Assembly: GCA_921293015.1 (NCBI GenBank)
Contig: OV121088.1
Location: 4,278,001-4,342,000 of the forward strand
Length of the DNA stretch: 64,000 nucleotides
Direction: 5' to 3'
Origin: Phorcus lineatus
Lineage: Eukaryota > Mollusca > Gastropoda > Trochida > Trochidae
Made by a program: the position numbers and the translations under genes. How positions within the stretch are numbered: the stretch's first letter is position 1; each line of letters opens with the position of its first letter. Under the pieces are notes generated by a model. That model worked only from the letters and a program-made list of their open reading frames with translations. It did not search any database and was not told the DNA's origin. Below, piece by piece: positions 1 through 64,000 of the stretch.

Positions 1-415
1 TACGTTACAGTAAATCCGCATGAACTACGATATGGGAAATATTAAGATTTTGCCCATAACCAGAAAAGCGGAAACGGCAGCCGCTGTTGTCAATCCAATA
101 ACAATGCTAATACTGTGTTATTAAATCTGTTAATTTACAACATTGCTTTCATTAAACCTATTTCATGATTTGTTCTCAGTTCAGAGTTTAGGTACAAATT
201 CAATAGCTGCACACAGTACTAGTTCAGCCGTTTCCATGTGTCAATATATCCGTTTTGTGCACAGCTAACACAGATTTTTATATGTCCAGGCCGACAGCGG
301 CTGTCTTAACGTTTTCATTGTTGATTGCAGGTAAATTGTAAAGAATGTTTAGTATTTCATTGCATCGATAGAAAGTTTAAGCGAATGCATAAGTCCTTGT
401 AAATCTTAAAATAGT
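1..415. repeat. Dispersed repeat, inverted partner at 43385-43790
   Basis: The first roughly 415 bases are a diverged reverse complement of about 43385-43790. Shared blocks include the GCAGCCGCTG region, the GTTCTCAGTTCAGAGTT region, the AACGGCTG/CAGCCGTTTCC region and the TGCATCGATAGAAAG region. No coding potential was recognised. It could be an internal part of a transposable element cut by the window edge. Confidence 0.6.
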
Positions 416-603
416 CAATTTAAACCGTAAAAGCGTGCCCTAGTGCCTTTAAATTAGTTTGTTAATAAATCGGCGATCAACATGCACCATGTTAAAACCA
501 CAATAACCTTTTGATCTAAACCTTTAATTAAATGTGATTAAATAGACAGTACAGTTCCTGAGGAGGTTTGGAGATGGTTTCTGATCACATCACTATCTGT
601 CTG

Positions 604-752
604 TTAAATTTTGGAGTCTTGAGGCCAGACCTTCTCCATATGTGCCTCCATCCAAAAGAGCTCCTGGTCATCATCTGCTACAAAATGTACTTCTTGTAGA
701 GATCCTCCTGTCACACTCCGGTCAAACGATCTTACTCCCGGTCTCAAGATAG
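604..752 (-). CDS. Unit A exon: C-terminal part of macro-like domain, early stop
   Basis: The exon starts after a TTTTCAG acceptor at 753-755 and runs 149 bases to a TAA at 604. It encodes the final helix and strand of the macro-like fold (GVRSFDRSVTGGSLQEVHFV). In units B and C the frame continues about 25 codons further; here the homologous downstream DNA is still present after the stop, so the stop is a recent truncation rather than the ancestral end. Confidence 0.65.
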
Positions 753-3700
753 CTGAAAATAGGAAGAGGAATAAAGGATTGAAAAAGAGTTGGAAATGAT
801 GTCTCCTAATTGTGAAAAACATAGGTACTTTAATATTCACTGAATATGATTACCACCTTAAAGGGACATATTATAAGTTACCATGTGTCCGCGAGTTTGA
901 TGTGGAGATATATCATGTGTTCGAGTTAAATATCAAACGTAACGTATTTATCTCGACGAAGACCCTTTTTGAATACTTTAGATATGGATTTAAATATTGG
1001 ATGGGTCAAAATGGCGGCTGAAAGTTTGAAAGTGTCTGGACCACAGAACATGAAGGCATCACTGCATAATGCTCTGGTTGGTATGAATATCTATGATTAT
1101 AAATGAAGAGTGAAAACCTCGACTGATATGTGTATAGATTGGTTTTCTGGTTCATCCATCCAATCTCCATCTCGCTGATGGACAGCCTCGCTGCGAGCGA
1201 GAGAGTGAACAGACAGGCTGTTACACACCCCCCCCCCTCCTTGACATGTCTATTATGCAAATCTGAGTGGTAACAGTGTATAAACTGGGACGAAATGTGT
1301 CATTTTTACATATTTCCATGGTACCCCCCCTCAGCCACTTATTCTCTGAAGCGTCACACCGAAAGATGGATGTCCCCATATCTTTGGTTCTAATTATCAT
1401 AGTACCATAATCATGGTATCTAAATGTATGTTTAGAAGTTCACTGAATCCATTGACAGACATTTTAGATAGCTACTATGAGTCATGTGTACGAAATTTTA
1501 GGATTCCGTTACAAAAACTCCTCATTCATGACTTCGATCGGTAACATTTCTGTTTCCTCATCTCTACAGTTAATGTATATAATTTTATTTTACATTATTT
1601 GTACTAAGAGTAGAATTATGAGTACTTGTGACCCTTTTGTGTACATATTTGTACTTATAACGCACAAATTAAGTGTCCCAAAGCAACCCAAGGGACCTAC
1701 CGTTAATCTACTATTATTAAAATACACCAAATCATCCTTGGAAAAAAACCTATTTTCTCTTCTCTACAGTTAATGTATATTATTTTATTTTACATTATTT
1801 GCACTAAAAGGAGAATTATGAGTACTTGAAACTCTTTTGTGTACTTATGTGTACTTATGACACACAAATTAAGTGTCCAAAACCAAACCAAAGGACCTAT
1901 CTTTATTCTACTATCATTGAAATACACCAACTCAACCTTTAAAAAACCTCACAATTTAGTATTTTGGATGTGTTGTTTTACTTCTAAATCATTGGGGATT
2001 TAAAGGGATAGATTTAAAGAGTACAAAGAAGATTCCACATATGTACTAATTCCGTCTTAACACACATCACAGTCATGTAGTAAAGGAGTACATTCTTGCA
2101 AGTTATTCATTTTCAATCTCCATATGACTGTTTGATTCAGCTCCCTTTTGGACATCACCAATTTATCAAAATCATAGTTTTAAGAGAGAGCATCATCATC
2201 AATAAAATCACCATACACCACACACCACAACAACCATCATAAGCATTCTCAAAGCTGTCACGTTGCAAGGCCTTGATGTCGACCAAATCTCTAGGAAGAG
2301 CGCAATGTCTCTAGCTTCCAATCCACAAGAGTCAAACTATGACTCTCATTAGCAACAGGAACAACAGGCATTGGAACAAGAGATGTCTTTCTTAGAGCCA
2401 CCTGTTAACTGAAATGTATTGTATAATACCCCATGCTTTGTATGGTATCATTATAGTGTCCATGTTACAGTGTTTGACTCATCTTCACAGCGATAGTCAT
2501 TCAGTTGCAGACAGCAAACTTTATCAACAATTTTTGTATGCCAGGTCCACCATAGACAACAAAATTGAAATCTTAATAGGGCATTTATAAGTGATATATT
2601 ATAAGGAAGACAAAATTTTCTGTCTTACAACTTTATTTTAAATTTCACGTTCCTGAGTACTGCTTTAGGGGTATAAAAAGCCATATCAGCCGCTGTTCAT
2701 TCAGACTACACAACATCGGTACAGCGACCTGAAACTTGCCAAGACGAAACAGAGCGGAACGCAACAACACTATTGGCAGACTGCAAGCAGGAGCGACGCA
2801 GCCAGATGTTGCAACACACTTTGGCGTGTCCAGACAGACCATCTCTTCATTGTGGACCCGTTTCAACATCCGAAACAGCGTTGATGATAGGCCAAGGTCA
2901 GGCAGACCAAGGGTGACTAGTCGGGCCCAAGATCGGTACATCCGACTGCTCTACCTTCAACGTCAACAACAACGCAGATACCAGACCTGCGTCGAATTTC
3001 CGATCAAACGGTACGCAACAGGCTGAGAGAGGCTGGACTTTTTCCACGATGACCGGTTTGATGTCCACCAGATTTGTCACCAATTGAGCACATCTGGGAC
3101 GAACTGGATCGACGCGCGCACAGTAAGAATCCACCACCCAAAACACTTCTAGCACTTCTTGCAGCACTTCAGCACGAATTGCATAACATTCCACAGGCTG
3201 TGATTGACAACTTGATTGCATCCATGGGTCGTCAGTGCCAAGCAATAATCAATGCCAATGGTGGCCATACCCGATACTGACATTTGTGCACCCCTGTGAT
3301 GTTAAAACACTTGTGCACCTGTGCAATTAAAGATCCTGCTTATTCTGAATAAAATTTACTGAACAGAGATCTTCAAACAGCGTTTTAGTTTTCATTTCAA
3401 TGTTTAACTTGCATCTGTGGTCTTTATTTTGAACTTTGAAAGTCAGTGTCAAGTTTCTCTTTTTTGAGAGTTTATATAAAATCACCTTGCTACAGTAAAT
3501 GGGCACGAATCTTAGATTGTGAATTATCAGAAAAAGATTGGACAATATTGAATACGATTACTCACAAATGTACTCGTAGTACAGACTTAACATGGCTTTA
3601 GTACAGGATTATTCATCATATTCTCCCTACAAATTGTTTCTTATTTCGGATAAAAATATCTGAGTCACCCCTTTGTCGTTTTTGTAATACAGAACTAGAA

Positions 3701-5925
3701 ACTTTGGAACATCTTTTCTTATATTGTAATCCATGTTGTATGGAAAAGATTAGAAAAATGGTTAGAAACCGCCCAAATATATGCAAACGTCACAAGTAAA
3801 GAGATAATACTCGGAATCAAAGGGAAAATTAACAATCCCATTAACGCTATTATTCTGCTTGTAAAAGAAATATATTTCACAAGCGCTATAAAAAAATATA
3901 CCCAAGTTTGATTGTATACTGGGCTGATTAATCAGTACTATGATATAACAAAATGCTTTTATTTAGTTTCTGGTGAGAATGATTTATTCGTCAAGTTCTG
4001 GTCCTCATTACATACTATACTGAGAATTGATTTATAGAAGTTTAATTTTCAACATTGTCTTTGTCAAAGTAACGATTATTATTATTATGTCTGTTATGTA
4101 TTTGTTAACTTTCAGCATTGTCTATAAGTATAACACTTATTGCTATGTTTCTAAAGTGCTTAAGGCCACTAAAACTCCTGCATGTCTGTCACCAGCACAT
4201 ACTGAGATACATATATGCTGAGAGATTGATGTATAGAAGTCAACTTTCAATAATGTCTTTGTTTATGTAACGCTATTTATCACTCTGTCCATAACATGCC
4301 AACGGTCACTTATATCACAAATGTATGTCATGTGTATTTCTTTCTATGGGACAACTATTTCCCCTTGTTTTTCTTTATGTTATTTTGAACGCACTTGTTG
4401 TCAAATTTTTCTATTGTAAAAAATATGGAAATAAAAAAAAATAGTTTAAAAAAAAATAAAATCTAATGAAAATATATTGTCAAGAAAGACTTTTATACTT
4501 ACAAATCCACGGGAACGCAATTGATTTGAGTTTTCTGTTGGCAGCTTCACAGAGACACTTGATGATGCCTTCCCTGGTATTAAATAGACTAACAAGGTTG
4601 AAGATTTTTTGGCAGGGAAGACGACCAGCACCAGTGACAAAAACTGATCCACGAGAAACAAAACCTTTCTCTCGCCTTGTTCTCTGTAACTCATCTGACA
4701 GTTCAGGTCCTGCAGCATCAGCAACAGACCTGGAGACTGTACCCAGTGGTGAGAGATCTGGGTTGACCAGTCTGACGATGACATCTGTTGTGAGTGTTGT
4801 CATATCTCCTTTGTAAAGCTTCAAACTCAGTGTCTTGCCTTGATCAACCAAGCTGCTATCTTGTTGAGTGACTGTCTTCGTCCTCGCCGCAGCTGTGGGT
4901 TGAATATGAATTTAAGTGATTATAAAGAGAAGGTTTTTCTATTTGGTACCTCTAAACATTGCGAACATAAACAGATCAAATTTACAATGCTGTGCATTAA
5001 AATGTTACTTTAATGTGTCTTACTAAGATTGCGAAATCTTGTAGTTTCTTAACTGAAATCACACAACATCCTCCTCCTGTTAAACTTTCAAAACAATGAT
5101 GTGTATTAAATTGTTACTTCAATGTGTTCTACTATTCATGAAAAATCTACAATCACATATTTTGTTATCTGAAATCCTAAAACATTTTTAACTGTCAATA
5201 ATGAATGCAATGTAGACACGAAACCACATTTGTTGCGATTTAATTTTAATCGAAGTTATATTAATGCAGATTCATCTATCAAATTTATCTTTTTAAGCAT
5301 TTCGATAATTAATGTTATTCTGCTCGAATGATTTTAAATCTAATATAAATACTGTGCAGGTCACCATACACCAACACAAAATTTATTGTCGACAGGAGTC
5401 GACTGTCAACTTGTTATTCGGGTATAAAAAGAGAGTATCGAGTGACAAATCAGCTAGTTAAAAGCTTAGAAACGTTGGTAATTCCTCATTATCAGGAATG
5501 AGATTATCAAGATTAGAATATCGAATTTATAAGAAAAGCTTTTAACATTATTAATCAATCGCGCCAATGCGTTTGGATTAATATTTTAGCTGATCTCGGA
5601 CACTGTTTAATAGTAAAACAGTTTAATAGCCAAATAACGTATTCTTTTTACAACTCAGGTGGGACACTGCAATCGGAAATGCCAGTGTGGATTTTTTAAA
5701 TATGAAAACCATTTAAGCAAAACACTGCAAGGTACTTTTGTTTTGATTTATTACAATTTAAACATTATGGAATCATTAAAGTAATTTTCATGTGTATTAT
5801 TGTAATTTGAAAAAAAATGAAATGATTTTTAAATTTAGAGTTTGTTATCTTAAATTCGAAAAGCATTTAATCTTCAAGTGATTGACAACATATAAAACAT
5901 TGATGATTAAAACTTATTAAAAGGG

Positions 5926-5996
<71 letters not shown>

Positions 5997-8047
5997 GTTA
6001 CTGTCTTAACATAAAAATTCAAAGAAACTTAACTTGCAAACAGGAAAAAGAATTTACAAGTCTTTAAATATTTCTAAAAGTTCATCAATTTAAATATCAC
6101 ATCACTGGCTATCTTATCCTGATTGGTTGGTTAACTTGTTGGGCAAGTAATGACAGACACTCCTATTATTTCATATAATGATTGAGAAGAAGAATTCTAA
6201 AAGCCTGAATAAACAAATACATGTATTACTCAAAAAGGTCATGTTTAAAACGAGTTAATTAAATCTTACTAAATGTGATTTGTATTCCAAATAATGAGGT
6301 ACAGGCTCCTATTAAAAATATTCAAACAGAAACCTTTGATTTCAATAATATTAAATAACCATTTTTTGCATAAATATCCAAAGAATCTTAGACTATTAGA
6401 GAATGAATATCTATTGATATTTCTCGGGTTTATACCCTACCACATTGGTGAATTATTGTTCATTATTTTTCGCTTTTTGGTCCATGATCCATTTTTATCA
6501 TAGAATGATATTTGGGAAATTAAACTGATATTAGGAAAGATTTTAATAAATCATTCCAATCTATATTTATTCTTTTCTTCTGATGACAGCTAATGTTGAT
6601 CGACCAACTGTACTAAGTGTCCGAATTTTAAAGTTATATTTGATCATTAGTTGAACTTGGTTGTTGAACTTAAAATTTGTTTCGAGATTAATTGTAGATT
6701 AGACCTTGCATAGATATTGAGAAATATAACCTATAACCTATAACCACACATTAACCAGATATGTTTTTCTCACATTAATCAATGTAAATAGACGTGATCA
6801 ACAGTTGTGAAATCATGTTATGACAATGTTTATAACAAAGACAGGCGATCTAAATGTAACATAAACAATATGGCTCCCCTCAATAAGTAATTCATGAAAA
6901 ATATTTGTCGACTACCTTGAGTGTTTGGAACTGCTTGGGGCAGTGCGTCTTGGCGTCCAAAGGCTCCAAGTTGTGACACAAGTCCATCAAATGTTGTTTT
7001 CTGTGTTGGCGAGAACTTGAGCCTATCTTCATTGATTTTCACATCAGTGGCAACAGGTTGATTTTGCAAAGCATCCACACTTCTCTTGATGGCAGGATAC
7101 ATCTGCAACATCTCCACGTCATCACCTTTCTCCTTGGTCTGGGTGAAGTAGGTATCTGTGGACTCGATGACAGCAAGGGTGGTATCATAAGCTGCTGATG
7201 ACTTCTCAATAGCTGAAAGCATTGCTGAACTTTCTTGCTGCAGTTCAGACAAAAGTTGATTCCTTCGTTGCTCCAGCTGCAGCTTCATGTCATCAATCAT
7301 CTTGTTGATGTTCCTTTCAGACTCCGTCTTGATTCTTTCTACTTCTTTCCCCGTTGCTTTTATTGCTTTTTGACGTTGTTTGAGGCCATTCTTTGTCTTG
7401 TTAATGTCCTTAAGAGATTGCAGAAGAGATGATCTTCTTTTATCAGCAGCATTTTGAGTCTTCACCAAATCATGACCATTGTGATCAATAACTGTACAAG
7501 AAACACAACAGAGTTCCTCATCTGTAGAGCAGTAGAATTCAATGTGTTGCTTCGGATGTTTTGGACAGAAATGACCTTGTGAAAACTCCCTTATTGGTAC
7601 CTTGAGAGCATCTTCCAATGAACTGATATTGTGATCTCTGCTCAAATGGTTACGCTTGTGGGAATTTATGCATTCATTGCAGAGATACGACTGGCATTCA
7701 TCGCATCTCCCATCAGCATTATTGCCATCAGGGCAGTTTGTGCACTTGATCTTCTTCTGTTTTTTCATGTGCAGGAAATCCACCAGCTTGCTCCTTACAG
7801 GATCTGCAGGTAAAGAACTGGCCTTCCCTTTGACCTGTTCAACATGTCTGCAGAGAGGGCAAGTTAGCTGTCCTCTTCCATCCTTCTGAAGGAGCTGATC
7901 TAAGCACTCTGTACATAGGGCATGAAGGCAGTACTTTTGTAGACGGGGACGTCTGTTCGTGTGGTTATAATACTCAACACAAACTGGGCATTCCAAAAAC
8001 TCATCTTTGAGGGATGTGACGTTGACATTCTCTGGTGGTTCAGCCAT
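604..8047 (-). CDS. Unit A: predicted TRIM–macro-like protein gene (3 coding exons)
   Basis: Predicted coding exons in transcription order are 6916-8047, 4503-4892 and 604-752, joined in phase 1 at both junctions, giving 557 codons including the stop. The product would be a RING, B-box 1, B-box 2 and coiled-coil protein followed by a PARP9/14-type macro-like domain. TRIM proteins of this layout are normally RING-type E3 ubiquitin ligases that dimerise through the coiled coil; macro domains bind ADP-ribose. The joining is inferred: the same exon order and phase recur in units B, C and D. The last exon stops about 25 codons earlier than in B or C, and homologous sequence continues past the stop, so the C-terminus is truncated. 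The splice acceptor used 14 bases before the ATG in B and D is not preserved here. It is otherwise open and may be functional. Confidence 0.6.
1206..1560. repeat. Repeat block shared with 38215-38375 and 54885-55215
   Basis: This block contains the phrases AAATCTGAGTGGTAACAGTG, TATAAACTGGGACG, TCAGCCACTTATTCT and AGCGTCACACC. The same phrases recur in the same order and orientation at about 38260-38365 and 54950-55040, and the 1320-1560 part recurs at 55000-55215. It is non-coding and probably part of a mobile element or an old duplicated spacer. A poly-C tract lies at about 1230. Confidence 0.6.
1561..1950 (+). repeat. Two-copy tandem repeat, period about 200 bp
   Basis: TCTCTACAGTTAATGTATAT occurs at 1561 and again at 1761, and the following about 190 bases stay alignable (ATTATGAGTACTTG, AAATTAAGTGTCC, GGACCTA, AATACACCAA). 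The homologous stretch near 55245-55420 appears only once, so the tandem step happened on this copy. Confidence 0.7.
2640..3345 (+). mobile_element. Deleted Tc1/mariner-like DNA transposon
   Basis: Two pieces of one transposase are visible. From about 2736 the plus strand encodes a Tc1-type N-terminal helix-turn-helix region (RNRAERNNTIGRL, VATHFGVSRQTISSLW, DRPRSGRPR). From about 3074 it encodes the C-terminal piece with the SPIEHIWDELDRR motif that holds the last catalytic acid in this family. The central DDE catalytic core is missing and frameshifts or stops lie between the pieces, so the element is inactive. Terminal repeats were not firmly delimited, so the ends are approximate. Confidence 0.75.
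3575..4460 (+). mobile_element. 5'-truncated LINE (L1-like) 3' fragment with A-rich tail
   Basis: At about 3660-3740 the plus strand reads SPLCRFCNTELETLEHLFLYC, the cysteine/histidine motif that follows the reverse transcriptase in many L1-like LINEs. Downstream reading gives EIILGIKGKINNPINAIIL and LVKEIYFTSAIKKYTQ, typical of the LINE C-terminus. The segment ends in an A-rich stretch (AATAAAAAAAAATAG, then a second A run) at about 4430-4460. It is short, interrupted by stops and non-functional. The start is approximate. Confidence 0.65.
4503..4892 (-). CDS. Unit A exon: N-terminal part of macro-like domain
   Basis: This is a 390-base exon between a CACAG acceptor and a GTAAGT donor, open in the frame set by the TRIM exon (phase 1 in, phase 1 out). 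Recognisable macrodomain landmarks are the KLYKGDMTTL start, a DVIVRLVN strand where active macrodomains have a NAAN-like motif, AAGPEL, VFVTGAGRLPC and a terminal SIAFPWI. The order and wording resemble PARP9/PARP14 macrodomains. The glycine-rich loop 1 of ADP-ribose binders is replaced by a DLSPLG-type stretch. Antisense reading frames here are shadows. Confidence 0.75.
4893..6915. other. Unit A intron 1 (TRIM to macro-like exon)
   Basis: This is AT-rich intronic sequence, paralogous in part to introns 1 of B, C and D (the AATGTAGACACG and ATTTTGATAA-type blocks, and the AATGTAAATAGAC block before the TRIM donor). It holds an AT microsatellite. The 37-bp minisatellite of B, C and D is represented by only about one unit near 6735-6790. 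An open frame at 6294-6503 has no recognisable domain and is taken as chance. Confidence 0.5.
5929..5992. repeat. (AT)n microsatellite
   Basis: An almost perfect alternating TA/AT tract of about 60 bases. Confidence 0.95.
6916..8047 (-). CDS. Unit A exon: RING–B-box–B-box–coiled-coil (TRIM) module
   Basis: This is a 377-codon exon with no stops. The RING finger has cysteine/histidine ligands at residues 20, 23, 40, 42, 45, 48, 63 and 66 (CPVC ... CLHALC ... CPLC). B-box 1 spans about 102-137 (CTNC, CDEC, CKEC-like pairs, then H). B-box 2 spans about 160-191 (CPKH ... CCVSC ... DHNGH). A coiled coil rich in K, Q, E and R covers about 195-300. No NHL or B30.2 domain follows. The start is the ATG at 8047, the position conserved in B and D. 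The end is a donor (CAAG|GTAGTC) at 6916, leaving phase 1. Residues of about 191-250 differ much more from B and D than the rest does. As a family, such proteins ligate ubiquitin and often act in innate immunity; the target here is unknown. Confidence 0.85.
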
Positions 8048-8949
8048 TGTAGTTTCAATAATGTCAAAAGAAGAGGAGATAGCTGTAGCAGGCGTTGAAA
8101 GAAGTGTAGAGGAGAGAGGGCCAGTGACAGACGCTTGACATAGACCATGCAGTGCAAGAACTTGCCCTTAAGAGATGTGGTTGAAAACAATAGAGGAGGA
8201 AAATATGGAAGATGACAACGAATTTCAAAGAAATCATACAGCATAGAAATTTTCATAAAAATTACTCGATATGAATAATAATGAGTAAAAATACTTATCA
8301 AGTCACAATACAGTGTTACATAATTTCTTCAGAAGCCAACTTAACTAGATTTTAGATTTCAAAAAATATCTGGCCATGTTTTGGGGGAAAAATTACTCCT
8401 TAAAATCTCCTTTACTAGGTGAGATAGGGGAGACACAAGATGGAATTGGGCTTGTTTAATTGAGTCCTACAGTAATGATACCATGTCAAATTAATGTAAA
8501 AGTTGATAATATATGTGAATATCCTATTTACATCACTTTATTTCTACAATGTCGTACCTGACGTGCTTAAAATGCTGGACCCTGAACAGATTTGAAAAAG
8601 CTAGTTGACGACCCCAGGTAAATTTGAATAGACATGCTAATAAAACCATATGATTCTGATCTATGAAATTAAAGGTAAAATACATATCATATCGCCTTTG
8701 TCAGTTTCCTCTCTTTCCTTTTGACTCTGTTGAACTTTGGTTTCGTTCCTATGTTGATGTTATCAGTGATAATGAGGCACAAGAACTCAATCCGTCTATT
8801 TACTATTAACATGATTCAGATATCCGATAACTCCTAATCTACAGGAAAAGAGACGTCAGGTTAAAGAATTAAGGAGTTAAGATCAATTATTTGATATATA
8901 TGTATATGGAGTTATACTAAGGCAAATATCACATCGTGTATGATGTTTG

Positions 8950-9490
8950 TAGGACCGGGATCTGTGGCAGGTCTGTAATCTATGGCGGATTTCCTTATCT
9001 GTGGTGCGTTTGTTTGTTAGACTGTTTCCTGACGCCATTTAGAATGACGTCATTGTGCATTGACGTCATAGTAGCTAACTGTTCCAGTCATAAGGCCCTT
9101 TTGCGTCGCTAGCGAAATAATTAGGGAAGTCACAGAGAGATATTGCAAACGGATTAGACCAAATAAAAAGAGTCCATGTCCCAATTACGAAAATACATTA
9201 CACAATACCTTTCATTGAAATAAGACATACCACATCAATTGTGTTTATTTTGTAGGATCTTTTTAGCCCCCGGTGAGTCTGTTTTCTATAGCCTTTAGAT
9301 ATTGAAAAACTATTTTTTGTAACCCTTGGAATCTTGTCAACGAATTTTTGGGTAAGTTTGTATAGCGTAATGTTTGGTTAATCATTGCAGAAAAATACAA
9401 AAAAAAGGTACAAATGTCAAGCATTTGAAATTCTGCCATAGATTTGGAAATCCGCCACAGATTTGAGGCCTACCATGGATTCGAGTCTTA
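8950..9490. mobile_element. MITE-like element with ~45-bp terminal inverted repeats
   Basis: The left end (8950-8998, TAGGACCGGGATCTGTGGCA ...) is near-complementary to the right end (about 9443-9490, ... GGATTCGAGTCTTA), both carrying the ATCTATGGCGGATTTCC-type core. The matching spacer of unit B (about 26935-26965) runs straight through without it, so it is an insertion. It encodes nothing recognisable. Confidence 0.7.
9045..9068. promoter_or_regulatory. Pair of perfect CRE palindromes (TGACGTCA)
   Basis: TGACGTCA occurs at 9045-9052 and 9061-9068, inside the MITE-like element and about 1 kb upstream of the unit A TRIM exon. This is the consensus site for CREB/ATF bZIP factors. Function here is unproven. 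Confidence 0.4.
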
Positions 9491-9919
9491 CATATTTTAA
9501 AAAAATGTATTACTCGCCTGTTGAAGAAAGCGCTGTTCAATTATTCAACAAATGTTATTCAAACTGTGTCCTAACATATGTTATTTCCGTTTGATAATCG
9601 TTTAGTGTGACATCGCAATGTCAGTGGAGCAAACTTTCTCGCAATGTTTTAGAAATACAATTCAGCGAGTATTAAAAAGAATACTTCACTAAAATAACAT
9701 CAAACTCGTCAATGGTAAATATATATCTAACTTGCTTTTGCGAACTCAAATCCCAAAGCACCTCTTCGTTCGTTTTAATGCTCTATATCACATTTTGTCT
9801 CAGCCCAAACCACATTGAGAGGGGCGGATCCGAAAGGATTGGGGATAGGTCAGGGGTGTTCAGTGTCTCTACGTGGGCTAACATTGTACTGACTATGAAT
9901 AAACTTGTAAGGCTGTTGG

Positions 9920-10450
9920 GAAAGCCAGGTTTCATTTCAACTTTCGGTTTGATATTGATTTTGTTTTGTCGTCTGTCTTTCATTTGTTAAATGATCGTAT
10001 TTCTCCTAAAATAAGACACTCATAAGAGTTAATAGCCTGTTTTAATGCTTCAAAATATTTTGATAAAAGAATTGGTTATTTGTCTTACTAGCATTTTACA
10101 TAAATTAAACAACGTACAAAACAAAGGCTTGATTTAATCATTGTACCTGTTGAATATCTATACTACATAGTTATAATTCTGCATAACAATATATATCTAA
10201 AACTGTACAGCCTACCTGTATTAGTGATATGATTATCAACGCCCGCGACCTCACCCCTTAGCTACAGTTGCGTGTCGGTTTCCAACTGTGAAGGGAGGTA
10301 ATCAATTGAGCTTCTCTTTCAATTTGTTCAACCAAACTTACTTCTTTCAAACAGCTCTGTCCGTGTAGCCGTGGCGTGTTTATCGCATAGTGATTAAATA
10401 TCTTACCTATGGGGTAAGGGATCTTCTATATTCAATGTTACAACTTTCAT
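9920..10450. promoter_or_regulatory. Upstream block conserved between array units
   Basis: Phrases such as CAGGTTTCATTTCAACTTTC, CCCGCGACCTC and GAAGGGAGGTAATC recur in order upstream of units B (27410-27900), C (40375-40860) and D (55925-56300). Its position 2-3 kb before each TRIM exon would suit a promoter or untranslated first exon, but equal conservation could simply reflect recent duplication. Confidence 0.3.
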
Positions 10451-10882
10451 AATCTTTTGTGTGGCTTAGATACGAACCAAAATGCTAAGTCAAACTACCT
10501 CTCTAAATTTGCATCTTCGTCTTTAAAATGCCAAAACTATTATATTAACTTAAAACTTAAAACTATCAATAAATAAAATAAATTTCCTGTGTGTCTAATG
10601 TTTATAAGTATTACTTTGAGTCGCCCAGAAATCTATGCATGCCAGGGTATTTGATGTGTTGAAGGAGTAGTATTGCCCATTTCATTATTAATGTTTTTAA
10701 AGTATTTAAAATAATGTCACAATTATAAGCATAATGAATATATACTTTCAAGTATAATTGTTTGTCGGAGTGGGGCTCCTGAAAGAACTCAAATAATTCT
10801 CCGATCACACCAAATTGTTGTTTATCAATCAACGAGCTACATACACCACATATAATACCACATTAACGTTTAGTTCGATGAT

Positions 10883-11109
10883 TCACTGTGATGGGTATGA
10901 TAGCAAAGTTCCTGCAGAGGGATGGAGATGTTTTTCGATCATATCAATATCCTGCTGATCAATCTCGGAGACACAAGGCCAGGTCTTCTTCATCTGGTCC
11001 TCTGTTCTAGAGAGATCCCAGCCGTTATCAACTACAATACATGTATGTACTTCTTGTAGAGACCCTCCTGTTACAGTCTGGTCAAATAATTGTATTAGTT
11101 GTATAAATG
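10883..11109 (-). CDS. Unit X exon: C-terminal part of macro-like domain
   Basis: After a TTTTTCAG acceptor (11110-11112) the exon is open in the conserved phase to a TGA at 10883-10885. It encodes LIQLFDQTVTGGSLQEVH, then an acidic/aromatic stretch and DIDMIEKHLHPSAGT, and ends in YPSQ. No ATG near the start keeps it from being obvious as an open frame; homology with B and C (VTGGSLQEVH, IREHLHPSSGT) reveals it. Confidence 0.6.
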
Positions 11110-14083
11110 CTGAAAAAGGAAAATGAATAAAGAATTGAAAAAGAGTAATGAAGGAAGTCTTTTTATTGTATAAACTATTTGTACCTTATTATTCACTAAA
11201 GTACATAAGACTATAGGTGAAGTGTTTGAATTATCACATCCTGTCAACCTACATTCCCGCTGCTTTAATGCATGTGCATAATAAACACTAGACATATTGA
11301 TTCTTCAACACAAAGAAATTTCAAACTTGAAACATGAAACATGTGTCCAAAGTAAACTATCCTGAAAAGAGCAAGTGTATTGAACATGACTTGAGTATTA
11401 AGTCATTTCTTATTTTAGAGGCTGTATAATGTTCTTGAACAAAATCACTCAATTCAACAATGATGGCAATTATAATAATAATGTGGATATTTATACGGCG
11501 CCTTTTCCACGTCCTGAGACATGCTCAAAGCGCTGCCTACATCATTACCCTGAGGGAAGTGTACTTTCAAAGCTGCTACTAAGCGCTAAGTCCGTACAAC
11601 CCTATATTCAGGTACCCATTTTAACAGCTTCTATAAGATTATCATATGGTAACCAGTTAAGATGATAATGGCTTCAAAGGGGTAGTACTGTAATAAGGTG
11701 AAACATAAACATTCATTTTAATATGTGTTCTGTTATTTTTATTCAAGTTTATGGTGTTTTGTATTCAACAGAGGTTCATATGGTTGGCAGTTAACAGATG
11801 TCAGTGAGTAGTATTTTAATTGTTTAGCTTATTCCTTTGGTTGGTTTGGATCTGTCCATTATCTCTAAAGAGGTGAGGCAGGTTAATCGATCATTCTGCT
11901 CTCACTGTGGTGATCATCTAAGCTGATCAGGATTGGCTAATTTCAGATAACCTTGTCACAGCCATATTTCACTGCACCTGCCTGTTACCCTCACCTAATG
12001 TGCACGCCAAGCCATCATCTACAATTAGTTAGTTAGTTATGGAATAACACTCTAGTTATATTCAAATATAGTGCACAAATAACATATATAAGTGTAAAGT
12101 AAGTAATTATGATAGTGTAATAAGTAATTGTGTGAATCATCTTTCACCAGAATGCATGTTCGAGTGCTGGTCGGATAGTTTAAATAATAAGTGTTATTGG
12201 CTAACACATTGAAGAAATCATTTGTTAATATTGTATCTAATATAAGTCAATTATCATGACGAAACTATTTCTAGTCATCTGACACTTTGTACATATTTCC
12301 AGGTGTATCATTTCCTTGGCTCAGGTATTACTATCCTGTCCCAGCATGTGGAAGGTAGACCACATGCACGAGTAGATATACTCCTGTGTCAACCACTACT
12401 AAATGTCTGTGTGATATCATGTATCTGCTTACATGGTAATATATATTACCAAATGGTAATTATTTCAGTATGGGATATATATGACATGTATATTTCTAAA
12501 AGTATGGCGATGTTGTATGCATTGCCAAAACTAAGGATATCTTTGCATTTGTATGCAAAAAAATGATTGATCTAAAGCATTGTAATAATAATATATGCTG
12601 TGACATTCCATTTCCATTTGCAAGAACATGTATTTTACACAAATGAAGGAGCGTTAGTATGAACGTACCAATAAATTTCCCAAACTCAATGATTAAATGT
12701 GTTCACACTGTGGTAAATGTGGTTTTTGCTTGATATTTGATATTTATTTCCTCTATCACCTGAAGAAATAAAAGAATTTCCAAAACAACGTGCAACTGCC
12801 CCTGTAATTTCATATCATTTAACATACAATTTAATCTCCTCAAACGATTTGATTTCACAATAAAGTTGGCTTGTGACTAGTTAACTGATTGGTCAATTAA
12901 TTAGATACATTTGAAAAATAAGATATAGCAAAGTACTGCTTGGCTTCAAACAATTCGCCTGACATGATATGGTAAAGCAACTATTAAATAATTTGTCTAG
13001 TCATTGGTGTTTTTATCTTTAGATATGATTAATTCATCTACAAATACCGACAGTTGTTGAAATAACCATTTTCATGCACATTAGGTTCAATATAGTTATC
13101 TTATGAAAATACATAATTTATATTGATTTTCATTGAAATCCACAAAATGTACCGCAGCTGGTACTTATAAATCACTCAAATGTAAATTGTATCTAAAAGA
13201 TACAGTAAGAAAATTGGAGATAAGGGTTCAATCAGTTATGAAAGCGCAAAGGAGAGAACTCTGATGAAATCGTGAAAAAATATTGAGAATAATAAATAAC
13301 GATAATGGTAAAAATTATGAATTTTCACGAATCAAATCTTCTTCATGCACTCGACAACATATGAAATTATTACATTTTAAGATACAAAATGCCCTAACCC
13401 GTTACACCTTACTGCCTTTCCCGCAAATACACGAAATACAAAGAAGTTTAAGAATGTCTGTACCTAGAAAGTCAAATCACAACGTGTTTCCAATAGAAAC
13501 AAAACACACAATTTTTCAGATATCTAAATTAAAATTTCGAAAGGCTTTCGTCCGTAGGTGAGAATTACTTAATCAAAGTTTCAGAAACATAATAACTGGA
13601 TTTTGAGCCCGGCTCTGCAAACGAAGACAGTTTGGCTACTTATATTTACTGAATATTTTACATTTTTGGTTCTCCGGATGCCGTAAGTCAAATAAAATAA
13701 TTTGTACCAAAACACGTGATAAGTATTAGTCAACCTACCACAATATGTACACATGTATACGCAATCATTAGTTGTGCACTTTTATTTTACTTTGATGTAC
13801 ATATTTGGAACATTATTTTCCCTAACGTGAGGATAATTTAATATAAAATGTGTAAAATAGTTGCGTCATTATGAATTGATAATCGGTTAAATTGTGTTTA
13901 ATGTCCTTTTAAAAAAACGTTATGCTTTTTGTGCACACAAATCGATTATGTCATCTTGATAATGTGATTCGTCTTGTTATAGTTATAGATTCTATTCAGG
14001 AAAGATTCACAGCAAAATTATATTTTGATTGAAGATAACCGAATGTGTTTATGAAAAGGTTTGGTAAAGGCTTTTATACTTAC
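11110..14083. other. Unit X intron
   Basis: Alignable in patches to the equivalent introns of B, C and D (ATCACATCCTGTCAACCTACA block near 11230; TTCACGAATCAAATCTTC block near 13325; CTGCCTTTCCC block near 13415). Apart from the repeat at 11440-11600 I see nothing coding. Confidence 0.45.
11440..11600 (+). repeat. Dispersed repeat of a type common in marine invertebrate genomes
   Basis: The stretch with TTATACGGCGC, CTTTTCCACG, GCTCAAAGCGCTGCC, ACATCATTACCC and CTAAGCGCT is GC-richer than its surroundings and matches the pattern of a short interspersed repeat I recognise from lophotrochozoan genomes. Only one copy is in the window, so the call rests on memory of the pattern. A short open frame overlapping it is not called. 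Confidence 0.35.
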
Positions 14084-14466
14084 ATTTCCATGGGAATGCA
14101 ATTGATGAGAGTTTTCGGTTGGTGGTTTCACAGAGACACTTGATGGTTCCTTCTTTGATATAATGTAGACCAACAATGTTGAAGATTTTCTTGCAGGGAA
14201 GAGGACCAGCATCAGTGACAACAACAGATCCATGAGAAATCTTATCTTCATCTCGTCTTATTCTCTCTAACTGATCTGTCAGTTCAGGTCCTGCAGCAGC
14301 AACAGAGTTGGAGATTTCACAAAATGGCGATAGATCTTGGTAAACCACTCTGACGATGACATCTGTTGTGAGTATTGTCATATCTCCTTTGTAAAGCTTC
14401 ACAGTCAGTGTCTTGCCTTGAGCAAACATGAGGCCATCTTGTTTAGTGACTGTTGCATCGGTGCAA
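14084..14466 (-). CDS. Unit X exon: N-terminal part of macro-like domain
   Basis: Open from the FAQGKTLTVKLYKGD strand through AAGPELTDQLERIRR, SVVVTDAGPLPCKK and SIAFPWK to a GTAAGT donor at 14083. Compared with C, about four bases are missing between the acceptor and the VTKQ codons. A second copy of an exon start, with a better match to C, lies 200 bases upstream (14646-14680). Confidence 0.55.
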
Positions 14467-14645
14467 CTGTTGGTTGAAATTATTGAATATATGTGACTGT
14501 AAAGATCGGTTATGTATTGAAGAGTGTTGTATTTGTATTGTTTAGTAAATTTACAAACTTTCTCTATGATACACAATTGTGAACAAAAACATATATACTT
14601 AAAATGTTCTGCATGAAAATGTTACTTAAATGTGTCTTTCTAAGC

Positions 14646-14690
14646 TTGTTTAGTGACTGTCATCGTTCTCGGTAGAGCTGTGAGTTGGAT
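14646..14690 (-). pseudogene. Duplicated start of a macro-like exon
   Basis: On the minus strand a CTCACAG acceptor is followed by CTCTACCGAGAACGATGACA and GTCACTAAACAAG, the same first bases as in exon 2 of the other units, but homology then stops. This looks like a local duplication of the exon's first 33 bases, leaving a decoy acceptor upstream of the real exon. Confidence 0.6.
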
Positions 14691-17098
14691 TTGAATGTAA
14701 GTGACTGTAAAGGTATATTTTGTATTTTTTTATACTTGTTCTTTGAAGCTACGCAAATTTCTTATTTGATTAATTTATTTTGATGGTGATTTTTCCATGA
14801 AAGGAGCTTAACTAATGATAGATATCCTTGTTGTGTATTTTGCATTTGGTTATTCTTCAGTAAAGAGTATTGTTGTTTTATTTATCATAATGTGCAAACT
14901 CCCTATGTGATAAACAAGTAAATATTGTGAAGATAGACATATCAAATATACAATGTTGTGTATCAAAATGTTACTTCATTGTGTCTTACTAAGATAGACA
15001 AAAATACAATCTAAAATCTTTTAATTAAGTTTTTAAATGTCATAAGCAATGTAAAAACAAAGCTGTTGCGATTTCATTACGAAAGTATGTCCATTTAGCT
15101 TAACCTTCTAATAGCCACAAAACCGACTGTAAACTATATATATTTCTCAGATATCAATAGAGATTCAACAAACACATATGTAATATTATTTTATTTTCAA
15201 TTGTGAAATATGCTATTTATAGGTGAAAATAAAATCCGTTCTTTCACTGAGTAAAATAATAATGGCTACTCAGTGAAACAATGACATGACGTCGTTAAAT
15301 GATGTCAAATATCCATTGTAGTGACAATAACCTAAAAAAAAAAGAGATAACTGTTTTATAATAAGTTTTTCAAATAAGTGTTAAGGAGATTAGGACCAGT
15401 AGGTCTGGACACAGACTGGTCACTGCAAGAACTAGCCTTTCACGTAGAGCAAGAGATGAGAAATTGTCATAAAAATATATTTAGTATATATAAGTAATGA
15501 TAAGACATAAAAGTACTAATCAAGTGACCTCTTTAGAATAACCAGGACAAAGAATTGACTCTTTTACAATATATTTACATTATCAGATATTTTTTTAAGC
15601 AGCAGTTTTGCCATTTCACCAAATATACTCAAGATTAAATATAACGTCACAATTCAAAATACGTGATATCCTAGCTAATCCAAGGGTGATATATAGGACT
15701 GGCAATGTTCAGAAAACAACTTAACTAAATTAAAAGGTTTGAAACAATATTTGGACATGTTTCCGAAAACCGCGCTTCAAAAGTAATCATCGTTTTAAAT
15801 GTTAGATGAGTCACGAAATAGCTATGTGTATTGTTTTGTGGCGTCCTCCATTAGCCACGCCTTAGCATATGAATGTCAAAGTAGGTGAAGTATGTTAATA
15901 ACATATTCAATTGATTAAATTATTACATTTTGTACATTTATCACTGGAGTGTTAACAATGTTGACACCTTAACAAATTGAAAGAACAACATACATATACT
16001 AGGTATATTTGAATATGTATGAAAATAAAAGCATATCATTCTGATCTATGAAAACATTTTGTGGGGACGCTTCCTTAGAATAATTTTTTTTGAATTTCGA
16101 CCCTAAAAAGAGTAACAGCAATATTAAATAGTGAATGCATATTATTTTTGAAATGCAGGTTTCATTTCAATTTCGGTTTATGGTTCCTTTTGTTTTGTTG
16201 TTTGTCTTTTATTTGTTTAGTGATCTTGTTTCGCCCAAAATAAAACACTCATAACAGTTAATCCATAAGTACTTTTTATACTTCAAAACAATTAAATCAC
16301 TAGAATTGTTATTTTCCTTACCAGCTTTTTATCAAAATATGACAACGTTTAAAACAAAAGCATGGTTTGAACACTGTATTTGTTGAACATGTAAACAGTT
16401 ATATAGTTTCAAGGATTCGGGGAAAACCAGGTTTCATTTCAACTTTCTGTTTAAGGTTCCCTTTGTTTTGTTGTTTGTCTTTAATTTGTTAAGCGATCTT
16501 GTTTTTCAAAACAAATTTTCATAACCGTTAATCAATAACTTCTTTTATTACATTTTAATCATTGGAATTGAATTCAATTAGAAACAACAGCGTGATTTCA
16601 ACATTGTAATTGTTGAATATTTATACAGATACAGTATTTTGGATGTATAGAGAAATCTAAAAAAGGAGAGCGTACCTCTTATTGGTTGGAGGCCCATAGG
16701 CACATAGATTTCTCATGAAAGGTCAGAAACATCTATTCCATATTAGTAAAAAGCACCTTCCTTAACAACGGTACAAGCAGCTACAAGTCGATAAGTAGAG
16801 AATGTGAAAAGGTGAGTCAACTCGACTAAGTGTGAATCACTAAGTGACAGAGATTGAGGTAGTGAAATACGCTTCAGACAATGCTTCAATATCTTCTCCT
16901 GGAAATCCTTGAGAGATTAGAAACAAATGATGTATAACTTATGCACGTGGACATACTAATTTGCAAAACCATCGAACATCTTGAGCGGTGCTGTACGCTA
17001 TCAATTGAGACCTATATTCTAAAAACAGATCCCTTTCGCATTTCTCCAAGGGATTTATGGGTGACTGACTGACTGTTGAGTGTTGTTTAAAAAGGAAT

Positions 17099-17131
17099 TA
17101 TATATATATAATTATATATATATATATATAG
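17099..17131. repeat. (TA)n microsatellite
   Basis: Alternating TATA tract with one interruption. Confidence 0.85.
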
Positions 17132-17268
17132 GTAAAAAGGTGAAATGTCGCACGTGAAGTAAATGTATATTTGAAAATAAAATACTTTAGACGACACTTG
17201 CTGTAGATATCATTTTAATGATGACTGGATGCGTCGCATTTCGACTTGATAACAAGTCTTTTCAACAG

Positions 17269-17271
<3 letters not shown>

Positions 17272-17306
<35 letters not shown>
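17272..17306. repeat. (AT)n microsatellite
   Basis: Perfect alternating AT tract. Confidence 0.9.
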
Positions 17307-17308
<2 letters not shown>

Positions 17309-17796
17309 CAGTGTAAGTATGTACTTGAAAAGACCGATACACTGGTCGAAATGAATTCATCGTATTGTATTAAAGAAGATTGATCCAGTCAGAGCCATCC
17401 GATGTTTACTATTTCTTATATATATATAACACAGCATATTTGCCTCACTATTCTATTGTATTTGATGCAATGAAGAAATGATTATATAACCTTTTCTGAT
17501 TAGAGGATAGCATGTAGGTCTTATGTTCTTTTGTTGGCCTTAATCTACTCATTAGCCGTCATGCAAAAATAGATTGTGTCGAGAATAGATAAGTTTTGAA
17601 CTGCTTATAATAGTTTACGGAATAATGGTTAGCCTACTAGAGGAACAATTTAATCATACTTTCAATTACTTTCGTGTTGGCAAGTGAATATTTTCAACTT
17701 AACCAATCAATGAAGGTATATAAGTGCTTATATTTTTTTTAATTATATATTTATAATTTGAATAAATATTTTGCAAGTGACTGAAAACATGATATG

Positions 17797-17855
<59 letters not shown>
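17797..17855. repeat. (TATC)n microsatellite
   Basis: About 14 perfect tetranucleotide units of TATC, ending in TATG. Confidence 0.95.
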
Positions 17856-18342
17856 GTTAATTCCTTAGAAAAAATAAAACGAAGAAGTTATTAGGTGTCA
17901 TTTAAAAGGTCAGAGTTAGGGTTAGTTGAAAGTTGAAACGTCAGACAAACTATCTAACAAAGAGAACCATATGCCTATTCAGTAAAATGAAAACTATTTT
18001 CTGAATTAAATCGTGAAATAGACATAAATTCATAATTGTTTCTTTCATAAAAAATCATTAGCATTTTCATAGCTTCGTTAAAACAAGGCATGGTAGCCGC
18101 AATTGTGGGGATTACATTATAAACTAAAACTTTAATAACGAACGTAAAATAACTACTGCTTAAGTTACAGGACAGTGACTTCCACTTCACGTGTCTTAAG
18201 AGCTCTTTGGAGTTGGTTTGTTTGTCAGAGTGGGTCTCCTTAAAGAACTAACTACGTTCTCTGATCACATACACTTGTTGTTTATCCATCAGCGAGCTAC
18301 GTGCACCACATTTATTACCACAATAACCTTTGAGTCGAAGGT

Positions 18343-18566
18343 TCACTCTGGTGTATTTGACAGCGAGGTCCCTGAAGAGGGATGGAGATGTTCTCTGATC
18401 ACATCAACATCCTGTAGATCAATCTTAGAGCCTTGAGGCAAGATCTCCTTCATCTGTTCCTCCATGTCAGAGAGCTGCCTGCCATTAGCAGCTACAAAAT
18501 GGACTTCTCGTAGAGATCCTCCTGTCACACTCTGGTCAAATGTTCTTACTGCTGGCATCATGGGAT
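18343..18566 (-). CDS. Unit B exon: C-terminal part of macro-like domain
   Basis: After a TTTTTCAG acceptor, 224 bases give PMMPAVRTFDQSVTGGSLREV then HFVAANGRQLSDMEEQMKEI and a tail ending SNTPE, followed by a stop at 18343. It corresponds to the last helix and strand of a macrodomain plus a short tail. The usual phosphate-binding loop (G-x-G-x-x-G-F-P) that should sit between this exon and the previous one is not encoded in either. Confidence 0.72.
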
Positions 18567-21500
18567 CTGAAAAAGGAAAGGAATAAACTAGTTATGAATG
18601 AAATCTTCTAATTTTATAAATCATATGTAACACTAGAGTACATAATGATGGCGTGTTTTGAAATATCACATCCTGTCAGCCTGCTGCTGCTTAAATTTAC
18701 GTGCATAATAGACACTTGACATATCAATCAATCATGTTTAAATACTAATGGTAATGGGAAATGTTCTGCTCTAAAAAAGAGAGACTTTAAATACTTATAT
18801 TTATGTATGTGCATAAAAGACACCTGAAATATTGATTCTTTAACACAAATTAATATAACAACATACTCCATTTTAAATTGCCATTTCACCACCTGTTATG
18901 TGTTCGAACATGTATAAAACGTTCCTTATCCATATGAAATTGTATATACACTTTTGTATATGCTTTTTGAAATTACAAATACACTTATCAAGCAACAGTA
19001 TTTTGACTCTTTGTGGTGTCGGTTTTTTTCAAATCTCTGAGTGTATGTTATAAGGGTTATTCAAAGTATTTCTTGTGATCTGTTTGTCTAACTGACGCTG
19101 GTTTTATAATTTTACTGTGATTATTATGCTACTCATAATTTTGAATTAAATATCATTTAAATATATTATTACTGTAGAAGAAAAGATATATTATTACTGT
19201 AGAAGAAAATATATTGTAACAACATCAAACCTTAAAGCGGCAAAGAGTAGTTTTTATGGTTTTATATGGGTTACATAAGAGCCAAAATAGCACATATCAT
19301 GATTTAAGTATAAATCGACTCCATAAAGTTGCACCTTTATCTCTGAAATGCCAAAGTCATTGTATTTTCTTGTTTACAATTATGAAAGATATCAGTCTTA
19401 TAAATATAAGAAAGTCAAAATTAAATTAAAATTATTTTGTGTAATGACCTATTTTACGTACTACCAACCCATATTTTTATGTGTCAGCTGCAAATGGGTA
19501 TCGAACATTACCTTAAAGTCATTGGCGGACGCCATTATCTTGTTTTTAATAAAAAATCGCGACTTTAAACATTTTTGTCACTGTGAATGACCCTTGACTT
19601 GAGTGACTACAAAAATATGTCCAACAACCCTGAAATTTTGTACAAAAATGCAAATCTTCTCATTTTTAATATTCACAGTGACAATTGTCAGTGTGCCGAA
19701 ACTTCATTCACACTTGCCTTTTCCCTTATCTTGAGTTGAAATTATTGATAGGTGGATTCACTAAGACTTACACGTATAATGATAATTCACAAGGTTCTCA
19801 GGATTAAAAAATGCACAGTCCACTGTCTTCGATTTATAATCTTAAATATGAGTAATGTGAAATGAATTCAGATAAAACAACCTGTAATGACGCTTCACCT
19901 GTTGCTTGTTTTAGCATTTATCAAGTTTGGTTACATATATCCTCTACCAGCCATTGACTTATGAAGTATATCCAGAGGAATGATTTGTATTTTGTTCTAC
20001 AACAGGTACTCTTTCTCGGAATTAACACATAACGCTTCACCTGTTGCTTGTTTTAGCATTTATCAAGTTTGGTTACATATATCCTCTACCAGCCATTGAC
20101 TTATGAAGTATATCCAGAGGAATGATTTGTATTTTGTTCTACAACAGGTACTCTTTCTCGGAATTAACACATAACGCTTCACCTGTTGCTTGTTTTAGCA
20201 TTTACCAAGTTTGGTTACATATATCCTCTACCAGCCATTGACTTATGAAGTATATCCAGAGGAATGATTTGTATTTTGTTCTACAACAGGTACTCTTTCT
20301 CGGAATTAACACATAACGCTTTAACGCATAAGATATGATAAGTACTTGATTAATACTTTCAAGTGAATATGTATTACACTACACTGTTAGATGCTCAAAT
20401 TACACAACACCTGAAAATACTTTGTTGTTTCAGTTTGACTTTTCCTCTGTGCAATGGACTTTGTTTATAAAATGGATTTCAACATTAGTTGTCCAATCAA
20501 GTGCACATGCCAAAGACAAAACAGTTAAAAAGAAATAAAGGTTGTAAGTGTGCCATAATACTATGTGTTCATGAATATTCTAAACGGTTTAAGAAACAAG
20601 ATTTGAGATGTAACAGTTTTGCACGAGGAAACTGTTGTAAATCGGAGCTAGATTTTAGAAACCAATTTAATGCGCTCACATGAAGGATTTACTTGTAACG
20701 TGCTACAGTAGGACCTACCTGATGACGAGAATCCTTGAGTAACGTATTTTCCTGTTTAGATTAGACGAAAACGTCTTGAATAAACTATATCCTTTGTCCC
20801 GTTCGAAAATTAAAAATTTAGCCGAACGTACAATATTTTAAGGCAAAAAATAATGTTACTTTGTAATGTCTCAACGGTACAGTGATATGTCTGAAATACC
20901 GGTATATTATGTTGTATATTATGTTATTCCCATAGAATCCCATGTTACTAGGGGAAGCATGAATATTTGTATGAGGTGAATTCTACTTCAGCTTTGAAAC
21001 CATCTCAGTTTAAAGTAAAACGTTTGGATTTAGTATTTACTGAACCATCACTTTAATCTACGACGAGTACGTTTATAGTTTTGGTAAAGGGAGGTATACT
21101 ATGAGCCGCCATGTTATATTTACACATCATTTAATGTACGTATGTTGAGTAAATTAATACTTAACTATTCGAATGATAACCACAGTAAAATTTTACAGAA
21201 ATTATGTTGTCGTAGCTATGAAGATTCATCATGAATGTGCAAAGTGTAACATTCAATAAGATTTTGCTCTCATGAAATGTATTCATGCAACGTCAAAAAT
21301 ACATGCAAGCCACCACTGTAGATACATCATTTGGATTTAAACCGGGAATTTGGTAATAAGTAGACTCTTTTTTTATATAGCTCATTCACCTCCTTTAAGG
21401 AATTCTTTTTACAACAACGTTTTGTTTTGTAGCAGTTGAAATGAAAATCTGAAACTAATTATGTGTAAATAATTTAATCATTTTGCAAGTGTTTTGCAAG

Positions 21501-24500
21501 CTTAAATGGAAGAGCATCAACAGATATTGCCACAACATTGTAGGAAAAAAATTTTCTCGAAAGAGAAGGCCAGGCAACAATCTATTTTATTCAACAAGAT
21601 TCAAGATTGAACAAGATTATGAATTTTAAGGAAGCAGATTATATTCCACTGGAAAGTTTTGAGCTTGAGTAGAGTTTTCTAAAAGCACGAAAATATCCAT
21701 CATTAATTGAGTTTTCTAACAATAGAGTTGAATTACACTATGGAAATAGTTTTCCTAATAACTTGAAGTGAATACTGAAACGTTCGTGAAAAATAAATAA
21801 TAATAATAATAATGGTAATGATAATAATGATTTTGATCAATATCATGAATTTTCACGAACCTTCTTAATGCACTCACCAACTAATGAATATATCTAATTT
21901 AACTGCCTACATCACGCCGCCTTCCCCCCAAATAGTAAGTCAGAAAAGGAATTTCTTTCTGTGTTGTCCACAATATATTCACACTCATTAATTAAGCACT
22001 TATTTTCCTTTGATGGCATCTCTTTATGATATCTTTGAACATCATTGTTCCTAACGTTATGATAATTTTATGCAAAGTGTATTTATAGTTGAAATGTTAT
22101 GAATGCATGGCTATTTTAAATTTTTATAAAACATCATGCCTTTTTGTACACGCAAATATGATTGGCAAGTGATGTGTCTGGTGATGGTAATAGTTTCTAT
22201 TCAGGAAAGATTCACAGTTAATTATATGTTCATGAAAGATAAGGTAAAGTGTTGATCAGAATGTTTGGAAAAGATATATATACTTACAAATCCATGGGAA
22301 TGCAATCGATGTGAGTTTTCTTTTGGCAGCTTCACAGAGACAGTTGATGATGCCTTCTTTCATATTGTATGCAACAAGATTGAAGATTTTCTTGCAGGGA
22401 AGACGACCAGCATTAGTGACAACAACTAATCCTGGTGAAGCCTGACATTTCTCTCGTCTAATTCTCTCTAACTGATCTGTCAGTTCAGGTCCTGCGGCAG
22501 CAGCAACAGAGTTGGAGACATCATGCCATGGTGATAGATCTTGGTTAACCAGTCTGACGATGACATCTGTTGTGAGTGTTGTCATATCTCCCATGTAAAG
22601 CTTCACAGTCAGTGTCTTGCCTTGAGCAACCGTGCAGCCATGCTGTTGAGTGACTGTCACCGTCCTCTGTGCTTCTGTGGGTTGGATTGACAGTAAGTGA
22701 CTGTAAAGATGGCTTTTGAATTTGGTTCTTCTTTAGTAAAAAGTATTGTTGTTTTATTCATGTTAAGATACAAACTATCTCTGTGATAAACAGATCACTA
22801 TTGTGGAGATAGACATATCAAATATAAAATTTTGTGTATCAAAATGTTACTTCATTGTGTCTTACTAGGATAGACAAATATACAATCATGTAGTTTCCAA
22901 TTTGAAATCTTTTAACTAAGTGTTTGACTGTCATTAGTGAGAGCAATGTATAAACGAAAGCTGTTGCGATTTCATTTCAATGAAAGGTATATTCATTTAG
23001 CTTTATCTATTCATTTATATCTATTATCTTTCAAAGTCTCTTTTTAGGCATTTTGATAATAAATGACATTTTGATCGAATGATTTCTACAGATATAACCC
23101 TAACCTATCAGGGAAGATAAGATGCTATTGTAAAAACAGCGGATCGTAAACAAACAATTGAATGATTTGAAGTAAAGAAAAAAATATTTGCCATGATGGC
23201 GCTGAATATTTTATTTGCGAGGCTGAGAGGGCCACAAAACAAGTCGCCTATAAAACAACAAAGGTTTAAAGGATCCGACTGTCAACAATATATTTTTTTC
23301 GGATATTAATAGATTTTACACAAGCAGATATGTCACAACTCAGGTGTCTAATGGCTTGCTGTCGGCTCGGAAGATAAACTTGTGTTGTAAAAGCAATATG
23401 ACCTCCAAAAAGTGTGTTCATATCCTGATTATCCATAGCATCAGAAGGTCAGAATTTAGAAAATCAGAAACGTTATTGGCATCATTAAAAGGATTATCAT
23501 ATTATTTTATATCATACATTTATCAAGACAACAAATACAAAAGTGAACAAATACGCTCGTACATGTATGAGTGCTTAAGGTCAAAATATTTTTGGAGTAC
23601 CTTGACATAATTCCTGCTTTGCCCAAGAAGGACGAGAGTACTTTTGGAAACCTGATTGAATTTTTACTAACTGAGGAAACAGTTCAGCAGATGCATTTTT
23701 CTATTGCTATTAATGGCTTTCTATCGGGTTTATGGTCCATGTTTGGATTAATGGAATAATGTTCAGAGAATCGAATTGATATAAGGAAACAACTGAATAC
23801 TGTCTATTTATTGTCCCTCTTTTCTTCCTGTAACAGATAAAGTTGATCGACAAACCAAACTAGGTGTCTGACTTTTTATTTCATATCTTATGTGTTCCAC
23901 ATCAACTATAAAGTCAAATGCCCTATATAGTTTTCTCGTTTTAACTAGTCATATACTTTATATGTTTTCCTCATATTAACTAGACTCAAATAACCTACAT
24001 GTTTTCTCATATCAACTAGAGTCATATAAACTATATGTTTTCCTCATATTAAGTAGAGTCATATAACCTACATGTTTTCCTCATATTAACTAGACTCATA
24101 TAACCTATAAGTTTTCCTCATATTAACTAGACTCATATAACCTATATGTTTTCCTTACAATAACTAAAGACATATAAGTTTTCCTCATATTAACTAGACT
24201 CATATACCCTATAAATTATCCTTACAATAACTAAAGGCATATACCCAATATGTTTTCCTTTCATTAGATAGTCAAATAACCTATATGCTTTCCTAACATT
24301 AACTAGAGTAATATACCCTATACGTTTTCCTTACAATAACCAGAGTCAGATAACCAATATGTTTTCCTTACATTAACAATAGTCATATACCTTATATGTT
24401 TCTTAAATTCCCTATATGTTTTTCTCACATTAACTAGAGCCATATACCCTATATACGACTTTACATTAACTAGAACATAAACCCCTGATGTTTTGCTCAT

Positions 24501-25960
24501 ATTAACTAGAACTATATACCTAATATGTGTCTTTACATTAATCAGAACCAAATATCCCGTATGGTTTCCTCACATTATCTAGAGTAATATACACTATATG
24601 TTTTCCTCATATCAACAATAGTCATATACCCTGTATGTTTTCAACACTTTATACAATGTAAATAGACCGTGGACAACAGTAATTAAATCATGTTATAACA
24701 ATTTATATTACAATGACAAGCGGTTTAAATCTAGTCATATAGAACATAAACAAACATCGCTCCTCTAAGGACCATTTACCAATTCATATTCCTTAGAACA
24801 CCAGTATATGAAATATTTTGTCACTTACCTTGAGTGTGTTGAACTGCTTGGGGTGGGGCGTCTTGACGTTCAAAAGCTCCAAGTTGTGAAACAAGTCCAT
24901 CAAATGTTGTTTTCTGCGTTGGCGAGAATTTGAGCCTGTCTTCATTGATTATCACATCATCAGCAACTGGTTGACCTGTAAGAGCATCCACACTTCTCTT
25001 GATGGCAGGATACATCTGCAACATCTCCACGTCATCAGCTTTCTCCTTGGTCTGGGTGAAGTAGGTGTCTGTGGACTCGATGACAGCAAGGGTGGTATCA
25101 TAAGCTGCTGATGACTTCTCAATAGCTGAAAGCATTGCTGAACTTTCTTGCTGCAGTTCAGACAAAAGTTGATTCCTTCGTTGATCCAGCTTCAGCATCA
25201 TGTCATCAATCATCTTGTTGATGCTCCTTTCTGACTCCTTCTTCATTTGCTCCACAGCATTTCTCTTTGCTTTCATTGACTTTTGACGTTGTTGTAGGAC
25301 AGTCTTGGTCTTGTATACGTCCTTGAGAGATTCTTGGATGGAGGATTTCCTCCGAGCAGCTGCATCTTGAATCTTCTCAAACTCATGACCTTTGTGATCA
25401 ACTACTGTACAAGAAACACAACAGAGTTCCTCCTCTGTAGAGCAGTAGAATTCAATGTGGTGCTTTGGATGCTTTGGACAGAAATGACCTTGTGAAAACT
25501 CCCATATTGGAACGTTGAGAGCATCTTCAATGGAACTGATATTGTGATCTCTGCTCAAATGGTTTCGTTTGTGAGCATTTATGCATTCCTTGCAGAGATA
25601 CGACTGACATTCATCACATCTGCCATCAGCATTATTGCCATCAGGGCAGTTTGTGCACTTTATCTTCTTCTGTTGCTTCATGTGTAGGAAATCCACCAGC
25701 TTGCTTCTTACAGGATCTGCAGGTAAAGAACTGGCCTTCCCTTTGACCTTTGTAACATGTCTGCAGAGAGGGCAAGTGAGCTGTCCACCTCCTTCCTTAT
25801 GTATGAGCTGATCTAGGCACTCAGTACATAGGGCGTGAAGGCAGTTCTTAAGTAGGCGGGGACGTCTGTTTGTGTGGTTATAATACTCAACACAGACCGG
25901 GCATTCCAAAAACTCATCTTTGAGGGATGTGACATCGACATTCTCCAGAGGTTCAGCCAT
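18343..25960 (-). CDS. Unit B: intact predicted TRIM–macro-like protein gene (3 coding exons)
   Basis: Exons in transcription order are 24829-25960 (1132 bases), 22288-22674 (387) and 18343-18566 (224). Together they make 1743 bases, exactly 581 codons including the stop, with phase 1 introns. This is the best-preserved unit: all exons are open, with good acceptors (TTTTCAG, CCCACAG, TTTTCAG) and GTAAGT donors. The protein would have a RING (20-66), B-box 1 (102-137), B-box 2 (160-191), coiled coil (about 195-300), a 75-residue linker and a macro-like domain (about 380-560). Expected role by family: a dimeric ubiquitin ligase; the macro-like part may recognise a ligand or partner. The exon joining needs transcript support. 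Confidence 0.7.
18567..22287. other. Unit B intron between macro-like exons
   Basis: Contains the 142-bp minisatellite. Otherwise it is AT-rich sequence partly alignable to the same intron of X, C and D (for example TTTTCACGAACCTTCTTAATG near 21850). Open frames at 19348-19590 and 20489-20683 have no recognisable domain and no counterpart, so they are not called. Confidence 0.45.
19890..20315. repeat. 142-bp minisatellite, three near-identical copies
   Basis: ACGCTTCACCTGTTGCTTG starts at 19890, 20032 and 20174, giving an exact 142-base period. The copies differ by only one or two bases. A single diverged version of the same unit occurs near 30875-30960, showing it was amplified from ordinary spacer DNA. 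Confidence 0.95.
22288..22674 (-). CDS. Unit B exon: N-terminal part of macro-like domain
   Basis: A 387-base open exon, phase 1 at both ends. Landmarks are KLYMGDMTTLTTDVIV, RLVNQDLSPW, AAAAGPELTDQLERIRR, LVVVTNAGRLPCKKIFNLV and SIAFPWI. These follow the strand order of PARP9/14 macrodomains (GD-T, NAAN-like, AAGPEL, LPCK, SIAFPAI). The Gly-rich loop 1 and the NAAN-type asparagine pair are not conserved, so ADP-ribose hydrolysis is unlikely and binding is uncertain. Confidence 0.78.
22675..24828. other. Unit B intron 1 with degenerate minisatellite
   Basis: The part from 22675 to about 23890 is intronic sequence alignable to introns 1 of C and D (CTTGCTGTCG, CAATATGACCTCC, GGAAACAACTGAATA blocks). 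The 37-bp repeat follows. Open frames at 23344-23610 and 23571-23759 are not supported. Confidence 0.5.
23890..24650. repeat. Degenerate tandem repeat, unit about 37 bp (unit B)
   Basis: About 20 imperfect units of the form CATATACCCTATATG, TTTTCCTCACATTAACTAGAG. Homologous arrays lie in the same intron of C (35530-36420) and D (52330-52910). Unit A has only about one copy. Copy number and decay differ between units. Confidence 0.85.
24829..25960 (-). CDS. Unit B exon: RING–B-box–B-box–coiled-coil (TRIM) module
   Basis: 377 open codons from ATG 25960 to a CAAG|GTAAGT donor. RING ligands are C20, C23, C40, H42, C45, C48, C63 and C66. B-box 1 has C102, C105, C115, C118, C123, C126, H130 and H134. 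B-box 2 has C160, H163, C172, C180, C183 and H188/H191. The coiled coil is rich in K, E and Q (KDVYKTKT, QRQKSMKAKRN, MKKESERSINKM). The frame is open further upstream to 26134, but a strong TTTTCAG acceptor sits 14 bases before the ATG and is shared with D, so this ATG is chosen. The linker carries a conserved FSPTQKTTFDGLVSQLGAFE block of unknown function. Nearly identical to D. Confidence 0.88.
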
Positions 25961-27409
25961 TGTAGTGGCAATAACTGAAAACAAAAAAGGAGGAGGTAGC
26001 TGTTGATGGCGGGGAAGATGGGGGACAATCAGTCTGGTTGAATTGCTTGACACAGACAGGTCACTGCAAGAACTCACCTCATTCGAGATGTGATTGGAAA
26101 CAAAAGATAATGAAAGATGAGTAAGAAATTTCAAAGAAAGTATACAGCATAGAAATTTCCTTAACCTTATATAAGTAATGATGAGACGTAAAAATACTTA
26201 TTTAAGTCTACCTTCCAATTACCTCTTTAAAATGACAAGGACAAGACATTGGCTCAATTTTAAATAAGATAATATATAAGCAGCAGTTCTGCAATCGTCA
26301 TTAAATAAACTCAAGTCATAACAAATAAATGATATTCTTATCATAAAGTGATTAATACGACTCGCAATGTTACAAAAAATTTTCAGAAGACAACTTTCAA
26401 CATCTTAATATGTTTCGAAAAAAATATATCATTTTCAAAATCTCCTTTACAAGGTTGAATAGGAGAGTCACAGAATGGATTTTGGCTTTGTTTTATGGCG
26501 TCCTACAGAAATATAGTAGATTAAATATGTGGATATCGTTTTTTGATAACTTTGCTTTTACAGTTAGTACATTTTTCACTGATGTGCTAAAATACTGTGC
26601 CCTGAACAGATTGAAAAAGCCATTTGACGACCCTAAGTAAATTTGAATAGACATGATAATAAAAGCATATCATTCTGATCCACGACAATGTTGGTACCTC
26701 TTTACAAATTACGTGTCTATCATAAACGTTTAAAGTCGCCTTTGTCAGTTTTCTCTATTTCTCTTTTGACTCTGTTGAAGTTTGGGTACGTTCCTCTGTT
26801 TATCTTATCAGTGATAATGTGACGAAAGAACTCAATGGGTCTGTTTTCCATTAACATGATTCGGATATACGATAACTCGAAATCAACAGGAAAACTATAG
26901 AGAGGTCAGGTAAAAGAATTAAGAAGGTACACTATGGTAAATATCACAACTTATATTCATAAAAATGTTTATTACTCGCCTGTTGAAGACAGCACTTTTC
27001 AATTAATCAACAGTGTTATTCAATTTGTGTCTTAACATATATCCGTTTGACATGACACCATAATTGTTAATTGTGGCTTCACAATATCAGCGGAGCAACC
27101 ATGTCAGCAATTTTCTTGCAATGTTGTACAAATACAAATCAGCGAGTAATTAATGTAGTTTCATTCAAAACAACACTTTATCAAACTCATAAATGGTAAG
27201 TGTATATCTAACTCGATTTTGCGCCCTCAACTACCAAAGCACCTATTCGTTTAAGGCTTTATATCACATTTTGTCTCAGCGCAAACCTCATTGACATTGA
27301 CCAATCCGGAGGGGGTTAGGTTGGGGAGAGGGGTGTTGGTGGGTGTTCAGTGATGTCTGTGGACTAACATTGTACTGATCATGAATAAACTTGTAAGGTT
27401 TTGGGAAAA

Positions 27410-27900
27410 CCGGGATTCATTTCAACTTTCGGTTTAAGATTGATTACGTTTTGTTGTTTGTCTTTTAATTGTGAAATGATCGCCAAAAAAAGAAAATAAC
27501 ACTCGTAAGAGTTAATCAATTACCTGTTATAATACATCAAAATATTTTAATCAATAGAATTCGTTATTGTCTTTTCCAGCAGTTTACATAAATTTGACAA
27601 CGCTCAAAACAAAAGCATGATTTAAACATTGCATTTGTTGAATATTTATAGAGATATAGGCCTAATTTTGAATTACTAGATTAACTAAATCTGTAGAGCC
27701 TACCTATACTGGTGATATTATTATCACAGCCCGCGACCTCGCACCTTGGCTACAGTTGTGTGTCGGTTTCTAACTGTGAGGGGAGGTAATCTGTTGGGTC
27801 TCCTATCATTCTGTTCCTACCTTTTCAAACAGCTCTGTCCATTTAGCCGTGGCGAATGAATATATCTTACCTACGGCTTCAGGGGCCTTCCATATCCAAT
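27410..27900. promoter_or_regulatory. Upstream block conserved between array units (unit B copy)
   Basis: Same ordered phrases as at 9920-10450 (TTCATTTCAACTTTCGG, CCCGCGACCTC, GGGGAGGTAATC), 1.5-2 kb before the unit B TRIM exon. Candidate promoter or first-exon region; not proven. Confidence 0.3.
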
Positions 27901-28288
27901 TTTGCAACTTTCATAATTTATATGTGACTTTGATACGAGCCAGATTAACATATGTCCTGAGTTAAGTTCAAACTACCTCTCTAAATTATGATATTAAATT
28001 GTATTCAATGAGAATTGAAAAATCGTTCTTGGAAAGTAAGGAAGTCTAAAATCTAAGCTTTTTTTAAAATGTGTATTAGTTTGATGACCTACTTTATCCA
28101 ACTAATTGTCTTTGTGTTTAATGTTTATAAGTTTTGAAAATAATGTTTTAGTCATTTTCGCACTCAATTATCTTTAACATGTATGTTCTCAATATGCTAT
28201 GTAAATGAGAATGGCAATTTTCAACGAAATCAACCAACCGCAACTTCTTGCATTCTCTCCCCACACAGGTAGCCTAATCAATGATTCC

Positions 28289-28725
28289 TTAAAGAGCCAC
28301 TCCGTGATTTTCATTACATATTATTTACATTTGATACTAACCTAAATGTCATATGTGGTGATATAAAATCATGACAAATACTGGTTTTCCATGAAAATCT
28401 TAAAAAAAGCCTTATAAATGCACAGAGGTGTAGATATCACGTCAAATATAGCCTACATGGATAGTAGTTATATAACCTAACAAACACTATAACCTCCTAA
28501 CTGCCCTCCTGGTTGTTTTAGATAAGTCTCTTTGACTATTTGACTTGCGCCACTGTCCGGTTTTCGGTTATAATGGCAACGTTCTACCTTCATATTGTCA
28601 CTGTAAAAAACAATAAGCTTTAAAATGTGTTTTCTTTTGGTAACAGTCAATACTCCGCGATCAAATGACACCATTGATTAAGTTTGGCATATATGACTAC
28701 AACAACTCACGGAGTGGCCCTTTAA
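28289..28725. mobile_element. MITE with TTAA ends
   Basis: Left end TTAAAGAGCCACTCCGTGA (28289-28307) is the inverted complement of right end TCACGGAGTGGCCCTTTAA (28707-28725), with one mismatch. The 437-bp element has no transposase. TTAA at both borders suggests a piggyBac-type target, though TA is also possible. Related copies are at 41248-41715, about 34152-34904 and about 51338-51735. Confidence 0.75.
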
Positions 28726-30007
28726 CAATCTCAGTACTAAAACACGCTCTTCTCAAACTTCCGGCAGTTTCCCCTGGAGGCAAAATATTGCCAATGAAAA
28801 CACCAGATAAATGGATAGCATATTTGTCATCACGCAGAGGTTTGCAAAGATGCTAATTCGAAACAAAGCGTATATGTGTTGTGTAAAAAAGACTGAAAAT
28901 GCAAAGTGCATATTTGAATAAAGCTTAGGGAAAAGCACACAGAAATATCATATAAATTTTGAATGATTACTTTTGAAACGGCGCCGCTGATTGCACAACT
29001 AATTTGATTGCACTCAAACAGATTTCTACATTTCTAGAGCGTGAAACGCTTGTATAAGTACAGATAATGTATACAAATATTTGATGGAGCTACCTCTGTC
29101 GGGAGAGAATGTACTTCTCGATGAAGTAATAAATGTTAGGAAGTTCAACAAGATTAAAAAACATACTCCCTTTTGATCAGCCAATTCAACACCCGTTACG
29201 TCTTGAACAGGTATAAAAAGTGACTTATCCATGAAATGATGGCTAAAATTGTGTATACACTGTTTTTTGACATTACAAGCAGATAAACATTAAGCAGCAG
29301 TTTTTTCTTGACTCTTTTGAAAAGTAATTATCGTTTTTTTGCCTCCGAGTGTATGTCACTAGATTTATTCAATGTATTTCTTGTGATCTGTTTATCTAAC
29401 TGATGCTTGTTTGATAATTGTACTGTGAATATCACGCTACTCGGAATTTTTAGTTAAATATCACGTTATCTTTTTTAAAAGTTTATTTTCTATTTTTCTG
29501 GATATAACCTGTGGTAGAAATAAAATATGATTATTTTAGAAAAAAGACATTGGAACAACATCAATTCTGAAAGTGACACAGAGTATTTTTGTGATTTTAT
29601 GTTGCCAAGATAAAAGCCAAGATAGGACATGTTAACAGCTAAATTTAAATCGACTCCATAAACTTGCATCTTTATCTACATCATGCAAGATTTATCATAG
29701 TTTATTATTTTCATTGATTATCGAATACGGATGTCGAAATTCTGCATAATTTTTACTTTTATTTTGTAAACTGACCTAATACACACAACCAACAAATACT
29801 TTTCTTTGATCGAACCTTTTTTGTCACTGTACTTTAAAAAATTCAAGAAAAAAGCAACCTCTATTCAATTGAATATTATCATTTATTATATTTCATATGG
29901 TAAAATATGCCATTTATCGGTGAAAATAAAACCATTATTTTCACTGAGTGAAATAAAAATGATATTCTACTCTGCAAAATGATGCAACAATCATATGACG
30001 TCGTCTT

Positions 30008-30036
30008 TGACGTCATGAAAAAATTTAATGACGTCA
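30008..30036. promoter_or_regulatory. Pair of perfect CRE palindromes (TGACGTCA)
   Basis: TGACGTCA at 30008-30015 and 30029-30036, with a near-match a few bases upstream. It sits beside a foldback element in the B-C spacer and may be part of it. Confidence 0.35.
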
Positions 30037-30117
30037 TGCAACAGCCACGCTAGCGAAGCGTTTAAGCTTCTCAGTTCATATAGTTACGCTCATGTACGGG
30101 GTTTTGGGAAACATAAT

Positions 30118-30273
30118 AAATAGAACATTTGACATTTCTCGTCAAATACCATGAATATCTCATCTCGTGAAGTAGAAAATCATATATTTACGCCACTCGA
30201 GAAAATAAAAAATTCTACTTCACTGGATGAGATATCCAAGGTATTCGACGAGAAATGTCAAAGATCCTCTATT
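30118..30273. repeat. Long foldback (hairpin) sequence
   Basis: The left arm (about 30118-30177) and right arm (about 30213-30273) are inverted complements over about 60 bases with few mismatches (ACATTTCTCGTCAAATACC versus GGTATTCGACGAGAAATGT). The loop is about 35 bases. Probably a foldback transposable element. Confidence 0.8.
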
Positions 30274-32282
30274 ATTATGTTATTTTCGATGGCAACAACA
30301 TACACTGTGTCCGTTTAATAGAAGAGTACTGCTGTAAGAACATCAGGACAAATACACTCAGTGAATAGCTCCTGGTTTGAGTGACTACTAAAATATTATA
30401 ATGTCCAACAACCTATGAGATTTTGTAAAATATGCAAATCTTCTAAATTTTTACATTCACAATTACAATTGTCAATGTGCCGAAACTTCATTGATTCAGT
30501 GGCAGTGAACCAATTCGTTATGACACGCCCCCAAACTTATCACTAACCAATGGCAATGGTCATTTGACCAACTTTACGAATTCAATTCTTGTGATGTTAT
30601 GACTCAGCTAGCACACTTGCCTATCCCTTTATCGTGAGACGAAATTATGGATAGGTGGTTTCACAAAGAATCACACGTATTATGATAATTAACAAGGTTT
30701 TAAGGATTTTAAAATGTATTCGTGTCGTATTGACTCCTTCTTTAAATTCAGTTTAGAACTGTGGTTGTAATTTATTCTTGATACAGTCAACTTTATTATT
30801 CGGGATCGGTTTTCGTTTTATAACCCTCGATATGAGTGATGTGAAATGAATTCAAGAAAAACAAGTCTCTAATAATGTTTCACCTGTGGAGGTTCAAGTA
30901 CAAGCATTTACCAAGTTTGATTACATGTATGTTATATTAGCTATTGCTAACCGTATGAGTTCTGCAGTGTTCCAGAAGCATGCAAACCAGGTGGCCAGTC
31001 TTCACATTTCGAACTCACATGCAAAAACCTTTGTCATTGGTTGACTATTTTTAGAAAGGTCATAGGTTACAGCATGAATCTTTGAGTGGGATTCTATCCC
31101 AGGGTATGAAAGTGAATGATTGACATACTCGTTTTACCGTGAAACAAGTGAATATGTTCACTTTCACATATTTGACATCAACAGAACTGCATCCTTATAT
31201 CTTTGGTGCGTGTAAATTAAGAATGGAAATTGCCCCTTATCAAACCAGGAAAAAATCACAAATAACTTGATATAATTACAACTTGATTAAAGTATAAACA
31301 AACAGTTTCAGAATACATTTCAAGTTAATAAAAATCAAGAAGGAAATATCAAATGAGTCACAACAGATAAGCAATCTATAGATATGTTTGACCGATAACT
31401 TAGTAGATGGGTGTTTCTTTATTTCATCATGCTATTATGATTATGAAAGAGCCAGTGACTTATCAATATTTAATAGATACATTTGGTTTCCTCATTTATA
31501 TATGATATCCAACATTTTAAAGGCACAAGCCCACACCAATATTTTGTAATTTACAACTAGCAACAAATATAGCACATCTCTCAATAACACTAAGGGCCCT
31601 TGCTTGCTTATCACTTCAAATAGTGATTATTGCATCGATGAAGAGTGAGTGCCTATGTCACAATATGACTTAAAATGCTGATTTGAAAATATGTGCATCG
31701 GTGCCTTTAAGTTTTTATCTTAATCCTATTTTTCACCAGTCGGTTCGTTTGAACCAAATTGGAAATAAAGTAATCTCTGCTGTATAAAGAAGAAATCGGT
31801 TGAAATTCACCACTTCACCTCTCCAATATCTACAGAAGACATGTGCACAATTTGAAAAGAATCGAGTCAGTATTGTTCTGCGTTTGGTATCGTAGTGTTA
31901 TCATTAACACCTGACCTTTGGCTACACCATCGAAATATTTTCAACACCTTTTAAAGTCTATACATGTCAGGGTAGTTGATTTGCTGAAGGAGTAGTAGCA
32001 CAACTTTCAATGTATCTTCATAGGTTTGTGTAAAGTTGTTGTCTTTAAAGATGTTCATCTATATCTGGCATTAGAGGCCCATTCTATTCATTCTTGACAT
32101 GGCATGACATTAATTATAAATAGCTCAATAAAAGATCAGATATAGTTTTTAGAAAGAACTAAAATTAGTTTTCTAATCACATCAAGTTGATCTTTATCCC
32201 TTTATCAATCAGCGAGCTACCGTTTTAGGGCCCTGCATACGTGCACCACGTTTAATATCACATGAACCTTTGAGTCGGAGAT

Positions 32283-32506
32283 TCACTCTGGTGAATTTGA
32301 CAGCGAGGCCCCTGAAGATGGATTGAGATGTTCTCTGATCACATCGGTATCCTCCTTTTCTACCTTTGAGATTTGATGCCAGACTTCCTTCACATGTAAT
32401 ACCCTCCCAGAAAACTGCCAGTTATCCTCAGATACAATATGTACTTCTTGTAGAGATCCTTCTGTCACACTCAGGTCAAACGATCTTACTGCTGGTATCA
32501 TGAAAT
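32283..32506 (-). CDS. Unit C exon: C-terminal part of macro-like domain
   Basis: A 224-base exon after a TTTCTCAG acceptor, encoding MIPAVRSFDLSVTEGSLQEV and ending SLSNSPE. Same length and end as in unit B. Confidence 0.68.
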
Positions 32507-33739
32507 CTGAGAAAGGAAAGGAATAGACGTTTGAAGAATATTCATGAATGAACCTTCTATCTTTGTGAACTATATGTACCTTAATATTAACTAAAATACA
32601 TAATACGAAATGGTGTGTTTTTAAATATCACGTCCTGCCAATATATATTCCCACTTCTTACTTTTTTTTATTACAGAGTCTATATTATGTCTTTGAACCA
32701 GTATCACTCAATTCAGCAATGTTTACATACACATTTTAAACAGTTACTATGTGCCAACCAGTTTAGATAATAAATGACTTAAAAGGGGCAGTGGCAGTTT
32801 CTAAAACTCATATGGTTTAAATGTGTGACACAAAAATGACTGTTACTATGGATGATCGGTTGAAGTAATTAGATATTGACCCTCCGAAGATAATTCAATT
32901 GGCATGAATAATTAATTGGGGGAACTTGAAGAAATAAAATTTCATAAAACAACATGTTCCTATTATGTCTATTTTCTACAGAAAATAAAATATAGCTGAA
33001 AATATGATTCAATCTTCTTCAATGATTACGTCTCAATTGTATTTTATAGATTGATAAATTTATAAGATGTCATTTTAAATCTTAAATAAATTCAAAAAGA
33101 ATGATAGATAAAATTATACTTGGCTTATTCCTCTGACATGAACAGGTACAGCAAATATGATAATTAATTGTTTAGTCATTGAGCTTTTTGTTTATAGGTT
33201 TTTGAAACATTATTTTAATTGATAATTAATGATAATGCAAATAATGAAATTTCAGGAATCGAACCTACTTCATCCACTCTCAATTTCATGGGCATATAAT
33301 ATATAATAATACGTAAAATAATAATATAATTTCTTTTAAAGATATAAAAACCCTACACTCCCTATATCTCCCCGCCTTCCCCGAGTGATCAAATACATAA
33401 GAATTTTAGATATCTGTATAGAGTCCAATTACAACGCAGAAAAAAGGATTAAAATTCAGATAACTGAAAATATTGAAGGCACAACTTCCTTAAGCACTTT
33501 TAATTTCCTTTATCTAAAATACTTTCCTTAATGGTATAAATTTATGATGATTTTGTGAAAGGTAATGTTTATCTTAATTATTGTAAATTGAACAATAGGT
33601 ATCATTTACAAATATGATTACACATATATTAGGTAGTATGTGTGTCTAGTTATTTCCATTCAGGAAACATTCTCAGTTAAATCATATTTTGATGAAATCT
33701 AATGAAGTTATGATGTTAGAAAAAGATATTTATACTTAC
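32507..33739. other. Unit C intron between macro-like exons
   Basis: This is the shortest version of this intron (about 1.2 kb). I read it on the minus strand for a phase-1 exon encoding a macrodomain phosphate loop and found none: candidates with an acceptor hit stops at once. Confidence 0.5.
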
Positions 33740-34129
33740 AATTCCATGGAAATGCAATTGATGAGAGTTTCCTGTTGACAGCTTCACAGAGACACCTGGT
33801 GACGCCTTTTCCAGCATCATATGGACTTACAAAGTTGAAGATTTTCTTGCAGGGAAGACGACCAGCATCAGTGACAACAACTGATCCTGGAGGAGCCGGA
33901 CCTTCTTCTCGTCTTATTCTGACTAATTTATCTGGCAGTTCAGGTCCTGCTATATCAGCAACATATCTTGAGGCTGCATGCCATGGTGATAGTTTCTGAT
34001 CAACCTCTCTGACGATGACATCTGTTGTGAGTGTTGTCATATCTCCCTTGTAAAGTTTCACAGTCAGTGTCTTGCCTTGAGCAACCATACATCCATCTTG
34101 TTGAGTGACAGTCATCGTCCTCGGTACAG
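33740..34129 (-). CDS. Unit C exon: N-terminal part of macro-like domain
   Basis: A 390-base open exon, phase 1 at both ends, with KLYKGDMTTLTTDVIV, AGPELPDKLVRIRREEG, SVVVTDAGRLPCKK and SIAFPWN. The open frame also extends upstream through the acceptor, but the CCACAG acceptor and the AVPRTMTVTQQDG start match the other units. Intact although the upstream TRIM exon is broken. Confidence 0.7.
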
Positions 34130-34151
34130 CTGTGGATTGGATTTGAATAAA

Positions 34152-34904
34152 ACTGACTAAAACTTTTCCTCTCCAAAAGACAAATATATATGACATGTAC
34201 ATATCCTGTTTTCCCATGAACATCTAAAAACAGCCATATAAATACAGAGGCGGAAATCACACGTTCAATTTACATGGATACTAGTTATATTAGCTTACAA
34301 ACACTATCAACTCCAAACTGACCTCCTGGCGGCTTCAGATAAGTCTCCAAAATTACAATTGGCTGATTGACGCGCACCACTGTCCGGTTTTCGATCATAA
34401 TTACGACTTTCTACCATTGTATTCTCACTGTACAAAACCAATTTGCCTTCGAATGTTTCTTTTTGGTTACAGTGGATCCTTCGCGATGAAATGACATCAT
34501 TGCTTAAGTTTGGCATGTGTGACTCCATCAACTCTCAGAGTGGTTACTTCACATATTACTCTTTGCAAAAAATATATAAACACTTGCACTTTAAACAATT
34601 TTAATCGAAATTGACATAATTTTCAAAAATTATTGAAAGATTTTTTCACTGTGGAAAAATTCATAGCCAGAAGAAACAATAATTTTGAGAGGTTTTCAAA
34701 AAGATGGTTACCCCTTTTCCCAATCTTTAATGATTGAAGTGTACTTATTAATGGCGAACTTAGTGGCCAAAATTGTACTTAAAACTTGATATTGATGTGT
34801 TTTTGGACCCTGTGTGTTCATGTGCATTTAATTTCTGCCTGTAATTAAATATGGGAACAAATAAAAACAACTAAAAAAGACGAACTCTCAGAGTGGCTCT
34901 TTAA
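34152..34904. mobile_element. Truncated MITE copy split by a 339-bp insert
   Basis: Similar to the element at 28289-28725 but lacking the left terminal repeat. Its right terminal repeat is interrupted: AACTCTCAGAGTGG occurs at 34530-34543 and again at 34883-34896, followed by CTCTTTAA. Confidence 0.65.
34544..34882 (+). mobile_element. Retroposed insert with 14-bp target-site duplication
   Basis: A 339-bp segment is bounded by the perfect 14-base direct repeat AACTCTCAGAGTGG and ends in AACAAATAAAAACAACTAAAAAAGACG-like A-rich sequence (positions 34856-34882). These are hallmarks of LINE-mediated retroposition. The inserted sequence resembles a 3' untranslated region; its source gene or SINE family was not recognised. 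Confidence 0.7.
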
Positions 34905-35529
34905 ACACACAAATGTATACAGGATGCGACTGTTAACTACTAGTATATGTATCAGATATGAATTGAATTTACACAATCAGATACGTCTTAATGTTGTCGT
35001 GATTCAAGTGTCAAGCTTGCTGTCGCTTGGAAGATAACAGTGCGTTGTAAAAGCAATATTACCTCCTAAAAGTGTCTTTATATCCTGATGTCCCATAGCA
35101 TCAGAATGAGAATTTCGAAAATCTTAAAAGTGAAATATTATTTTTATTTCATTATATAACTATTATCATGACAATAAATACAAACATGAACAAATACGCT
35201 CGCACATAAATACTGTTTAAGGTCACCATCGTTTTCGACAAGAGTACTCCAGAAACCTGATTGAATTCAAATTGAATTGAATTGAGGAATCATTTCGGCT
35301 GATGAACTTTTCTTTTGCTAATGATAACTTATTTATTGTTTTTTATCGGGTTTATGGTCCATGTTTGGATTAATGGAATAATGTTTAGAGAATCGAAATG
35401 ATATAAGGAAACAACTGAATAAATAATTTCTATTTATTGTCACTCTTTTCTTCTTATGACAGATAAAGTTGATGACAAACCCAACTAGGCATCTGACGTT
35501 TTTATTCATATCTGATGTGTTTTCACATC

Positions 35530-36420
35530 AACTATAAAATCATATGCCCTATATGGTTTTCCCGTTTTAACTAGAGTCATTTACTTTATGTTTTCCTCAC
35601 ATTTACTGGATTCATTTAACCTACATGTTTTCCTCATATTAACTAGACTCATATACCATATATGATTTCCTTACATTAAATAGAGTCATTTACCCAATAG
35701 GTTTTCCTTACAATACCTAGAGCCATATACCCTTTATGTTTTCCACACACTAACAAGAGCCATGTACCCTATATGTTTCTTAAATTCCCTATATGTTTTC
35801 TCACATTAACTAGAGCCATATACCATATAAGCCACTTTACATTAACTAGAACATAAAACCCTTTATGTTATGCTCATATACCTATGTAAGGATGTGGTTG
35901 GTAAATTATATTTATAGTTTTCTCGTTTGCGCATAGCACACGTGAGCCCAGTTAGGGGCAGCTAATTCCAGGTGGTTGTCACATGGTATCAAGTCGTGTT
36001 TGTGGAGGGACCGTGTTGGTGACTTCAAGTCAAGTTCGTTCATAAGTTTAGAGAGCGCATATAAAACGGTAAGATAAACAATATTAAACCCTACTTTAAC
36101 ATGTTTAATTGATTTAATGAATATAAAAGCTTTTCATTGTAAAGAACATGGAGTTTGTAAGTTCGGCTGCATGCACATGTATGAACGAAAACATACTAAT
36201 TGACTGATGCATTTAAACTATAAGTCTTGTTTATTGTTTTCAGTCAATCTTTCTCTAAAAGAATAAAGATGTGACGTCGCTCCCCTTCTTAGTTTGTTCG
36301 TTCGTTACAACCTAATATGTCTCTTTATATTAACTTGAACCAAATATCCAGTAAGTTTCCTTCACATTATCTAGAGTAATATACACTATATGTTTTCCTC
36401 ATATCAACAATAGTCATAAA
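35530..36420. repeat. Degenerate 37-bp tandem repeat (unit C), interrupted by a solo LTR
   Basis: Same repeat family as at 23890-24650, with fewer recognisable units. The array is split by the solo LTR at 35885-36309. Confidence 0.8.
35885..36309 (+). mobile_element. Solo LTR with 5-bp target-site duplication
   Basis: A 425-bp segment starting TGTAAGG and ending CGTTACA (TG...CA with inverted TGTAA/TTACA ends), flanked on both sides by ACCTA (35880-35884 and 36310-36314). It includes a TATAAAA box (about 36060) and an AATAAAG signal (about 36261), as an LTR should. The paralogous site in unit D (about 52788) has one ACCTA and no insert. It is a solo LTR of an LTR retrotransposon, left after recombination; the family is not determined. 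Confidence 0.88.
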
Positions 36421-36618
36421 CCCTGTAGTTTTCAACACTTTATACAATGTAAATAGACCGTGGACAACAGTAATTAAATCATGTTATAACAATGTATATA
36501 AAAATGATAAGCGGTTTAACTTTATTCATATAGAACATAAGAAACATCGCTGCTCTAAGGAGAATTTACCAATTCATATTCCTTTGAACACCAGCATATG
36601 AAATATTTTGTCACTAAC

Positions 36619-37734
36619 CTTGAATGCTATGAACTGCTTGGGATGGGTCGTCTTGACGTTCAAAAGCTCCAAGTTGTGACACAAGTCCATCAAATGTTGT
36701 TTTCTGCGTTGGCGAGAATTTGAGCCTTTCTTCATTGATTCTCACATCTTTAGCAACTGGTTGACCTGTAAGAGCATCCACACTTCTCTTGATGGCAGGA
36801 TACATCTGCAACATCTCCACGTCATCAACTTTCTCCTTTGTCTGGGTGAAGTAGGTGTATGTGGACTCGATGACCGCAAGGGTGGTATCATAAGCTGCTG
36901 ATGACTTCTCAATAACTGAAATCATTGCTGAACTTTCTTGCTGCAGCTCAGACAAAAGTTGATTCCTTCGTTGATCCAGCTGCAGCTTCATGTCATCATT
37001 CATCTTGTTGATATTCATTTCTGACTCCTTCTTCATCTGCTCTACAGCATTTCTCTTTGCTTTCGTTGACTTTTGACGTTGTTGTAGGTCAGTCTTGGTC
37101 TTGTAAACGTCCTTGAGACATTCTTGGATGGAGGTTTTCCTCCAAACAGCTGCATCTTTAATCTTCTCAAACTCATGACCTTTGTGATCAACTACTGTAC
37201 AAGAAACACAACAGAGCAGTAGAATTCAATGTGGTGCTTTGGATGCTTTGGACAGAAATGACCTTGTGAAAACTCCTTTATTGGAACCTTGAGAGCATCT
37301 TCCAATGAACTGATATTGTGATCTCTGCTCAAATGGTTTCGATTGTGAGCATTTATGCATTCCTTGCAGATATACGACTGGCATTCATAACATCTACCAT
37401 CAGCATTATTTCCATCAGGGCAGTTTGTGCACTTTATCTTCTTCTGTTGCTTCATATTCAGGAAATCCACAAGCTTGCTTCTTACAGGATCTGCAGGTAA
37501 AGAGCTGGCCTTCCCTTTGACCTTTACAACATGTCTGCAGAGAGGGCAAGTTAGCTGTCCTCTTCCTTCCTTTTGTATGAGCTGATCAAGGCACTCAGTA
37601 CATAGGGCGTGAAGGCAGTTCTTTAGTAGACGGGGACATCTGTTTGTGTGGTTATAATGCTCAACACAGACCGGGCATTCCAAAAACTCATCTTTGAGGG
37701 ATGTGATATCGACATTCTCCAGAGGTTCAACCAT
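36619..37734 (-). pseudogene. Unit C TRIM exon with 16-bp deletion
   Basis: The RING (CPVC, CLHALC, CPLC), B-box 1 and the first half of B-box 2 read well from the ATG at 37734 down to about 37215. The frame is then lost. In the shifted frame the coiled coil and linker are intact down to a GTTAGT donor at 36618. Compared with B, one RING-region change gives EHYNHTNRCP, and B-box 1 has Y for D in its CDEC pair (CYEC). Confidence 0.75.
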
Positions 37735-38214
37735 TTTAGTGGCAATAACTGAGGCATGTAGATAAGTGTAATTGAGATGGGGGCCAATCTGGTGGGGTCT
37801 GCAAGAACCAGGCACTTCAGAGATGAGATTAAAAATAAGCAGAGGATGAGGGAGAGGAGCAAGAAATTTTAAAAAAATCACACAACATAGTAATTATCAT
37901 AAACATAATCTGATATGAGTAATGAATAGGCTTAAAAATACTTTGAAAAAATCGACCCTAAAAATGAATTGCTTTACACAGACCGGGCACTGCAAGAACT
38001 CACCTTCTTGAGATGTGATTGGAAACCAAAGAGATGGAGAATATTGAAGATGAGTAGGAAATTTCAAAGAAAGTATACATCATTGTCATGGAAATAACCT
38101 TACATAAGTAATGATGAGACGTAAAAATACTTATTTAAGTCCACCTTCCAATGACCTCTTTAAAATGACAAGGGCAAGACATTAGCACAATTTTAAATAA
38201 GATAATAGTCCACC

Positions 38215-38375
38215 GGCCAAGAGGGGTCCCCATTGCAGAATGAAACTTCTATGCCTATTATGCAAATTTGAGTGGTAACAGTGTATAAACTGGGACGCAA
38301 TGTGTCATTTTTACATATTTACATGGGTACCCCCTCAGCCTTTTAATCTCTGTAGCGTCACACCAAAAGGTGACA
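38215..38375. repeat. Repeat block shared with 1206-1560 and 54885-55215
   Basis: Carries TGCAAATTTGAGTGGTAACA, GTGTATAAACTGGGACGCAA and GCGTCACACCAAAAGGTG in the same order as the other two copies. Confidence 0.6.
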
Positions 38376-38393
38376 TTGGCTGAATTTTAAATA

Positions 38394-38540
38394 CGATATA
38401 GACAATAACTAACGAGTGACGGGGAATGACTCGTTATTTTAATTTTGTAATTCTCTCGCCAAGGCTCGAGAATTACGAAATTAATATAACTCGGGAAAGA
38501 TAATCTGTCATTCAAGTCACGAGTTGGTTATTGTTTATAT
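38394..38540. repeat. Foldback element
   Basis: Outer arms (GACAATAACTAACGAGTGAC and GTCACGAGTTGGTTATTGTT) and an inner perfect palindrome (GTAATTCTCTCG ... CTCGAGAATTAC) make one long hairpin of about 147 bp. No coding capacity. Confidence 0.75.
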
Positions 38541-39555
38541 TACCTATATGTTTTTTAAAATGTCAAAACTCGATTATGATAGAAATGATCGTTCTTCTAT
38601 AAAGGATTAGGGTTGCGAAATTCCAAATTCATTCGAGTGTGCTTTGGTTAAATTGCTTGACACTTACCTTCGCACGGCTGAATTGTAATTTGTGAAAAAC
38701 GTTTCAAAATAATAGCTAAAAGTAGTTGTTGTCGAACGTTTAATCCTGTTTTCATAACCGTCAACCAAACTAATTACAATTCTTAGCGACTGTTAGTTTA
38801 ACCTGATGAAGAACGTATTCAATTATCGCTAATTTCTCTGATTTTGTGCAATGGGGCAGGCTTATTTCGCGTTGTTTGTAGCGCCACATCTGAGAAATGA
38901 CGACTGGCAACTATTTTGAATAAATAAACATTGTTAAAATTCTGTCTAAGGGTAAACAAATTACCAGTCGGGACAAGTTTGAAAGATGAATGAAATAGTC
39001 CCGGCACTACGTTCATTTTCATTGGTTCACAACAACCAATCAAATGCCAAGAAAATGTGTAACTACCGTGTGACTTACAGGAATAATATCAATATCACCT
39101 TGTCAATCTTCCCATATGGGTAATATAAAATATAAGAAGCAGTTCTGCCATTGTCATCAAATAAACTCAAGTCATAACAAATAAATGAGAAACTTATCAT
39201 AAAGTGATTAATACGACTCGCAGTGTTACAAAATTTCTTCAGAAGACAACTATTAACATCTGAATATGTTTCAGAAAAAAATATATCTTTTTAAAAAATC
39301 GTCTTTACAAGGTTGAATAGGAGAGTCACAGAATGGATTTTTGCTTGTTTTATGGCGTCCTACAGAAATGTGGCTTTGGCAATTTAATGTTACAGTAGGT
39401 TAAATATGCTGATATCGTTTTTTAATAACTTTACTTCCAGATTTAGTACATTTTTCACTAATGTGCTAAAATACTGGGCCCTTAACAGATTGAAAAAGCC
39501 ATTTGACGACCCCAAGTAAATTTGAATAGACATGATAATAAAAGCATATCATTCT

Positions 39556-39673
39556 GGGCCTCCTTTCACAAAGCCCTAAGGTGATCGTAAGTCCTTAAGG
39601 TAACCTTAGTGCAATGTTAAAGTATGGGAGTTAAGGTTAACCTTAGTTAAGGTTGCTTTGTGAAAGCAGGCCC
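39556..39673. mobile_element. 118-bp MITE with GGGCC ends
   Basis: Left end GGGCCTCCTTTCACAAAGC and right end GCTTTGTGAAAGCAGGCCC are inverted complements. The interior is rich in AAGGTTAACCTTA-type palindromes. Units A (about 8655) and B (about 26675) have the uninterrupted sequence ATTCTGATC at this point, so the insertion postdates the duplication. Confidence 0.88.
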
Positions 39674-40374
39674 TGATCTATGTAAATGTTGGTACCCCTT
39701 TACAAATCACGTGTCTATCAAAAACATTCAAAGTCGGCCTTGTCAGTTTTCTCTATTTCTCTTTTGACTCTATTGAAATGTGGATACGTTCCTCTGTTTA
39801 TCTTATCAGTGATAATGTGACGAAAGAATTCAATGGGTCTATTTTCCATTAACATGATTTGGATATTAGATAACTCCAAATCTACAAGAAAAGAGAGGTC
39901 AGGTAAAAGAATTAAGGAGGTAAAGATCAATTGTTTAATTTGAGATAATTGAATTGTGTACGTATGGAGTTACATGTACAATATGGTAAACATCACAACT
40001 TATATTTATAAACATGTTTATTACTCGCCTGGTGTAGATAGCACTCTTCAATTAATCAACAGTGTTATTCAATTTGTGACTTAACATATATTATTTCCGT
40101 TTGACATGACAACATTATCTTTAAGTGTGACATCACAATATCAGGGGAGCAACCATGTGAGCAACTTTCTTGCAATGTTTTACAAATATTATTCAGCGAG
40201 TAATAAATAGAATACCAAAGCACCTATTCGTTAAATGCTTTATATCACATTTTGTCTCAGCGCAAACCACATTGACAGTTGCGGATCCGGAAGGGGTTGG
40301 AATAGTTTGGGGGTGGGGGTGTTCAGGGATCTCATTGTATTGATCATGAGTAAACTAGTTAGGATATCGGGAAA

Positions 40375-40860
40375 ACCAGGTTTCATTTCAACTTTCGGTT
40401 TGAGATAAGATTTGATTTTGTTTTGTTATTTATCTTTTATTTGTAAAATGAGTATGTTTCGCCAAAAAAAAAACATTCACAAGAGTTAATCAATAACCTG
40501 TTTTAATAATTTAACATATTTCAATCAATAGAATTCGTTATTTTCCTTACCAGCATTTTACAACATTCAAAACAATAGCATGATTTAAACATTTTATTTG
40601 TTATATATTTATAGAGATAAAGGCCAAATTTTGCATAAATAGATTAACTAAATCTGTAGAGCCTACCTATATTGGTGATATTATTATCACCACCCGCGAC
40701 CTCGCACCTTGGCGACAGTTGTTTGTCAGTTTCTAACTGGGAGGGGAGGTAATCCGTGGGGACTCTCTATCATTCTGTTCCTACCTTTTCAAACAGCTCT
40801 GTCTATTTAGTCGTGGCGTAATAATATACCTTACCTACGGCTTCAGGTGCCTTTCATATT
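40375..40860. promoter_or_regulatory. Upstream block conserved between array units (unit C copy)
   Basis: Same ordered phrases as at 9920-10450 and 27410-27900. Candidate promoter or first-exon region for unit C; not proven. Confidence 0.28.
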
Positions 40861-41247
40861 CAATTTTGCAACTTTAATAATTTTTATATGGCTTAGATAC
40901 GAGCCAGATTACATTACGTCCTGAGTTAAGTTCAAACTACCTTTCTAAATTATGACATTAACTTGTATTCAATGAGAATTGAAAAATTGTTCTAAAATCT
41001 TAAGTCTAAAATCTTAGCTTTATTCAAATGTGTATTAGTTTGATGACCTACTTAATCCTACTAATTGTCTTTCTGTTTAGTGTTTATAAGTTTTGAAAAT
41101 AATGTTTTAGTCATTTTCGCACTCAATTATCTTTAACATGTATGTTCTCAATATGCTATGTAAGTGAGAATAGCAATTTTCAACGAAATCAACCAACCAC
41201 AACTTCTTGCATTCTCTCCACACACAGGTAGCCTTATCAATGATTCC

Positions 41248-41715
41248 TTAAAGAGCCACTCCGTGATTTCCATTACATATTATTTACATTTGATAAAAAT
41301 CTAAATCCCATATGTGATGATATAAAATCAAAACATCTGAACTTTTCATGTCCAAATGACATTTACGTAACAAATACTAGTTTTCCATGAAAATCTTAAA
41401 ACAGCCTTATAAATACGCAGAGGTGTAGATATCACGTCAAATATAGCCTACATGGATAGTAGTTATATAACCTAAGAAACACTATCAACTCCTAACTGCC
41501 CTCCTGGTTGTTTTAGATAGGTCTCTTTGACTATTTGACGCGCGCCACTGTCCAGTTTTCGATTATAATTGCAACGTTCTACCTTCATATTGTCACTGTA
41601 AAAACAATAAGCTTTAAAATTTTTTTTTGGTAACAGTCAATACTCCGCGATCAAAGGACACCATTGATTAAGTTTGGCATATATGACTACAACAACTCAC
41701 GGAGTGGCTCTTTAA
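41248..41715. mobile_element. MITE with TTAA ends (paralogue of 28289-28725)
   Basis: TTAAAGAGCCACTCCGTGA at the left and TCACGGAGTGGCTCTTTAA at the right form a perfect terminal inverted repeat. The flanks also match those of the unit B copy, so it was copied as part of the larger duplication. Confidence 0.78.
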
Positions 41716-43384
41716 CAACCTCAGTTCTAAAACATGCTCTTCTCAAACTTCCGGCAGTTTCCCCTGGAGGCAAGATATTGCCAGTGAAAACACCAGATAA
41801 ATTGATAGCATATTTGTCATCACACAGGCGTTTGCAAAGATGCTGTTTCGAAACAAAGCGTATATGTGTTGTGTAAAGAAGACTCAAAATGCTAAGTGCA
41901 TATTTGAATAAAGCTTAGAGAAAAGCACACAGAAATATCAGAAGAATTTTGAATGATTACTTTTGAAACGGCGTCGCTGATTGCACAACTAAATTGAATG
42001 CACTCAATCAGATTCTCCCTTTTGAACAGCCAATTCACTAACCATTATGTCTTGAACAGGTATAAAAAGTTACCTATCCACGCAATGATGGCTAAGATTG
42101 TGTATACACTGTTTTTTAACATTACAAGCAGATTAACATTAAGTAGGAGTTTTTTCTTGACTCTTTTAAAAAGTAAGTATAGTTTTTTTTGCCTCCGAGT
42201 GTATGTCACTAGATTTATTCGATGTATTTCTTGTGATCTGTTTATCTAACTGATGCTTGTTTCATGCTACTCGGAATTTTCAGATAAATATAACGTTATC
42301 TTTTTAAAAAGTTTATTTTCTATTTTTCTGGACATTACCTGTGGTAGAGATAAAACATTATTTCTTCAGAAAAAAGACATTAGAACAACATCAATTCTGA
42401 AAATGACAAAGATTATTTTTGTGATTTTTTGTTGCCAAGATAAAAACCAAGATAGGACATGTTAACAGCTAAGTTTAAATCGACTCCATAAACTTGCATC
42501 TTTATCTACATCATGCAAGATTTATCATAGTTTATTATTTTTTTTGATTATCGAAGACGGATGTAGAAATTCTGCACACTTTTTAATTTTATTTTGTAAC
42601 TGACCGAATACATACAACCAACATATATTAATTGTAGATCGAACTCTTTTTGTCACTGTACTTAAACAAATTTTAAGAAAAAACAGCCTCTATTCAATTA
42701 AATATAAGTTAGACATATATTCGATCGCAACGACATACACTGTGCCTCTTTAATAGGAGAGTATTGCTGTAAGAACATTAGAACAAATACACTCAGTGAA
42801 TAGCTCCTGGTTTCAGTGACTACTAAAATTTACCAACGTCCAACAACCTATGGGATTTTGTATAAAATTGCAAATCTTCTAAATTTGTACATTCACAATT
42901 ACAACTTTCAATGTGCTGAACCTTCATTGATTCAGTGGTAGTGAACCAGTGTGGTACTGACACGCCCCCAAACTTATCACTAACCAATGGAAATGGCAAT
43001 CATTAGGAATTCAATTCTTGTGATGATATGACTCAGCTAGAACACTTGACTATCCCTTATTGGTAGGTGGTTTCACAAAGAATCACACTTATTTTGATAA
43101 TTGACATGGTTTTAAGGATTTTAAAATGTATTCGTGTCTTATTAACTCCTTCTTTAAATTCATTTTGGAACTGTGGTTGTAATTTATTCTTGATACAGTC
43201 CCCTTTAGTATTCGGGATCGGTTTTCGTTTTATAACCTTCGATATGAGTGATGTGAAGTGAATTCAAGAAAAACAAGTCTCCAAGTTTTAAGTTACATTT
43301 TCAAATTTCTTCTTTACCGTTTTGAAATATTGATAAACATTAACGATCTCATCGATATTTTTTAGCGAGTGTATCATTCCATGT

Positions 43385-43790
43385 TACAGGGACTTATGCA
43401 TTCACTTAACCTTTCTATTGATGCAATGAAATACTAAACATTCGTTACATTTTACCTGCAATCAACAATGAAAATGTAAAGACAGCCGCTGTGGGCTTGG
43501 ACATACAATAATCTATGGTTAGCTGTGCACAAAACGGATAAATTATTGACACTTGGAAACGGCTGACCAATTACTGTGTGCAGCTATTGAACTTACCTTA
43601 ACTCTGAACTGAGAACAAATAATTGAATATGTTTTATGAAAGCAATGTTGTAAATTAACCGATTTAATAACACAATAATAGCATTGTTATTAGATTGACC
43701 AAAGCGGCTGCCGTTTCCGCTTTCCTGGTTATGAGTAAAATTTGAATATTTCCGATATCGTATTTCATGCGGATTTAATGTAACATAACA
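43385..43790. repeat. Dispersed repeat, inverted partner of 1-415
   Basis: Aligned to the reverse complement of positions 1-415 over nearly the whole length, with scattered differences. No protein motif was recognised. Confidence 0.6.
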
Positions 43791-45902
43791 TTAAATATTT
43801 CCGGCCTTTAAAAATCCTCTTTACTACCTGAATACGCAAATATTTGTTAAATAACTTACGAGGTAGATTACTTGAGTGAGGATAGTGAGTAATATCGAGA
43901 TATACGCAGAATCTGTGCATTCGTTGTGTTTACAAAGTATTGGCATGCACTAGTGCGTTTAAGGTTACTCTTGTCAAAGCAAGATCGTGGAATACTGTAT
44001 GAGAACATATTATATGTTAAACTAAGTGCAGATATCACTGTTAATTGTCTGTTTTCTCAACGTACAACAAACCAAAGCTAACCAGTGCTTAATTTATTTG
44101 GAATAAAATGTTGTTTATCATTTGTGTTTAAAACTTATAACAGAATTAATTTTTGGTCATTCTCAAGAAATTAGTATTTTTTTAAAGCTTCTGGCAGTGA
44201 TATGGGTATGAAATGTACTTTATTCAGTAATGAAATAGTCTTCATTATGATTGTTTGTTCATGTGTATATTTACTTATCAGAGGAGAGGAGTGGTTGCTA
44301 GTTGTACCGTGTGCATGGTGTAGAACTGTGATGTGAACCTTGCTGTTTGTGAGAATGTTACAAGGACACTATCTTTGTTTCAGGAAATGGTTCAATAGAA
44401 TACTGATCAAACATAAAAATTATCTTAAACATTGAATATATATGATATCTGAATGACACTATTACATGTTTTTAGACAGACAAAGAAATGTTTTTTAAGA
44501 GATGATTTTAATAATATACTATAGAGATTTGTGGTAAGAAAATGAGGACATATTTCTGTTTGAGACATAACTAACTGGTGAGCATTGTATTCCTTATAGA
44601 ATGTTGGGTATCTTGCACTTAATTACATTATTATGGAGCATTTTGCAATTCCGGTTTGGTAATTTCAGATTGATATTTCCATTCACCAATTGATGTAAAC
44701 TTTGTTCACCTCAGACGAAAAGTTCATTGCATTAGGAAAAGCCAATATCATCTCACTGTATATGCATATATTAGCATTGTAATTAAGAGGAGCTGTTGAG
44801 ATGTCATATTAATAAAATAAATCATATCGTTGACATTTATTGATCTTGTTTTTACTACCCTGTTTCGGGTTCAAGATAAGACACGCACGCAAACTATGCA
44901 CTGTGACCAATCATATTTACTTCTGCCAACCACAGAGGGTCTTTTACTTAGCTTTGGCTCTTCCGCAACATAATGGGTGAGTTGATCGGGTGAAGGCACA
45001 TTCCTTCATCATGCTATTATGATTATGAAAGAGCCAGTGACTAATCAATATGTAATAGATACATTTGGTTTCCTTATTTATATATGATATCCAACATTTT
45101 AAAGGCACAAGCCCACACCAATATTTTGTAATTTACAACTAGCAACAAATAAAGCACATCTCTCGATAACACTAAGGGTCCTTGTTTGCTTATCACTTCA
45201 AATAGTGATTATTGCATCGATAAAGAGTGAGTGCCTATGTCACAATATGACTTAAAATACTGATTTGAAAATATGTGCATCGGTGCCTTTAAGCTTTTAT
45301 CTTAATCCTATTTTTCACCAGTCGGTCCGTTTGAACCAAATTAGAAATAAAGTAATCTCTGCTGCATAAAGAAGAAATCGGTTGAAATTCACCACTTCAC
45401 CTCTCCAATATCTACAGAAGACATGTGCACAATTTGAAAAGAATCGAGTCAGTAGTGTTCTGCGTTTGGTATAGTAGTGTTATCATTAACACCTGACCTT
45501 TGGCTACACCATTGAAATATTCTCAACACCTTTTAAAGTCTATACATTTCAAGGTAGTTGATGTGCTGAAGGAGTAGTAGTACAACTTTCAATGTATCTT
45601 CATAGGTTTGTGTATATTTGTTAACTGTAAGGATTGTCATCTATATCTGGCATTAGAGGCCCATTCGATTCATTCGTGACATGGCATGACATTCATTATA
45701 AATAGATCAATAAAGAATCATATATATTTTTTGAATTGTGCCTAATTCCGTAAATCTCTCCCATGTGTCTGAAGAGTTTGATACAAACAATATGCTTATG
45801 CCTTTTACTCTGGAGTATGTTTACTTGTCAGAGAGAACTAATATTAGTTCTCACATTACATCAACTTGTTCTTTATCCATCAGCAAGCTACATGCACCAC
45901 GT

Positions 45903-46156
45903 TTAATACCACATTAATCTTCGAGGCGACCATTCACTATGATGAATTAGACAGAGAGGCTCCTGAAGAGGGTTGAAGCCGTTTCTGATCACATCAATAT
46001 CCTTATGTTCAATCTTGCAGATTTGAGGCAAGACCTCCTTTAATTGTTCATCCATCTTAGAGAGCTGCTGGTTGTCTTTAGTTACAAAATGTACTTCTTG
46101 TAAAGATCCTCCTGTCACACTCCGGTCAAACGATCTTACTGCTTGTATCGTGGAGG
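45903..46156 (-). CDS. Unit D exon: C-terminal part of macro-like domain, altered tail
   Basis: After a TTTTCAG acceptor it encodes IQAVRSFDRSVTGGSLQEVH and KIEHKDIDVIRN. A one-base loss relative to B then changes the tail, which runs on to end in LMWY at 45903. The conserved fold part is intact. Confidence 0.55.
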
Positions 46157-47929
46157 CTGAAAATGGAAAGGAATAGACGCTTGAAAAATAGTTCAAGTTG
46201 AATGAAGTTTTCTGATTGTGTGAACTACATGTACCTATATACTCACTAAAGTATATAATACTTGATGGAGTGTTTTGAAATATCTTATCCTGCAAGTCTA
46301 CATTCCTACTGCTTACTTATTTTATTACAGAGTCTGTACTATGTCTTTGAACCAGTATCACTCAATTCAGCAATGTTGGCATACACACTTTAAACAGTTA
46401 GTATATGCCAACCGGTTTAGATAATAAATGACTTAAAAGGGGCAGTGGTCAGTAGTTTTAGATAAATAACGTGATCTCATGTAAAGTAGTATTAATGTTA
46501 CCAATTCCACTGAAAAAAAGTAGTTTTAAAACAAACGTAACAAGATTTCAATTTCTCAAACTCAAATGGTGGAAATGTGTGACATAGAAAGGGCGTCCAA
46601 AGTTTTTCACTCGCTACTTGATTATTTCTACTATGACACTTTATGATCGGTTGAAGTTATCAGATATTGACCCTCCGAAGATAAATCATTTGGCATGAAT
46701 AATTCATTGGGGGAACTTGAAGAAATCAAAAAATCATAAAACAAGTCGTTTCTGTAATGTCTATTTTCTACAGAAAAGAAAATTCAGCTTAAATTATGGT
46801 TCAATCTTATTCAAAGATGAGGTCTTAATTTTACTGCAGTACGTTTCAATGGTTATCAACGTAGTGCAGCAAATGAATGTACTTATCTTAATGAGATTGC
46901 ATCTGATTATAAGTGATTTAACAGATAAATGGCTTCAAACTGGTGGGCATGTGATTAGGTCAGGTCTATATTATAGATTGATGAATTTATGAGACGTCAT
47001 TTTAAATATGAATATATTTCAAAATTAAATGCTAGAGAAAAATACTAAAAGGCCTATTGCTCTGAAATGAACAGGTAAAGCAAATTAATTAGTTGTTTAG
47101 TCATTGAGTTTTTTGTTTATAGAAAAGATAATATTGTCTATAACTACCGACTGTTTCTAGCTATAATCATTTTCATGCTAAATGATTTAATATAGTAATT
47201 TCTTTATTTATCATCTAAATCATTACAATGGACAGCAGCTGGCACCGTAAATCACTCAAAGGTAACTCTGTATGCAGTAAGAAAACCGGAGTTCAGTGTT
47301 CAATCAGTTATGTCCTGGAAAATGAATAAAAATAGGAGTGAACCCCGAAATGTTCGTGAAACATTATTTACAATAATAAATAATAATGATAATAAAGACT
47401 AAGACTAAACAAATTGACTTATACGGATCAAACCTTCCTCGTCCACTCTCAATCGCATTAACATTTAATTTTTAAAAGATATTAAAACCCTGAACTCCCT
47501 ACACCTCCCCGCCTTCCCCCAGTAACCAAATACACAGGATTTAAGGGATGTCTGTATAGAGTCCAATTACAACGTGTTTCCCATTAGAAAAAAAAGAAAA
47601 TTCAGAAAACTTCAAATATTGAAAGGCACCACTTCCTAATGCACTTTTTTATTTTCCTTTTATTGAAGATAGTTTTCTTTAACGGTATAACATCTAGCGG
47701 TTTTGAAAAAGGTAATCTATAATTAAATTGTCATAAATTGAAGAAAAGATTTGGTTAAACTAAACAAAATTTCAACATGTGTTTTTTTACAAATGTGATT
47801 ACATATATATTAGGTAATATGTGTGTCTAATTATGGCAATAGTTTCCATTCAGGAAAGATTCTCAGTGAAATCATATTTTGATGAACTCTAATTTAGTTA
47901 TGATGTTAGGAAAAGATATTTATACTTAC
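46157..47929. other. Unit D intron
   Basis: Alignable to the unit C intron over most of its length (for example 46600-46740 to 32820-32940; 47450-47550 to 33350-33430). The open frame at 46717-46992 is not conserved. Nothing coding was recognised. Confidence 0.45.
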
Positions 47930-50412
47930 GAATCCATTGGAACGCAATTGATTTGAGTTTTCTGTTTGCAGCTTCACAGAGAGACTTCATGATGCCTTCT
48001 CTGATATTAAATATTCTGACAAAGTTGAAGATTTTCTTGCAGGGAAGAGGACCAGCATCAGTGACAACAACTGATTCAGGAGAAACTAGACCTTTCTGGT
48101 TTAAACATATTTATTTCAAAAAGATGAATTGGATTGGTAAACAAGCCATAGGCTTATGTAAATACCGCTCCAAGATACAAATATGATACATGCCATGGTG
48201 ATTTTACAATATACAATATACAGACACAACAGTTCATTATAATTACAACAAACGCAATGATTACAGAACATTGAGTGCTAATCTGTTTTTACAAACGCCA
48301 AAAGGTCATTACCAATGCAAATAATACAGAACATTGAAATATAATCAATCAATAAGTCATTTTGCAAATCTGCCTGTTAAATTTATAAATTCGTGCACTG
48401 ATGTTAAAAGTTCCATATTTTTGGTAGCGGAACAATTTATGTTTCCGAACAAAACTGATTTTACATCAAAACCTCTATGAAAGTAAAACATGTTGTGTCT
48501 TATAGAGCTGTAAAGAGGACATATGAAGAAAAAGTGAGTTGAATCCTCATAACAATGGCCACAAGCACAGACGGGCGATTGTGATATGAATCTTTCATAC
48601 TTGTGTGCATTTAAGTCGCTGCATTCAAGTCTTAGACGAGTATGTATGATTTGTCAAAATCTGCTGCCATAATTTAGGTCAAAGTTACTGTATGTTTCAT
48701 TATCATGGAGGAGAGCATTTTTGAAAGTCAATAAAGATGGCGAATTTCTATGTTCTATCGGTAATGAGTTCCAAAGTTTAACAGCGTCAGGAAGGAGAGA
48801 TCTCGCATAGTTTACAGATTTACAATCTAAAGTCTGGAGTTTCGAATCGTCACGAAGATTGTAATCAACGATATCCGATATTTTAGGAGGTACCAAGTTG
48901 CTTACATAGCTGGGTGTATTGTGATTTACCATTTTATAGAAAAACGTCATTTTATGAACGTATCGTCTATGACATAATGGTTTGCACTTTGTTTCTTTAT
49001 AAATTTTATGATGGCTGGTACCCCACAGATCAATAGTAGAAAGGTGATGAGCAATGATACATGGTTGTTATAAATACATAAAATTGAGAAAAGATAACAC
49101 TGTTTTCTAAATTTAAAGGCAGATTTGCTATGAAGATGGCAAACAAACGAACCCACCGCTTGTCTATATTGCACAATATCAACCAGGGTTCGTACAATGA
49201 GCTAATATGACAAATGCAACTAATAAATGTTGTTAGTTGACACTCATGTGGCTCTTCCTTATTTTCAAAATTGCAAAATAATGAGACAAAATATACATTG
49301 CAGTCTGTGTTTTGAGAACAAAAACCATATATACACGAAAAAGTTGACTTCAGAAAGAAGTTAACATTGAAGTGATTTAGGAAAATGAAAATAAAAAGAA
49401 GTAATAGTAACAAGATGAAAAGAGACATCTTGTTATGAGTGAGACATATGAAGAAGTATATATAAAGTTGTAATAGGTGATATTTTTTTTATTGCGAATA
49501 GACTTATGGATTACAGCAATGATTTAACTTAATAAATATTTTTAGAAAATAAGCATGAACTCGTTAAAAATATTGTTATCTACTTGTGTTTATGTATAAT
49601 TGTATCTGTTGCGGTGTTTCATAGAACTTGCTGATGACATCTCATGTTCCGTGTTTAGCAAGATGCACGTGCAAAGAGAGATATTCTGTATAGCAAGGAC
49701 TTGTGTCGTGTTGGCAATGACAAGTGTAAAATGGATTGGGATTATTTTTACATTCGTAAGTACTTTAACTCTCTATATATTATATGAATAGTACATAAAT
49801 TATCCTACAGTATGAGAATATAAAGTTTGTTATTTGCTGTATGGTTAATAATGTTTAAGGATGATATCGGTCCATTATTTTTCAAGTTAAATATGTTAAC
49901 ATGTGTTTTATGGGGTACAGTAATAGGTGAGAAATGTACATATTTGAAGTAGCTTAAACTAACCACGTTATGCTTGAAGGTATAGAGGTTCAGTCTTAAA
50001 CATTATCAAAAGTTTAGAGCAAAAGAGGACGTAATTTAAATTACCACAAAAATTATAAACACAAATACTATATACTTATTCCTTAAGTAATTCCCTCGAC
50101 TATGTAGAAAGGTATTGGTGTTCATACATAATAACTACCAGTACGCTTTATACCATTTTGTCAGACTTATATATCAATATACACGTGTAAATGACTGCTG
50201 TTTATAATCTGTATTTTACAAAACATGACATACAATCAAATTTCAATTTTAGATTGTACTAACACACAATTAAATATCCATCAACTAGTGGACAGATTTA
50301 AACCCACATCATTCAATACACAATTACACACAAACATACATTCACACCAAGATATACTCATTCGTGTAGAATGAACTAGACCTTTCTCTCGTCTTATTCT
50401 CTCTAACTGATT
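47930..50412 (-). pseudogene. Extra macro-like N exon fragment split by a LINE
   Basis: Positions 47930-48097 encode the end of a macro-like exon (SVVVTDAGPLPCKK, then a SIAFQWI-type end at a GTAAGT donor). The continuation appears at 50388-50412 beyond the insertion, and homology stops there, so the exon's first half is gone. This is a second, dead copy of the unit D exon. Confidence 0.75.
48098..50373 (-). mobile_element. LINE (non-LTR retrotransposon) insertion with 14-bp duplication
   Basis: The insert is bounded by the direct repeat AACTAGACCTTTCT (48084-48097 and 50374-50387). On the minus strand, about 48660-49030 encodes the C-terminal reverse-transcriptase region of a LINE: an IYKETKCKPLCHRRYVHKM segment, FFYKMVNHNTPSYVSNLVPP, YNLRDDSKLQ and LLPDAVKLWNSLP. 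Further on (about 48400-48660) comes a cysteine/histidine motif (CACGHCYEDSTHFFFICPLY). Stops and shifts make it dead. The part beyond about 49200 was not recognised. Confidence 0.8.
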
Positions 50413-50542
50413 AATTCTGATTATCAAAAGATATTCTTTGAGACCTATATAAAGCAGGAATTGTCCCACTCATAATATTGTTTTTAAAATTTGAAAATAT
50501 TGGAATGATTTGTTCAGAAAATGAAAATGCAGTGACACTCAC

Positions 50543-50936
50543 CATGCGTACAATGGAATGCGACCGATGCGAGTTTTCTGTCGGCAGCTTCACAGAGACA
50601 CTTGATGATCTCTGCTGCATGATAAACATATTCTGACAAGGTTGAAGATTTTCTTGCAGGGAAGAGGACCAGCATCAGTGACAACAACTGATCCAGGAGA
50701 AGCCTGACCTTTCTCTCGTCTTATTCTGTCTAACTGATCTGACAGTTCAGGTCCTGCAGCATAAGCAATAGAGTTGGAGATTACACCAAATGGGGATAGA
50801 TTTGGGTCAACCAGTTTGACGACGACATCTGTTGTGAGTGCTGTCATATCTCCCTTGTAAAGCTTCACAGTCAGTGTCTTGCCTTGAGCAACAGTGCAGC
50901 CATCTTGTTGAGTGACTGTCATCGTCCTCGGTGCAG
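50543..50936 (-). pseudogene. Unit D macro-like N exon with frameshift
   Basis: Open from APRTMTVTQQDGCTVAQGK through AAGPELSDQLDRIRREKG and SVVVTDAGPLPCKKIFNLV. One extra base lies in the 25-base stretch before IIKCLCEAA, compared with 24 in A. After the shift, homology continues as IIKCLCEAADRKLASVAFHC and ends at a GTGAGT donor different from the GTAAGT of the others. Confidence 0.7.
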
Positions 50937-51337
50937 CTGTTGATTGTATTTGAATAAAACTGACTATAAAGTGGATTTTGTATTTTTGTGTGTGTTTCGA
51001 TTAAGTGTTTGGCCGTCAATAATGAAAGCAATGTAAAGACGCTACCATGGTTGTTGCGATTTCATTGCCAACAAAACTTTATTCATGTGGATTTATCTCT
51101 TAATATCTATCAATATTCTATCAAATGATCTTTTGGAGCATTTTGATAATAACTGATATCATGTTCGAAATATTTTAATCTAAAGATGTATCCATATCTA
51201 TATATGCAGGATGACATTCCACTGAAAGACAGCTGATTATAAAGAAATTATTGTGTGATTTGAAGCTAAGGAAGTATCTAATATGGCAGGACTTAATGTT
51301 TTAATTGTCATAATGAAAGAGGCTCAACTAACGGTGG

Positions 51338-51735
51338 ATATCCTAGAGCCAGTTTTTGATTTTCATTATATAATATATTGCTTTGATACGAACCTAAATG
51401 TCATATGTTATGATATTAATTCAAAACATCTCAACTTTCCTCTCCAAAAGACAAATATATGGCAAATCCTGTTTTTATAATAATCTTAAAACAGCCTTAT
51501 AAATACACAGAGGCGGAGATCACACGTTCAATTTACATGGATACTAGTTATATAAGCTAACAAACACTATCAACTCCAAACTGACCTCCTGGCGGTTTTA
51601 GCGACTTTCTACCTTTCTATTCTCAATGTATCAAACCAATTAGCTTTAAAATGTCTCTTCTATTGGTAACAGTCGATACTTCACGATCAAATGACATCAT
51701 TGATTAAGTTTGGCATATGCGACTTCATCAACTTT
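51338..51735. mobile_element. Decayed copy of the TTAA-ended MITE
   Basis: Aligns internally to 28310-28710 (AACCTAAATGTCATATG, CTATCAACTCC, CCTCCTGGCGG, GATTAAGTTTGGCATATG) but has lost recognisable terminal repeats and some interior. Confidence 0.55.
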
Positions 51736-52329
51736 AAAGACACAAATGTATACAGGATGCGACTGTCAACTACTAGTATATGTATCAGATATGAATTGAA
51801 TTTACAAAATCAGATACGTCATAGTGTTTTCATGACCCAAGTGTCAAGCTTGCTGTCGCTCGGAAGATAACATTGCGTTGTAAAACCAATATAACTTCCT
51901 AAAGGTGTGTTCATCTCCTGATGTTCCATAGCTTCAGAAGGTCAGAATTTCGAAAATCTGAAAAGTTATAGACATCATTAAAAAAAAAATTTTTTTAATT
52001 CCTAATATTACTTTTATCATGACAATGAATACAAACATGAACAAATACGTTTGCACATAAATAGTGTTAAGGTCACTATCTTTTGTCGACAAGAGTACTC
52101 CAGAAACCTGATTGAATTTTAACTTACTGAGGAAACATTTCGGCTGATGAACTTTTCTTTTGCTAATATTAACTTAATTATTAGTTTTGATCGGGTTTAT
52201 GGTCCATGTTTAGTTTAATGGAATAATGTCCAGAGAATCAAATTGATATAAGGAAACAACTGAATAAAACTTTCTATTTATTGTCCCTATTTTCTTCTTT
52301 TGACAGATAAAGTTGATCGACAAACCCTA

Positions 52330-52910
52330 CTATAATTTTGACTTTTTAATTCATATCTGATGTCTTCTCACATCAACTATAAATTCATATGCCCTATTCG
52401 ACTTGCCTAAAGTGTTGTTATCTCCCTTTATAAAGTGTTTCAGAGTAGCTACCCGTCAATATGGTTTTCTCGTTTCAACTAGAGTCATATACTTTCTATG
52501 TTATAATCACATTTACTGGATTCATTTAACCTATATGTTTTCCTTACATTAACCAGAGTCAGATAACCAATATGTTTTCCTAACACTCACAAGAGCCATG
52601 TACCCCATATGTTTCTTAAATTCCCTATATGTTTTTCTCACATTAACAAGAGACATGCCCTATATGTTTCTTAAATTCCCTATATGTTTGCTCACATTAA
52701 CTAGAGCCATATACCCTATGAGCCACTTTACATTAACTAGAACATAAAACCCTTAATCTGTTACTCATATGTACTTGAACTATATACCTAATATGTCTCT
52801 TTATATTAACTATAGAACCAAATATACAGTATGTTTCCTTCACATTAACTAGAGTAATATACACTATATGTTTTCCTCATATCAACAACAGTCATAAACC
52901 CTGTAGTTTT
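52330..52910. repeat. Degenerate 37-bp tandem repeat (unit D)
   Basis: Shorter array of the same family as 23890-24650. It preserves the empty site of the unit C solo LTR (TATACCTAATATGTCTC near 52785). Confidence 0.8.
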
Positions 52911-53082
52911 CAACACTTTATACAATGTAAATAGACCGTGGACAACAGTAATTAAATCATGTTATAGCAATGTATATAAAAATGATAAGCGGTTTAACTT
53001 TATTCATATAGAACATAACAAACATCGCTGCTCTAAGGAGAATTTACCAATTCATATTTATTTGAATTATTTTGTCACTAAC

Positions 53083-54214
53083 CTTGAGTGCGTTGAACTG
53101 CTTGGGGTGGGGCGTCTTGACGTTCAAAAGCTCCAAGTTGTGACACAAGTCCATCAAATGTTGTTTTCTGCGATGGCGAGAATTTGAGTCTGTTTTCATT
53201 GACTCTCACATCATCAGCAACTGGTTGACTTGTAAGAGCATCCACACTTCTTTTGATGGCAGGATACATCTGTAACATCTCCACGTCATCAGCTTTCTCT
53301 TTGGTCTGGGTGAAGTAGGTGTCTGTGGACTCGATGACAGCAAGGGTGGTATCATAAGCTGCTGATGACTTCTCAATAACTGACAGCATTGCTGAACTTT
53401 CTTGCTGCAGTTCAGACAAAAGTTGATTCCTTCGTTGATCCAGCTGCATCTTCATGTCATCAATCATCTTGTTGATGTTCCTTTCAGACTCCTTCTTCAT
53501 CTGCTCTACAGCATTTCTCTTTGCTTTCATTGACTCTTGACGTTGTTGTAGGTCAGTCTTGGTCTTGTATACGTCCTTGAGAGATTCTTGGATGGAGGAT
53601 TTCCTCCGAGCAGCTGCATCTTGAATCTTCTCAAACTCATGACCTTTGTGATCAACTACTGTACAAGAAACACAACAGAGTTCCTCATCTGTAGAGCAGT
53701 AGAACTCAATGTGGTGCTTTGGATGCTTTGGACAGAAATGACCTTGTGAAAACTCCCTTATTGGAACGTTGAGAGCATCTTCAATGGAACTGATATTGTG
53801 ATCTCTGCTCAAATGGTTTCGCTTGTGAGCATTTATGCATTCCTTGCAGAGATACGACTGACATTCATCACATCTGCCATCAGCATTATTGCCATCAGGG
53901 CAGTTTGTGCACTTTATCTTCTTCTGTTGCTTCATGTTCAGGAAATCCACCAGCTTGCTTCTTACAGGATCTGCAGGTAAAGAACTGGCCATCCCTTTGA
54001 CCTTTTCAACATGTCTGCAGAGAGGGCAAGTGAGCTGTCCACCTCCTTCCTTTTGTATGAGCTGATCAAGGCACTCAGTACACAGGGCGTGGAGGCAGGT
54101 CTTTAGTAGACGGGGACGTCTGTTCGTGTGGTTATAATACTCAACACAAACCGGGCATTCCAAAAACTCATCTTTGAGGGATGTGACATCAACATTCTCC
54201 AGAGGTTCAGTCAT
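53083..54214 (-). CDS. Unit D exon: RING–B-box–B-box–coiled-coil (TRIM) module
   Basis: 377 open codons from ATG 54214 (acceptor TTTGCAG 14 bases upstream) to a CAAG|GTTAGT donor. All RING and B-box metal ligands seen in B are present. It differs from B at scattered sites only (for example T for N at residue 39 before the CLHALC, M for K at 75). The coiled coil contains KDVYKTKTDLQQRQ and AVEQMKKESERNINKM. The intact reading frame, despite damaged downstream exons, suggests either recent damage or selection on the TRIM part alone. Confidence 0.87.
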
Positions 54215-54884
54215 TGCAGTGGCAATAACTGCAAACAAAAAAGAGGAGATAGCTGTAGCAGGCGTAGAGATAAGTGATGGGGGCCAGTAAGTCTTGACAT
54301 AGACCGGACACTACAGGAACTATCCCTTCACAGAATGATGTGATTGAAAACAAAAGAGGAGGATATCGGATATGAAAAAGTGATTTCAAAGAAATCACAC
54401 AGCAAAAAACTTTTTTTTAATCATAACCTGTAATGAATCAGGATGAGACGAATAGTTACTTAATATGTCAACTGTTTTTCAAGGACCTCTCACAAATGAC
54501 CAGGCCTCCAAAGATTACTTCCAGGGATGAAATTGGTCTCTGTTGCTTAATAGATACTATGTATGCATTGTAATCAAAAATCGTATTAGCGATAATGAGG
54601 CAAGACAATTCATTGGGTCAACTTTCAGATTTCAGTTATTGTCTATAAAGGTATATAAAGTTGTGAAAGTTGTAAACGATAATAAAATCAAAAAAGAAAA
54701 CAATCATAACATGCATAGCTAAGGCGACATTTGAAAATATTTTTTATAATTCTTACTGGGTTCAAAATTCTTCGATTTTATTCGATGCACGTGTAAGCAA
54801 GTGATCAGCGTATCCCACGCATTGGTTAGTTCTTGTAGCCATGCTTCAGGATCACACAATGGCCATATTAGTCCACCACCCAAT

Positions 54885-55420
54885 GGGAGTATCTATGCAG
54901 AACGAAAGTAACTTTTTTTAAATCCTTGATATGTCTTTCATGTAAATCTGAGTGGTAACAGTGTATAAACTTTGATGCAAAGTGTTATTTTTACATTAGT
55001 CCATGAGTACCTCTCTCAGCCACTTATTCTTTGAAGCGTGTCCCCATATCTTTGGTTCTAATCATAATAGAACCATTTAAAGAAAGGTATGTAAATGTAT
55101 GTTTAGAAGGTCATTGAATCCATTGACAGATGTTTCAGATAGCTTCCATGAGTCATTTGTACGAAATCTTAGGTGTCCGTTACAAAAACACATCATTAAT
55201 GACTTCGATCTGTAACATTTCTAGTTTCTCTTCTTTATATTCTTTCTCTTCTTTATATGTAATGTAGGTCCTTTAAAAAAATATTATTTCCACTTAGAGT
55301 AGAATTATGAGTACATGCAATTATTTTGTGTTCTTATAACACACATGTTAAGCATCAAAGGGAACATAAGGGACCTACTATCATAAAAAATACACCAACT
55401 CAACATTGGAAAAAACCCTC
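54885..55420. repeat. Repeat block shared with 1206-1950 and 38215-38375
   Basis: Contains GTAAATCTGAGTGGTAACAG, TTGTACGAAATCTTAGG and TCCCCATATCTTTGGTTCTA, and the single-copy version of the 200-bp unit duplicated at 1561-1950. Confidence 0.6.
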
Positions 55421-55566
55421 ATAATTATGTGTTTGGAGATCGGTGCGTTGTGTTACTTCTAAATTATTAGGGATTTAAAGAGCTGACGCCGTCGGTTTTA
55501 AACTAAATTTGCGGGTGTCGATGACAATGAATCCCATGTATTTTACAAACGTAACTCTTTATCTTC

Positions 55567-55754
55567 CAGTCTGATTAAATTGACCGTGTTCCGAGGAATA
55601 AAAGTTTCAAAATATTGACTCTACCGAGATTCGAACTCTATCTGTCTAGGCTATCCTTTAGGAAAGCCCCGTGATAGATTCTGTTCGAATCCCACAAAAG
55701 TCGTTTAAAAAAAAAAAAAAAATCCTCGGAACACGGTCGACTTTAATCAGACTG
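55567..55754. repeat. Foldback element with two tRNA-like B boxes
   Basis: The arms at 55567-55600 and 55722-55754 are inverted complements (CTGATTAAATTGACCGTGTT versus AACACGGTCGACTTTAATCAG). Inside are GTTCGAATCCC (55683-55693, plus strand) and its like in the opposite sense, GAGTTCGAATCTC read on the minus strand (about 55625-55637). An A15 run precedes the right arm. Possibly two tRNA-derived SINE ends facing each other. Confidence 0.6.
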
Positions 55755-55924
55755 CTTTATCTGAGCAGTATGCGGATAGACCGAGATGTCTGTCGTCTGA
55801 ATGCAATCTCTCTCGCACAGTCTCACACTAACCAATGAAGTTACAGGTCGAGCCTCGCGAGCTAGTGCAGGGCGTAGTCAATTTATCATGGTCCATGAAT
55901 AGTCTTTCAAGGGTTCGGGTTAAA

Positions 55925-56300
55925 CCAGGTTTCATTTCAACTTTCGGTTTCACATTCTTATTTTCTTACTGGTTTTCCTTTATTTGTTAAGTTATCGCAT
56001 GTCGCCAAATCAATTCAAAACAGTTTCACTCCAATATTATCTTCTTTCGATACTTCTAAACGGTGTAAAAATAAGAAAATTGTATATATTCCTTTCCAGC
56101 ATTTTGCATGAAGTTGTCAACCTATGAAACAAAAGCGTGATTAAAACGTTGTACTTGTTGGATATTTTTTGAGACATAGTTACAATTTTGCATAAGTAGA
56201 TATATCTATACTGGAGACTCTACCTGTCTGTAGCAACACCGTCCAACACTGTAGCTGTGTTGCCTGTGTGTCGGGTTCCTACTGTGAAGGGAGATAATCC
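55925..56300. promoter_or_regulatory. Upstream block conserved between array units (unit D copy)
   Basis: Most diverged copy: it retains CAGGTTTCATTTCAACTTTC, GTGTGTCGG and GAAGGGAGATAATCC. Candidate promoter or first-exon region of unit D. Confidence 0.28.
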
Positions 56301-57547
56301 TTTGATACATACACATTCACATATACATATACATATGCATACACTTGTACGTCTTTGGTAGACTCAAGCTGAGACATTGCAAATGCCACTAAAAGAGTTC
56401 ACATTGCAAATGACTTTTTGAAAAGAAGGTTACATAGAATGTTTACGTTCGGAATATTTTATGTATGATTCATGAATAAGCGGATATATCTGAAGGAGTA
56501 GCTAGTGTAATATATTCAAGACTATTTTGTAATGTAAACAAGCGTTAAAACGCATCAACGAAACAGTGTTATCTAGTCGTGAAAACGGGGTAACATATAT
56601 ATATCTTTATCCATTAATGTATTTAGATACATGCAAAAGGATTGATACAAAATATAGAAGTAATTAGGGTGTTGAGTAGTTAAGACCATAATGTAATGGT
56701 TTTCAAGCTTGGAAGCATAACATGCATTTACATTACTATATAGACTGTGACAATAGAGATATGTTTTTGCTATTTTCGAAACCCTTTCTTCTCTTCGCGT
56801 CTGCTTGCTTTACTTAAAGTACCATATCTTCACACATTGTATGTTCTCACGGATTGACAAACTTGTTTGAATCTAGGCCTATTACAATTATTACATTCAA
56901 TACAATAATCCGTGAAAAACTAAAGATGTGATTAACAAACACGTCGTCAAAGTTCTTATCTATATATTCCATGATGATAAAGAAAATGTTAACAAAAATG
57001 AAATTATTTCAAATAGTATTTGATGTAGTTAATTCTAATGGTTAATTCTAATAATTTTGAATAGTTAAAAATGTTAGGACGAGATCACCGCGCAACATTT
57101 GGGGAGGAATTTGTGGGTACGAGGTTTGTGAATGAGTTCACCGTATCCCACTTTATTCGTCATTTGAAATGGGGAAAAAATAAAATAAAATATGTAGACC
57201 TATATGGCTCCACAATTATCAAGTCTACATACATTTGAGAAGTAGACTAGTGGATTTGTGAAGCTTTTCCTCCTATTAGGCACTGTTTACCTTCAAATTT
57301 GATGCATTTCCTTCAATTACTTGGGGGGGGGGGGAGGGGGCTTTAGTGGTTGAGGTAATAATTTTATCTATTTGATTTCATCTAAATAAAATAGACTTAA
57401 AACATTTTCAGAAATAAGCCTATATATTTTTATCATGACACTATTCATACAAAAACAGGTCCCAGATCTAAACACGAAATGTCGTGATCACGGAAGCTCC
57501 TGTACAGCGTTGGACCACTGGATATATCGCTGTGGGGAGCTTACAAA

Positions 57548-57698
57548 ATGGCGGATGAGAACGAGCGGGAGTTTGAGAAAAACATCGCTAAAAATGATCA
57601 TCAATTACTTAACTCATGGCTGCTCGACTATGCACGACATGAAGCCTTCATTGAGTTTAAGACCAAAAAAACTATCACTGAAACTGACTTCATTCAAG
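57548..57698 (+). CDS. TERF: TERF exon 1
   Basis: Starts at the ATG at 57548 (ACAAAATGG context) with MADENEREFEKN, then the first TRFH helix (LLNSWLLDYARHEAF). The donor CAAG|GTAAAC leaves phase 1. An overlapping open frame from 57435 is a shadow. Confidence 0.85.
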
Positions 57699-60600
57699 GT
57701 AAACGAAGTGTCATGAGACGTTGGATTTTATCATTGTTCAGTTTTCGATCATTGATTCACATGATTGTAGCTTGTCGGTTGTTTGTTTCTGGCTTCTTTA
57801 CAAAATATTTTTGAAGTTAGGATAGACAACTTAATCTTCCTTCATTATTCATTTGAACTATAACTCTGCCAAAACATTTTCTGCCACCGGCTACAATGAC
57901 TTTTTTTGCAAAACACATTCGAACTGTCATTGTCAATGGCTTTAAATAGTTGATTGAATAGAGGGGTTGCTCCTATTCACCATTGTGTTTTGTACATCAC
58001 ATGGAATTATTTTTTTATCATGTGAAATTTGTTCATGAATTAAAACATACATATATGAACAACAAAAAGGAGTGTTGCTTTCATGAATTTCTCTCATTCT
58101 TCAGTGTCTTTTCAAGTGTGAAAATGACTTCAACTGACATATTTTGGCAATTTGAAGTCTTATGTGTTGTTATGCTATTTGTTTTAAAACTGCATTATTC
58201 TTGTAAGATATTGAATTATCACACTGAAATTGTGAATTCCATAAAACGATTACACCCTAAGATGCAATCACTCAGGAGCGACATTGAACTTTCCAAACCA
58301 AAATAAGTAGTACCATTTTATCTATGTTTGGGAGCCACCATTGCATACTTTTTGGTTCCACATTTCACAAGAATGTCAACGCTGTAATCTCACCAAAACA
58401 CATTTTTTCTTGAAAATTAAGTGGAAAAATTGCAAACCTGAAAAAAACCACTAAAAGAATGCAGTTATGTTGAATACATATAATATGCAATCTGAACTTA
58501 TAAATTCATTCCTGATGCACTAAATATGAATCAAAACAAAGCTCTTCAACCACTGTAGTTTTCATCATTATCACCCCTTTTTATTGCACAAGACATAATA
58601 GTTTGACAAATCTATTCACCAAACCCTTGAATTGGATATGGGAATGCTGTTTCGCAGGAGTGCTACAGAAGTCCTCGGAGAATGAGAACGCCAAGATGCT
58701 GGTGCACATGCTGATGCTCATGTGCAAGGTGATCAACGGAGAGGACTACAGCACCCGCTTCATCCCTAACTCGGACCTCACCGTCCTGGAAGAGATCCTG
58801 CCCTCCTTTGACATCATCATCGCCAACTTCCCCACATCCTCCCCTATCAGGAAAACATCCCCCAAGTTTAGAGTGGAAATCATGAAACAAGTAGGAACCC
58901 TTGTCCTTTATAACTGTGATTTAGAGAAAACTATTGACCTAATCTGACTATTTCAAGGCTATGGCAACCCTTTTTTTTGACAGTGATAGCCTTTAGTGAC
59001 CTTCTACTGCGACAGCAATAACCTATTGCAACCTACTATTGCAACAGATTTACTATTGCAAAAGTGATAAGTTATTGCAACCTACTTTTGCAATAGCTAT
59101 AAACTCTTTTAACCCATTGTTGCGATTGCCTTTGCAATAGTTTTGGATCCTAAAAAAAAGTATTTCAGCTTTGATCAGTCATTTTACACAATTGCAACTA
59201 GTTTTAACCACTCAAAAAGAACAATTCTCATCTTGAGACTCAAAGAAGTAAAATGGATTCAAATAAACCTGCATGAAATACTTTTATAAGTTGTCATATA
59301 TGAATATAGTCTAAACCAGAGAAATGACCCCCTACTATTAATAGTTAACCTTAGTGATGTCAATGTATCAAGTTCGCTTCATGTTCCCTATTGTACTATT
59401 GCAAATATACCTATTAATATACAAAAACCTTCCTAACTCTTGTTTAAGATATAAGATTATACAATTTTGATCATATGTTTCAAATGATATAAACTGTTTG
59501 AATTTCTATACTTTTTTGTGTGAAGATTTTGTATTGTCATAAAATATGTATGCATTGATGAGAATATTTTTATTGAATGATTTACAGGCAGTTTATGTTT
59601 GCTGCCGAGCTGGAGACTTTGAAATGGCTGCAGAAGTGTTTCAGAGACAATGGACTGACCTGGAAGAGTCTGAAAAGGTAAATAGACTTCCTAATTCTAA
59701 ACAAACATCATTTATGTTTTCTTGAAAATGTTATTTTGATTTGAACAGTTTATCTCTAATATTGCATTAAATTATTTTCAGTATTACCTGTAATTAATGA
59801 AATCAGACTTGACATAAAATGCCGTCTTCTGATGGACAAAACAAGTTCATGCGATTCTGTTTTCCCAAATATTTTTCTTAAAGTGCTTAGATAACTCTTA
59901 ATATTCAAAATGGAGTTAAAAGTCGAAAAATGTTATGATGCTTCAAAATCATTTACTCAATTGTTCAGCCTTAGCTGGGTCAGAAGGTAATCGATTCAAT
60001 GAAGATTCCATTGATAGAGATGACAATTAGACATTTAACGATACGATAAGTATCCCCTTATCTCATTACCAATCGATACAATACATTCTCAGTACACTAT
60101 TTTCAGGAATTTTTTACAATAAGAAAGGTAACATATGAGAAGCACCTCAGTTTAAAGCATAACAAACAATTAGTAAATCAACAATATGTATCACAATACG
60201 AAATTAAAATATCACTATTCTCGTTACTATGATATATTGTCACAGCTCTAGACTCATTTCAGGCTTTGTGGTCCAGTGACTCTGCTGGTTGATGTGGTGA
60301 GGAGGGGGGTTCAGCAGTTACGAAACCAGAGAGCATGATATAGTGTCTTATCTCTGGTCCAGTCTCTCCTTAATCTCTGTTCTCAGTACATTATTTTCAG
60401 GGATTTTTTACAATAAGAAAGATAACATTTGAGAAGCACCTCGGTAACAAACAATTAGTAAGAAATATGTATCACAGTACAGAGACCGAAGTTAAATATC
60501 ATGATTCTTTTTACTATGATACATCGTCACAGCTCTAGACTCCACTAAGTCATTTCAGTGGTGGATCTGGTGAGGATTTACGAAACCAGATAGCATGATA

Positions 60601-63600
60601 TAGTGTCTCATCCCTAGTCCAATCTCTCCTTAACCTCTGTTGCAGGCCCACAAGTCAGCTGTACAGACAGTCATTAAACAGAGGAACCAGAACCACCCGA
60701 CACTCAAGAAGCAGACGTTCTCAAAGTTCCTTGACAGTATGGTGGACTTCCTGCAGCCAGTCCACAACACATTCCCAGAACCTTTTCTGTTGAAGGTAAT
60801 TGCCTTAACAATAAGATTGTTGTTTTTATTTGTTGCAGTGTATTTTCTCTGGAAGATCAATATCCTTATCATGAAACATCTCTATAATTGTTTTGCAAGA
60901 TCTAGATGTTTCAGGCACCCGCCATTCAATTTTTTTCTCTCTAAATCATGATCTGAGTTCTCTTAGTTTGTCTTTGATCCCTCTTCTCAAAAATTGAATT
61001 TATTTAATATTTTTCTTTATATTGTATGCCTATAAAATTAGTCCATCATCTGTGCAGGTCTTCAGTGTTATGAAGAGGTTATTTATCTCTAAAGTTGGAT
61101 TTATGTCCAGAGTTTATTCAAATTGAGGTCTGATCACCAATCAAAGTCTTTACTATAAAGGAAAAAATCAGTATTTTGGTCACTGAAACAAAAATCGGTA
61201 TTTTGATTGATGTTTTCAAATTTTTGTTTTATCAAGGAATTTTTGTTTCATGTTCAGATTTCCAAAGCTTACATTGGCATCAGCAGAGACATTGCAGGGG
61301 ATTCACCAAACAAGAGGTGAGAGTTAAGTTGAATCGTCATCAAATGTTCACTGCTGCTGTGAAGCACAGAGTGGGGGTACATTTAGCTCCGTCTGTCTGG
61401 CTCTGGTTTGTATCATTGCATCTAAACTGTTCAAGCTCATTGAGCTTTTTATGGCCAAGTAAACAATTTGCATAGGATCAGTTTGTTGTCCTCTGGAACT
61501 TCTGTACGCCTTAAAGCTGAAATGTTTTGGGGAAGTAACTTTGTAAAGTTTATATGGTGTTGGAACAGGCAAGTATTCACCCCAAAAAAACCTTCATCTC
61601 TGGAACCAGTTGGTAAAGGAAACTCTAAGGTTCTATCAAAGTTCATTCTCATCCATATAGGAAAGTGTGGAGATGCGTCTTTGTAAATAAAAGATTCAAC
61701 AATTATGCTGAAAGCCTACAAATCTGGAAATGATGAACATATATATATAGCAATATGCATGGAATTGAAATAAAGCTTTTAGTTGTTAAGAAGACCATTT
61801 TTTTTTATAAACCAGTAGCAATTTTTGGTAATAAATTCTTACATCTTCAAGTGTTTGCTTCAAAAGAGACTTAAGGTCTTGATCCAAATGGCCACTGTGT
61901 AATATAGGTATCAATATCCATAAGGTTATATCATCCATGGTGTCTATGCACAAGACAATGTTTATGCTAAGGTTACATAAGTAACGTCATTTAACATGGC
62001 ATCAAAGCTCCTTAGGTGACCTTAGGATTTCTGGAAGAGCTTCCTGGAATCGATGTACTGATAAGACCGTGAATGTTTTCAGAACCAAGTACAATCTGAA
62101 GGACCTGAAGTGTATGTTGTCTCCATCCAGTGTGTCCAGTCTGCACAACAAGCTGAGCAAGCACCGAGAGAAGGTACAGCAGTTTCTCCTCAGGTTCTTT
62201 ATATGAGTATCTTGGCTTATGAGGAGTTTTGGTTTTAGTAGAAATCTCAATACATTTAGCTGCAGTATGCTTTGATTTTTGAGTAATTATTAAATTGGCT
62301 TGTTATCAGTGCTCTTTGTGCTCAAGTTGTTGCAAATATTAAAATCAAAATATTACAAATGATACAAATTTACTTTTGTCAATCAGGGTGAATATATTTT
62401 ATATCTGTTGTAACGTGAAACAATTGTGACATCATGTACTTCACTTGGCAGGGCATTGTTCAAAATCTACTGTCAAAATTATATCTCCCACGAGTGATAT
62501 CTTCTGTGGGACACAGTTTTAGATAATGAGTTTTCAAGAGAAAATTACCTTGATTCTACATTAGATTTTCACTTTGTTTATGTCTCATCATCCTATGGAA
62601 TCAGTTCTTCATTTTATTTCATTAATGGTGTTGGATCACTAAAATTCTTCTAGTTCCAGACACTGCTCACAGGTTTCACTTCTATGCATAGAGTGGTCTT
62701 TCTTTCTTTCTCCATGCAGCTTTGCTAGTAGCCAATGCTTAAGTGAAGCACCCTAAACCCCTTTCACCTCAACTCTCCTATCACCTTATTACAGTGATTA
62801 GGAAAGACATCTTTGAGCAAGGGCCATTTTAAGGGCCTTTACTCATTTTCAGACTTTTTGAATAGGTCATTTCCCTATGTAGGAATAGTAAAAATTCTTA
62901 TTTGAATGGGCCATTTTGTGGTCACGTGTGCAAAATGGCCCCTGGCTCCTACCTTTCCCAATCCCAGCTTATTTATCTCATCCTCTTTTAGACAGTGATG
63001 GAAGTCATCAATTCCTCGATGGAAGACACAAACAACTCCAACATGGACGCAGATGTAGTTTCATCATCAGGTAGGAATGTTTTCCCATTTGTTTATTTCT
63101 AAGGATGGGTGTCCGTCCTCATTTGTTTATTACTAAGGATGGGTGTCGGTCCTCATTTGTTTATTTCTAAGGATGGGTGTCGGTCCTCATTTGTTTATTA
63201 CTAAGGATGGGTGTCCGTCCTTATTTGTTTATTACTAAGGATGGGTGTCCGTCCTCATTTGTTTATTACTAAGGATGGGTGTCTGTCCTCATTTGTTTAT
63301 TACTAAGGACGGGTATCGGTCCTCATTTCCATATCGCAATATATTGGTACATTTCATATTTTAGATTGTTCATGTTCTCTTGACTAATTAACAACAATTA
63401 GAACAGTGATCAATGCTCAACTAGACGTTGTTTTGTAAAGAGAGATTATTCAGTGACTGGTTTTGTACTTTTAACATGTCTGTTCTATTTCAACTTTGGA
63501 AATTCACACTTTGTTTACAACTTTCAGTAAAATTCAGTGTTTTTGTTACATTTTTCTGCAATTTTACAAGGAAAGTGTTTTTTCTAAAACCTCCAATATC

Positions 63601-63824
63601 TGTTAATTTATGTTAACTTGCATTGTATAGTTGAAATTATAAGTCAGAAGTTCCAAGATGTTTAGGATATTCAGTTTGTTTCTCATGGCAAACTATGAAT
63701 AAAGGTCAGTATGTTGTTTCTCCAAAATACAATTTTCCTCTCAAATGCTCTCGAACTAATATCTTTCTCCAACAGAGGATGAAAGTGAAGTTGATGAGAG
63801 AACTGGAGGCGGATCAGCTAAAAC
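57548..63824 (+). CDS. TERF: Telomeric repeat-binding factor (TERF/TRF family), 5' eight exons
   Basis: Exons are 57548-57698, 58658-58890, 59588-59677, 60646-60795, 61258-61316, 62083-62173, 62992-63070 and 63776-63824, all with GT donors and AG acceptors and mutually consistent phases. They give 300 codons plus two bases, and the gene continues past the window. Exons 1-4 encode a TRFH domain: LLNSWLLDYARHEAFIEF, LEEILPSFD, AVYVCCRAGDFEMAAEVFQR and HPTLKKQTFSKFLDSMVDFL line up with helices of vertebrate TERF1/TERF2 (including the AxxVF and NxxHP segments). TRFH homodimerises and docks shelterin partners at telomeres. Exons 5-8 encode a basic then acidic linker. The C-terminal Myb/SANT domain that binds TTAGGG repeats must lie downstream. 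One gene in place of vertebrate TERF1 and TERF2 is usual for invertebrates. Confidence 0.88.
57699..58657. other. TERF intron 1
   Basis: AT-rich. An open frame at 57983-58306 of 107 codons has a hydrophobic stretch but no recognisable domain or splice support; I do not call it. Confidence 0.5.
58658..58890 (+). CDS. TERF: TERF exon 2
   Basis: The acceptor TTCGCAG joins FIQ to GVLQKSSENENAKMLVHMLM. The exon encodes the TRFH segment through EDYSTRF, LTVLEEILPSFD and the KFRVEIMKQ helix, ending at CAA|GTAGGA in phase 0. It is notably GC-richer than the flanking introns. Confidence 0.88.
58891..59587. other. TERF intron 2
   Basis: The first 200 bases carry a loose, irregular repetition of TATTGCAAC/GCAATAG motifs (58985-59140). 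Otherwise nothing. Confidence 0.45.
59588..59677 (+). CDS. TERF: TERF exon 3
   Basis: Exactly 30 codons in phase 0 (AVYVCCRAGDFEMAAEVFQR, then WTDLEESEK), matching the TERF1/TERF2 helix pair with the NGNFKEAEEVFERIF pattern. Confidence 0.88.
60088..60645 (+). repeat. Tandem duplication in TERF intron 3, including the acceptor
   Basis: CTCAGTACA plus about 290 following bases (TTTTCAGG-ATTTTTTACAATAAG, GAGAAGCACCTC, GTCACAGCTCTAGACTC, GAAACCAGA-AGCATGATATAGT, CTCCTTAA-CTCTGTT) occur at 60088-60381 and again at 60382-60645. The second copy ends in the real exon 4 acceptor (CTGTTGCAG); the first ends in a similar CTGTTCTCAG. Confidence 0.8.
60646..60795 (+). CDS. TERF: TERF exon 4
   Basis: 50 codons in phase 0, from AHKSAVQTVIKQRNQNHP to TFPEPFLLK: the last TRFH helices. 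The acceptor CTGTTGCAG lies at the end of a duplicated intron segment. Confidence 0.87.
61258..61316 (+). CDS. TERF: TERF exon 5
   Basis: A 59-base exon (ISKAYIGISRDIAGDSPNKR). Phase 0 in and phase 2 out fit exons 4 and 6. Not strongly conserved, so the call rests on splice sites and phase. Confidence 0.6.
62083..62173 (+). CDS. TERF: TERF exon 6
   Basis: 91 bases encoding a basic linker (TKYNLKDLKCMLSPSSVSSL, then HNKLSKHREK), acceptor TTTTCAG, donor AAG|GTACAG, phase 0 out. Confidence 0.65.
62992..63070 (+). CDS. TERF: TERF exon 7
   Basis: 79 bases encoding a Ser/Asn-rich acidic linker (TVMEVINSSMEDTNNSNMDA, then DVVSSS); phase 1 out. Confidence 0.65.
63087..63324 (+). repeat. 34-bp minisatellite, seven copies, in TERF intron 7
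   Basis: ATTTGTTTATT-CTAAGGATGG, then GTGTC-GTCCTC repeats with exact 34-base spacing from 63087 to 63324. Copies differ at two or three sites (TTTCT/TTACT, CCG/CGG/CTG). Confidence 0.95.
63776..63824 (+). CDS. TERF: TERF exon 8
   Basis: 49 bases (EDESEVDERTGGGSAKT), acceptor CCAACAG, donor AC|GTAAGA, phase 2 out. Further exons lie beyond the window. Confidence 0.65.
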
Positions 63825-64000
63825 GTAAGAATTTTTCTCTATATTCGTGATTTGCAAGTCATCGTTTTTTTTGCCATTTCATGAGCTTCGACAGGTTAAT
63901 ATGTGATTTAAGTTTATATAAGAAAAAGAATTTTTTTTTTAATGATAATCCTCAATAAGTTTTTTGATACTTTGTTTTGACGATAGAAAGTTTGTCTTTA

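Follow-up and report, generated by a model that had tools for sequence, protein, structure and literature searches.

A tandem array of predicted TRIM genes with a macro-fold tail in the gastropod Phorcus lineatus

Results

Tandem array and gene models

The 64,000-nt stretch of contig OV121088.1 from Phorcus lineatus analysed here (the window) contains a minus-strand tandem array in which four TRIM exons are accompanied by five sets of macro exons; that the array is real was confirmed. Each intact unit is predicted to encode one TRIM-type RING E3 ubiquitin ligase, whose single exon would be spliced to two exons for a PARP14/PARP9-type macro-fold tail. The reading which we favour, and regard as probable, is that this macro-derived tail acts as a diversifying recognition surface of the ligase, like the B30.2 domain in finTRIMs. 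The features of the array are as follows (all on the minus strand).

Unit B, exon 1, 24829..25960: RING, B-box 1, B-box 2 and probable coiled coil; 377 codons plus 1 base (Pfam, frame; donor AAG/GTAAGT)
Unit B, exon 2, 22288..22674: macro fold, N-terminal two thirds (PF01661, Foldseek; donor GTAAGTATA)
Unit B, exon 3, 18343..18566: macro fold, C-terminal part, followed by the tail and stop (alignment with macroH2A1 only jointly with exon 2)
Unit A, exon 1, 6916..8047: TRIM module (Pfam, frame)
Unit A, exon 2, 4503..4892: macro (PF01661, 41.4 bits)
Unit A, exon 3, 604..752: early stop compared with B (frame)
Unit A2, exon 3 copy, about 10881..11109 (copy comparison)
Unit A2, exon 2 copy, 14084..14466: 383 nt, out of frame with the phase-1 donor; A2 has no TRIM exon
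Unit C, exon 1, 36619..37734: TRIM module, frameshifted near 37210
Unit C, exon 2, 33740..34129: macro
Unit C, exon 3, 32283..32506: open, in frame with exon 2
Unit E, exon 1, 53083..54214: TRIM module, open
Unit E, exon 2, about 50635..50936: macro, frameshifted after ~50635
D, second exon-2 copy, 47930..48098: 5'-truncated (donor GTAAGTATA)
D, exon-3 copy, about 45960..46156: downstream of unit E

Only units A and B are open throughout all three exons (2 of 5), and the remaining three (C, E and A2) are broken, which agrees with the original prediction of an expanding and decaying array of duplicated units. The exons of unit B add up to 1132 + 387 + 224 = 1743 nt, exactly the 581 codons claimed earlier if the stop is included (580 aa), and those of unit A to 1132 + 390 + 149 = 1671 nt, a fully open frame for 556 aa plus the stop, which comes earlier in exon 3 than that of B and leaves a shorter C-terminus. 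The introns of these two complete frames follow the GT..AG rule and lie in phase 1, and the junctions proposed at 24829/22674, 22288/18566 and 6916/4892 proved exact. The predicted phase-1 end of every TRIM exon was found in A, B and E (1132 nt each); the exon of C is 1116 nt long because of its internal frameshift, and its terminal part keeps the same phase. A TRIM exon with two macro exons had been proposed for four units. In-frame three-exon models were obtained for A and B, while C is frameshifted in the TRIM exon and E in exon 2.

The frames and splice sites of A and B each fit a single in-frame model, from which the predicted one-polypeptide ligase, transcribed and spliced as one gene, is inferred. 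In four of the five units (A, B, C and E), the TRIM exon is followed on the same strand by an exon 2 of compatible phase, and the open stretch 5' of exon 2 is devoid of ATG codons in A, A2, B and E. Moreover, about 530 nt of macro frame are intact in A and B, a length over which neutral change should have brought about 11 indels (P ~7e-4 for frame retention in the macro part of A against B, judged by how often indels occur in the non-coding DNA of the array). These observations argue against the view that the TRIM and macro exons are separate genes, with a TRIM-only transcript ending after exon 1 and the macro exons representing another gene or remnants. We consider this view unlikely, even if it accommodates the stop reached by the frame of B two codons past donor 1, the macro exons of A2 that lack a TRIM exon, the ATG codons in the open frame 5' of exon 2 in C, and the weak donor 1 of A (GTAGTC, compared with GTAAGT in B or GTTAGT in C and E). 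A2 was also considered as an alternative macro cassette for the TRIM exon of B and rejected, its exon 2 being out of frame with the phase-1 donor and reaching a stop at codon 21. Poly(A) signals 3' of exon 3 or of the TRIM exon were uninformative (0–4 per 600 nt vs. 1.5 expected), and Rfam and tRNA scans gave no matches. Searching viral contigs with the TRIM exon yielded no match, and the macro exon gave 36 pattern matches, none of which was confirmed.

TRIM module

The RING of the spliced B protein was recognised by PF13445 (29.9 bits, cut-off 25.2) and PF00097 (25.9 bits, cut-off 21), other RING models staying below their cut-offs, and RING matches by Pfam were also present in units A, C and E. 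Two stretches of spliced B matched the B-box profile PF00643 (44.8 bits, cut-off 24.1), and the sole domain above Pfam cut-off past the B-boxes was Macro (PF01661, 42.7 bits, cut-off 22), so that the proposed profile check recovered all three domains. The coiled-coil profile PF25600 (TRIM_CC) reached 17.9 bits in B and 24.8 bits in A at a cut-off of 30, and the alignment of the TRIM exon with TRIM28 extends to residue 282, into the putative coiled-coil region. Pfam detected neither a B30.2 nor a PARP domain in spliced B. Among solved structures, the TRIM exon is most closely related to TIF1/TRIM28 (TRIM28, E 3e-17) and TRIM2/3/32/56, which resemble array exon 1 in their TRIM part; their tails are of the PHD-bromo or NHL type, or lost, whereas the array tail is macro-like. 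More generally, the TRIM classes C-I to C-XI carry B30.2, NHL, PHD-bromo, MATH, ARF, FN3 or other domains at their C-termini, and the tail of spliced B matches none of the classes listed. The TRIM subfamilies are tabulated in PMC3503706.

Macro-fold tail

The Macro profile PF01661 matched all five exon-2 ORFs scored (32.0–45.3 bits), a set to which the truncated D copy does not belong. With a five-unit profile, the closest solved structures to the tail were those of PARP14 (E 1.1e-21) and PARP9 (E 2.6e-10). A structure predicted for exon 2 only (mean pLDDT 69.6) was assigned to macrodomains by Foldseek with a probability of 1.00 (best E 2e-7), and the best 50 of 488 PDB matches (E up to 10) were all macrodomains or macrodomain-bearing fusions. 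When exon 3 alone was compared with solved structures, five matches without any macrodomain were obtained (best E 0.24), and it joins the macro fold only when aligned jointly with exon 2. Two exons of a PARP9/14-type macro-like fold had been predicted, and this is borne out for exon 2 by PF01661 and Foldseek, and for exon 3 in the joint alignment only. By sequence, the macrodomains of PARP9, PARP14 and PARP15 are the nearest eukaryotic solved relatives of the tail, from which the array proteins differ by a single macro module, a missing pyrophosphate loop, an attached TRIM module and the lack of a detectable PARP domain.

Loss of ADP-ribose-binding elements

Macrodomains bind ADP-ribose via VNxxN, loop-1 GG and adenine-site GD motifs, and a GxGxxG-type loop (GSGRNGFP in macroH2A1) wraps the pyrophosphate. 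All four units containing both macro exons (A, A2, B and C) lack this pyrophosphate loop where exon 2 meets exon 3. In the alignment with macroH2A1, which is a weak match (E 0.004), a 13-residue gap falls exactly after SIAFP, at the loop site, and the 11 macro chains among the matches listed that align past this point exceed the profile by 16–29 residues. In VNxxN, Arg or Lys replaces the first Asn in all five units and the second Asn is retained in two, while the loop-1 GG is complete in none of the five, two of which retain its first Gly. The loop motif, sought in three frames, was absent from the introns of units A, B and C and from the tail after E, and gave three hits in A2 and two overlapping ones in D. 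Spliceable phase-1/phase-1 mini-exons (1, 2, 1, 1, 2 and 2 in A, A2, B, C, D and the E tail) contained no loop motif and were unshared as judged by eye; the splice-site filters applied were strict, and a weak mini-exon could escape them. A short beta5-alpha4 segment was dropped as a candidate for a second deletion because PARP14 (4abk) and PARP15 (3v2b) align there without gaps.

The tail had originally been predicted as an ADP-ribose-like reader, a reading that finds no support in view of the absent loop (4 of 4 units with both macro exons), the altered VNxxN (5 of 5) and the GG that is complete in 0 of 5. A true ADP-ribose reader and ubiquitin ligase in one protein, which would bind and ubiquitinate ADP-ribosylated targets, has a counterpart in the DTX3L-PARP9 complex, which likewise joins a ubiquitin ligase with macrodomains and is thought to couple ADP-ribose reading with ubiquitination. 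That complex is made up of two proteins, with DTX3L lying outside the TRIM family, whereas the array encodes one predicted polypeptide. A reader would be in keeping with the PARP14/PARP9-type fold, with the GD motif, which is invariant in all five units, and with the beta5-alpha4 shortness, which is common to 4abk and 3v2b and thus no sign of loss. However, no mini-exon was found to supply the loop, the VNxxN and GG motifs are gone, and loop 1 changes fast, and we therefore judge a true reader to be improbable. Weak or altered ADP-ribose binding may still occur, because the GD motif is kept in all units.

Rates of evolution

The rate tests used five paralogues from one locus, three of them broken, with a custom codon code and a model without recombination or gene conversion, and on this basis omega was 0.27 for exon 1, 0.99 for exon 2 and 1.33 for exon 3. 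Exon 1 is constrained (p = 4e-12), its putative coiled-coil half being looser (omega 0.50). Comparing A and B alone gave omega values of 0.26 for the TRIM and 0.88 for the macro part (p = 1.3e-4 for the contrast), the latter not distinguishable from 1 (p = 0.80). Exon 2 is better described by two site classes than by one omega (p ~8e-7) and combines near-invariant codons with a class of omega near 4 (p = 4e-4). None of 160 data sets simulated under the null was as extreme, and p was <= 4.1e-4 in all 15 topologies; when the test was restricted to A, B and C, p was 0.116. Four of the ten sites called as selected lie within the former ligand loop. For exon 3, the site test was borderline (p = 0.0505), without significant departure from neutrality (p = 0.21, and p = 0.16 in a second test). 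The analysed exon 2 copies (A, A2, B and C, domain frame) contain no stop, compared with 3.4 expected from 146 random minimum changes (P 0.026). As only five paralogues from one locus were available, three of them broken, relaxed constraint may account for part of the excess amino-acid change.

A dead or dying array, in which every unit is a recent pseudogene and the macro omega near 1 reflects lost constraint, is quite unlikely. Three of five units are indeed broken, A has an early stop in exon 3 and its macro omega against B is indistinguishable from 1, but A and B stay open across 556 and 580 codons, exon 1 is constrained, and exon 2 is neither uniformly neutral nor interrupted by the expected stops.

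The fast change of the tail (omega near 1, with a site class near 4) fits the look of an immune locus suggested in the original prediction. In primates, the macrodomains of PARP9, PARP14 and PARP15 are under positive selection, which offers a parallel (PMC4038475). A point against it is that selection there concerns surfaces remote from the ADP-ribose site (PMC4038475), in contrast to the four of ten sites called here in the former ligand loop.

Discussion

In TRIM proteins, the RING engages a charged E2 and the coiled coil provides the dimer. By analogy, an intact unit would bring in a charged E2 through its RING and form dimers through its probable coiled coil, giving a putative active ligase. 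The macro-derived tail, which lacks the pocket loop and the VNxxN and GG motifs, would most likely serve to recognise proteins and so select what is ubiquitinated. From copy to copy the tail diverges fast and the ligase part is steadier, and units arise by duplication and then decay, a pattern known from immune families driven by pathogens, which suggests a role in immunity.

As the original prediction claimed, no described TRIM family with a macro tail was found in a literature search of titles, abstracts and mostly open-access texts, nor in passages of PMC8195603, PMC8382680, PMC3503706, PMC4245714, PMC4038475, PMC3137616, PMC10875847, PMC2657112, PMC13224862 and PMC7566600; proteins of this kind may already be present among annotated eukaryotic proteins. 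RING, B-box(es) and a probable coiled coil link the array proteins to finTRIMs, TRIM5alpha and other B30.2 TRIMs. The finTRIMs also share duplicated genes and a fast-evolving C-terminal domain with the array, and positive selection acts there on the B30.2 loops (PMC2657112). Their tail is a B30.2 domain, whereas that of the array is macro-like, and in finTRIMs selection is also described at a few positions close to the RING (PMC2657112), whereas none was seen in the array. In zebrafish ftr06 (chromodomain) and ftr52 (RanBD/cyclophilin), a new domain was acquired by exons 3' of the RBCC module (PMC3137616), as predicted for the array. The array differs from these genes in its domain, which is macro-like instead of a chromodomain or cyclophilin, and in that the combination has been duplicated with the array.

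Our favoured reading of a TRIM ligase with a macro-derived recognition surface can be extended, as a tentative proposal only, to a new TRIM class in which a pocketless macrodomain serves as a hypervariable recognition surface in the role of B30.2, a restriction factor-like architecture of independent origin. If true, the macro fold would join B30.2, NHL and cyclophilin as TRIM recognition tails, and the array would provide an example of a macrodomain that lost its ligand loop and came to be used for binding proteins. This would caution against reading every Macro match as an ADP-ribose reader, and the array would represent a defined candidate for how animals vary their intracellular recognition proteins.

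Array layout and gene models

Using tblastn with the exons of unit B, we recovered in the window every exon named in the original prediction: four copies of exon 1 (the TRIM exon, with RING, two B-boxes and a probable coiled coil), six of exon 2 and five of exon 3, the last two being the macro exons that make up the tail. All copies are on the minus strand and fall within 604-54214, with the TRIM exons spaced by 17.9, 11.8 and 16.5 kb. The presence of introns and TRIM genes points to an animal source. The non-coding DNA between the units also aligned in a self-alignment of the window, indicating that the duplications involved long segments. When joined at the predicted junctions, the exons of unit A (1671 nt, 556 aa) and unit B (1743 nt, 580 aa) form complete open frames with GT..AG introns. 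The 5' splice site after exon 2 reads GTAAGT in all five copies examined (A, A2, B, C, D), and a pyrimidine tract precedes the acceptor of all five exon-3 copies. Unit C has a frameshift inside its TRIM exon, and unit A2 is without a TRIM exon and has an out-of-frame exon 2 of 383 nt. One of the six exon-2 copies is 5'-truncated and another, that of unit E, carries an internal frameshift.

Repeats and other features of the window
24518-25978, 36310-37752, 52786-54231: TRIM exon and near flanks, about 1.46 kb, 92-93% alike for C vs. B and C vs. E
26265-32798 and 39121-46453: tandem segmental duplication of about 13 kb, seven aligned pieces 78-95% identical
23922-24642, 35540-35778, 52527-52614: 37-base minisatellite in intron 1 of units B, C and E
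19890-20321: within intron 2 of unit B, three 142-base units that are 99% alike
38019-37966 and 26075-26028 (minus): short fragments resembling the start of a RING, located 5' of the TRIM exon, E 0.04 and 0.46
1-402 and 43787-43384: inverted copy of 89% identity, probably a dispersed repeat
2733-3023 (plus): helix-turn-helix ORF (PF13518, 28.5 bits; cut-off 25), reminiscent of a transposase remnant
57488-59722 (plus): ORFs past the end of the array, possibly exons of an unrelated gene

Stretches of intron 1 further from the TRIM exon are 71-80% alike in these comparisons. The TRIM part may have undergone gene conversion among units, though exon constraint also contributes. The RING-start-like fragment, which reads EFLQCPVCVK in C and is interrupted by a stop in B, is perhaps a remnant of partial duplication or due to chance. 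The ORFs at 57488-59722 resemble by eye the TRFH telomere-binding domain, but nothing scored above a Pfam cut-off, and two of them gave no credible match to solved structures.

Domains and structural relatives

In profile searches of the spliced B protein, RING (29.9 bits), B-box (44.8 bits, in two stretches) and Macro (42.7 bits) all exceeded the Pfam cut-offs. RING and B-boxes were recognised in units A, B and E, and all five exon-2 ORFs submitted passed the Macro cut-off of 22 bits (32.0 to 45.3 bits; the sixth, truncated copy was left out). The closest solved relatives were TRIM28, TRIM3 and TRIM32 for the TRIM exon, and PARP14 (E 1.1e-21), bacterial O-acetyl-ADP-ribose deacetylases and PARP9 for the tail. 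An AlphaFold2 model of exon 2 only, with the six window copies as input, showed a mixed alpha/beta fold (mean pLDDT 69.6) and best matched PARP14 macrodomain 2 in the PDB (E 2.1e-7, probability 1.00, TM by query 0.63). Exon 3 alone had no recognisable macro similarity to solved structures. A profile built from the domain's second half nevertheless gave a weak alignment with macroH2A1 that runs through exon 3 (E 0.004), and the whole-domain profile likewise extends across exon 3 in several macro chains.

Coding potential and selection

As a non-coding reference, we used 34 alignments between units outside exons and main repeats (each at least 150 columns, 66-95% identical), which contained 11.4 gap openings per 100 mismatches. 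The macro exons of A and B show 96 differences, which at this rate should be accompanied by about 11 indels; if one in three indels is taken to be a multiple of three, the frame would be kept with P about 7e-4. Placing the minimum changes at random, 3.4 stops were expected in exon 2 (P of none 0.026) and 2.3 in exon 3 (P of none 0.088), and the earlier stop in exon 3 of unit A may be such a random stop-making change. Because units E and A2 contain frame breaks, these arguments for coding are limited to A, B and the macro exons of C.

Codon models (GY-type, F3x4) were run with our own code, whose figures are not benchmarked against a published program, on three of the four TRIM exons whole, with C in two pieces, and five of the six exon-2 copies. 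The TRIM exon yielded an omega of 0.27 (A, B, E; p = 4e-12 vs. 1); adding C gave 0.19 for the first half of the exon and 0.50 for the coiled-coil half. The site test for exon 1 revealed no positive class. The omegas of exon 2 (0.99) and exon 3 (1.33) did not differ from 1. Separate omegas for exons 1 and 2 (0.28 and 0.88; A, B, E) fitted better than a shared one (p = 1.6e-4), and A and B alone gave 0.26 for the RBCC part vs. 0.88 for the macro part (p = 1.3e-4), the latter not different from 1 (p = 0.80).

Exon 2 is nevertheless not plainly neutral. Two site classes described it better than a single omega (approximate p = 8e-7), with about a third of the codons near 0, and an added class above 1, covering 21% of codons at omega 3.9, improved the fit (p = 4e-4). 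This result was robust in all 15 topologies and persisted for every topology when A2 or E was omitted (p at most 0.0042), but was lost when the test was restricted to A, B and C (p = 0.116). In 160 simulations lacking positive selection, no data set was as extreme. The site test for exon 3 was borderline (p = 0.0505). Four of the ten exon-2 codons with a posterior above 0.8 fall inside a loop-1 stretch of 15 codons, and two of these four coincide with the former GG; this clustering (P = 0.017) is weak because the stretch was picked after the sites were seen.

The ADP-ribose pocket

The originally proposed ADP-ribose-like reader found no support. In macrodomains, one loop wraps the pyrophosphate of the ligand. 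In the weak alignment with macroH2A1 (E 0.004), SIAFPSIGSGRNGFP... stands opposite SIAFPW followed by a 13-residue gap, which takes out this loop. Among the matches listed, 11 macro chains aligned past the loop position have 16 to 29 residues more than the profile, part of which represents the beta5-alpha4 loop that is missing from PARP14 4abk and PARP15 3v2b, too. Because the gap coincides with the exon 2/3 junction, we looked for a missed mini-exon: the introns of A, B and C contained no loop-like motif in any frame, and none of the spliceable mini-exons listed was common to different units. PARP14 macrodomain 1 VNASNEDLKHYGGL aligns with VRLVNQDLSPWHDV in the tail. Across five units, the first Asn of VNxxN is replaced by Arg in four and Lys in one, and the second position is Asn in two, Asp in two and Tyr in one. 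The loop-1 GG is complete in none of the five, with the first Gly retained in two. The GD motif is conserved across the five units. Judged from the loop and these residues, ordinary ADP-ribose binding by the predicted tail is unlikely.

Parallels and possible function

Searches confined to open-access articles, rather than annotated eukaryotic proteins, turned up no TRIM-macro family, and this absence is weak evidence. The available text of an eLife article (PMC8195603) refers to macro domains and to TRIMs in separate places, and in that of a survey of TRIM origins (PMC3503706) 'macro' occurs only within 'macrophages'. A precedent is offered by zebrafish, where, according to the accessible part of PMC3137616, a TRIM tail was replaced via exons placed downstream. 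As far as the excerpt of PMC4038475 goes, primate macro-PARPs show positive selection on parts of the macrodomain surface outside the ADP-ribose site, providing a precedent for a macro surface in conflict with pathogens, whereas some of the selected sites in the array lie in the former ligand loop. The array proteins would most likely work with the ligase module in front and a recognition part behind it, in the manner of TRIM5 and finTRIMs. While the diversifying part of those proteins consists of the B30.2 loops (PMC2657112, in the portion available), the macro-derived tail is proposed for that role here, and we infer that the array may serve in immunity.
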